From: Heterotrichella gracilis | Lineage: Eukaryota; Sar; Xanthophyceae; Tribonematales; Xanthonemataceae | DNA: 55,353 nt | Direction: 5' to 3' | NCBI GenBank assembly: GCA_032358255.1 | Contig: JAULBX010025818.1 | Coordinates: 1-55,353 of the forward strand | Shown: positions 1-55,353 of the stretch, one piece after another | Numbering within the stretch: the stretch's first letter is position 1 | Layout: every line of letters begins with the position of its first letter | The notes under the pieces: generated by a model | Databases searched by the model: none | Seen by the model: only the letters and a program-made list of their open reading frames with translations | What the model was told of the DNA's origin: nothing | Program-made: the position numbers and the translations under genes

Positions 1-80
1 ACCGTATATGACAGCCTTTTTTCTCATATACCGTATGTATACCGTATATACGGTATATACGGTATGGGGCGTATATATGG
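1..80. repeat. Palindromic GTATA-rich microsatellite
   Basis: Alternating ccgtata/tacggta words form overlapping short inverted repeats, and the tract has no coding character. A related palindromic stretch (gcggtatgcatacggtatgcg) lies near 10888 in the first intron of the F-box/LRR gene. I read it as simple-sequence DNA. Confidence 0.6.
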
Positions 81-169
81 TATGCGCAACCCTATGTATA
101 AGGCCACCCTTCGCATAAAGAACCTTGACGTAGGATTAAACATTTGACCCACAGCCACCACCACCACCA

Positions 170-680
170 CGTGCACCTCCTCCACACAGTAGTGCAACCC
201 CATCGCCGCCACCAAGGGTAACAAGATCATAATAGTCCTATTATTATCTTATTACCTTTGCCACCACTCTGTTTTCCTGGGGACCCATGAGGTCAACCCC
301 TTTCTTCCCCGCAACACATAAGCCTAAATGTAGAGTTATTGACCTTGGACCCCAAGAGTGTAAAACCTTGACCCACCACCTCCTCATCAATATGTGTTTA
401 AATTGTTAAAATATGAATCTTAATACTGTAGTTACCTCCTCCACAAAGAAAGGCAACCCCATGGCCGCCACATTATTGCGGGGACCCATGAGGTCAACCC
501 CTGTCCCCCCCTCGACACACAAACCCCACATCTAGATTTGAACCCTTCGACCCACCACCACCACCCTATTAAAATGGTGGAAAACTATTAACCCATTTTT
601 TGCAATACCTCCTCCACAAAGAAAGGCACCCCCATGGCTGCCACTCTGTTCTCCCGGGGATTCATCAGGTTGACCAGGGC
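170..680 (-). repeat. Tandem partial copies of one exon (VAAMG..FFVEEV)
   Basis: Read on the minus strand, the segment ending a conserved exon recurs. The fullest copy (about 740-600) contains NPRENRVAAMGVPFFVEEV. A second (about 505-430) reads VDLMGPRNNVAAMGLPFFVEEV-like. Copy pieces at 300-260 (VDLMGPQENRVVAK) and 230-175 (LVAAMGLHYCVEEV) make a third, interrupted one. Conserved nucleotide anchors are cctcctccac at 176, 435 and 608 and gggacccatgaggtcaaccc at about 280 and 480. The downstream copies have diverged and lost frame, so they look like decayed duplicates rather than extra coding exons. Confidence 0.6.
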
Positions 681-942
681 GCTCAGGGCTGCCGCGCGCC
701 AAGAGGGGACCAAATCATCACCCGTGTCGGGGTCTCGGCACTTGAACTTGCCGGCTGCAGGGAGAGTGCAAAAAGGTTAGTTTCCTTTTTGTTGCACATC
801 ATTACAATTTGCACATTGGCCAACAGGGGCTTGCGTTGAGAGGCTGAAGGGTTTTGGGTGTAATGTACTTAAGGCGCAGTGTTTGAGTGTAAGGGTTTGT
901 TCCACATTGTGTTGTTTTCCAGGGTGGCGGGTGGCGTGTGTA

Positions 943-1070
943 AGAGCGGGTGCTGGGATGCAAAACCCTAGCCCTACACCCCAGCTATGCGTCACTACCA
1001 CCTCTGTTTCCGAGGATCATTGTGCATATCGTGTTGCAACATGTGCTTGCAATGTGACATTGACAATGCA
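943..1070. repeat. Dispersed repeat, copy A (partner at 3288-3430)
   Basis: The run ggtgctgggatgcaaaaccc, then the accacctctg, gaggatcattg and cttgcaatgtgacattgac segments, reappears in the same order and orientation at 3288-3430 with small insertions. No reading frame is conserved between the two, so it is non-coding dispersed repeat DNA of unknown origin. Confidence 0.55.
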
Positions 1071-1579
1071 GCCCAGCTGATGCTGCTTGAGTATGCCTCT
1101 CGCCCACGCAAAACCTTGTAACTTATAGCATAGGGTATGTCTGTCGGGTTTAGGGTTCAGGCGCACCTTCCACATAGAAGGCTGCGAGGTGTGGTATGGC
1201 GGGGTAGAAGGGCGCGCGGGGGGCCTTGTCTCCCATTGTGATGTTGGTTATCAAATTGATGAGGTTTTGAAAGGTCGACAGTTTCTGCGGATGGCGGGGC
1301 AGGTTTGTAGTGTTTTAAATCAGGGTAATCGCATTGGCCAGGGCATGTATGAGCTGTGGTGTTGCCCAAGCTAGGCTTATAGGGTTTTCCTTTGGGGTGT
1401 GCAGGGCGAGCTGGTCAGGGTTTAGGGTTCTCAGTGATGCACAGGGTTACCTAGGGGGTTGGCACGGTTAGGTACAGAGGCCAGGGGGGGGTGTTGTAGG
1501 AAAACAATGCCAGCAGTGTTTCTCATTACATATCTACACCCCTCATCTGCATTTTGTGTGGCAGTTTGTCGTTTCATGG

Positions 1580-1910
1580 GGGCATTAAACCATGCTTATG
1601 GAGGCCCTCAGCATATACCTCTGGCGCCATTGACCCTTCACATAAGTCATCCATGAGGAAATGCAGCACCTGGGGACTGGCAGCCAGGGCGTTGTTGATC
1701 CCCAAATCCCCAGGCTTTGAGAGCGCCTCTATCCAGAATACCAGGGACATCTGCGCGTGTATCTGACTCAACCCCTGCAGGTGGTGCGTGGTTTTGGCCC
1801 TAGGGTCTGGATCTAGGGTTTCAGAATTTCAGGGTTTGAGGGACATCTACGCCTCCACATGCCTCATTCCCTTCAGATGGTGATTGCTCACGTACTGCAA
1901 GCATTTCTAG
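1580..1910 (-). repeat. Duplicated exon start with a TAG in one copy
   Basis: On the minus strand, about 1880-1840 (NHHLKGMRHVEA-stop-MSLK) aligns codon for codon with about 1790-1740 (HHLQGLSQIHAQMSLV). The stop in the upstream copy is TAG where the downstream copy has CAG (Gln). The downstream copy continues as an open exon. This is a partial exon duplication with decay of one copy. Confidence 0.5.
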
Positions 1911-2379
1911 GGCTTTAAGGAAAATTTGGGAGGGTTTCCAAATGCCCAAACTATCCCTAGCCTGAGGTTGTTCAAGCAGGGTAGTCTGCCATGATGATTA
2001 CCAAAAGGGTTTTGACAGGGGTTCATGGTAGGGTATCCAAAGAGCGCATGCGTAGCCTGGTGCACCCCTCAATTGCCTGCTCCAGGGTGGCCATTGTCCA
2101 TTCGCCACCTGGCGGGAGTCCCCCCAGCACTCGCAAATTCTTCTGCTCATTTGGTGGCGGGGGGGGGAGCTTGAATCGCGCCCCTCGCCGCCCCCCCCTC
2201 GACCCCCCATTATCTGTTCCTCCCCTGATACTGGGGCCGGGGGTGGTAGGGGCTGGGGCGCTGGCAGCGGCAGCGGCCTGCATTCAATCACAGCTCTAAA
2301 CCCTTACGTAGGGTGTGCAAGTATGGCGCCTGCTACAGCGTGTAACAATGACAAGGCACCTGTGACACATCCCTGGCCC

Positions 2380-2495
2380 TATACCCTAGCTAGGGTGTAC
2401 ACATTGTAAGTGCCACAGCCCCAATCCCTAGGTATGGTTGGACATATGAATTGCCACAGCCTCAACCCCACACCCTAGCTAGGGTGTACACGAGT
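2380..2495. repeat. Two copies of a palindrome-centred repeat (accctagctagggtgtacac)
   Basis: The 20-base word accctagctagggtgtacac occurs near 2383 and near 2470. Its core accctagctagggt is a perfect palindrome. Similar cores (gaaccctaggctagggt, gaaccctaagctagggt) lie near 11950 and 15179 beside the F-box/LRR repeats. Function unknown. Confidence 0.5.
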
Positions 2496-2599
2496 GGCGC
2501 TGGCGGGGGCTGTGGTGCTGACAGCAACTCTGACAAAGCCCTACAGCCAAGCCCTGAACTCGAAACCCTGCAATAAAACCTACGCCTACAGTGGCAGGC

Positions 2600-2770
2600 A
2601 AGCAGTGCACTGAGGGTAAGGGTACCCCAAACCCACCCACCTCCGTCTGCCTGCACAGCTCCACCAGCTACCCCTTCTAAACACAGCCGCTTCCATCCAC
2701 ACCCCGGCCACGCAGGTAGGACTTGAGCTCGGCAACGGAACGGTCGGCCCAGGGCGTGGCTGTCAAGCCA
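2600..2770 (-). pseudogene. SAP-like motif exon with two in-frame TAG codons
   Basis: The minus strand reads WADRSVAELKSYLRGRGVD, then GSGCV-stop-KG-stop-LVELCRQTE. This is the layout of the SAP helix-turn-helix motif (about 35 residues, nucleic-acid or protein binding), in which the two stop positions are normally acidic or polar (xEKxELVEL). Both stops are TAG, one base from GAG. Everything around them is in one frame. It is either a pseudogene, recently mutated, or read through. It may belong to the same gene as the fragments at 600-2290. Confidence 0.45.
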
Positions 2771-2875
2771 GAGGGGGTCATGCTGCCCGTGCTGCGCTAG
2801 GCTGAAAGCACCTGAGAAGTGTGGCATAGCAAAGAAGGGGGGAAACAAGAGATGTGGATAGCATACGGGCAAGGA

Positions 2876-3130
2876 AGAGCATGGTTCCTGCAAGGGGGTC
2901 CCTTGTTAAGTGACCATGACATATGCATGCATTGCACATGCTTGCATGGCACTGAGGACACTTCCTCGAAACACTGAGAAGTAGAGTTTCTCTATCCACA
3001 CACTATTCTAAATGTATTAAATTATATTGGGTGGCGCACCGATATGGTGGGGTCTCGTTTCGAAGCTGGGTACCGTTCTGAACCAAGGCGATGTGTGCAA
3101 CTGCCCACAAGAATGGGTTGCGCAAACAAA
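2876..3130. repeat. Dispersed repeat, left copy flanking the Cys-rich gene
   Basis: The block containing acatatgcatgcattgcacatgc, ttgcatggcactgaggaca and, further on, ggtctcgtttcgaagctggg matches 5110-5345 in the same order and orientation. The two copies sit on either side of the secreted Cys-rich gene at 3557-4868. Confidence 0.6.
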
Positions 3131-3287
3131 ACACAGGCCGCGAAAGACAACTACAGTAGTCCACCTGAGGCCTTGTGGTAGGTTAAATAGCGACGCTGTT
3201 ATGTGCAATCATCGTATTTGCTGCGACAGCAAATTGGGCGTTCGGTCAGTCCGAGTAAATCGTCGATTGCATGAGTGGGTGCCAGGT

Positions 3288-3430
3288 GGGTGCTGGGATG
3301 CCAAACCCTAGCTCTATACCCTAGCGTTGTGCCCCGCACCCTAGCCATGCATCACCGTGGCACCACCTCTGATGCCACGGATCACTATTGCGTGTTCTTG
3401 TGTGCTTGCGATATGAAAATGATGACGATT
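3288..3430. repeat. Dispersed repeat, copy B (partner at 943-1070)
   Basis: Same order of blocks as 943-1070 (ggtgctgggatgc, accacctctg, cttgcgatatgaaaatgatgac) with an inserted ctctataccctagc stretch. It is not coding in a conserved frame. Confidence 0.55.
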
Positions 3431-3556
3431 GTCACTGTATTTGTGATTGTAACTGCGCATGAAGATGCGCCAGGCTCCGCTCAAATGTCTACCAGGTTTG
3501 TTTGTTTGCTTGATGGATGCAATTTGTCGCTGTCATCAAATAGTTTCTACTAGCAA

Positions 3557-4868
3557 TCATGATGGCAGGGTCCAAGGACATATACAGAGTTTCCAATAAT
3601 GCACTGGTGACAAAGCAAACTCATGGAGCTGGGAAGCCAGTTCATTGTAAACGGCGTCACTAATACGAAATGTGTCGATATCAGGGTTGAGTGCACATGA
3701 CGCTGGCATCACAGGAGGGCCAAACCAGGCCATAGTCATGTACTATACCTGCCTGGGCTTCCAGACAGCATGCCAGGCAGGCATTGTCACCGCAGCTGCC
3801 TGCCATTGGGCATGCGTCCGCCACACCCGCCCCCTTTACTACTTCCGTATACACACAGCGGCACACCTCTGCCTCATACTCGTCGTAGGTGCCAACATAT
3901 GACCCATATGTATTTGAACAATTGAAGACTATGTCATGGGTGACTGAATAGATCAGGGCGACATGGCAGCACTGGTGTGCATCTGCGGTGCAGTTGCCCG
4001 CGCATGCCTCGGTCACATTCAAAGTCACCATATCGGCAATGCATGGATCAAATGGCACCAGCGGCGGCGGTGGTGGCGGGGACTGCATGGGCGGGGTTAT
4101 AGCAGCCTGCAAGAAAAAAAATAAATAAATTAACAAACAATTAATTAAAATGAAGAAATGAATGAATAAATAAATAACTACGCAGCCTGCAAGAGCAGCA
4201 TAGGTGTTTGAGATGAGCTGCAATAGGTGCTGCCCATCCATTTTTGAATTACAAGGGTACAGCGGTTCAACCTTGAATGGCCACACAGGGGTTCATCCGA
4301 GTTATCCGATCATTGCAATCCCTCCCGTTTGGTAGCCTAGCCAGTGTACCGTTAAATATGGCATTTAATTGTGTGTGACTCTCGTGCCTTGCGAAATGCC
4401 TGCCTACTTTGATACATATTTCCTGCGCAACATCAGGATACTGTTTCCTAGGTCACACATTGAACCTTAAAAATAGCGTCAGCAAGTCACTCTATCCCTG
4501 CTTCAGCCATACCAAATTACTGTTTATTTAACCATGGCACATGCATGTCCACTGCATGTCACTTTTGTGAAGACCTGCAGGCTAAGAACATCCAAAAGTG
4601 GTACAAGCAATGTCAGGAATGGGTGACGCAAGCTTGTGCTTGGCTGGTTGCTGCTCTGGCCTTTTTGCCGGTCTGGTATAAATTATAATAATTATGTACA
4701 TGCACCCACCGGTATGCTATAGATTATATTAAGTATGTACATGCACCCACCGCGTACCTGGATGGGGCCAGGTGGGGTTGCTCCAGCTGCTGGCTGCGCC
4801 AATCCAAGGGGTGCACAGCACAGCGCGCACAGCAGGGCCAGGGTGGCGGTGGCTGCAAGGCGAGCCAT
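3557..4868 (-). CDS. Small secreted cysteine-rich protein
   Basis: Exons (minus): 4868-4758, a short one ending near 4188, one from about 4110 to about 3752, and a last one ending with TGA at 3557. The start is the ATG at 4868, which opens a clear signal peptide (MARLAATATLALLCALCC, cleavage near GLAQP). A proline spacer (PPPPPP) and a Cys-rich region follow, with CIADMVTLNVTEACAGNC, HQCCHVALIY, EVCRCVYTEV and CLACCLEAQA. The splice gcag|gtatag ... gccag|CGTCATG joins phase 1 to phase 1 and gives SCALNPDIDTFRISDAVYNE and a tail ending WTLPS. The protein is about 200 residues, extracellular or cell-wall associated by inference, and has no domain I can name. An AT-rich intron (4170-4110) separates the two middle exons. 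Dispersed repeats flank the gene on both sides. Confidence 0.65.
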
Positions 4869-5109
4869 GGAGGCGGGGCCACTGCGGGAGGAGGTGCTGT
4901 GTTGGTGACTGAGGGAGGGATCTGAGGCAGTGCAGGGGAGTCGCTACCTGCAGCAGAATCATGAGTCAGTTGTTGCAAGCAGCTGTCGTGTCTAAGACTT
5001 GCCAGTAGGGGCATCTAGCATATCATACGCTGCACCACTTGAAGTGCTTCCTGCACACGTTACGTTGCAACACTCAACAATTGGTATACGTTGCAGCACG
5101 GGAAAGGAA

Positions 5110-5345
5110 AGAGCCTGGCTCCTGTAAGGGCCTTTGCACGATGACCCACCACATATGCATGCATTGCACATGCGTGCATGGCACTGAAGGACATTTCCTC
5201 AGAACGGGAGTGCTCCCCTACGACACCAAATTTAACCCGCATTCGCATTCTGAGGAATGGGTGGAGCACCTTGGTGGTGGGTCTCGTTTCGAAGATGGGT
5301 AAGCCCTTCTAAAACCGAGGTAAACGTAATCAGCTGCCCACAAAT
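5110..5345. repeat. Dispersed repeat, right copy flanking the Cys-rich gene
   Basis: Partner of 2876-3130: acatatgcatgcattgcacatgcgtgcatggcactgaa and ggtctcgtttcgaagatggg occur in the same order, about 2.2 kb away. Several small insertions and deletions separate the copies. Confidence 0.6.
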
Positions 5346-5384
5346 TCGAGTTGAGCAGTTATGACAAACACAACGTAACGGTTG

Positions 5385-5741
5385 TCAAACGAAGACATCC
5401 ATAGCCTGTGCACCTGGGTGGTTTGCATTCGCCCTCAATGCCATGTCATACACGAGTTGAAAGTAAAGTTGCAACACGTCAGCTTGGACACGAGGTGCTT
5501 CCCTGCAAAGTACTGCACCCCTTGCGGCAGGTGGCCAGCTGGCAGGCGTGGGCTGGGTGGGGGCAGGAAAGGTAGCAACAAGGTAGCAATATGAGGCCCA
5601 GGCTGCATCTTCCATGAGGGATAGGTCAATACGTGGGTGTGCTATGGACGCATGGGCAATTGCAGCTGGTGTAATAGAATGGAATAGTGCCGTAACAGAA
5701 TCACAGAACCCTGACCTAGGGTTCCACATCACCCCTTGCAT
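5385..5741 (-). CDS. Terminal exon of an unidentified gene
   Basis: An open minus-strand exon of about 115 codons contains SVTALFHSITPAAIAHASIA, IDLSLMEDAAWASYCYLVA, then ADVLQLYFQLVYDMALRA, and stops at 5385. The acceptor is probably cctaggtcag near 5720. Composition is that of an ordinary globular protein. I do not recognise a family and cannot find convincing upstream exons. It may be separate from the MYND remnant just upstream, which has its own stop at 6135. Confidence 0.4.
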   Translation of the reverse strand: MQGVMWNPRSGFCDSVTALFHSITPAAIAHASIAHPRIDLSLMEDAAWASYCYLVATFPAPTQPTPASWPPAARGAVLCREAPRVQADVLQLYFQLVYDMALRANANHPGAQAMDVFV

Positions 5742-6134
5742 ACAGATATACTTGTAGTGCAGTGCAAGTCTTGCACAATGATCCTACGAATCCCTGAGAC
5801 ATGAAACGTTGTCTAGCAGGCCATGCACAAGCACAACACCAAGCCTGCATACGACTAGGGGAAACCCCCCTAGATTGAATTGTGCCTATTGATACCACCA
5901 TTACTTGGAAGCGCCAGCTTGGCCCAGAACTTCTACAAATTGACTGTGATCGGCTATGACAGCCAAACTTGGAAAGCAAAAGGTAGTATATTTTCAGTCT
6001 GGCGCCAGAGGCATGCATGCAAACGGTACGGTTGCAACCATGCATAGCCCTCCAAAACAAGCAGCCATGCCATGAACACACGGGTAGCAGATTGCCAATC
6101 TGGCCCGGCCGCCATGCGGGTGCACACATATATG

Positions 6135-6569
6135 TCATGTTGCCAAACTGCCACCGTTTTGCATACTGCATGACCTCCTGTGCGCTGGCCAGTGTGCCTC
6201 TTGGCAGGTTCACCCGCAGTACCTCGGCCCCCCACACTTGCACTTGCACATGGTGGCGCAGTCAAACACCACCAGGCCGCACCCTGCACAAACCTTCTGC
6301 TTTTGACCTCCCTGAAGGAAACTGGCATTGGACATATCATCTATAGTACTCTGCGCACTGGCGTCAGTACCATGTCAGCTCCTCTCAAATTGAATGAAAT
6401 TGAATGCCGCACCCCTGCAATGTTGTTGCTGCAGCAGCATCCTTGTCCCAGAATCTGGCGCATTGTCCCATTGTGTTGGCTTACCCTGCAGCATCGCAAC
6501 CCTTAGCGCCACACCCTCCCACGGGTGCGCATTATTAACCAGCGCATACACATCCACATCCCTGTCCAT
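6135..6569 (-). pseudogene. MYND zinc-finger C-terminus with an in-frame TGA
   Basis: Two exons are in phase. 6569-6485 is 28 codons plus one base, starting MDRDVDVYALVNNAHPWEG, with donor gtaagc. 6283-6135 has the acceptor gtttgtgcag and ends in TGA. The second exon carries KCGGPRYCG-stop-TCQEAHWPAH then RRSC, the back half of a MYND finger (YCxxxCQxxHWxxHxxxC), a protein-interaction zinc finger common in algal proteins. The in-frame stop (6212-6210, TGA) sits where Arg or another residue is usual, and CGA to TGA is one change. The 5' exons are not identified. Either a recently inactivated gene or a base error. Confidence 0.5.
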
Positions 6570-6689
6570 AGCTGTAGTACATGGTGGTGCACCCAGTCCT
6601 TGACACCGGTGACAGCATTTGCCCTAACTTTGTCCCCCATGGCTGCCGGCAGTTATGTAGTCAGTGCTCCAAGATCTGGCAGCCCACGC

Positions 6690-6800
6690 CCGCTATCATA
6701 ATGCTGCACATTGCTATCATAATTGCTATCATATTGCTATCATATTGCTATCATATTGCTATCACATTGCTATCATATTGCTATCATAATGCTGCACATT
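6690..6800. repeat. ATTGCTATCATA microsatellite
   Basis: About nine imperfect head-to-tail units of attgctatcata occupy this stretch, bordered by two copies of aatgctgcacattg. No coding signal. From here to 7450 the DNA is AT-richer, with several tgtaa words near 7110-7140, and shows no gene I can support. Confidence 0.8.
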
Positions 6801-7454
6801 GCGCTCCACCCAATTCAGACTTTGTCATACTATTGGCCGCCTTCATTAAGGTAAGCATTTTGGATGGAAGTTGCTTCAATGCAGAATGGTTGGTGGCATT
6901 TTTGAATGTCCACTATACCACGATGTTAGAGAAGCATTTCAGAGCTGCTATAATGGCATTTCAAGAAACTTGTTTAGCTTTTTTGGTAGTAAATGTGGGG
7001 CCAATGTGGCTAATTCACAGTTTAACTAGTAAGCGGGGTGACTTTTTCAAGCACCCCCAACAGTCTTGTGAGCCCGGGTTGGCTCCCTGAATGTGACTGT
7101 CAAATGAAATCTTGTAAAATCTTGTATAAATTTTTGTAAATCTTAAAAAATATTGTAATTTTGTTTATATACTGCTCAATATTCACTTACTCACAATTAT
7201 TTTCCATAGCCTTAGTCGCAACTAGGGTGGCTTGCTGGCTACCACGCCGTGTTGCACTGGTTGCACCCTGCCTGTCTTAAGTTTAAGCTTTGCTACCTTG
7301 TGGTGTGAGGCCTTATAAAGTTTGTGAGGGCGTTATTTCTGTCTTTGGTCTGTCTTGAAGGAGTTTTTGTTACAAAAAATCCTGGAAAATTGTCTACATG
7401 TCTTCATAAAGCGCGGAAAAAGTCATGTGTGCATTCCTTTGCCGCGCAAAAAGT

Positions 7455-7535
7455 GCAAACGTGGCGGAGTGGTTAACGCGGTGCCCTGCTAAGGCATTTC
7501 CTTCGGGAGCGCAGGTTCGAATCCTGCCGTTTGCG
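7455..7535 (+). tRNA. tRNA-Ser (anticodon GCT)
   Basis: The sequence folds as a class II tRNA. The 7-bp acceptor stem is gcaaacg (7455-7461) with cgtttgc (7528-7534), followed by discriminator G. The D-arm is gcggagtggttaacgc. The anticodon loop ctgctaa has anticodon GCT closed by tgcc/ggca. The long variable arm is ttccttcgggag, and the T-arm is gcagg-ttcgaat-cctgc. The long variable arm and GCT anticodon identify a serine tRNA reading AGC/AGU. A and B box promoters are internal. No intron. No CCA is encoded, as expected for a eukaryotic gene. Confidence 0.95.
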
Positions 7536-7539
7536 GCCA

Positions 7540-7544
7540 TTTTT
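7540..7544 (+). terminator. Pol III T-run terminator of the tRNA gene
   Basis: Five consecutive T residues begin five bases after the mature tRNA end (ccatttttgttttg). This is the normal RNA polymerase III termination signal. Confidence 0.75.
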
Positions 7545-7559
7545 GTTTTGGCAAATGTT

Positions 7560-8996
7560 TTGCCATTTTACACCTCAAACTGGCCAGAGAAGCCCAACAG
7601 TTCTACCTGGTGGTATGGAGGTTTCAAAATACACATATTTGCGCAGTTGTGTGTATCGCTGGGTGTCCAAGGAGCGCGTTGGTGTTGGCAGGGTGTAGCA
7701 CAGGGCCTGCCCAACACAGGCATGTGTGACACATGCACTGGACAACCTGTACCTGCCACATACATCTGTGCAGGGCGCACCAATATGGCAGCTTTTGCAA
7801 GTATCGTGATTTGACACGCTGTTATATATATGCGGGTTGCAGAGAGGTGGAGTGGTAACAGTGGAGCAAGCCTCTAACCGTGCTGGGCGACAAGGTGACC
7901 AGTGTACACTGGCGGGTTGTCGATCTAGTGACAGCAGCGTCCTGCACTTACGCACAGTACTTTGGGTGAACTGAAATAAGGGTGCCTGCCGCGTGTATTG
8001 ATGGATGGGACGGTTCCCGTGGATGGGTGGGCTACTATAGCTGTGAAGTGCAGGGTTTGCAGCCCGCATACTAATATGTCTCCTAGCAACCTAGCGGTCA
8101 CACCAAGATCTGTCTTTCTTGCAAGGGGTGCTGGAAAGTCTGCGACCCTGCCTAGGACCCTAGAAATGGAACCCTGATAAAGCCCTCACTGACCCTTGCC
8201 CTTGCCCTAAGCAAACCTCGGGGGCTATGGCTACAGCTGGACTCCCATAGCTTATCAACCATTCGCGATTCCCACTGTCAGTGTTTCCTGGTTATTGACC
8301 CCTGTGTCTTTGTTACAAGTCATCGTATAGGCCATCTTGCGCACACTCACTTGCGCACAGTCAAAAGTTACCTAAACCCTACACCCTTATCACAGTACTT
8401 TATATAATCCGGTGGACATCAGTCATGCATGCAGACTGTGCCGCACTGAAAGCCACACAGCGGCATGGTGCGGCACAGGGGGAGGCCGCCATCACAACCA
8501 ACAACGCAAATTCTGTAATTTATTGGCGGGACGAAAACCATAGAGTTGAGCCAGCTCTTACACCGCCGAATCATCATCAGTTACAATACTGCAAGTACCA
8601 ATTTGGCATCATCAGCATCACCCGGGTGAAACTCAAACACCGCCACCTCAAGTATCGCCACTTTAGCATGATCACACCCTGCCGATGTTATAAAGCACAA
8701 TGTATTATTGGCACATAGCCAAAATGCCACCTTGCTGGCTTTGGAGCGCGCCGTACTAGTTAAATGCATGTAAATATCTGCCACTAAATTGTAAGACTTT
8801 TCCACTGGATGAGTCTGCCCCTACCGTGCGTTCATCCCACCAAATGATTTTTGAAACCATTTTCTCACAAGCAATGCACAAACATTATTGTGGGCACATG
8901 CCTTAGTATGTGGATGGCTGCCAACAATCGCAGCGAAATCCCCTTCCAGTTGCTGCTGATTATGAACCACGTACCTTGCTAATTTACTGTTCCCCA
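7560..8996. other. Gene-poor stretch downstream of the tRNA
   Basis: No convincing gene. Minus-strand stretches near 8990-8825 (QQQLEGDFAAIVGSHPH) and 8640-8580 (ILEVAVFEFHPGDADD) look mildly coding and could be 3' exons or untranslated sequence of the F-box/LRR gene ending at 8997, but no splice chain could be fixed. The remainder (7800-8560) has only short chance frames. Confidence 0.4.
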
Positions 8997-11400
8997 TCAC
9001 CATCCCCCAACCACATCTCCATCACCATCATCATCAGAATAATCATCTTCACCATCATCACCACCATCATCATCCCCATCATCACCACTACCATTATCAG
9101 AATAATCAGAATAATCTTCATAATCATCATGATGATCTTCGGGCTCGATGGGGTGTCTCGGTACCCCCCACGGCGCGCTCGCCAAGCCCTCCATTTCCCC
9201 CGGTGCCGCCAACCTCGCCAGCTTGGCCGCCAGCTCATCAGGGGGGCACCACAGCTCCACATGAGCAGTGGCGTCAAATGAGTGCACCCACACGCCTCCT
9301 GCCGCTGTGTACCCAGCAGTGCCGGCAGCCAGTGCACTGACACGTGGTGGACACCCCTGCAGCCGCTCCCACAGCCACAGCAACGCACCCGCCACGCCCG
9401 TGCTATCATCCATGCTGAGCTGTGGGCCAATGTAGCAGTAGGGCTGAGGGCAGTTGGCGTCTGCAGCTGGGGACCGAGTGACGACCGCTCCCACTGTCAC
9501 ATTGGAGCACTGCATGCTGATGGACAGGGGTGGGTCATAGTTCAGCTCTCTTGGAACCTTGACGATGAGGTGGCGCAGCGCGGTGAGGGTGGTGATGGTG
9601 GCTGGGAGGCTCAGCCTGACGTGCAATTCAGAATCCCCAGTGTAATCGCCATAGCGCAGAGGCGCGGAGTACCCCAGACGAAGCACACTGAGGCGCGTGA
9701 GGGCGTGGATGCCCTGCCCTAGCTGCGGGGGTCATCGCTCAATGTCGTTGAAACTGAACATCGAGAGCTCCAACTCCACCAGGCCTGTCAGCATGGCAAC
9801 GCCACGTGGCATCAGCAGCAGGGAAGCATGTGCGTCTCACGAGGGCTGATGCACCTGCCCCACACACAACGCTGTGAGTCCAGATAGCTTGCTCAGTGCC
9901 GCCAAATCAACCGCGCTGTCGTTGCTAAGGGCTCCAAAACCGTCCAATGCCAGCTTGGCAAGATTGGGGAAGGTGGAGGGGAGGGCGTCCACCAAGGGGA
10001 AGTGCAGCAACATGTGGATGCACCCTGGGCCACAGGTCAGGCTGCGAAGGGAGGTACTGGGGCCGATGGGCAGCGGGGCTGGGCTCTTCTGATTCCTTTC
10101 CATCCTTTCTCCAAAGACGCTCAGACATTGGCCCAGGTAGTCCTGCAGTTCATCCAGGTGCGGGAAACATGTGAGGTCATCCGGTGGGGGCAGGTGCGTC
10201 AGGTGCAGGCGCTCCAGTAGAGTGAGGGCTTGTAGATGTTTGACCACCGGTTCCATATCTGGGCAGCGATATCGACCCATGCTGTCCTTGTGCGTAGGGT
10301 GCTGCTCGAGAACTGACAGCTCCAGGCTCCGCAGGGGCTTGAGCGCTGCTAGCTGCACCACCGCGGCATCCAACCCGCACATGTCTGCGTCAATGTGCAC
10401 CTGCAGCTGCGTCAGGTGCGCGCATGCCGGTAGGGCAACCAGCTCATCTGGTCCAACACTGTCGAGGCGCAGGCGGCGTAGCATGGTGCCGGCCGCGAGG
10501 ATAGTGGCAATGGGCACAGTGGGCGATCCATATGCATCCTCGTGGAGGGGCTCGTTCACGCGCATGAGCCACAGGTGCTGTATTGAGGGCATGCGGGGCA
10601 GCAGCCAGCGGTTGAGGAGGGCCCTGCAGGTGTCTGCTTTGTGGGAGCACCGCAGGAATGCTTCAGAGGGCCGTGGCCAAATGGAAGTATGCGCATGGTG
10701 AACCAAGATGGGCGGGTTGAGCGCATCTGGCACCTGCACATGGAGAGGGTATATAGATTTGGTAAGCTGAGGAGGAGCTATGTGCATGCTTTATATGCCT
10801 GTTTGTGTGCTTCTGTGCAGTACCATGCAGGCAATCTATGCCATCCTATGAATGCATGGTGTGCCCTATGCAACATCATTTTGCATGCGGTATGCATACG
10901 GTATGCGTGTGCAGGGGAGGACCATGGCAGTCAGCACATGGAGGCAGGTGCCTTGATGTGGTTGTAAGTACCCTCACAGGTGCCACTATTAGGAATAAAC
11001 CACTTCCTACACACCTCCCAGATGGACCACACACAGCGGCCAGCCCAGATGGCCCATGCATTAAATATTTACTGCACTGTTACCCCGCCTGTTACCCCAT
11101 GTATATATGGTATACCATACAGGTGCAGTGCTGGGTTGAGACTGCACAAGTGGGTATTCAAGGCAAGGGTGCAAGCCTGTACTTTCTAATACTGCTCCAA
11201 CTCACCGCGAGGGCCTGCATGTCCTCCCACATTGCCGAGGGGCCTAGGCTGTGGCGGTGCCAGGCCTTGCACACCAGAGGGATGGACCTGAGCCTGTCCT
11301 CCAGCGTTGTAAGGGACAGTATGGACTGGCAGACGTCAGGTGGCAGCGTTTGGATGGTTACAGTGGCCTCTTGCGCCTCAGAATGAGGCGTGTCAGCCAT
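8997..11400 (-). CDS. F-box / leucine-rich repeat protein with acidic tail
   Basis: Exon 1, 11400-11206 (65 codons exactly), holds an F-box (IQTLPPDVCQSILSLTTLED, then PLVCKAWHRH), the Skp1-binding motif of SCF ubiquitin ligases. A 472-bp intron follows (donor gtgag, acceptor ccatgtgcag). Exon 2, 10733-9855, carries LRR units such as LRRLRLDSV, LTQLQVHI, LRSLELSVL and LERLHLTHL. Exon 3, 9722-8997, has LTRLSVLRLGY and LTALRHLIVK and ends in a highly acidic Asp/Ser/Tyr tail (EDHHDDYEDYSDYSD and more), then TGA. Between exons 2 and 3 lies an in-frame 132-bp segment with two TGA codons, treated as an intron. Likely role: substrate receptor of an SCF E3 ligase, by family inference. No paralogue in the window has the acidic tail. 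Confidence 0.7.
9723..9854 (-). other. Stop-containing in-frame intron that still reads as an LRR unit
   Basis: This segment is bounded by GGGCAG|gtgcat and cccccgcag|CTAGGG, is exactly 44 codons long and starts in phase 0, so removing it keeps the frame. Read through, it gives two TGA codons, yet it contains LTGLVELELSMFSFNDIE, a good LRR unit continuous with the flanking repeats. It looks like coding sequence turned into an intron after stops arose, or else a gene with two stop mutations. Confidence 0.55.
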
Positions 11401-11479
11401 GGTGACTGGTGCTGGGTAGTTGTGAACTTGTGAAAGGGAGGCTGGCCTGCACAACAGCGACAGCATGGGGACAGGGCAG

Positions 11480-12030
11480 AATTAGTGGATAGGTTGAAGT
11501 TTGAGCGCAAGGGACAACGTAGCAGGCAAGTTGGATAAAAATAATCAGTGCGTGTTACATTTCAAGTAGAGCTGCTGTGCATATGCCTTGTCCGTTCGGG
11601 ACAAAAGAAGCTTTTGTGCATGCATGCATGTGGGGAGGTTCAAGTCCCGGCACGGCCACGCCGTAGCGCCCTGTAAAGCAGGCCCTTACTAACGGATACA
11701 CATTTAAAAACATATAGAACAGCGTCAACAACACCCAAACCACGCTTAGCAGCTTACCTGTACGAAGTTACTAGCCCACAGGGATGCCGAGCCCACTTCT
11801 TGCAACTGAGGCAAAGAACAGGACCTGTTATCCCCAAAAAGCGAAAGAGGCGAAACTCAATAGTAGCTACAGTTGCTGGTGAACTTGATCCGCAACGGTG
11901 TATATGCAGCTGATCAGGGTGAGTTTTGCAATATTGGTTTGCAGTCACCTGAACCCTAGGCTAGGGTCCCCATAGGTGACATTGAGTGACTGAGTGGTGA
12001 CACTGATTGAAGCGCTGCCTGGAGCAGCAG
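11480..12030. repeat. Downstream flank of F-box/LRR copy 1 (related to 14680-15275)
   Basis: The stretch gtagagctgctgtgcatatg, the run of gcatgcatgcatg, then gaggcgaaac and gaaccctagg-ctagggt recur in the same order at 14770-15275. The two stretches lie at similar positions relative to the duplicated LRR genes and belong to the same segmental duplication or repeat family. A B-box-like word (ggttcaagtccc, 11638) is present in this copy only, so a SINE origin is not demonstrated. Confidence 0.5.
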
Positions 12031-12762
12031 TCAAGAGTGACACGAAAATGTTCTCTGCAAACCTTGCAAGGTGTACTGGTATCCCACAAATCTATTCAGA
12101 ACCGGCCACATTTAGTTGGAGAAAAGACCTAAAAGACCGCCGGTGGGGCCCGTCATTGACAACGACTGCTGGCTTTATGTGGGCCCATTTAGTATTCAAG
12201 ATTATGGTTTCAAGTTACTACTTCAATTCCAGTTGCATCTTACAACAGTCCTGATGCCTCAGACGTTGACCAGCTGCTTTCTAGTAGTGCATCATTCGGA
12301 ATGAATATTCACCTCTGATTCCTATCAACTGACAACTCAAATCCAAATCCTGCTTGCAATGGTTGTCAAAAGCTGACGTAGCCACAAGTAAAAACAATCT
12401 TGTAATGATCACAGCACCCCAGCCGCAGATTGGTGGTTCACTGGCAACCAGTATTGCACACGTGCTGATGCTAGATGTGCACGGTTTATGGTGATGCAAT
12501 CTATCAGCCTAGGCAGCAGGCTGTCAGATCATTCTGGTTTCATGCATGGGCAGGGACACACCGGTTTCCCCGCTGTGGCAGCAAATAATGCGCAGCATTC
12601 TTAGGGATGGTTGCAAGACAAAAATATCAAATCAATCGCGCACAGAATCAACAGGTCTACACTGTACACTGTTCATGGCATGCGCGTGTTGATAAAAGAA
12701 ACCAGTCTCATGCAATCTAGCAGCCTAGTCAAACCAGGCTCTGTCATGCCATGAACTATATG

Positions 12763-14104
12763 TCATCCCCAAGAAAATCTTGTTGCGCGGCAACTGATGG
12801 GGTGGTCACATGACACAAGCTGCAGATTGGGCAGCCTGGGCAGCCTGACGTCGCAAGTCTCGCTACGCCAGATATGCCCACTGGGATGGTGCAGCCCTTC
12901 TCCCCATTCCCCTCGATCACCCCCGATCCCCGTATCCAGCTTGATCTTCACCAGGGACACCAATCCACCCAGCGCCATCCCCAGATCCGTCCTGGAGTCG
13001 ATGGTCAGCTTGGGATGGGTAAGCTGGGTGAGCGCCTGGAGGCTGCTGCCCTCATCAGGCAGTGTTGGCACCCTGCCATGGCGGGTAGGCCAGCTGCGGA
13101 GGCTCAGCTTCTTGAGAGCGGTTGGCCAGCTGATGATCGGAGGCGCACACTCCCTGAAGCCCTCCACTTTGAGGCACGTCAGCGCTGTCAGCTGCGACAA
13201 ATCCCAGTCATCGTAATACTCCCCCTGGGGACCCAGAAACTCCAAGTTGATTGACACCAGGAGCGTCACGGGGACCAGCGCATCCACCCACCCATCACAG
13301 TTGTCACCGTCGTCCGCTTGGACGTCCACTTTACACAGGCTGGGCATGGGCGGCAGCTGTGGGATGGTGGCTATGGACACCCTGATGTTAACGCTGCATT
13401 TGGCCTGAATGGAAGCAAGACCAGCCAAGGCGCTGGGAGGCCAATCCCCTGCCAACTCCAACTCAAGCTTCTGGAGGCATGCCAGCTGTCCTAAGCCTGC
13501 CAGTGGGCATGCGCTTAAAATATCCACGTTGCTCTCCTCAAGCTCCAATGACCCTGGCCCCTCCCATGTACATTCAAACGTTAGGGTCTGCAGGCCAGTC
13601 AGGGCACACACCGCCTCCAGTATAGATTTGAAGCATTGCCTGTTTGCCACATACACCACCAGTCCAGCCAAGTCTAGGTGGCGCATGTGGGAGGCCCTGG
13701 CGGCCTGCAGAAATGGTACATACAGCCTCTGCCTAATCCCCCAGCCAAAGCCCAGGGTGTGGGTGTGCGCCAGCCTATAAAGTTGGCTGGTGCTGGTGGT
13801 GGGTGTGGCAGGGGAGGTGGCTGCTGCTGCTGCAAGATGATCCTGGGATGGCGGCTGCGCATGGGGGGTCCCAGCCTGCGTCACAAGAGACAGGTTTCCC
13901 CCTGTATTCTGGCCTCCATTTGCCAGCATACCCTCTGAGCTATATGTCACCCCATGCTGCGCTGGGTCCCTGCAGGGCAGCCCGCCAGCGCTGGCACAAT
14001 GCCTGGGCGCGCACACGCTCAATCAAATCCAGCCACCCAATCACCTCCTGCAGGATGGGTTCTGGCAGCTGGAGGATGCTGGTGCGGTGGATCAGCGCTG
14101 CCAT
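12763..14104 (-). CDS. F-box / leucine-rich repeat protein, tandem copy 1
   Basis: The start at 14104 gives MAALIHRTSILQLPEPILQE and the F-box continues DLIERVRAQALCQRWRAALQ. LRR units follow (LTGLQTLTFECTW, LACLQKLELELAG, LTALTCLKVEGF, LKKLSLRSW), ending in TGA at 12763. The F-box frame meets a TAG (GDI-stop-LRG) and a frame change before the LRR frame. A 49-bp intron, 13950-13902 (gtgaca...tacag), would remove the stop and restore phase. That is shorter than most introns here, so the copy may be damaged. Closest paralogue: 15750-17054 (same LAHTHTL, HMRHLDL and LTQLTHPKLTIDS phrases). Likely an SCF substrate receptor by family inference. Confidence 0.6.
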
Positions 14105-14679
14105 GATGGTGGTGGGGAACGACGCACAACCTGTGGGGATGGATCAACAGCTAGTAGTCAAATTTCAAATCTAAGCCACTAGCATTGCTGTGAGGCGCTG
14201 TGAGTGTTGCAGAGTGTGTGTCCTGCCTCTGAGGCAAGCAGTGTGGGTGAAAAGCTACGTCACGCACAGGCAAGGTCGGCAAATGCAACCAACGGTGTAT
14301 GCTATGTGGAGAGTTCGCAGGAAAGGGCCAGTGGGAGCACCCACCGGGTACCTGCTCGGGTTGCTCAAGGGATCTTGAAATATTCTTTCAAGTTTTATAG
14401 ACTAACAACCGTGGCAGCTCTGGGCCCCGTGGTAGAAAACGGTGGTTGGCTGTAGGAATAGGCTGATAAACCTTCCCCACCCGCAAACATCACTATGGAC
14501 ACCTTTATAGGTTTTGGTGCACATGCATGCATATGGAAACCAGCAAAGTTGACCCGAGCAATGATACTCCTACCGTAGGGAGCAGTAGATCGTGGGTGAA
14601 AGTTGCAGCCAATATGGGCTTCTGCAGCCGCTTCCCAGTTGTTGGATGGCTTGTGAAGAGGATGTGCTGCGGGGACAGA

Positions 14680-15275
14680 TCAAGACTTAGTGGACAGGTT
14701 GAAGGCTTTGGCGCAAGGGACAACGTGGCATTCATGCTGGGTGAATACACATAGTGGGTGTTGTCTGCAAAGTAGAGCTGCTATGCGTATGCCCTGTGAC
14801 TCAGGGACTTGAAAGCGATTCTGCATGCATGCATGTGAGGAGGGTCCATGTACATGTAGGGCCACGCCGTACCGTCCTGTATGGCACACTGAGTCACTCA
14901 CGGAAAGAAAGATATTTAATAAACGGCAAAGCTGCCTCCGCACGATAACTACCTACGGATACCTGTACGAGAGCAAGCGTAGTACGTTGCCCACAGGGAT
15001 GCCGATCGCGAGCAAGCTTGTCGGGTGAGCAGCCCACAAAACAGTCACAATTGTCCGCAGAAAGCGGAAGAGGCGAAACCCACTTTGCAGGTACAGGTTC
15101 ATTTTGACTCGTAACGCTTTAAACGTATCAGGATTTTGTTTGCTGGATCCACAGACCAGTGCCGGGTCTGCAGTACGCTGAACCCTAAGCTAGGGTCATC
15201 AAAGGCAGACAGGCAACTGAGTGTATCTGTGACACTGAGTGACTGAGACCGAAGACTGCTGCTGCAGCAGTCATG
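14680..15275. repeat. Inter-gene flank, second copy (related to 11480-12030)
   Basis: Blocks gtagagctgctatgcgtatg, gcatgcatgcatg, gccacgccgta, gaggcgaaaccc, gaaccctaagctagggt and gacactgagtgactgag follow the order seen at 11566-11990. No reading frame is shared between the copies. Confidence 0.5.
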
Positions 15276-15749
15276 GTTGGCATTAAATTCCTGCCAACCA
15301 AGGTGCAACAGTTGTGTGAAGTTTTGAACGTTGTAAATCACAAATCTATTCACAAACTACGCCAACGGCCACCATTTCCAAAACGTACAAAGTGGTAAAG
15401 CTTCTGGGAGTGCGTTGAAACAACAGTGAACAATTTTGCAAAAGGGCTAATAATTGCCGTATGCAATTTCTCATGCAACCTATCACCCCACTCAACTCCA
15501 ATTTATGCTGTGACATGCAACTTGGGGCCACAATTCTCAGGAAATCGTTTGGTGGCATTCATTGGGTTGTTTGCAGACAATGGCAGCGCATAGCATAAGA
15601 ATACTAGCATATGAAGTGTACACGTTAGGTGCCCACTTGTGGAACCAGTGAGTCCCTAACTTCGCTTTGCATTACTTTCTTTCTTTCTTCCACAGTCTCA
15701 TGCAATCAACCAATCCACTCAGATAGCAATTTGGTACCATGAACACGTA

Positions 15750-17054
15750 TCAAGCCCAAGAAAATTTCGTTTTGCAGCAGTCCTTGGGTTGATCGCAGGT
15801 CACATGCCGCAAGTTGGGCAGCCTGGGTAGCGTGACGCTGTAGGTTTTGCCGTGGCAAACACCTTCCTCCACGTAATCCCCCATCCCCGTATCCAGCTTC
15901 AGCTTCACCAGGGACACCAGCCCATCCAGAAGCTCCACGAGACCCGTTTTGGAGTCGATAGTCAGCTTGAGGTGAGTGAGCTGGGTGAGCGCCTGGAGGC
16001 TGTGACCCTCATACGGCAAGGCTGGCACGTCATCATCTGGCCAGCACCGGAGACCCAGCTTCCTCAGTGCGGTTGGCCAGCTGGTAATCGGCGGTGGATT
16101 TGAGCTCCATCCCTTCCAATCCAAACAGGTCAATGCTGCCAGCTGTGCCATGTCCCATTCATCCTCATACTCCCATGCATCACCGACCTCCAATTCCAGC
16201 GATGCCAAGTGAACCATGGGGACAAGGGCCTCCATCCACCCGTCACAATCCTCAAGGCCCTTAGGGGCTTCGATGGCCAACCCACGCAGGCTGGGCAGTA
16301 GTGGCAGGTGAGGGACGTTCTCCATGTCAATTGTGAGATGAAGGGCGCACTCAGCATGGATGGATGTCAAACCAGCAAAGACGCTGGGAGGCCATTCCCC
16401 TGTCATGTCCAACTCCAACATCTGCAGACACGTCAGCTGCCCTAGGCCTGCGATTGCGCTAGAGATGGTCGCGTGGCTGCCCTCCGGTGCTGCGTTGCCG
16501 CTCCACATACACTTTATTGTGAGGGTCTGCAGGCCGGTCAAGGCACATAGCGCTGCCACGACTGGTAAAGAGCCGCCCTTTACGTCCCCCTCTGCCACAT
16601 ACATCACCAGTTCCAGGTGGCGCATGTGGGAGGCGCTGACAGCCTTCAGAAGGGGCACTTGTGACACCTCTCTGCCAATGATGAGCGTGTGTGTGTGAGC
16701 CAGTCTAGGAAGCTGGCTGGTGCTGGTGCTGGCGTTGGGTGTGGCAGGGTGGGGGGCTGCTGCAACTGCCGGATTTCCCTGGGTGCGCGCCTGCCCGTGG
16801 GGCATGGCTGGGATCCCACCGTGCGATAGGAAACGCTGCAAAAAATCATATTGTCCCTTGAAATGCCGTCTCCAAGCATTTTCATCCCTCAAGCGTATGT
16901 CATTCCATGCTGCGCTGGGCACCCACAGGGCCGCCAGCCATCGCCTGCACACCGCCTGGGCGCGCACACGCTCGACAAATTCCAGCCGCCCCAACACCTC
17001 CTACAGGATGAGTTCTGGCAGCTGGTGGATGGTAGTGCGCTGAGGTGCTGCCAT
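15750..17054 (-). CDS. F-box / leucine-rich repeat protein, tandem copy 2, with TAG at codon 18
   Basis: From the ATG at 17054 the frame reads MAAPQRTTIHQLPELIL-stop-EV, then LGRLEFVERVRAQAVCRRWL and is open for 415 codons to TGA at 15750. The stop is TAG where the sister copy has CAG (Gln, PILQEV). LRR units include LTGLQTLTIKCMW, LTCLQMLELDMTG, LASLELEV, LTCLDWKGW and LRKLGLRCW. It may be newly inactivated, read through, or a base error. There is no GT between the ATG and the TAG for an intron donor. Offset to copy 1 is about 2.95 kb, so this is a segmental tandem duplication including the flanks. Confidence 0.6.
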
Positions 17055-18895
17055 GGTGGTGTGTGGGGGTCGATTCGCAACCTGCGGGGCCAGACCAACA
17101 GCCAGTCAGGTGCATATGTACCACCAAGCCACCACTGCTGCTGGGGTTGCGGCCAGGCAGTGTGTGTGCGTGCCTCTGAGGCAAGCAATGTGTGGTCCAA
17201 CTATGCACTCTTGGGTCCACCCGATCCGTATGCCTAGGTGTGAGCAATGGGCGCCAAAACGCAACTAATGTTTGGGTTGTGACGGGGTAATCTTGCTAAA
17301 AAATCATGTCCAACACTGACCTACAGTGACAACACGATACACAGACATATTTCACCACACTAAGAGAAGCTGCAGCGGCGTTCGGTAATGTGTTGTGCAT
17401 ACTTATACCCGCTAATTTTGCCCATGCGCATGTGGGCCAGAGAAATGGGTTGTTTTAAGGTCCTCAGCTGCAGAAGCTGAAAGTTGTCCAATACCGATGT
17501 TTGTGCTGTGTCATGAATTTGGCATGGCATTGTGCCAATGGGGCATTGGCATGTGACACGTCCCAGTGAAGGGAGAAAGGCTACGCTGGCTACGGATGCA
17601 AGAATGGCAAATGTACCCCAAAATTTTATCGTCAGCGGAGAGTTTGTAGGGCCTGTGGGTGCACCCAGCCACAATGGATCTTGAACTATTCTTTTTCTTT
17701 TTAACTATTCTTTTTAACAAAACAAGGTATGTGCCCTTCCAAGGCAGAGCTGGATGGCGACAACTGGTGACAGTGACTGCTAATCTGGATGTACTGCTGA
17801 TTGCGGTGGTATACCTTCCTAGATATCGACATGGGTATAATTGGTTCCCCCCATATCCATGCATGAACCCATATGCATATGCCACCTGACGCCAACAAGC
17901 TTCCGACAACGCCCAAGAGCTGCAACGTGGTTACGACTGCTGTAAGGCTGTGGGTGGTTCAAGAAGTTGCAGCCAGTGTGGGACGCAGCAATACCTGCCT
18001 GTGCTTTAAACACAAGCCCTCCTCAGGTCAGGTGGGGCAGGTCAATATTTGCCAGTGATGCTGCTCAGCAACACGAATGTTGTTGCCTCTGTATCTCGGC
18101 CACTTTGTTTTATCGATACAACCAAAAGAACTCTTGATTGAATCTGTCTTGGATGCCTTGAAGAGTTACGTGGGAGGGCTCATGGTCAAAATTGTGAAAA
18201 TAGACATAATTCAACGAGGAAGTTCTCCCGGGACCAATCACTTGCGTACGTGCTTTAGGTGTCGAAACGCAAGCTCAAGACCTTATCTTGCCGGTCCTTT
18301 CTTGTAGCGCCTCAATCCGACTCTTAAACGGCGAGTTATGGGTGTCCAAAGACCCCCTCATGGGAGCCCCTCAAAACTGCCTGATGACACAGCTTGAACG
18401 AAGGTGCCATCTGAACTTTGCCGCAGCCGTTTGCGCGCACACGGGCTGCATTCTGTGATAGAATGCGGTGTTTTAGCCGGTGGCAGAACATGTTTTGGAG
18501 CATGTTTGAGTATTTGCCAGGTTTTCGTCCATTGACCGTTGGTGGAGGCCGTTATTGGAACATGTGTCTGTGCAGCCTGAAAGCAGAACTAGTCGTGCCA
18601 GGTGAGGACGCAGCTAGTCTCTATATTATGGTAGGGCACCGAAACTGCACATAAGCCAGCGTAACTCGCTTTGTTTGCACCCGGCGTTCACAATCTGCTC
18701 AGCATTTGTCCCCAGCCAGTGGTGCATGCCTTGCCAGTTTTGTTGCAGCTCACATGGGGTTCTGGTGGTTACACTGGCACTTGCCCAGTCCAGAATGGGG
18801 TTGGTGTCAGTGAATGACCGTGGCTGACCAGGAATAAATTACTGCAAAGGCATACCCATTGTGATGTTTCCAAGGTGGAGGCAACTAACCATGGT
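17055..18895. other. Intergenic stretch with diverged duplicate of 14110-14650
   Basis: cctctgaggcaagcaatgtg (17171) and gttgcagccagtgtggg (17967) echo cctctgaggcaagcagtgtg (14225) and gttgcagccaatatggg (14600), so the segmental duplication extends upstream of both LRR genes. No gene is supported here. Confidence 0.4.
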
Positions 18896-20434
18896 TCAAG
18901 GCTTGGTAGCAAACGCATCTGCAGCTGCAATTTTGGCCTCTAACTGTGGCACTTGCGTGGTCCACACATGTAAAAAAGGTTGCCTATGTGTCAGCCTTTG
19001 CAGGTATCACTTATGGTCAGTTTCCCTGTTGCTGAGCTTTTCTGCATACATCGGCATGTTGCCGCACCCGCCCATGCTAGCGACTGGCTTGGCCCTTACT
19101 GGAGCGCAGCAAGGCGGGCTGGTGTCTGCATAAGTTGAAGACACTATCCACCTCATCAGGCACTGATAGGCAGGTGGATAGTGTCTTCAGCTGCCTCCTT
19201 GAATTGCCCCATCCCTGTAGTTTGGAGCTGGGCCAGGCATGGCGTGGCATTGGCCACTGCACAGGTCTAGTTCTACGTGGTCTTGGCAGTGCTGGTGCAT
19301 CAGTTTCATACACGCTTTGAAGCTTGTCATATTGTTAGTGAACCCAGGGGAATGGCTTTGGCGGCTTGGCAGGGGTAGGTACTACTTAGGTGGAGGCAAT
19401 GCAGCACTACGCAAAGCTGCCAGCAAACACCACAGGTCAGTATGTAGCCCTCATACCATATCACTTGCAGGTCTAGGCACAGTGCTTCCGCCCTGTCATA
19501 TGTGTGTGCCCATCCTTCTCGTCCTCCACTATTGCGGGGCATGAAACTAACTTGCACTGTGCGCACTATCCGCTCCGGAAGGCAAACCTTCACTGCACGC
19601 TCCAGTTTTCAAGAAATTGGGGGGAATAATGAACAATAACCAAACCCCACTATGCTGTTCGTTCCAGAGTCTGAGGGTGGCGCTCTGGGTGGCATGGGTG
19701 GCATGACTGCAGTTCTGTGATGCCCGAGTTGTTGTGGTGACCCCACCCGCTTAGCCAGTGCCTGCCTAAAAACATCTGCAAGGTCCTCACTCAAAAATAC
19801 TATCAGTAAAACAGCTAAGAACACAAGTTATCTTCTTTGCATAGAGTTAGCCCTAAAACCCGCTGGCAGCTGTGTGTTTCCTGCAGCTTTGAATACATCA
19901 GTGTAGCACTACAATGCGCAGCTATGGTACCTTGCATTGTACTGGCAACTTTACTGGTGGTGACTAAGTCAGATTACACACTCTTCAGCTTCCAGTAAGC
20001 GGTTTGTAGAGGGGTAGGCAACACCACTAATGGCTTTAAAACCAGCTGAGTCAGCCCATGGTTATTGACATACCTTCGGACCAGCAGGTTTGTAGCTTGA
20101 AAGCTGTAAATTTAGATACTGCTGTGAGTGTGCGGCAACCTTCCTTTCAAACAGGAACTTAATTTGCTTATGCATCGTTTGGTCCTTGGCACCATCCCAG
20201 CACTTCAGCCTTCAAGCTACAGAAACTGGCGTGTTTGGAATGCAACCCAGCTTTAAAACACTATTTAAGCACGTTTGGAACACGTACACCTGCACATAGA
20301 CGTAGAACTTGCTCCACTCGCTCCAGAAACGTTTCTGCCTGGGCTGCGACCGATTGGACGGCGTACACATGCCAAACATGCCAGATCGAGCTCGTGACAA
20401 ACTGCGGTTGCGAAGTTAAGAGTTCTTCGAGCAT
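18896..20434 (-). CDS. Unidentified multi-exon gene divergent from GAPDH
   Basis: Coding-like minus-strand pieces in order are: 20434 to about 20290 (MLEELLTSQPQ, then VAAQAETFLERVEQVLRLCA), about 20180-20074 (HKQIKFLFERKVAAHSQQY, donor gtatgt), about 19810-19640 (SEDLADVFRQALAKRVGSPQ, Pro-rich end), about 19590-19462 (ERIVRTVQVSFMPRNSGG, then AHTYDRAEALCLDLQ), about 19320-19215 (DAPALPRPRRTRPVQWPM) and a last piece ending VPQLEAKIAAADAFATKP with TGA at 18896. I do not recognise the protein. It has coiled or helical stretches and no membrane segment. Exon limits are tentative because not all phases could be matched. The 388-bp gap to the GAPDH start probably serves as a shared divergent promoter region. 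Confidence 0.45.
19136..19189. ncRNA. Perfect 18-bp hairpin, candidate structured RNA
   Basis: tgaagacactatccacct (19136-19153) is the exact reverse complement of 19172-19189. The 18-nt loop contains a further atcag/ctgat pairing. A perfect stem of this length is unlikely by chance in this window. It lies in a presumed intron or exon-edge region of the gene at 18896-20434. It could be a small-RNA precursor, a miniature element or an RNA regulatory fold. No expression evidence. Confidence 0.35.
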
Positions 20435-20791
20435 TGCCACAACTTTGTTCGATCAGGCCAACGATCCTCCAGCTGTTATGACGAGGTTTTCAAACAGGGA
20501 GCTGCAACCAGTTTGAACGCAGCGAATCTTTTGCTGACTGGTCTCGAAACGTCCACAGTGCCTGCCTGCCCTCAAAAATGGTCATTAATTTCGATGTACT
20601 CATAATTCCCAGTGGCCCTGAGCCTTCCCAAGTTACGCCCCGTGATTCACAGAGTATTGGACCCCTTGCAAGATATCCTTCTGGAAAAACTCAGTGAGTC
20701 ATATCAAGAGGAGCCTCAGCGTTGGTGGTTCTCTTTCGCAAACCTTGTGCACCCTAACGGTAGCTTTTGCGCCATCCACATCCCGGTCTAG

Positions 20792-22420
<1,629 letters not shown>

Positions 22421-22836
22421 GCTGTGGCTTTCAAGTGCCAGAGCGCATAAGCAGCCTCACTTGATCAGCAGCAGCAGCAGCAGCCCATGGGCAAGGAGCA
22501 GTGGCTATGAAGTGCGCAGCTGCAAGCGCCGGGATACTAGCATGCAGCCAGCAGTGATGACGCCTCTCTTTGTATGCTAGCCGTGGTTGCTTACATGTGG
22601 TCCCAGGGGTGCATGTTTTGGGGGGGGTGTTGTTTCAGTCCACCAGGCTGGACATCGTTTTGTGTTGCAGGGTTGAACGCTGTCCTTCAGAGGCAATCTA
22701 GAACACTGCAGTTTCAGGGAAGCCTGAACATTTGGTACTGCCAATGTGTGTGGGTTGCTGGTTTGAGTCTGTCCTCCTGCAAGATTCCTGGGAGTGTATC
22801 ACCAGCGTCTTGGTATGTTACTGTGACATTCACTGC

Positions 22837-22841
22837 TGTAA
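22837..22841 (+). promoter_or_regulatory. TGTAA poly(A) signal for GAPDH
   Basis: First tgtaa after the GAPDH stop, 417 bases downstream. Green-algal nuclear genes use TGTAA about 10-20 bases before the cleavage site, which would place the mRNA end near 22855. Confidence 0.5.
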
Positions 22842-23300
22842 CAGCCACTAACTTGGACAAGTCAAGCTAATCGGACACGTCAAGATTGGATTCTTTTACA
22901 AGTGCAGTAACTGCTGTCATAACCCACGCGTCACTTTATTTCTGTGTGCTAAACTGCTGTGACCTCACATATGCATGCAGTTAAAAAATTCGGGAGTATG
23001 ACAACCAAGCATAGAACATAGAGCCTTTCGGCTTGCAGCACAGGACAGCAATACCAGCAATATTGCTGCGCATAAAAACACAGTTCACATTTGTCACAAA
23101 AGTTTATTTAGAAACAGTGGCTGGGCAACCGCTCATGACTGGCGAGGTAGCAATGTCACGGAGGCGATGACAAAATGTACACATAGGTATAAACCAGAAA
23201 AACAACAGGCGTTGTCAGACACAAGAAAATTGAGTCCATTCAATTGAGTCCATTTAATTCTTCGGAAGGAAAGTACACAGCTGGCACTAACCACAGGGGC

Positions 23301-26300
23301 TCACAGCTTCCTCACAGGGCTGAACACTGCTTGCTCCTCGGGAGAGTCATACACTCTGCGGCTGGACTTGAGGTCTAGACCTGGGGTCAGGTCTACATCG
23401 GCCCTGGGCGTCTGCTCCCGGCTGGAGAGCTGCTGGGACGGGGTCCTGCTTACATCCTCACCGCTGCCCTCGGCGCCTGGCAGTGGCTGCCCCTGATCCC
23501 CTGCACCCATAAAATAAGGATGTTAACAATGTGGCAAAATGGTTTAAAAATGTGGACAAGTACTGGGGCCGATTGCGCAGCTGTACTTGATGGCGGATGG
23601 CAGCTACACTTAGGCTGCCTTTTCCAGACAAGCGCGTCACACAACAATGTACACATTGTGCTAGGTGCGTGTGCAGTCCAGCTTCAGGTGCATGTAGGAG
23701 AAAATTAACAAGGGCCACCCTATCTTAGAGTTCTGACTGCTCTTACCATGATCTACCCCACCCACAGGGTGCAGGGGAAGTGCAGCCCTCCCCTTGGCTG
23801 TCGCTCCCTTTTGCTGCCCCGGCTGCTTTAGCCCCCCTGGGTACTGCGCAGGGGAGTCGTACATGAGGGAGAGGTTCCGCCTGGGGGAGGGGCCTGGCGC
23901 CGGTGGTGGCGTGAGGGCGGGGGTGGAGTTGAGGCGGCGCACGGTGCGGGTGTGGGAGGGGGGAAGCGGGGGAAGCGGCGTGTGTGTGGCGGCGGCAGCG
24001 GCGGCGGCGGCTGTGGCGGCTGTGGCGGCGGCGGTGGTGGTGGTGGTGGTGGTCAGTCCCTGCTGCTCGTGTGCTGGTGTGAAGGTAATGGTGCAGTGGT
24101 GGCGGGCAGAGGTGGTGGATGCCAGGGCAGGCACCGTCTCTGCGGGAGGGGAGGGGGGAGGGGGGCCAGGGTAAGGGGGTGCATGGGGTAATTGTGGGGC
24201 CACAGAGGGGATGACAAGGCGCTACGGCCCACCAGACCATAAAAGACAACCTGTTCCAACCACCTGCCTACGCATCTTTGCCACCCAAAGCGGCATACAG
24301 TACACCCCACACGACCAGTTGCATGCCACATATGTGATCTAGAAGCTTGCAACATCCCTAAACCCTGGATCCACATTCCTAAACCCTAGTCACCCACCCT
24401 GGTCCAGCTCCCCATTCAAGCTCAGCCGCTCCTCCCAGGTGCGCCTCAGCCCCTCCCCGTCCTCCCAATCAGCCCCCTCCACCCCCTTGGGGGCAATGGG
24501 GGTGTCTGAGCGGGTGCTGCTGCGGGTGCTGGTGGAGGTGGTGGGGGGGGTGCCGGCCTCGGAGGGGTGGGTGGGGGGTGCGTGGGTGGAGGGGCGGGGG
24601 CTGCGGGGGGGTTGGGGGCGCCGTCGCCGGCTCATGAAGAGCGCGAGTACCGCTGCAAGAAGAGATGGGGCGATGAGCAACTTGTATTAGATAATAATAT
24701 ATTATATAATAAAAAGAGATTATATAATAAAAAGAGGGGAAGATAGCAAGGGGAGGAGGAACGAAGAATGGGGATGGAAACGATAAAGGGGCGTTGGCAG
24801 TGGATGGGAAATGTTTGCCATAAGTGAGATGTGCTGAGCAGGGGCCCTTCATGACTACCTAGGCTGGTTACACAAGGAGTCAGAGTGCAAGAGATTCATG
24901 AACAGGAAACTGCAAGACTCTGTTCAAAACACGCCATTAGAAATTTTATGCAATATCATGTGATATGGAGAGGCGTGGACCCACCTAGCCCAACGGCGCA
25001 CAGCACCACAGCAATAATGACCCCACTGAACGCCCCCACGCTCATGCCCATGATGGTGGTGCCGCTGCTGCTGGTGCTGGTGGTGGGGGGTGCGGGGGCG
25101 GTTGGGGTGGGTGGGGTGGTGGCGGCCGTGCGGGTGATGATTGTGCACTGGCTGGTGGTGCCTGCAGTGGCGTAGCCGGTGGCGCATTGGCTGCAGTCGG
25201 GGCCCGTGTAGCCCTGCGGGGGTTGAAAACAGCAAGGTTTTATTACCATCTTAAACCAGTGGCATAAAGCCAGTGCGGAATCTAATACATTAATGGGACA
25301 CTCAGTCGCTGGTGGCGCACTGCGCTGCAGTAGGACCCAGTGTGCGCTGCATGGGGGTGGAAGTATCGTAGTTTGGGAATTCAGCAGGGTTTTAACAATG
25401 CATTGGCACTTGAAGTGCACCATGAAATCCCATGGATGTGTGTGGGTAGGGCATCCATCTAACCACCTATCCTGCAGCATCTTGTACCTCGAAGCATGTG
25501 CAGGCCCCGCTGGATGGCAGGCACCACCCCTTCCCGCCACATGGCACCGAATCCTCCTCCCCAGAAGCAGCTGCAGGGCAGCTGTGCCATGCCACTGGGC
25601 AGTCCTGCAGAAAACAAAACAATACATAACTAAATGCAAAGAATAGATGAACGCATCGTGAAAGTCATGTAGACACCCTCGTCCTTCAACAGGCACGCGG
25701 CACATGCGGGAAAAAAATGGCTTTTCTCATGGGGCATCGCTATCCTATTTATAAGAGTCAGAAAAGAGGCACTGTATCCAATGATACACAGCAATGAAAG
25801 TCACCACATGAAGGAGGAAAACGGATTTCCCAAGGGGTGATAACCTCGGGGGACGCCAGGTGGCGCATTGCTGGCGGTATGTCGGCCAAGTAAATGTAAT
25901 CAAAAGGTGGAAATGTCCCAATTCAGGGGGATTTACCTCGGGACACGCCAAGTGGCGCCTCGCTGGTGGCGTGTCGGCCAATGGCATCTCATCCACCTCA
26001 CACACCCCATTGCCACACAGGGGCATGGGCTCCACCGCAATGAGGGTGGTGAGTTGGGGGTTGGTGGTGTTGGGGGGGCTGGCGGCCAGGGCCTGGTGGG
26101 GGAAGGGGAGGGGGGGGTGAGGGCGGCGGGGGGTGCGACAAATGCCGATGCTGGTTTTATGCCGGTAAGTGCATGTATTAATTGCACGGGGTGGTCATCC
26201 AATGTGGGGCGCAAAGGTGGAAACACAGGAAATAGGGTGGGCGCTGGAACATGCCCCAAACCCTCCTGGTAGGCTTCAATGATACCACCCAGCTGCAACG

Positions 26301-29300
26301 GATGTATATATTCATTTTGTAAATTTTGACAGCCAGAGAGTTGATGTCACTTTCTTACCTGCATCTGCGCGGTAGCCATGGGCAGCGACACCATCTCCAG
26401 AAGCCCAGGCACTGCGGTGGGGGTGGCGGGGGCAACCACCACCACCGCCTCCACCGCCCCACCCACAGCCACCGACGACGCAGCCAGGCCCCCACCTCCA
26501 CTGGGGGCGGCAGCCACCCCCCCGGGGGGTCCCAAATACGTCACATTCAGCGCACTCTCGGGGACCCCCAGCGCGGCGGCCACAATCCCCAGCACCTCCT
26601 GTGCGCCCACCACCCATGCTGAGGTGGCAGGGGTGGGTGCTGATGTGGCAATTGCCACGCCAGGTGGCGGCGGGGGGATGGTGAGGTCGTAGATTGCGGT
26701 GATGGTGAGCGCGCATGAGGTGGCGTCCCCGTCGCACACGCCGCATGCGTCGAGAGTGCGGGATTCACAGCAGATGCCTGAGGCGTCCAGTGTGCCTGGG
26801 CAGCAGCGGCCTGCAAGGGATGGGGGGTTGAGTGGGACGGGTGGATGGGGTGATGGAGTGCTAGTGGAGTAGGGGGTGAGGAGAACCCTACAAATTTACA
26901 GCCACGTTGCTTCAAGAGGGATGCATCTGCCATCTGGAGAGGCGACACCCGGCAGGTGGCTGAAACCCTGAAACGCTAAGCAAAACCCTAGCAACACACA
27001 AAACGCTGATTGCTGATCCCTGAACCTGACAAGGCAATAGTGCACCCACCTTGGATGTCCACCACCACCGCCGACCCGCCGCATACGCCGCACACATCCG
27101 CCGCCCCTGCGCAGCAGCTCCCCTCCCCGTCCACCTGATTGCCCACCCCACAGCACTCCCCTTGGAGGGCGCTCACCACCCCACTTCCGCAGCACTCCCC
27201 ACCCGCACCCACCACCCCCGTGGCGCAGCCAGGCGGAACCTCGCAGAGGGCACCGGAGTATCCGCCGCCGCACTGGCATGCGCCATTGGCGCAGGCGCCC
27301 GCGCCATGGCATGGCGCGGCGAGCGCGTTTTGCTCGGTGCACACGTCGCATGGCGCGGCGTTGCATGTGGCGTTGGCGGCTGGCATGGGCAGGCCCTGGC
27401 AGGCGCTAGGGTCTGCTAGGGTTCCGTTGGCGTGGGTGCACTCGACTGTCCGCTGGGCTGTGCCGCCGCCACATGGCGCGCTGCAGGGGCCCCACTCGGA
27501 TGCCAGCCACAGGAAGGTTTCATCCAGGCAGGGCGAGGTGTTGCAGGCCATCTGCGGGAGGAACAATGGGTATCAGAGTCAAAGTACCAATGGGGGATTG
27601 ATTGGAAAATAGGAACTAACCACCCGCTAGCCGTAGCCGTAGTGGGATATTAGCGTCGTACGCTAACGTAAAATTAGCGCGAACATAGTCGTAAACAGTC
27701 CCCTATCGATCCATTTGGCTTCAGATAGGCTTAATTTTGCTAATTCCGCTAATTCGGACGTCGAGCGGCGAATTAGCGCAATTAGCGGAGTCGATGAAAA
27801 GTTAATTTTGGGCGCGAAATTACCACTGCGGCTACGGCTACGGCAGTGGTATATTCTAAAAGTAAATTTAAATGAAATTAATTTAAAGATCTGCATCATT
27901 AATTCCAACACAACACCCTACCCCTGTGTTGTCAAACGTGAGGCGTGGCATCCAAGTGCACGTGCCTGCAACCCCGCATACTTTTCACAAAATTGGCGGC
28001 AACAACTCCAGAGTTTTACATAGCGTTTTGCATAGGGCTTTTGTTTCCTTCCCCACCTGCATGTCTGCAGTGTCCACCGCCCCACAGGTCTCCTGGGAGC
28101 CAATCGCCACACAGGTGGTCTTGCGCTGCATCACCCCATCAGCCCCACACCCAGCACTGCAGCTCCCATAGGGTCCAAAAAGCAAGTAGGGCATTTCGCA
28201 AACTTGGGTGTTGCAATCTCGCATGGTGGCCAGGGGGCCGTCGGGGGTGGTCAAATCCGCCCCGCATGCCGAGGGGGCGAGAATTAGGCCCTCGGTTGAG
28301 GTGCAGAGCACTGTGCGCTGCTGGGTGCCCCCACCACACGCCGCGCTGCAAGGGGACCAGTCGGAAATGTAGATTTGGGAGGGGGGCAGGGCCGGCGCGG
28401 AAATGGGCCCCGGCGCCGGGGGCGGCGAGGGGGCGATGGAGGGCGCTGGGGCGATAAGGGGTGGGGGGAGGGGGCTGGCAGGTGGTGGGCTGGAGGGGGC
28501 TGGTGCTGGTGCTGCTGAGGTGGGTGTGGGGGCTGGTGTTGGTGTTGGGACGGGGATGGGGGCGGGGGTGGGGGTGGTGGGGGGTTCTGATTGCGAGGGG
28601 GCGGGGACGGGGGGCACCCGCGGTGGGGGCTGGCGATGTGGGGGTGGCACAACTGCAGGAAATGCACACAAAATAGGTCAACATTGTGCCCAGGTGTATG
28701 TCTGATTGTATTGCTTGAATCCAAGTTGAGGGCGTGAATCAGGGATGTAGTATATTTGTTTGGTACTCTTCTATGGCGATAGAAAAGGGAATGGGAATGG
28801 GTGGGGTTACCTTTGCGTGGTGGTTGTGGTGATGGTGGTGCAGGGTGTGCAGGTGGTGGGGTGGGTGGAGCTTGGGCAGGTGAGGGCGGGGCAGGGAGTG
28901 ATGGTTGTGCTGGTGCTGGTGGTGGGCGAGGGGATGGTGGTGGTGATGGTAAGCGGGGCAGTGGTGGTGATGGTGGTTTTGATGATGGTTTTGGTGATGG
29001 TGGTGGTGGCCGTGGTGGTTGTGGTCGTGGCAATGGTGGTGGTTTTGGTGATGGTGCCGGTTGGGGTGGTGGTGGCCGTGGTGGTGGATGTGGTGATGGT
29101 AGATGTTGTCGTGGGGTTGGTAAATATGGTGGTGGCGAATGTGGTGGTGGTGGATGTGGTGGCAATGGGGATGGGGGTATTGGTGGTGATGGTGATGGTG
29201 GTGGTGGTTTTAACGGTGGTGGAGGTGATTGTGGTGGTGGTGATTGTGGCTGTGGCTGTGGCTGTGGTGGGGGATTGGATGGAGTGCGCAAGGGTGGGGG

Positions 29301-32300
29301 TTCTAGGGGTGGCTGTGACTGTGGCTGTGATGGTGGTAGCAAGGGGGGAATAGTGCGTGGGGGTGGGGGGTGCAATTGCACAATAGTGGGAGGTGTGGTC
29401 CACACAATTGGTGGTGGTGGTGGTGGTGGTGGCGGCGGTGGTGGTGGTGGTGGCGGTGGCGGAGGTGGTGGGGGTGGATGCGGTGGGGGCCGTGTCTGCG
29501 TGGATGGTGGGGATGCAGCCTCTGGTTGTGTGGGTGGTGGTGGTGGAGTGCCGTCTGGTTGTGTGGGTGGTGGTGGTGGGGTGCCATCCGGCTGTGTGGG
29601 TGGTGGTGGTGGTGGTGGTGGTGGTGCTGGCTGGCCATTGGGCGAGCATGTGCATGTGCGCAGCTCATCGGGGGTGGGCACCGGATCATAGCAGTAGCAA
29701 TACAGTATGATTGAAGAACAGGTTGCGCTATCGGTGCAAGCTTCAGCGCTTAGCAAATGTAGGGGGGCGCTGGGCGCATCTGCCACAATTTCCAAGGGGA
29801 CCATATTTGCATCGGGGCCAAGCAGGGGGTCGAAATGCACCATGGGAGGGAGGCCGGGAAGGAAAATGTGTCCCTTTGATGGGGCCAGGCTGGAAATATG
29901 CCCCAATGTGCCGGGGAGGGGTGCAGAAATGGGCCCCTCTGATGGCGCTGGCATGGGGGTGTAATGTATGCTGGGGATTGGTGCAGAAACTGGCCCCTCT
30001 GATTGCGCTGGCAAGGGGGTGTAAAGTGCCCCAGGGGAGGGTGCAAAATCAACCGCCAAGGGGAGGTCAACCCATGACTCCCCCAGGGCTGGTGATGCTG
30101 CCATGCTGGCTGTGCAGCTGACCGCGCATGCAGGGGGTGTAATAATAACGGCGGGTGTAATGATAGTGGGGAGCTGCTCCCATGACTGACCTGGGGGGGG
30201 CAACTGTGGTGGGTGCTGGGGTGGGTGGCTGCGGGGTGGGTGGCGGCTGGTGGGACGGGAGGGTGGGGGTGCGATCACCCCCGCAGGTTGGCCCAAAACC
30301 CTATCGAGGTCATCGGTGGGTGCAAGGGGGGTGAGGGTGCCGCCGTAGGGGAGGGGTGTGGGCGGGAAATCCGCACCGAAGTGTGAGGGGGGCAGCGCGC
30401 CCTGCATTTTGCCCTCCTTGGCGGAGATGTCGATTTGGTAGGGGCCCCGCTTGCCTGCGTAGCCGTCGACTATGATTGCGTAAGCCACATTTGCTTTCAT
30501 GGAGGTCTGCAGGAGGAAATGTAGAGACATGAGGGGGTGCAAAGAGGAAGGAAGGGGTACGGGGAGGAAAAGAAAGCAAGGCCAGGGGACTGAAAGGACA
30601 CTATTAGACCAAACAATAATGTTGCATTTTACGCCCCTGGCAAAGCATGTGATTGCTGAGCGGCTGGATGCAAGGCAGGCTGGGTGCGCGTCAGCATACG
30701 CACCATCTACCACTGAATTACAGCAGTAAAAAGGACATTTTCACTCACCGTGAGCTGGCTGAGATAGTTGCAGTAGTCATCGTTACACCCCGCTACATGC
30801 TGCGTGTAGGCTTGGTCCACATCGGAATACACATACAGCTTGGTGTCAAAATTGTCTGGCAGGGCAGCCCCCGCGCACAGCGATATGGTTACCTCCGCAT
30901 CTGCAAGGGGTTTAAAGTAGTAGACCACCTCGGGGGACCCCTCGTTAGGGTCGGCAAATGCGCATTCCTGTGGTGGAGAGTGGTTAGGTTTTAGGGTTTT
31001 AAAAATAAAGTATAGGATTGCAAGGGGTTTAGGATGGTAGACCACATTGGTGGAGCCCTGAATAGGGTTGGTGAACACATATTCCTGCTGGCGGTGGTTA
31101 GGGTGTAGGGTGTAGGGTCAGATTTGATCAGTGAAAAGGAAGAACCTCAATATATGGGTTACCTCTCCAAGGATTTAAATCATGAAACGGCCAATCCGGG
31201 CTCATCATAATTACCATTGCTTGCACAGAAACAATGCATTTACTCCTTGTTTACAAAAGCGATAACATTTTTTCCAAAGAACTCACCAGTGTGTACTGAT
31301 CTGAGTAGAAGTATGTGTTGTCCTGCTCTGAGAAGGGGAGGGAAGTAACCACCTTGGGGTAGGCGAGGGTATCCCCCTTGGTGTCGCTCACCTGGAAAGA
31401 AAAGGTGGGAGGTGAGCGGGGATTAAATCTACATCCATTGAAGGCAAGAAATCTCGGTAAGTTTGCCAAAAGGGGTGAGCAAAGGGAGCGGCGCTGTACT
31501 CGGATAAAATTCACCTAGACCATCACTGTATGAATACGATACATCAATATCCTCATCACTGTATGAAATGTACATCGATGTACATACCTGTAGCTGCGGG
31601 CGATACTGATCGAACGCCGGATCGTCCGATTCCAGCTGGAAATCGACCGTGTAATCGGTGCTGTCAGTACTCCGAGTGGGGTCCGACAAATTTAGCGCCA
31701 GCTGGCGGGGGGTGGCCCAATCCAGGGGTGAGAATAGTATTGATGTGGGGTAGACAGAGGCCAAACCCCCTCCCTGTATGCTGACGCTGGCCATGACGGG
31801 AGCTGTGGGCTGCTGGGTGGAGGTGAGGGAAATGATGTAGGGGCCAAATCCTGAGGACCCGCCCATCACCTGCGGCAGGAGAGAGGGGGGGAGGGGTAAG
31901 GAATGAGGCAGGGGCCAAAATTTCTGAAGGAAATGTTTAGGGTTTAGGGTGTTAGGCTGTGGGTTAGAGTTGGCTTTCCAAGCTGGCAGTGACAGTGATG
32001 GTGGCTGTCAATCAACCACCTTTCACCACTGGTACATGTCTCACCCCTCACCCCGTCCTTAAACCCTCCTCCCGCCTGCCTCGCAGCGCATCCACCACCA
32101 CCACCACCACCACCAGGGATACTGGGCAGGTCCACCACCCACCACCACCTCCACCACCATCACCACCACCACACCCACCACCCACCACCACCGCACACCA
32201 CCCACCACCACCGCCACCACCCACCACCACCACCACCACCACGCACCGTGATACTGGGCGGGTCCACCAGCAGCGCCACCCGCATGCGCGTATTCGCCAC

Positions 32301-35300
32301 CACATTCCGGGTACCCCCCATGGCGGTGGGGTGGTCGCTGGCGGGGTGGTCCCGGATGTGCCCCCAGGCCCCACTGGACTGGAGCACCGCCACCAGCTGG
32401 AGGGGGGTGGTGGTGGGGTGGTGTTGGAGGTAGAGGGCCATGGTGCCGGCCACAAGAGGGGCGGACTGTGAGGTGCCGGAGCGAAGCCTGTGCAGAGGGT
32501 AAGGGCAGGGTGATCACAAAGAAATGAAAAGGAAAAGGCTGTAATGGTCAATGGTTTAGGCTGTTCAACTTCTTTGAGGTGATTTGTTCCCTCCTTTATG
32601 GAAATTTCGGGTGGGTGGTGGAGGTAGAGGGCCATGGTGCCGGCCACAAGGGGGGCGGACTGGGATGTGCCGGAGCGCAGCCTGTAGGGGTGGTAAGGGT
32701 TTAGGGTTTGCAAGTGGATAATGCAGCATCAAGTTTATTCGCCACGAATATTTTCCTCAAAGCATTTCTGTTCAATGCCAGATATTTGGACAAATCTGCG
32801 CCGACACCATTTTTTAATTTGAATGCCAAGTCGCAACAACACCAATCTAGGTTTACTCTAGGTTTTAGGTTCGTTCATGTTGTCGGCGCACAAGTACCCA
32901 AACATGTTCCATGTATCAACGAAAAATAGGTTAAACCGTTATGTAGCGCATTTAATACCATTATAGGAGGGAGGCGCTGGTACATCAGCTTTGTGGGATA
33001 TGCACAAAAACGCCACCTACATTGTCGCCGTGTCGGACTGGGAATCGGCGCTCATGATGTTGTGCCCCGGCGCAAAGACATCCACGCAGCGCCCGAAATT
33101 GGACCCAGTCCCGGGGTTCAAAAACAGGCGCTGGTCCTTTTCATCGATTGCACCCACTGTCACTGCCAGGGGCTCCCTGCAACGGGTGGTGGTCACTGGT
33201 TAGGGTTTGCAATCAGGGTATGCGAGAGGAATGCCCCATGCCAGGGTTCCTCCTTCCCCGCCACCACCACCACCACCACCACCCACCACCCACGGGGCTG
33301 GTGCCGGAAGCAGCTCCATCCCAGTTGCCTGCCATCACCACCACACCACCACCACCTCCAACACCACCACATCAGAACAGGGGGAAAACATAACTCCACC
33401 TCACAAGGCTGGTGCTGCACGCCTTCCCCGCCACCGCCGCCACCACCAGCAACCTCCTTTCACCAGCCGGCCCACCGCCACAGCCATTTCCACACCGTCA
33501 CCACCACCACCTCCATGACCACCACCACTACCACCGACCTAAAAAGTCAAATCCTCCCTTCTCAGTAAGGATTCCTCACCTTGCAGGACTGGTGCCGCAC
33601 GCATCCGCGTCCTCGTTCCCCGCAGCCACCACCCTCGCCACCGCCACCGCCACCCCCACCGCCACCGCCACCACCAAAACAAATCATATTGTCCATTCTC
33701 ACCTTGCAGGGCTGGTGCCGCACGCGTCCGCGTCTTCATTCCCCGCAGCCACCACCACGGGTACCCCCCTTTCCACCATCCGCGCAACCGCCAGATCAAG
33801 CGCCAGCTGCACTTGACCCCCCAGTGACATGACCACCACCGCAGGCTGTTCCGCATGGCCCGCTACCCAGTCTAGAGCCGCAGTTACCTGTGGAGTATAA
33901 TATGTTAGTTACGTACATGTACAAGAATTTACAGGAATTTCAATGGACAAGACAACCGCTGCAGGCTGATCCGCATGGCCCGCTACCCAATCCAAGGCAG
34001 CTGTCACCTGCGCCAGGGGGTTCAACATATTAGTTGGGTAAATATACAGGAATTACAAGGATTGTAAAGGAAATGACGACAATCGCAGGCTGTTCCGCAT
34101 GGCCCGCTACCCAACCCAAGGCAGCTGTCACCTGCGCCAGGTGGCAGACTGGAAAGAGTAGTGATGGCGCCTCCAAAATACATTTGACACTTTTCTTACC
34201 CCTCAAAAAGTGCTATGTTATAAAAGCCATATAAATAGAATGCGGAACAGCTGCGCTTTTGCCCTCTCCCCAGTCTAGGGCAGTTGCGGCATGCGCCAGG
34301 TGGGTAATTAAAATTGTAACTTTTGTAGCATCCACTAATCCGCACACATTTACAGTAAGTGAATTTTCACCGGCGTCACCTGACTCAGGACACAGGATAA
34401 CATGACTGACCTGGGTGGAAAATGCAGGAAATTTGCAGGTACCCACCTGGGCTGCGCTGCCGTTGCCGTCGCAATCCAGGGATCGCACCGCATGCACTGA
34501 TGCGTTTTTGGCGACGCCATAGGTGAGGCCTGCCACGCTGGCTGCCACATGGGTGCCGTGGCCCTGTGAGGGGAGGATGCGTGTGGGTGTGTGGGTGGAG
34601 ATGGGGCCAGAGGATGGTTTGCACTTTTGACCATGCAACCACACAAAAAATACTGGATGAGTGTGTGCTGGATGCAGTATCGCGGCTCGTGGGCCAGAGG
34701 ACAGCATGGTGGTATGCTGGGTGCAGTGTGGTGTGCTGTACACGTCGATGCGCACAACCAAATCCCTGCTAGGATATCCCACGCCACAGGACCTTTCCCT
34801 TCCCCTTCCCTCCTCCTTCCTCCTTATCCATCCTCTAGCCCAACCTGGCAATCCTCCCCCTTGCTGCCCATCTTGGCGGTGCTGTACGCCTCATCAGACC
34901 CTAAATCCCATTCCTGAAACCCTAAAACCCTAAACCCCCCCACCTGGCAATCCTCCCCCTTGCTGCCCGTTTTAGCAGTGCTGTATGCCTCATCAGACCC
35001 TAAACCCCAAAGCCTCTCTCCCCACCTGGCAATCCTCCCCCTTGCTGCCCGTTTTAGCGGTGCTGTACGCCTCGTCAGCCCTCGATCCCTCCCTGCCATC
35101 GCTGAATTTGAACTCCCGATGGCTGCTGCGTATCCCCGTGTCAACGACATACACGTGCACCCCTGTGCCCCCGCTGCTGTAGGTGTACCTGTGCAAGTGC
35201 AGAAAAGGATGCCGTTTTGATCTTTGATGTCCTGAAATTGCTGCGATCCGTGGTCAGTAAGCATACAAATGGAAATTATTCATCGTTTCTACGTTCTCCC

Positions 35301-36986
35301 ACTGTCCCATGCCAAAGTCATGTCCAAGCCCATGCCGATGCCCATGCCCGTCAAAAAGGGTGGTCAATTCTCTATCATTTATTTTCTATTTTTATTTTCG
35401 TTACCTTCCATCCAGGGGCAGCGCCAGCTGGTCCAGTCGGTCCAGCCCCCAAGGGGCATTATCCTGGGTGGCAAGCGCTGAAACGGGGAAGTCGCGGTGC
35501 ACCGACTCCACCTGGTCCCCGTAGGCGCTCAGGAAGCGGAGCAGCTCAGGCTTGGTGAACTGCAGGGCGGGAAAGTAACATATTGTAAGAAATTCAAATT
35601 TGGAATGGGGAGGTCGCAAGCCCCCGACTCCACCTGGGTCCCAGGTGGAGGATCAGGAAGCGACACAGCTGAGGCTTGGTAAATTGCCGGAGTGAAAATA
35701 AAGGGGAAACCACCAACAATGAATTTTTTAAATGGATGGGATGCATGGCGAATGGCGCTCCCCCCCGCACCTGTGCACTGAAGCCTTGGAACACCGGTGT
35801 GCAGGTATCGAGGGTTTTGGGTTTTGTAATTTAGGGTTTAGAGTTCCTCACCTGAGCACTGAAGCCCTGGAACACCGAGTTGTATGTGTGCTCACACAGC
35901 CCGTTGAACCTCCCAGAGTCCAGCGCTGCCGCCTCCTCACACACCGCTTTTGTATCGACCCCCTTGGCCCAGATAACTATCCAGCTGCAGCATGAGGAAA
36001 CATAACATAAGCAAGGGAAAAGGCAAGAATAGCTTAAGCACACCTAGCGTGCAAGGATGGCGTGAGCATGGGCAATCGCAAGGTCTGGTGGTTAATCTCC
36101 AAGCTGCCAGCAGTACAGTGCGATAGGCAGTCAGCAATGGTTAACCATGTACATTGCTGCATGGTACCAACCTCTCTACTGGCTCTTGTACAGGGAGCGA
36201 GTCATCTGCTGACCGAATGGAAACCTCTCCCTCTTGAGTATCATCGCCGCTGCAGCACGGGGGGGAATGGTAAGAGCAACGCAGGCGGGTGCACGAGGCA
36301 TGTGTGTGGGGTGGCGGGTGGCGCAATAGGGGGTGGGCTGGGCTATGCGTGTCACAGCCTCTCACACACTTGCTGCAAATAAAGAGCACCTCGTGCTTTC
36401 CAGTAAGGTGTTCAACCAATTCATAAAGGACCGTGTATGTTGCTGGTTGCTGCTGTACTAATACCCTGCCAAATGGGCACCTGTGACTACTATGGGACAA
36501 AATGTCATGATTATCTAAGACCCCCTGGACCCCGCAAAACCAACCCTTCAATTTTGTTATGGCTTATAAACCTATATGAGAACGTTTAAGTGGGCCAAAC
36601 CAGTGGCGTGCCCGTTTAATCCACTGCGGTGCAGGGTGACCACATGCCATACACCCCATGCCCCACGCCCACGCCAAATTGCATGAATACAGCGAACCCA
36701 CCCAAACAAATAGCAGCGTTCAGCATACATACCTGCACCACCCATAGACAGGAGGCAGCCCTTTCTTGACGAGCTTTTGGGATGCATCGCATCCCGGTCT
36801 GGCCAGCACTGCCCTGGTGTGCGCCTGGTGGGCGTGCGTTACGACCCCAGACGCCCCCCATCCACCCGCTACCAGCACCACCACCAGCACCCAGACGCTT
36901 GTAGGTATGCAGGGCTTCGGTTGGGGCCGTCTGCGGCTTTTGGCCACCGCAGGCCGGTTGAGGGGGTCGTGGGATCTGCCCCACAT
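23301..36986 (-). CDS. Membrane-anchored subtilase with PPC, TSP1 and EGF-like modules
   Basis: 23 exons, ends: 36986-36733, 36249-36172, 35984-35852, 35559-35405, 35188-35026, 34563-34447, 33887-33703, 33176-33021, 32487-32247, 31869-31588, 31391-31287, 30967-30749, 30506-28811, 28652-28057, 27551-27050, 26810-26359, 26292-about 26250, 26092-25937, 25604-25488, 25213-24985, 24652-24398, 24139-23747, 23500-23301. All phases match except the end of exon 17. About 2,240 residues: signal anchor ([14 protein letters not shown]), I9-like propeptide ([17 protein letters not shown]), S8 domain with Asp223 (VVDTGI), His266 (GHGTHVA), Asn350 (AAGNED) and Ser420 (GTSQSAP). Then a beta-rich region, a PPC-like domain ([18 protein letters not shown]), a Pro-rich hinge, three TSP1 repeats ([34 protein letters not shown]), CGNGVCE...CPEDC and EGF-like modules, one transmembrane helix ([20 protein letters not shown]) before SRRRR, and a cytosolic tail of about 285 residues. 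Probable extracellular processing or cell-wall protease. Algal hatching enzymes are subtilases, but this architecture is not one I know. Confidence 0.85.
24000..24062. repeat. Trinucleotide tract in subtilase exon 22 (poly-Thr/poly-Ala)
   Basis: A ggt/ggc trinucleotide run encodes, on the minus strand, seven Thr then Ala-rich repeats in the cytosolic tail. It is in frame with flanking coding sequence and likely length-variable. Confidence 0.7.
25302..25350 (-). repeat. Decoy copy of subtilase exon 20 start
   Basis: On the minus strand gggtcctactgcagcgcagt-gcgccaccagc matches the start of exon 20 (gggcccgactgcagccaatg-cgccaccggc). The copy is out of frame (a TGA follows) and lies in intron 19. 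Confidence 0.45.
25843..25890 (-). repeat. Decoy copy of subtilase exon 18 end
   Basis: [15 protein letters not shown] followed by gttatc repeats the functional exon end [15 protein letters not shown] followed by gtaaat, about 90 bp downstream in the gene. The Cys needed for the CPEDC motif is lost in the copy. Confidence 0.65.
27619..27850. mobile_element. Foldback/MITE-like element in subtilase intron 14
   Basis: A left end (accacccgctagccgtagcc) and the reverse complement of the right end (accactgccgtagccgtagcc) form imperfect terminal inverted repeats about 230 bp apart. The interior is AT-richer and itself foldback, with many ttagcg/gctaa words such as tccgctaattc against gcaattagcgga. 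No coding capacity and no clear target-site duplication. It is consistent with a non-autonomous DNA transposon. Confidence 0.6.
28811..30506 (-). other. Subtilase exon 13: 1.7-kb proline-rich hinge exon
   Basis: One exon encodes the end of the PPC-like domain ([20 protein letters not shown]), then a repeat region built on [17 protein letters not shown] and [18 protein letters not shown] Cys pocket follows ([20 protein letters not shown]), then several hundred residues of Pro with Ser, Gln and His, including three [14 protein letters not shown] repeats and an uninterrupted Pro run. Such tracts are typical of hydroxyproline-rich algal cell-wall proteins and would act as a rigid spacer. The complementary strand is an open Gly/Val-rich frame by composition only. 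Confidence 0.8.
31021..31086 (-). repeat. Decoy copy of subtilase exon 12 start
   Basis: [22 protein letters not shown] repeats, with changes, the exon 12 start ([22 protein letters not shown]). It lies about 116 bp upstream in the gene, in intron 11, next to gggtgtagggtgtaggg words. Confidence 0.65.
32090..32245. repeat. (CCA)n satellite in subtilase intron 9 with decoy exon end
   Basis: About 150 bp of near-pure cca/ccaccac repeats separate the real exon 9 donor (DPPSIT|gtgcgt) from a second, changed copy of the same exon end (VDLPSIP, about 32110-32130). Confidence 0.7.
32604..32681 (-). repeat. Second catalytic-serine exon start (decoy or alternative)
   Basis: After the acceptor ctacag at 32682 the minus strand reads [20 protein letters not shown] in the same phase as functional exon 9 (from 32487). 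The copy then ends HHPPEIS without the rest of the exon. It keeps the Ser motif GTSQSAP intact, so its splice acceptor could compete with that of exon 9. Confidence 0.7.
33291..33640 (-). repeat. Three decoy copies of subtilase exon 7 end
   Basis: The exon 7 end ([15 protein letters not shown] plus donor gtgaga, 33703) recurs at 33580-33630 (near-perfect, donor gtgagg), 33402-33450 ([14 protein letters not shown]) and 33291-33345 ([17 protein letters not shown]). All lie in intron 7 with cca-rich spacers. Decay increases with distance from the functional copy. Confidence 0.7.
33841..34303 (-). repeat. Tandem array of subtilase exon 7 starts (functional plus three copies)
   Basis: The word gcaggctgttccgcatggcc starts at 33841 and recurs with small changes at 33961 and 34085, so units are 120 and 124 bp. 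A fourth, more diverged copy lies at 34240-34303. On the minus strand they read [17 protein letters not shown] (functional), [32 protein letters not shown] and [15 protein letters not shown]. The first three units include the same intron piece (ttcctgtaaatt/ttcctgtatatt). Confidence 0.75.
34846..34998 (-). repeat. Two decoy copies of subtilase exon 5 end
   Basis: [17 protein letters not shown] plus donor, the end of exon 5 (35026), recurs at 34945-34998 and 34846-34900, offsets about 82 and 99 bp. The copies are joined by ccctaaaccc/ccctaaaaccc words. All three are nearly identical at the nucleotide level, so these duplications are recent. Confidence 0.8.
35602..35800 (-). repeat. Decoy copies of subtilase exon 4 start and exon 3 end
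   Basis: 35690-35602 repeats the exon 4 start ([10 protein letters not shown] against [10 protein letters not shown]) and then loses frame. 35800-35770 repeats the exon 3 end (VFQGFSAQ plus donor gtgcgg). The functional edges are at 35559 and 35852. Both copies lie in intron 3. Confidence 0.65.
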
Positions 36987-37099
36987 GCCTGCCCCAACCC
37001 ACAATGCTGCCCCTCCGCCCGGCGTCCAAGCGGGAAGCTATACGGCCATTTCTCACGGCGTGATGGCCATTGCAAGGTGAATAATGGCCCCACGAACAA

Positions 37100-38095
37100 G
37101 TAAAAAGGAGCCACCGCCGCTGGCTGGTGATCTACGGCTGCATGTCGTGGGTTTGTGTGTATGTTTTGCGGCAGTCGATTCGATAACAACGGGGTGCGGT
37201 GCGGGGGATACGAACTGGCGTACCTGCCCAGTGCACGACTATAACCAACGCCCCGAGATAGATGTGGGCAACGAGTGTCGCGAATGGGCTTACAAGTAGG
37301 GGGCTTTGTTCGTGTGCATGCAACTGTATATGGAGCAGCCTTGGGGGGAAGATGAATCGCTGATCAGTGGACGGATTGGTGAAAGGACCAATCTAAGCTG
37401 ATCTAACCGGTTTGATTGACTTAAATGTGATCAAAAGGGTCCAATCAGAATGTAACGTATTGTTATCACTGATGCAAACTGATTATACCCCTGTTTTTCG
37501 AAGCTTGATGAGTCATACTCTGGGGATTAAAAATGGGGACGTTTGGGCGGTTGTGGGATTCAACGTTTCCAACAGACGGTTCAAAAGTTTTGCTGGGCAA
37601 CCCTGAACGCTCGAAGTTTGACAAGCTCAGTCTTGTTGCTATTCAACTGCTAGTAGCTTGTGCAAAGGTGACAATGTCCTGAAGTAAAGTGCTCAAATGG
37701 TTTGCCGCTTGATACTTGCTGAGAAACCGTGGATAAAATAGCTTGAACACTTTCACCTTTTGATCGTCACAAAACAAGGTCAGCAAATTTTGTCAAGCTG
37801 TGAAGTGACGCTGCCCATGAACCCCTGGTGCCTAGCCATTGTACACCATTGATAGTAACAACATATTATATAATAATATGTTGCGATTGTATTCTGTGTG
37901 AATTTAGTGAACCCTCCATTCACCAGCCCTGTTGCGAGCCACCTTTCAAGGCTTTCCCCACGGATGTGGCACCGCCGCAACTTCAACACCCGCACATGTC
38001 GGTTGCTTGTTGACCACAGCAATACCGAGCCAAGCACGCAGCGGCTGCCCACGCAAGACTGGGCCCCAAACTCCCTGCACCCACGCACGGCCAGC
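37100..38095. other. Intergenic stretch between subtilase and kinase-like genes
   Basis: No supported gene. It contains the dispersed repeat at 37497-37640 and a short palindromic AT word (atattatataataatat, 37862). The subtilase promoter must lie in 36990-37400. I see no clear motif. Confidence 0.4.
37497..37640. repeat. Dispersed repeat, copy downstream of the kinase-like gene
   Basis: agcttgatgagtcat, ggttgtgggattcaacgttt, ccaacagacggttcaaa, ttttgctgg and gctcgaa-tttgacaagc recur in the same order and orientation at 42258-42415. The two copies bracket the kinase-like gene (38096-41788). Confidence 0.65.
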
Positions 38096-41000
38096 TCACT
38101 CGACCTTGAACAGCAAGGCCGCCTGCCGCAACTCCTCTTCGGCCTCAGCAGGCACCACGTACTGCTTTGCGTGGGTCAGGTCGATCAGCCACAGGCGCAG
38201 TGACCCCGCATCCCCATGCCCACTGGCCACCAGCACATTCCGCGTGGCCAGGTCCCCGTGCAGTAGCCCCACGCCATGCAGCGCCCGTACAGCCGCCTCC
38301 AGCTGTGGTCTCAACGCCACGTGCTCGAGCTTGCGGGGGTCTAGCTGCTCGGCGTTGGGGATGTACTCTGTTGCAAAGAACACTGCACCCTTCATCGTGA
38401 CGCCTGCAGCCACCACATTGGGCAGCACAGAGCCCTGCACCATATAAGGCGGTCCAGTCAACCAGCCACTTGCTGCCACCAGTAACATGAAGGGTCCACA
38501 CATCTCAGGATATATAAATAAGGTCATTCTTTGCAAAATTGCAAGCAAAAGTGTATGAGGCAATGTTGGATAAACAAATGGGCAACATGCATCAATTCTT
38601 GCCTGCAGAGTATGAGCCCTGCTGTATGCCCATATTTCCTTGTGGATGTACGGCGCCGCATCACTCTCCATGTGGCTCAGCTTGGCAGCGGCCTGGCAAC
38701 CGCATGGCATCCTGCAAAGCACAGCAATAGCTCAGTTGCCACTTGACAGAGCAGACCCAGGTGCCGTCTTATATTGTTATTATTTTTAATTCATTTTGAT
38801 TACTATATTTGATTTGTTATTGAGAGTTTTTTCCCTCCCCGACTTTGTTTATAACATACTGGCAGTGCCTGGTACGTTGCGGTGAGGATGGTGAGTGTGT
38901 GTGCTGCATACAGCGCAATGGGCTGGGATACTGGTACAACGTACATACCAATGCTGATGGACTCACATGCAGCAGCGGGTCAAAGGCAAGTGCATGGTAA
39001 GCCAACTGGTCTCTGTACAATGTACGCGTGCACTAGTGCACTACGCAGTACTACTCACGTAGTACAATCCACGCGTGCACCCATGAAGATGTGAATGAGC
39101 AGACCTGGCAATACTCTGTGCACTCCCTCACCTCCACTGGAACACAGTGCCAGTGATCCCACTGCCCACAGCCCCCGTCACATCTGCCGCTCTGAACGAG
39201 GCTGCTGCTGCTGCCAGCGTGTCTTGATGGTTGGTGTCACCCGCCCAGCACCAGGATGCGTGCGCACCCACACCCACACCCATGCTGCTGGCAGGCGAGG
39301 TGCTCTCCGTGACCCGCGGCCAATCACCATCTGCAGTCTCCCCACGGACTGCACCGGCTAGGGAGGGCGGGTGGAAGCTCTGCTGGGTGATGTGCAGGTT
39401 GGCGCGGTTGTGTGCTGGGCCGTGGTGCGTTGGATCATGTGCCAATCCAGGTTGGTGTCCCTGCCTAGAGTGGCCAGGTGGCAGTGAAGGGGAAGGGCCA
39501 GATGGCAGTGAAATACCAGGCTGACACCCACCAGGATGACGTCCATCGTCCTGCCGTGGGCTGTTACCACGCGGAGGCCCTCTGCTGCCTGCTGCTGCAC
39601 GGAGGCGGTCAGCATCGGCTATCCCCAACTCAGAGACGTAGTGGAGCGTCTGCACAGAAAGCACGTTCTCAAGTACATTCTATATCATCACAACACTGTG
39701 CAATAAGCTTGTAATGATGATAGTAATAAATGCCCCTTGCTCCTTGCTCCTTGCTGGAATAATAAAAAATATTTAAAAAATATTAGTGCAATAAGCTGCT
39801 GCACGAGCAGCGACTAGCAAGCAGAGGCGAGCAGGGGTGTCTGCACAGTGAGGCCAAACCATGAATGAGCAACGTTGTCACCCACCGCCAAGAGAGTGGG
39901 CTTCTTGGAATTGCACTCGATGGGCTTTGAGATGTGGATCTTGTAGTCAAAGTCCTGCTCCTGCTCCTCCTCCACCTTCATGAAATAGCTTTTGAGGTAG
40001 GTGCTCAGCACAAGATACTTGACGCCGTGATCCACCCCGTGATTCACGCACTGCACCACATCAGCGGGACTCAGCCACTGGCACATCCACCCTTACATAC
40101 GATGCCGATGGACAGACACAAAGCAAACACATAGACCAACACCATTGACCAACATAAAGTACCTGGTGCACCATTTTGAGCGCCCTCTTGTAGATTGCCT
40201 CTTCTTTTCTCCCCGCATCGCGCAAAAACTCTGCCAGGTTCTCTAGCATCTTTACAAAAACCTCCCTGTCGCATGGACTTTGTAAGAACAAACGTTACAG
40301 GTGGTTCCACAGCTCATAGTAGCTCTGCAAACCCACACACTTACCAGCACTGGCACACGCCAATAGCAGCTCTACGAGGGTGGGAATAGTTCCTTGGTGC
40401 CGTCAATGCCATGTATGGCTTCAGCTTTCCCGTTTGCGTTGTCTCCTGTGCCGCCGCCGCCTGAATAATGGACTGCACAGCACAGCAAAATAAATAAATC
40501 AATATCTACGCAGCCTGTCCGTGAACAGGCGCGTTGGTTAAGGAAGAGGATTGAGCGGAAAAAAGGGCATGGCCCTTCTGTCCACTGTCTCCCCTACCAT
40601 CACAGCACAGCACATAGCACACGTTTCACTATTGTGTTTCCCTGCTTGACAGTAAGCACAGGGCATGGCCAAGGCTTAAAACTGGTGCTGCGTAGTTACA
40701 ACCAGTTACAACCAGTTTAAATTGTTGTGCATAGCAAGCGTACCTCCAAGGTGGAGTTTGTAAGTGCGGAACATTGGTGGTTCACAGTCCAGCAGTACTC
40801 CGAATCAATGCACATGGAGACCTTCTTCGCTGTCTTGTCAAGCAAGTATAGAGAGGAGCCCTCACCAGGAGCTTGCTGCAGAATTGAACAGTGGTGAATG
40901 GGGGGTTTCTCTGTGTTGGGGCTTGCACCAGTGCAGCAAAAGCCTCACCTTGCCATACCCTGCGAAGTCTGGCAGGGTATACATACTGCGGCCTGGTGGT

Positions 41001-41788
41001 ATGCTACCAAGGTGCCCCTGCACCTCCTCATCTAGTGTATCCTACGGCACAAAATTCATCTTCAAAGGCAACTCCGCTTGGAGGCTGCTTTGACGCTCCG
41101 ACGAGTCCACTGTGGAGGTGTCAATGTCAATCACAGGCAAGGAGTACTCCAAGACTGTCTTGAGGTCGACGCAGGCTGCAAAAGTGGATAACCAATAAAA
41201 GAAAATTCGAGAACGTGGTGTCATGAACGGTCAACGTTGTGGACGCAGATGGGACTGGGTCCTTGCGATGCAGATGCATGCATGCATGTGCAGAGCGCAA
41301 GCATCCATGTGGGGAAGCATAGTGCCTTGGCTGATTTGGAGGTACTACAGCTTCGATAGAGGCTGATTACCCACCTAGCATTACGAGACGACTGACGAAC
41401 GCGTTGTGATCACCACAACCCAGGTCTTTCCCACCACCAGGCGGACATCTGATGAAATACTCCAACGCAAGCCGGGCCTGCCTCTGCCCGCCGGGAAACT
41501 CTTCAGCCAGGTGGCGGAGGCATGGCTTAAACTCTGCTGACTGCACCCTGTCCCGTTCTGCCGGGTTGCGGCTCAGGTTGACGAGAAATTGTTTCCACTC
41601 GCACTCGTCCCATAGCAACGCAACCCCGTCCGGGCCTTTGTCCACGGCATATCCCAGCATCCTCTCGAGTACTTCTGCGGAGCAACGCAACAGACTTTAC
41701 ACACTTCTTGAAGTGCATGGTCAGGCTGATATTTCAGGAAAGTCAAAGACTTGCCTGGTGTTTCGATGTAGTCCAACTTTCGCTTCAT
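38096..41788 (-). CDS. Atypical protein-kinase-like protein (11 exons, TAG at codon 156)
   Basis: Exons: 41788-41755, 41674-41375, 41175-40949, 40875-40744, 40472-40345, 40277-40163, 40077-39886, 39649-39532, 39357-39132, 38711-38603, 38434-38096. Phases all match, 639 codons plus TGA. The C-terminal part is a kinase-like fold: Gly loop GSGITGTVFQW, ATP Lys in CQAAAKLSHM, helix-C Glu in HKEIWAY, hinge FFATEYIPNAE, catalytic LLHGDLATRNVLVA, metal Asp in LWLIDLTHAK (IDL in place of DFG). This resembles RIO, Crinkler and aminoglycoside-kinase families more than ordinary protein kinases. A TPR-like helix pair (VKMLENLAEFLRDAGRKEEA) and an unassigned N-terminal region precede it. Introns 1 and 10 use GC donors (caccag|gcaag, ctgcag|gcaag). 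Codon 156 is TAG (41044-41042). A 69-bp in-frame intron, 41110-41042, could remove it. Cytosolic by lack of signals. Confidence 0.7.
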
Positions 41789-42257
41789 TTTTGCTCCTCT
41801 TCACCAATCAGAGCACTCTTGAGGTTTTAACTCATCACAGTGTGCTGTGTGCTCAAGGTTAGCCACGAAACAGTTGTGCATACAAAAGCGAACAGGCAAG
41901 GGAAAACTCTGGCTCGAAATCTGGCTCGCACTGATGGACCAGTGTTGAAGGGAAAGTCTTATTACTGCCGTTAATACCTTGTCTGACAGGAGAGATGGTT
42001 TGCACCGGGGGTTTGCAGTTTGAATTCAGTGCAACCTTGAGCGTGGTTGCAACCTTGCAGTGATATCTAAACGCAAGAAGTATCCCAGCCATACTGGAGT
42101 CCAGTGTATAAGAAACCGCTGTCACGGTATACAATGTACAACTGGGTGTGTCACCTTGGCTCGTATTCACACTGTTGTAGCAAGCACAAACTTTACAACT
42201 GAACCAGGCCTTGTGGGGCACTTGGTAGGAACAGGAGATATAGATACGGTAGACAAG

Positions 42258-42415
42258 CAGCTTGATGAGTCATGAGACTTGGGGATTGGGGATCAAGCTT
42301 AGGGGATTGGGCTTCGGTGGTTGTGGGATTCAACGTTTCCAGCAGACGTTTCAAACGTTTTGCTGGTGCCTGAAGGCTCGAACTTCGAGTCGAAGTTAAA
42401 CAAGCCCTGTATTGC
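42258..42415. repeat. Dispersed repeat, copy upstream of the kinase-like gene
   Basis: Partner of 37497-37640 (agcttgatgagtcatgagac, ggttgtgggattcaacgttt, cagcagacgtttcaaa), 4.76 kb away in the same orientation. Confidence 0.65.
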
Positions 42416-43480
42416 AACCACGACGTACTCGATGCCAGCTCCGTTCGACGCACTGCGCCGCTCACCAGGACCTCCACACCACAGCTTGTGCATCCGCTGA
42501 CACAGTACCCCAGCACTATGTGCCACTGTGCACACACCTCCTGATTGGCCCCAAAGCGCGTGCGAAGCTTGCCCCTGCGTCAGAGAATGTTGAGAAGCAT
42601 GGCGCGGTCTGTTTTGGGACACCCTCCGCTGCAAAAACAAGTACGCATATGCATGCATGCATCGGTAGTCAGTTCAGTCACCCAGCAATAACGGGTCACC
42701 AACAACCTTTTGCCCAATATCTCCTTTCATATATGGCTTGGTTCTCCGTTGACGTCTTCAAAATACGCGTTGCGTTTACATCGTGGCCACATATGGCATT
42801 TGCACTATGCTAGTGCGCACATTGTGCCGGCTAAAGCAGCCTCACATTTGAACCGTGCATTGCCATCCCTCCCACCGAAAGTATATGATCCCTCCACTCC
42901 CCTTTGATGGGTAGCAACGTCCCTCGGTCCCGCCATCTCGCGTCGCTCCACTCGCCACTGCCCATGTGCTTTGCAGATACCCACCAGATGCCTCCACCGC
43001 CTCACCAGCCCACAAGGCCTTTCCCCCTTGGGCCAACTAACCGCTATAAGACAGCTACAACCACAAAGGAAACCACAAAATGGCCCCAGACAACGCACAG
43101 CATGCACAGCAGCAGCAGTCTTGCAGCATGGGGAGCGGCAGTGGGTGTCGGAGCATGAAAGCTTGGAAGGAGGAAGGTGCGGGTGGGCGGCAGTCGTTTG
43201 GATTCCACTATACTTAATTTTAATTATAAGAAAGTTTGGCAATAATTACTGTATACCAAAAACACATGTTATCGATACAGCTATTTTAATGGCACGAAGC
43301 GGCCACACGCATCTCCTGGCCACTGTGCAGGAACTGGCTGCGCATCTCAGGGCCACCATGTTATAATCAGTATCCGCCACGGCCCTGAGCAAGCCGCACT
43401 TGCACACCTCAGCGGGCAAAATTAGCACATTTAATTTCTCCAAATTTGCATCCTCCACTCCCCGAATCCTCACTACCCGC
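42416..43480. other. Region upstream of the exonuclease gene, start exon not found
   Basis: The first coding exon of the exonuclease gene (organelle targeting sequence expected) should lie here or further upstream. Several short frames exist on both strands, but none joins the 43709 acceptor in phase with a convincing transit peptide. Confidence 0.35.
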
Positions 43481-43566
43481 AGGCTGGTCCCGAGCGATGC
43501 CATGGCGATCATCTTCCACACACACTTTGGCTATGCGGATGGCAACCGCCTGCGCAGCTCGGTGTG
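43481..43566 (+). repeat. Decoy copy of exonuclease exon (start), 228 bp upstream
   Basis: After acceptor acccgcag the sequence reads LVPSDAMAIIFHTHFGYADG and RLRSS, then departs (VCKVAT and a stop). The functional exon at 43709 reads LVLSDAMAIIYRTHFGYADG. The 140 bp of intron in front of each copy is also similar, so the duplicated unit is 228 bp. Confidence 0.75.
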
Positions 43567-43708
43567 CAAAGTTGCCACCATTTGAATATTACAATCAGTA
43601 CCCGCCGCGGCCTAAAACAACCACGGGCAAGACGTTGCACCTCAGCAGGCAAAGTCGCCACCAATTTTAATTAAAAACCAGCATTTTCTAAATCCCCACT
43701 ACCCGCAG

Positions 43709-45913
43709 GCTGGTCCTGAGCGACGCCATGGCGATCATCTACCGCACACATTTTGGCTATGCTGACGGCAACCGCCTGCGCAGCTCGGGGGGTGAGGACA
43801 CCACCATCCTGTATGGCTTCCTCAATGCCATGCTGGCGCTACTGGAGGCGCCCAATGCACCCACCCACATGGCGGTGGTATTTGACGCACCGGGGAAGAC
43901 TTTCAGGTGGGCTTGGGTGGGGCTGTATGTCATGGCGATATCTGGGCCGTATGCCATGGCTGTAAACTGTAAAAAGCACCCTCCCTGCAGGCACCAGCTG
44001 TACCCCGGCTACAAGGGTCAGCGCCCCGAGACCCCTGAGTCCATCACCATGGCCATTCCTAGGCTCCAGGAGCTGCTCAGGGCAATGGCGGTGCCAATCA
44101 TGCAGGTGGGGATGGGGGTAATCCAGTGGTGCAGTGTGGTGTGGGGGGTGGTATGGGGGCGGCTGCGCTTGGTCACTTGCACTCACCTTGAAATTAGAGT
44201 GATGTGCCTGTTTAAGCATTGGCACCATTCATCCCCTGTTTTTGCAACCCAGCATGTCCACATCATCCTAAATGTTAGCATTCTCCCCCCCCTTCCAGGT
44301 CCCCGGCGTAGAGGCGGATGACACCATCGGCACCATGGCCAACCGGGCCAGGCTGGCGGGCATGGAGGTGCAGATCGCATCCCCAGACAAGGTGAGCAAT
44401 GCCTTGGCCAAACCTTCTGCAATAAAAAACAATGGTACTGAGAAGAATTTTCATTGCCTATTTTACCCATTACATATTTTTGCCAAATGCGTAGCAAAAC
44501 TCACAAATTACATATGAAGCAATGGTGCCCACCCCATGCACAGCTCTACCCCCACCCCCACCCCCCATGCCCCCCGCAGGACTTCTTCCAGCTGCTCCAG
44601 CCCGGGGTGCAGCTGCTGCGGGCGCACCTTACAAAAACCTAAATCCTAAACTCTAAACCCTAATCATCTCCTGCAGGACTTTTTCCAGCTGCTCCAGCCC
44701 GGGGTGCAGCTGCTGAGGGCCCCCAAGAAGAATGGGGCTGCCTCGATCCAGAGCTTTGCGCTGCAGCCGTACGGGGAGGAGGACTTCAGGTGGGCCCAAC
44801 TTTGGACCCTAAACCCAAACCCTAAACCCTACACCAAAAATCCTGGATGGGGCGGCGTCCATTCGGAGCTTTGCGCTTCAGCCGCACGGGGGGAAGGACT
44901 TCAGGTGGGCACAGCCCTAAATCAAGGCACGTCTTTGCTCTAGAAATCCTCTTTCCTATTCCCAGCATGGTGGTTAAAGCTGGTGAAAACGCCAACTGCC
45001 GGTGTGTGGGTGCAGGCAGGAGTGGGGTGTTGAGCCCAGACAGTGGGTGGATGCCCTGGCCCTCAGTGGCGACGCCAGCGACAACGTGCCTGGTGTGAAG
45101 GGGGTGGGGCTCAAGACTGCACTGGAGCTGCTGGGCAGGTTTGAGACCCTAGAGGGGGTGCTGGAGCATGCGCAGGAGGTGGGTGGCGTTGGGGTGTGGA
45201 GGTGGAATCGTACGCTGGCGTGGGTGCGCTTTTGTACATTACTGCCCGACAATTCGCCTATCGATAGCAGCATGCATTCCTCCCCTTTTTTCCAGGTGAA
45301 GCGCAAGAACCAGCGAGAAGCCCTTGCCTCCCCCCTGGGTGTCGCTTCTGCCCAGCTGAGCAAGCGCCTGGTCACCCTGTGCTCATTTTCATGTCACCCC
45401 CACCCCACCTCACACCCGTCCTGGTGCAGCGCGGGACCTAGTTGCTGTCACCCCCTTTGCAACAAAAATGCCTCCCCCATGTCCAGGTGAAACGCAAGAA
45501 CCAGCGAGAAGCCCTGGCCTCCCCACTGGGTGCAGCTTCCGCCCAGCTGAGCAAACGCCTGGTCACCATACAGACCGACCTGGACATACCCCCTGTCAGG
45601 TGCGCCACAGAACCCTAAACCCTAAACCATAATGCACCCCTGATCCAGATGTAACCTGACTGTATGTGGGTTGTGCAGGGCCCAACTGGATATGCTGCGC
45701 CTCTGGGGCAGCTAACCACACCCCTAAACCCTAATATAGGATCCATGTAACCTAACTAACCCAGCTATGTGCAGGGCGCCCCTGGATGAGCTGCGCCTGG
45801 TGGTACCCGCCGATGGGGGAGCGGCTGCAATAGAGCTGCTGGCCAAACTGGATTTCCGGGTGCATGCGGAGCGACTAGGGGCGCTGTGGAGGAATAAGGG
45901 GTTTAGGGTTTAG
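43709..45913 (+). CDS. 5'-3' exonuclease of the PolI/FEN class, probably organellar (5' end missing)
   Basis: Exons: 43709-43906, 43991-44105, 44299-44391, 44677-44789, 45016-45178, 45487-45599, 45775-45913, phases matched, about 278 residues from the first exon seen. The sequence follows the bacterial PolI small-domain/plant organellar exonuclease pattern: YGFLNAML, HMAVVFDAPGKTFRHQLYPG, KGQRPETPES, VPGVEADDTIGTMANRA (metal Asp), SPDKDFFQLLQPGVQLLRAP, EWGVEPRQWVDALALSGDAS, DNVPGVKGVGLKTALELLG (H3TH motif and metal Asp). Family role: removes RNA primers and flaps in plastid or mitochondrial DNA replication and repair. A targeting peptide is expected upstream but was not found. The stop TAG lies inside a TTTAGGG-like repeat. 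Intronic decoy copies flank five of the seven exons. Confidence 0.85.
44580..44904 (+). repeat. Decoy copies around exonuclease exon 4
   Basis: 44580-44625 repeats the exon start (DFFQLLQPGVQLLRA after acceptor cccgcag), then runs into ctaaaccctaa. The functional exon is 44677-44789. 44845-44904 repeats the exon end (WGGVHSELCAS out of frame, donor cttcag|gtgggc). The spacers contain accctaaaccctaaaccc-type motifs. Confidence 0.75.
45296..45380 (+). repeat. Decoy copy of exonuclease exon 6 start
   Basis: After tttccag the sequence VKRKNQREALASPLG, then ASAQLSKRLVTL repeats exon 6 (from 45487, offset about 191 bp) and keeps frame, but departs before the real donor. Near-identity indicates a recent duplication. 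Confidence 0.8.
45679..45715 (+). repeat. Decoy copy of exonuclease exon 7 start
   Basis: After ttgtgcag, ggcccaactggatatgctgc corresponds to ggcgcccctggatgagctgc at 45775. The copy then hits a stop and a ccctaaaccctaat spacer. Confidence 0.6.
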
Positions 45914-46030
45914 GGTTTAGGGTTTAGGATCTAGGTTTAGGGTTTGCAGTGCATGCGGACCCGGGGCACTGACAGTGTCGAGGAAGGGGGTTTAGGGTTT
46001 TAGGGTTTCAGGGTTTAGGTTTTGTAGGGC
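45900..46030 (+). repeat. Interstitial telomere-like TTTAGGG tract with two exon-end copies
   Basis: Four consecutive gtttaggg-type units begin at 45901, with further units near 45989 and 46013. Between them, gtgcatgcggacccgggg (45949) and gggcatgtggagcgcctgg (46027) are diverged copies of the exon 7 segment gtgcatgcggagcgactagg (45862). Confidence 0.8.
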
Positions 46031-46378
46031 ATGTGGAGCGCCTGGAAGGGAAGGAGGTGTTCAGGCAGCGAGGGGGGAGGGGGTGCGGGGTGGGGTGATT
46101 GGTGGTGCAGGGTTCTTGGGCAGCGGGGGTTGAAGAGATTTAACCGCTTATTGGTCATCTTGGGTTTCATCCTACACAGAGTCACAGAGGTTTCCGGAGC
46201 TTGATTATCCCATATAGGATTGTAATTTCCAGTGTGGTGTGTTGGCTGGGGACTAACTACCGTATGTTGATGCAGATGGCCGGCCATCTTGCTATGTTGG
46301 AATGGTGGTCATGACACTGCTTGTAATGTGACTGCCTTGATGGTGAGCACATAGCTGCCGACACTGAGTTAAAATAAT

Positions 46379-46402
46379 CACAACAACAACAACAACAACA
46401 AA
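46379..46402. repeat. (AAC)n microsatellite
   Basis: Six to seven tandem aac/caa units. The surrounding 46040-46500 shows no supported gene. Confidence 0.8.
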
Positions 46403-46501
46403 CGCTCGACAAGCCTCTGGCGACGGGTAGGTGAGATGCAATGTAGCAAGAGGGTGCACCCGAGTGGCGGTCCAGAGCGACAACTGGCACACACGCCAGC
46501 G

Positions 46502-47028
46502 CTAATAAAAGTGAAGGTACCCAGGCCCTGGCCCAGGGCGGTTTGGTGTGTACAACGGCAGTATGGGTTTCAATGGATACGGGTAAACTCCGCTCATATG
46601 ATACTTGGGCTGTTCTTGAGGCTTCTCTATCAAGGGACCAGTGAACACACAGGTATCAACGAGTGGCAGGTCGATACTGACCAGTGCAGTTCCCATTACA
46701 ACCAAAGCGGCAGTTGCGCGTCCCTTGTTTCTCCTGAGTGCCAATACACACACTCCGTCTGTCCGTCTGGAAATTGCGACCCACGGTCTGCAAGGTAAGG
46801 AGGGCATCCCTAATGTCACGTTAGTAAGGTCACATTGAATGTGCTCTGGGCACAGTGCATGCACATGAATTTCCCATTAACTTCGGAGGTTACCGTAGGT
46901 TTGCATGGTGGGTGGGACCAGTGTTGTTTATTTGCCCTGCAACAGCGAGCCCAGCTTACTTCCAAGACAGCCATGGGCATGTAGCTCACCAAAACTGGTT
47001 CGTTGCCCAAAGTTGTGTCTCGTCGCAT
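46502..47028 (-). CDS. Weak two-exon candidate, function unknown
   Basis: The ATG at 47028 opens MRRDTTLGNEPVLVSYMPMA, then VLE and the donor gtaagc. A second exon after ttaccttgcag (about 46799) is open to 46502 in one frame, with RATAALVVMGTALVSIDLPL and EKPQEQPKYHMSGVYPYPL. Phase between the two exons does not match for that frame with the obvious donor and acceptor, so the model is uncertain. There is a possible short membrane-like stretch. No family recognised. Confidence 0.3.
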
Positions 47029-47029
47029 T

Positions 47030-48039
47030 GACCACGTCTCTTTAGGAGCCTGTCACTTTCTTTGAACAACGTGTCTCTATTGGTGGTGTTAGTTATAAAA
47101 CGGGTTGACTCGGCCAAGCAGTCGTTCAACGTAATATTAAACAATGCCTGTTGCTATGCCACTTGCCCACCTCACTTAATTATCCAGTTTATTAAAACAC
47201 CCGGGCTAGTTTTCCACACATCCGTTACAATCTTGCGGTTTTTCGCTTTCCTCTGTTTCGCTTCTCTTAGACAACGAGAGCCCTTGCCTCCTTTGGTGTG
47301 GCATGCATATGTACTGCTGAATAGCCCAGTTGGCAATTGGCACCCGTGAAAAAAGCACCTCATGCTTGCAGCACCTGTCGTCTATCGTACCAACGCAAGC
47401 AATAGTGCATAGTGATTCCGTGACCCGGTATTGCAGGGAACACACCCTCAGGCCTACACTTGCAATCCCATGCTCAGGCGCCAAAACGGCACAGCTGGCT
47501 GCATTGTCATTGTTCTATGTCATACTTGTAGTTCATTCTATCTACTTGCACATCGTGTCGCATTGTCACAGTGCCTTATTTACACTGCTCAGCAACTGAG
47601 GCATAGCCAGTGTACCACGTGCACGCCGCCAGCCCTCGACCGTACCCACTAAACCCTAGACACTAAACCCTGAACCAGTACCCGCCACCTTGCGCAGGTG
47701 CACGCTAGCCTGCAGTAGCCCAGCCCGCCTCGGCATTGAGCACACAAGAACACTACAGCAAACAGCCACGCTACACGCACCAGCGCAGAAACCCCACCAC
47801 ATGGAACCCGCCATCCACTGGCAACCCACGTTGGCCGTTCCCTGAGCCCATAATCGCATAAACCAGTACAAAAGGGCAAGGGGAGAAAAGAGGAAACAGA
47901 GGGAGGGAGAAAACACCCTCGCCAGCGGCGTGGATAAGGCGGCTCAGCAGCCGCGCAAGGCGGTGGTACCAGGGGGGGGTTGCTCTCGAAAGCAAGCCTA
48001 GGGTTTAGGGTTCAGGGTTTGCTCCCGGGTGCGTGGGTG
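47030..48039. other. Intergenic stretch upstream of the SCAMP-like gene
   Basis: Only short chance frames on both strands. ccctaaaccc-type words occur near 47650, and a tagggtttagggttcagggt tract begins at 47999, about 40 bp before the ATG of the next gene. Confidence 0.4.
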
Positions 48040-51000
48040 ATGCAGACCCGCTACGCACCCACCGAGCGGCTATCTGGCAGCTCCTGGGCCTCCTCAGAGC
48101 GTGTCATGGTGGGCATGCCGTCACGCGCAACCACCTTCAACACCGCCACGTCGGGAGAGGCCAGCTTCAGCACGCCAGTCCACAAGGTAGGGTTGCTGTG
48201 GGGCTGGCTGTGCATACACTTTGTGTGGCATGTGCTTAGGGTGTAGGGTGTGGCGTTTAGGGTTTTAAGGTTGACCAGGGTGTGCACCATGGCTGGTTGG
48301 TGAGGCGAGGCGGTTGTGCACCACCTCCTTAAACTCCGAGACGTCGGGAGAGGCCAGCTTCAGCGCGCCAGTGCACAAGGTGGGTGATGCAGGACTGGGT
48401 GTGTAATGTGGGTGTGGGTGCGGCAGGTTGTGGGGCAGGTTTGGTTGCTGTGGGGGCGGGGTGTACAGCGTGGCTCGGGGGTAGGCATAACCCTTAACCC
48501 TAAACTGGCTGTGCGCCGCCACCTTCAACACTGCCACATCGGGCGAGGCCAGCTTCATCGCGCCAGTACACAAGGTGGGTGGTGAGGGCGTGGTGTGTGT
48601 GTGTCTGTGTAGAGAGAGGGGGGGGGGCGGGGGTGTGGATGTGCCTGCGGGCTGGTTCCACATGCTGCACTGCAGTGTGCAGCCGAAGGTCCAGCTGATG
48701 ACAATGGTTCCACTGGTCCGTTGTGTTGTCCACCGAGAAGCCCCCACACCAATGAAACGTACAATTTCTGCACAGCTATTCAATATATGCTTTTTCATAT
48801 TTCAAAAGATGGTGATTCTTGTTGCAGGTGGACTGGAGCGACTACAACTACCCTCCTTTCATCAATGTGTTGCACTACAATGCCTTGGATATCGAGGTGC
48901 GCATGCCCATCATTCACAGAATAGCAGAATGATGATGAAAAACCCATCATGCAGCACGTTTGGATGTCGGTGCTTGGGGGAAGTACTTGGAGATTTTAAT
49001 TTAAAGTGGGGTATGATTTGTTGGGATTCCATCTAGGACGTACATCAACACTCCTTTGTACAAATCACTGTCGAAGTACACCTGGCCAATGTCAAATGCC
49101 ATGTTTTGTAATTTCTGTTATGCGTTGATAAGTACTTGGACTGGCAATGGTGAGTGTGCTCAGGGCAGGCAAGTGTAGAGAGTCCTGGCTGTAGTCACCT
49201 CACTACAATTCCACACGGGTGCAGGATGTCGCTGCCAGGAAAGCGGTGCGGTTAGCGCACTGGAACTACATCGCAACGGTTATGATACTGGTGGCTAACA
49301 GTAGGTCCACCGCCAAACTACTGACCCATGCACCATGCTGCCTCCACTGGTACATGAGGGCGTGAGGGGCGGAGTTCCAGACTGCCTGTTTTTCTTACCT
49401 GGCTTGCTTGATTAGCAGCAATCCTCTAAACGTGCTGCTTTATGCAAAACATGCTACCGGCGCCATGTAGGTAAACTGTTCTGTTATCCAGTGGTAACTC
49501 ATGCAATTTTGTGCGGTGCATGCGGGCGTGAAGTCACATGAGTTTTCCATTGCCGCGGCATGCTATCCATGATGTGCGACTGACACCACCCTGCACCATC
49601 ATCGCAGTCTGCGCAAAAAAAATATAACCCTATGCTCCAACCCCTAAACCCTATGCCCGCAGTCTGCGCCACGTGCGCCCTGTGGGCGGGAGGCGTGTCC
49701 AGCAAGCGGCTTCCCATCGTGTATGCGGTGTTCAACCTCATCATCATTGCTATAGTGGGCATGTACGGGTTCTACCAGGGGTACAAGGGGATAGCCACCG
49801 AGAACAAGCGCCAGACCAACAACTACCTCATCGTGCAAGCGGTGGGTGCTATGACCTCTGTTGTGCGTGCGGGGGTGCAGTTGTGGCGTGGGCGGTATCC
49901 GCACCATGGTAGCTGCCACTGCATTGCATCGGCAGTGGCTGCATTTGATTGCCTGATGCTCACGCACACACTGGCCATGGCAAGGAGGGGCACTGCTCAC
50001 GCTAATCTGGCTGTACTGCAACCCATGTAAGCAAGTACAGCGCAGGTCATGTCCCTTCGTCCCTGGATTGCATGTGGGCGATGCCAGTGTAGCTAGGGTA
50101 ACAGGGGACTCCCAGCATTGCCTGTTGCAGCTGCTTCTGGTTTTTATCCTGGCGCCACCTGTTTTGCTGGAATGCATGCACTGCTCCCTGCGCCTGCACT
50201 GCACTGCCGCAGAGCCGATTCCTGTGACAGTGCAGTGGAGCGCACGGGTTCAGGGCATAAGCTCGAGCAAAACAGATGCACCAGCATAATACCATCTGCC
50301 GCTGCAACAATGTGCAGCAATGCATGGCATTGTGCAGCATGTCCCTCCATCCCTGAAATCTGTAACCCTAAACCCAAACCCATGGTGCAGTGTGTCCCTT
50401 CATCCCTGGGCCGCATGTGTCGATGGCCAGCTGTTCACACCCTGAATGCCAGCATCACTCTGCGCCATGCGTTTAGGGTTTAGGGTTAACTCTGCACCAT
50501 GGCTTTAGGTATAGGATTTAGCCGCCAACTCCTGGACCGTGGCTTTAGGGTACAGGGGTTACTTGTCAGCTGCTGACGCCCCGTGTGCCTGTTGCAGCTG
50601 CTGCTGGTGTTCATGCTGGTGTCGTTTAGGGTACAAGGTTTACTCTTCACCATGGCTTTAGGGAAAACAGCAAGTTTTAGCCGCCACCTGCTGACCCGCC
50701 TGTGTGCCCTGTTGCAGCTGCTGCTGGTGTTCATGCTGGTGTCGTTTGTGTTTGGCGGCTACTCGAACTTCAACGGGCTGACGGGCCTGGTGCAAGCGCT
50801 GGTATGGCCAAGGCATTGGGGTTGTTGCTTTGCGCTGTGTTTTGGTGTCGACGCAGGACTCATTAGAGACGAAGGGCTGTTGGGTGGAATGAAATACGGA
50901 ATTCAGTAAGTGGAATTTCAATTGTACTGCTGTGATCGGGTGTGCTGTCGATTGCAGGATTCCCAAGAGATGAAGGACTTTTGGGTGGCCTGGACAGCCG

Positions 51001-51526
51001 TGGAGTCAGCGCTGTGGTTGGCAGACCTGTGCTTGGGCACGGTGGCCTGGGTGCTCATGCGCAAGGTATGTGTTGGGGTGTAGGGTGTAGGGTGTAGGGT
51101 TTCTGTGGAGTCAGCGCTGTGCTTGGGCGCGGTGGCTTGGGTGCTCATGCGCAAGGTATGTGTCGGGGTGTAGGGTGTAAGGTTTAGGGTTTCTGTGGAG
51201 TCAGCGCTGTGCTTGGGCGCGGTGGCTTGGGTGCTCATGCGCAAGGTATGTGGGTGCTGGGTAGAGGTTTCAGGGGCTAGGGTTTCTGTGGAGTCAGCGC
51301 TGTGGCTGGCAGACCTCCCCTTGGGTGCTCATATGCAAGAAACATGTGCAAGAAACGTGTATACTACTGGGTGTTGCATGATACACGCATGCCACCACAG
51401 TGGCTACTTGCGCCTGTGCAGAACCTGGGTTTAGTACCCAAAACCCTACAACCCTAACCGGCTGTTTGTGTGTGTGTGCAGAACCTGCGGAACAGCAGGC
51501 CTGTCGTTGGGCTGATGACCATTTGA
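48040..51526 (+). CDS. SCAMP-like four-helix secretory-pathway membrane protein
   Basis: Exons 48040-48186, 48828-48896, 49225-49300, 49663-49841, 50718-50801, 50958-51065, 51482-51526, phases all matched, 235 residues then TGA. After a hydrophilic N-terminus (MQTRYAPTERLSG...) come YNYPPFINVLHYNALDIED, helix 1 (YIATVMILVANICATCALW), helix 2 (LPIVYAVFNLIIIAIVGMYG), a YGFYQGYKGIATE loop, helix 3 (LLLVFMLVSFVFGG), YSNFNGLTGLVQAL, and helix 4 (ALWLADLCLGTVAWVLMRK). The order, the PP-containing amphipathic segment and FNGLTG resemble secretory carrier membrane proteins, which act in post-Golgi and endocytic vesicle traffic. It lacks the N-terminal NPF motifs and coiled coil, so 'SCAMP-like' is as far as I go. 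Introns contain about a dozen decoy exon-edge copies. Confidence 0.65.
48318..48574 (+). repeat. Two decoy copies of SCAMP-like exon 1 end
   Basis: The exon 1 end TSGEASFSTPVHK plus donor gtaggg (48186) recurs as TSGEASFSAPVHK plus gtgggt (ends 48379) and TFNTATSGEASFIAPVHK plus gtgggt (ends 48574). Both have good donors but no obvious acceptor, and spacers carry accctaaac words. Confidence 0.75.
49605..49616 (+). repeat. Decoy start of SCAMP-like exon 4
   Basis: cgcag|tctgcgc occurs at 49601-49611 and again at 49658-49668, where the functional exon begins. The spacer contains cccctaaaccctatgcc. Confidence 0.5.
50131..50900 (+). repeat. Decoy copies before SCAMP-like exons 5 and 6
   Basis: The exon 5 start (ctgttgcag|CTGCTGCTGG, LLLVFMLVSF) appears at 50131 (LLLVFILAPP), 50598 (LLLVFMLVSFRVQG) and the functional 50718. 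A decayed exon 6 start at 50857 (gactcattagagacgaagg) precedes the real one at 50958 (gattcccaagagatgaagg). tttagggttaac and tttagggta words fill the spacers. Confidence 0.75.
51000..51345 (+). repeat. Four-unit tandem array at SCAMP-like exon 6 end
   Basis: gtggagtcagcgctgtg occurs at 51000 (functional), 51105, 51195 and 51288, so units are 105, 90 and 93 bp. Units 2 and 3 keep the donor atgcgcaag|gtatgtg and read VESALCLGAVAWVLMRK. Unit 4 has lost the donor. Each unit junction is a tagggtgtagggt/tttagggttt tract. Confidence 0.85.
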
Positions 51527-51660
51527 CCCGCGGGATGAGTGCCCCCCACGGGGTTTAGGGTTTAGGGTTGTTGGGCTCACGACCACATGACAGGCGGCAT
51601 GTAAGGAACCCCCGAGTTCTTTGGCTGCTGCGCTGATGACCACATGATACAGGGCCACTA
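51418..51660 (+). repeat. Copies around SCAMP-like last exon
   Basis: A truncated exon start (gtgcag|AACCTGGG) at 51420 precedes the functional one at 51482. Two copies of the exon end and 3' flank (gttgggctgatgaccatttg) follow near 51570 (ttgggctcacgaccacatg) and 51628 (tgctgcgctgatgaccacatg), joined by gggtttagggtttagggtt. Confidence 0.65.
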
Positions 51661-51661
51661 G

Positions 51662-52720
51662 GGACCATTGATGAACCACTGCGGTGGCAATATGCTGTGG
51701 GGTGTCTGCCCCTCGCCAGGTCAGCGCGGCTCCCTGCTGAGGTGTGTGGGGAGCCAAGGGCGGAGCAGCTGGGCAAGGGGGCGCCTACTAATTACTATAA
51801 TAGGACAGCATAATGACACCACAGGTGGCAGGGGGCCCCCACGCACAGGCAGCGGGTTGACACCATAGATGGCAGGGGGCGCCAACCACAAGGGAAACAG
51901 CTGAGATCACTGATGGCAGTGGGGGGAGACTGGACAGAGGCGCCAGTCTCCAAGCCAGCAGGATGGCTTCGCAGACCATGTTTGCCTGTCCCTTATCAGC
52001 TTAATTTTATACAATTACATACATCATGGGGTCTGTGTATAGGGCCAGTGTGCTCGTGCATGCCAGTTGCGGCTGTTATGTGTGCCACCAGAGGGCGCCG
52101 CTGCACACCCGTTGACAACACCGGACAGCACAGCCTGAAACAAAGCTAGGGGCGGGACGTGCACCTACAGCGGGACATGCTGTAGAAAGGATATTTAACT
52201 AGCTGTTGATTGTTGCTCTCTTGCGGCGCGTTGCCGCCGTTGAAGTTGAACATTTTTTTAAGATTTGAAATTGGTTGTGGCACAGTGTGTGCCGCGTGAA
52301 GAATGCGTTCCACCCTTGCCTTATTGGCATTGTCTGACAATGCGTTAAGCATTGCCGCACTGGCTGAACCTCTCTACCTATGCTGCAATTTGGCAAACCA
52401 CAGGATGCAATGTGGTTGCTGCAGCACTGCTCTCCTGGCACTATTGTGCTGTGCGTGTGCATACCCACCACCTCTGGTAATGTCAACAGCCTATGCCATG
52501 CACCAAGCTCCCTTGTGTGCCACCAGCACCAAGCTATGTGTGTGTCCAGCAGAATTTTGCCTGGCCAGTCAGCCATCCAGTGCGGCATGTGATCCACTTG
52601 GCGCCAGGAAAGGTTGGCTCACGCATCCAGCGTGGCAAGCCGTGGCACTGCTTTCAAGTGGACGGTCGGCGCACTGCCAGCGTGGCGCTCTGCTGGCCGA
52701 AAGTGACGTTTGAGACCAAT
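51662..52720. other. No supported gene
   Basis: Near 51820 and 51873, cacaggtggcagggggcccc and catagatggcagggggcgcc are two copies of a short repeat. Open frames near 52300-52710 are Cys/Ala-rich, overlap on both strands and lack splice or family support. Confidence 0.4.
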
Positions 52721-52930
52721 CAAACCAATCAAATGTACTGCCCAGCGAGGAAGGACAGGGAAAGATTAGCAGCGGGGGCGTCGGAACTCGCGCCGCCGGG
52801 GCTGGCCCGGTCGACTTGGCCGCCCTTTTGTGCCCGCCGGGTTTCAAATGTGGGCACGCGCCGAGGAAAGCGAACCAGTCGTGCGGGCACATTTTCCCTC
52901 CTCGTCGCGCCAAAAAGGGGTAGTATCCGT

Positions 52931-52951
52931 CGGATGTCGCCTCGACATCCG
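52931..52951. repeat. 9-bp perfect hairpin
   Basis: cggatgtcg and cgacatccg are separated by cct. It lies within the possible LTR-like segment. Confidence 0.7.
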
Positions 52952-52968
52952 GCAAAAAGGTCCGGGGT

Positions 52969-54250
52969 TGTATCAAGGGGTAATACAATTAGTGAGAACG
53001 GGTAGGAAACGGTACTGCAAAGTGGCGTCAGTGAGTCGGACCTGGAGCACCGGGACCGGGGTGGCCGTAGAAAAATCCGGCCAATTCGTCGCCGGTCAAA
53101 GCCCCCGACGGCTTCGCCTTGCTCCACTGCTCTCGCCTGCCTCCCAAAGCGCGTTCGTGCTCCCAGCCACCGTATCTTTTACGTAGTGCTTGCACATTCA
53201 CCTCCAATCCACAGCATTGACCGCCCTCCTCCCTCCTACTACAACGCTTATCTTGATCACCACGCTTGGGAGGTTACTGTGTGCATTCGCGAGAACTGTT
53301 GAGCGAAACCTAGCGCCTGGCGCTGTGGTACCCCTGGTGATACGACGTGTTGCGTGCACAGGCTCAGCATCAGCCACACTACTGCAGAGGGCGGACACAA
53401 ATGAGGGTATGTGGCTGGTTTCAGCAGGCGGTGGGGGTCTCCAAGGGGCTGGGGAGGGGTGGTCAGCGGTCCATCAGCATTCGAAACTTGAACCCCATGA
53501 GTCAAGGGGTCACCGACCGGGGTTTGTAGGCCATGGCAGGGGGGGTCGGTCGGGGGCAGGGCAGCTCGGTTCCTTCGGAAACACAGCGATGCGCAGATAA
53601 CGTAGCCTTTCCAGCCCCACGGCCACCCACGGAGCCCGTTTTCTCTGGTCCTCGGCAGCGTTGTTTCAGGCCATGGGGGTGGATCCCGCCCACTGGACGC
53701 CCCCACCAGAGCAGCGTTGTTGCCCGCTGTTGCCCCCGGTTTGAGCACATTGGGCCTTTCCTGGGCCATACCGGCGTTGATCAGTTTTGAAACGGGCCTT
53801 GATGCCCATTTTTTGCCCGTCGGGCAGGGGTCGGGCAGGCAGCCGACACCCAGTTTCCCTGTCAGCCATGAGATACGTATTACAGGCAGAACGTGCACGG
53901 TAGCTGTCCACCACCACCACCATTTGGGTGTAACGGGGCACGTTTCTTGTGGCTCGGGGGCTTTTCTTTGGGGTTTGGGTGCCGTTTCTTGCTGCCTTGC
54001 TCGTTTGATGCGTCGAACTTGGGTGGATGTACGTCAGTCAGGGTATTACAGACATTCCCCCCAAAACCCCTTTAGCTACTCGTGGCGTGTTTGCTCGGGC
54101 TCCCACTGCTCCTTTTGCTAGCCTTATCTTGTCCGTTTGCACGCTGCCTCGCCAAGCAACATTGTCGAATTTTGGCCCTTCATCGACCTCGCTGATTTTT
54201 CTGGAACGAGGGGGCCATCCGAGGTGCACAACTTGTAGCTCGTTTCGCCA
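52969..54250 (-). mobile_element. Possible LTR-retroelement remnant (minus orientation)
   Basis: On the minus strand a purine-rich run (ggggttttggggggaatg, about 54072-54055) directly precedes tgtaataccc (54050). This is like a polypurine tract followed by an LTR beginning TG. A matching CA end could be ...ccttgataca near 52969, giving an LTR of about 1.08 kb. No second LTR, integrase or reverse-transcriptase motif is visible, and base composition differs (more G+C) from the surroundings. Weak call. Confidence 0.25.
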
Positions 54251-54394
54251 GTAGGTAGCTCCGAAGTACAGTTAGCTGTGTTTGTACGTGGGTTTGCTAC
54301 AGTTATCGTCCCTTGGTGAGTGCATCCCTGCAAGTGTCTTCGATCTGGGCACTTGCACTAGGGTAAAGAGGGCCATTACTCACATCAGTCCCCT

Positions 54395-55353
54395 GTGCTG
54401 CACTGGTGCACCCTCCTGACCTTGGTGTCTTGTTTCTCTGTGCAGGCAGCATCGCTAGTGCTGCTCTTTGCTGCTGGAGTGGCCCTCTTGGTCACTCCCA
54501 GCAGTGCACAGGCCCCCATCTGTCCATGGGAAGAGACGTCCTGCCAGAAGCCCACCACAACAGAGGAGTGCAGCATATGCTACGCACCTGAGCCCACGGT
54601 GTTCCCAACGTCAGTCAGCTATGTGACCACCGTTGGGGACAACAGCACAACTTTCACGTTTGTGGTAGGTCTCCAGCCTTTGAGAGCACAACAGCCCACT
54701 GCCTCCAAACGCAAGCAGCACACACACACAGGGTGCCTTCCCTTCTCCACTTTGCTAAGCATCATTGTGTGGGTGTGCAGGTATGCACGGAGCAGGTGGC
54801 GGCAGGCAGCCCATATGACACACCGCTCTCCTCTTTTGGGTTCCGGGTGGAGAACAAGTTGGCACAAAATGCAGAGTACATCCAAAGCTCCAACCCACAG
54901 GCGACGCTCGTGACTGGCTGCTCATTCTATGGTACGCACATCAGCTGACTTGCAAAGTCATTACTGGCTGACGCACTTTTGTGAATGGGCCAGCGCCTGC
55001 CTGCCCTCACCTGGTTGCTTGTGTGCTGATCCAAGTGAAAATTGGTTTTTGGTTGACATAGGTTATATCTTATATCCCTGTCGCCGCCTGCATGTTGCTT
55101 GTGTGCTGATACAAGTCATGTGCGCCACAGGCGGCCCCTCCATCGTGTGGACTGGCCCCGAGCTGGGTGCGCTCTACAACCACGTGCCATCCAGCGGGAG
55201 GACCTGCGCGCCTTTCCAAATCTCCATCTTCCACAGCGCCGAGTGGGGTGACCAGCAGCTAATCCTGTCTGATATCTGCCAGCAGGACGTGACTGTGAAG
55301 GATGCCAACACCCAGTCTGTCATCTTCCAGCAGCCGGTGGAGTCTGCCGACCA
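54395..55353 (+). CDS. Secreted protein, 5' part only (cut by window end)
   Basis: Exons 54395-54664, 54781-54931 and 55131 to beyond the window end, phases matched. The start at 54395 is the first in-frame Met; alternatively an upstream exon joins at ttctctgtgcag (54445). The hydrophobic stretch AASLVLLFAAGVALLVTPSS then AQA is a signal peptide. The mature part starts APICPWEETSC and has many Cys and beta-type phrases (VSYVTTVGDNSTTFTF, SSFGFRVENKLAQNAEYI, PSIVWTGPELGALYNHVPS, CAPFQISIFHSAEWGDQQL). This looks like an extracellular or cell-wall protein, perhaps pherophorin-like in layout, but no diagnostic motif is present. Intron 2 holds two copies of a ttgcttgtgtgctgat segment 81 bp apart. 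Confidence 0.6.

Follow-up and report, generated by a model that had tools for sequence, protein, structure and literature searches.

Why would introns carry fragments of the very exons that they separate? The question is raised by a 55,353-bp stretch of DNA, the entire contig C330 (hereafter, the window), from a 68.5-Mb eukaryote assembly of 903 contigs. The initial annotation had reported over 30 partial copies of exon starts and ends in the introns of three unrelated genes between 24985 and 51660, start copies lying upstream and end copies downstream, and had read them as traces of an ongoing tandem duplication process and perhaps of an unusual splicing system. A link between these copies and telomere repeats is absent from that account. 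We find that edge copies go with telomere repeats in the genome interior, which suggests that staggered breaks patched with telomere repeats have lengthened introns in this green-alga-like genome.

Direct repeats and exon edges in the window

Self-comparison of the window (copies at most 600 bp apart, at least 36 bits, self-palindromic hairpins excluded) returned 34 close repeat pairs in direct orientation and none inverted; a looser search (within 3 kb, E 1e-3) returned 34 direct and six inverted pairs, four of the latter being self-palindromes. Local direct duplication is strong and one-directional, and tandem duplication across exon-intron borders, as first described, is supported. The interval 24985-51660 holds 26 of the 34 pairs, with a copy spacing of 80-230 bp in 18 of them; five are simple-sequence or short-period repeats (one at 29909, four between 33248 and 33793), leaving 21 candidates in place of the more than 30 originally counted. 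Duplicate copies share about 67 to 100% identity, which is compatible with a process that continues. Nor is the pattern confined to the window: ten unselected 6-kb regions elsewhere (60 kb in total) contain 20 direct pairs vs one inverted, and edge copies recur in chaperonin introns, described below. The spread among the unselected regions is uneven, 12 of the 20 direct pairs coming from a single region, L065 (C445:10001-16000), which is unusually rich both in close direct pairs and in telomere segments, of which it has 14.

How do these repeats relate to gene structure? The seven exons of an exonuclease gene, joined with one copy per duplicated edge, give a single continuous frame, and the protein can be aligned along its length with proteins of Micractinium, Trebouxia and Coccomyxa; the best-scoring proteins are 55-58% identical, and the named ones come from green algae such as Micractinium. 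The gene and the features around it are listed here.

43709..45897, plus strand: 5'-3' exonuclease gene with a PolA-type exonuclease domain (joined-frame reading and homologue alignment)
43709-43906, 43991-44105, 44299-44391, 44677-44789, 45016-45178, 45487-45599, 45775-45897, plus strand: exonuclease exons (5' start and exact stop provisional)
43465..43562, plus strand: copy of exon start 43691-43788 (edge match 43471-43527), upstream of the first modelled exon; no telomere motif in the spacer
44573..44623, plus strand: copy of the acceptor and exon-4 start (44670-44720), 94% identical
44653..44663, minus strand: telomere-type segment (CCCTAAA on the plus strand) between the two exon-4-start copies
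44806..44831, minus strand: telomere-type segment between the two exon-4-end copies
44847..44913, plus strand: copy of the exon-4 end and donor (44732-44798)
45276..45376, plus strand: copy of the acceptor and exon-6 start (45468-45567); spacer without telomere motif
45611..45628, minus strand: telomere-type segment in the intron holding the exon-7-start copy
45672..45702, plus strand: copy of the acceptor and exon-7 start
45722..45734, minus strand: telomere-type segment between the exon-7-start copy and exon 7

A small membrane-protein gene, a subtilase-like gene and other parts of the window contribute the following.

50588..50627, plus strand: copy of the small membrane-protein exon start at 50718, identical over 40 bp
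50846..50887, plus strand: copy of the membrane-protein exon start at 50958
51103..51339, plus strand: array of copies of an exon end and donor (from 51012), period about 90 bp, with G-rich telomere-like sequence in the units (by eye)
51181..51192, plus strand: telomere-type segment within this array
32609..32699, minus strand: upstream copy of the subtilase-like segment 32416-32505, 88% identical; either copy may be the working exon
32696..32709, plus strand: telomere-type segment at the edge of this copy
34917..35007, minus strand: two telomere-type segments within duplicated units 34832-35089
35830..35841, plus strand: telomere-type segment between copies 35765-35796 and 35846-35877
48125..48598, no strand assigned: duplicated units with telomere-type segments at 48255-48265 and 48496-48505

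Each exon edge was compared with the adjoining intron or neighbouring stretch alone; when exon edges were set against the introns of other genes, a score of 30 was reached in one of 526 comparisons. On this scale, four of the six internal exonuclease introns and both introns of the membrane-protein gene hold a copy of an adjacent exon edge. Edge copies in the window are verified in six introns and at three further places (43471-43527, 50588-50627 and 32609-32699), a single exon of the subtilase-like gene having been checked; the supposed copy of the exonuclease exon 7 end is not significant (score 22, null maximum 24) and that of the membrane-protein exon 3 start is weak (score 26, null maximum 21). 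Two side observations belong here: by eye, the last exonuclease exon seems to enter a telomere block at 45883-45925, which would supply its final residues and stop codon, and a thrombospondin type 1 repeat lies on the minus strand at 26991-27572, in the subtilase-like gene region.

Introns of genes chosen without regard to repeats

Because the exonuclease and membrane-protein genes had been named in the finding itself, and are to that extent biased, three chaperonin genes were taken from a Pfam search of the organism's own genome, chosen before any repeats were inspected. Their introns are the gaps between profile matches, the gene models resting on these matches and on homologues rather than on transcripts. 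Edge copies occur in four of the 18 introns (2/7 in L106, 2/6 in L107 and 0/5 in L108); one gap in L107, 770 bp long, may conceal an exon, and no other copy among the ten copy-bearing introns scores as low as the one in this gap (33). When the three chaperonin loci were compared with themselves, no case appeared contrary to the reported polarity, in which start copies lie upstream and end copies downstream. As a further control, a GAPDH gene in the window (20822-22420) has neither edge copies nor telomere words in its three introns.

Do the copies mark splice sites that attract duplication, or introns that were newly made? Exon-end copies that appeared by eye to stop 5-17 nt past the donor had suggested targeting to splice sites, an idea dropped because in L107 and L038 the similarity runs on into the faster-changing part of the intron. 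At L038, an exon end with its donor is present in three copies, a telomere block lies inside the 104-bp unit, and in two of the three copies a second donor-like GGTAGGTG or GGTATGTG follows the block. Creation of new introns was rejected as well: none of the ten copy-bearing introns shows the crossed-edge signature (a copy of the right exon's start at the 5' end of the intron and of the left exon's end at its 3' end); their copies are interior, away from the place where a new intron would put them.

Telomere repeats between the copies

What are the telomere-type segments? Eleven contigs carry arrays of at least seven exact TTTAGGG units, each array terminal or nearly so and in telomere orientation: six are at left ends and read CCCTAAA (starting at base 4-7 in five contigs and at base 138 in C712), and five are at right ends, as TTTAGGG, verified against the contig end position; in 10 of the 11 contigs the array lies at most 7 bases from the end. 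Since long arrays are confined to contig ends, TTTAGGG is the organism's own telomere repeat, and it also makes up the interior blocks, which lie away from chromosome ends; the genome encodes TERT and Ku domains. Shorter runs are widely scattered: with overlaps and contig ends counted, three exact units occur at 834 places genome-wide vs none for the reversed motif, and two exact units at 5629 vs five. Within the window, words of ten bases from the TTTAGGG repeat begin at 125 positions, against 0-4 for each of 19 other units with equal base composition.

The surroundings of these blocks were compared at 86 distinct three-unit sites, drawn from the first 100 of the 834 places (89 loci fetched, three near-duplicates removed), with telomere letters masked, 220 bp taken on each side and a score of at least 30. 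Direct repeats flank the block at 40 of the 86 sites, and inverted repeats at none; at 24 sites, both copies abut the block (at most 20 nt away), and in the clean loci L024, L028 and L053 the order is copy, telomere units, copy. When flanks were paired between different sites, 0.1% of 3000 pairs matched, with no abutting case among them. Among 2958 mock centres drawn jointly from the window and the unselected regions, 167 are flanked and 13 abutted (Fisher 2e-25 and 6e-30, values that are indicative because mock centres overlap). Counted by region, flanked and abutting centres number 66 and 5 of 1482 in unselected DNA, 155 and 21 of 1476 in the window and 32 and 8 of 497 in the chaperonin loci, the background being higher in the window than in unselected regions. 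An earlier test inside the telomere-site loci (300 bp) gave 18/47 sites vs 32/282 mocks; at scores of at least 80, it gave no clear excess (2/47 vs 6/282). At the threshold used, 46 of the 86 sites have no flanking repeat, and among short unselected motifs (at least 12 nt) two of ten are flanked and none is abutted; fewer copies at short motifs would fit a greater age of these, yet the shortfall weakens the claim of a telomere link.

The copies at the 24 abutting loci are 24-197 bp long (median 33.5) with identities of 0.75-1.00 (median 0.91). An assembly artefact is an unlikely source, because most copies differ by several percent and the telomere link is seen on contig after contig. At 12 of the 24 loci the 100 bp beyond the copies contain no further exact nine-base telomere word (10 loci for eight-base and 8 for seven-base words); the remaining 12 have a further such word, vs 7% of unselected 200-bp stretches, and with seven-base words a further motif lies near 16 of the 24 vs 22% of unselected stretches. 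Roughly one half of the abutting loci thus look like single insertions that duplicated their target, and the other half, with a second motif close by, may instead reflect exchange between motifs; at L038 and in L106 (181-bp unit), the repeated unit contains the motif or begins with it. The junctions overlap the telomere register at 12 of 24 loci on one side and 9 of 24 on the other, a control-free count with a ceiling of 6 nt and borders blurred by divergence. Also against newly created introns, open frames read through the 24 joined empty sites are no longer than at random positions (null median 108 aa).

Does the link extend to introns with edge copies? In five gene models with 26 introns, two of which (exonuclease and membrane protein) come from the finding itself, an edge copy is present in 7/7 introns with a nine-base telomere word vs 3/19 without (Fisher 1.8e-4); in the chaperonin introns alone, the figures are 3/3 vs 1/15 (Fisher 0.005), and adding the GAPDH introns brings the motif-free class to 3/22. 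Intron length confounds this table, since introns with a motif are the longer ones; the abutting test is free of that dependence. No nine-base telomere word occurs in the 31 exons, the last exonuclease exon being trimmed just before its telomere block. The lengths of duplicated units at the 24 abutting loci divide evenly modulo 3 (8, 8, 8), hence frame imposes no constraint, and none of the six frames stays open through the filled site at any of the 24.

Possible origins of the edge copies

How might telomere repeats and duplicated exon edges come together? We think it fairly probable that the edge copies are fill-in duplications made during end-joining of staggered breaks, telomere repeats often serving as filler; the footprint to be expected of such joining, target duplication included, is found in the abutting direct copies (24/86 sites vs 13/2958 mocks). 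In this mechanism, whose order of steps we infer, opposite-strand nicks separated by tens to about 200 bp would leave long single-stranded ends; both ends would be filled in and then joined, so that the stretch between the nicks is duplicated directly; and (TTTAGGG)n, added by telomerase or captured before joining, would form the block between the two copies, with later exchange between copies or motifs able to add further units. Telomere repeats bring stop codons and all 24 filled sites are closed; events in exons should therefore be lost, while those in introns or over one exon border would be tolerated. When an exon start is duplicated, the downstream copy would stay functional, and when an exon end is duplicated, the upstream copy would; the non-working copy would then fall inside the intron and be removed with it, the outer splice site still joining the correct exon parts. 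The reported polarity would arise because the outer copy is the functional one and the other is left in the intron.

Introns in the models are 67-770 bp long (median 233) and duplicated units about 50-230 bp; for the observed unit and intron sizes (nine cases, two of the unit lengths hand-estimated), 44-99% of tolerated duplications straddle one border. Since units rival intron length, most tolerated events would straddle an exon border, and the exon-edge pattern therefore needs no attraction to splice sites. By this simple geometry, the special splicing system that had been entertained is not needed for the pattern. A bolder claim, that telomere joining into staggered breaks is a major repair route and a main engine of intron lengthening in this alga, we regard as possible and somewhat short of an even chance. 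If true, exon edges and splice sites would be copied repeatedly into introns, and spare splice sites would always be on hand as possible raw material for altered exons.

Could the motifs have come first? A lesser, still appreciable chance attaches to a scheme in which unequal exchange or replication slippage tandemly duplicated the DNA between or beside pre-existing telomere motifs. Arrays of the form copy-(motif-copy)n, at 51012-51339 and in L035, speak for it, as do the repeated units of L038 and L106 to which the motif belongs and the further motifs near 12 of the 24 abutting loci. Loci with a single block between the copies (12/24, or 8/24 with seven-base words) count against it, because exchange between two motifs does not give them. 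The second motifs and the motif-bearing units led us to raise our estimate for this scheme slightly and to lower that for break fill-in slightly; exchange between motifs, or separate events, may lie behind some loci.

It seems unlikely that ordinary tandem duplication and telomere insertion are independent, each accumulating in introns and other tolerant DNA. The motif-bearing introns are indeed the longer ones, 23 of the 34 window pairs are motif-free, and in the unselected 60 kb the link between spacers and the motif is not significant (6/20 pairs, 3.1 expected, 66 of 1000 shifts as high). Within the window, by contrast, 11 of the 34 pairs have a telomere motif in the spacer when 2.0 are expected, a count reached in none of 1000 shifts, and independence would not account for the excess of abutting copies over mocks.

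Insertion with flanking duplication is the hallmark observed, and a short introner-like element with telomere-like sequence and target-site duplication has to be weighed. We consider it highly improbable: the block consists of telomere units alone (22-43 bp among 43 sites listed), the duplicated lengths range from 24 to 197 bp, and flanks are hardly ever shared between sites. Target duplications made by transposases and integrases, by contrast, are generally of a fixed, short length. The comparison of telomere sites revealed neither a shared element body nor a target duplication of fixed length, the pattern by which introner-type insertions are recognized. Last, the idea that the duplicated splice sites are in use, as alternative or competing sites kept by selection, is close to negligible: several copies retain AG or GT (by eye), but border-straddling copies are expected from geometry alone, and the copy at 44573 reaches a stop codon (by eye).

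The ingredients of break fill-in with telomere filler, namely telomere blocks inserted at breaks and repeats left by staggered breaks, are known; the density and the exon-edge outcome look new. In mammals, interstitial telomeric sequences inserted at double-strand breaks are described, some with a direct target duplication attributed to staggered breaks and, in human, none in exons (Nergadze 2007, PMC2246262; horse/human 2020, PMC7215372). Here too the blocks are short and interior, some have direct duplications and none lies in the 31 exons examined. The differences are these: the human genome has 229 blocks of at least four units, against 834 overlapping three-unit places in 68.5 Mb here, contig ends included; target duplication alone is given for 3/66 blocks in horse, 6/130 in rodents and 4/25 in primates, judged from empty alleles, against 40/86 flanked and 24/86 abutting sites here, scored by other search criteria and not from empty alleles; and the copies here reach about 200 bp.

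New introns in Daphnia have internal direct repeats ascribed to staggered breaks that lengthen introns, and repeats of 4-12 bp common to the intron and one adjacent exon; the main text of that paper does not use the string 'telomer' (PMC4202315). In contrast, the units here measure about 50-230 bp and come with both exon edges and telomere filler, and the ten copy-bearing introns give no sign of intron creation. Direct repeats of 4-30 bp near splice sites have been read as scars of intron insertion (Rogers and Bendich 2025, PMC11782384); those lie at intron borders, whereas the longer copies described here lie inside existing introns. Among the matches listed by a literature search with most subscription journals outside its range, none dealt with algae in which exon edges are duplicated and interior telomere repeats abound. 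In plants, staggered breaks repaired after paired nicking or by patches leave direct duplications that range from tens of bp to more than 100 bp; Schiml, Fauser and Puchta reportedly obtained tandem duplications from paired nicks in 2016, and Vaughn and Bennetzen are said to have described patch-mediated break repair in rice. We know of no tie between these duplications and telomere filler or exon borders.

Intron growth and the origin of spare splice sites have so far mostly been inferred from rare, old events. The scars described here are labelled by the telomere repeat, which allows them to be counted across the whole genome and dated from the divergence of their copies; should the proposed mechanism be correct, this species would offer a natural setting in which to study telomerase action at internal breaks and the way a spliceosome deals with duplicated splice sites.

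Some minor observations concern the assembly and the rest of the window. RuBisCO large subunit was not found in the assembly. At 12703-17192, two neighbouring stretches with long minus-strand frames are about 68% identical over 1.3 kb; one gives a leucine-rich-repeat match under the curated cut-off, the other none. A minus-strand open frame at 38099-38731 has a weak match to Kdo/WaaP-type kinases (26.3 bits vs a cut-off of 21.3).
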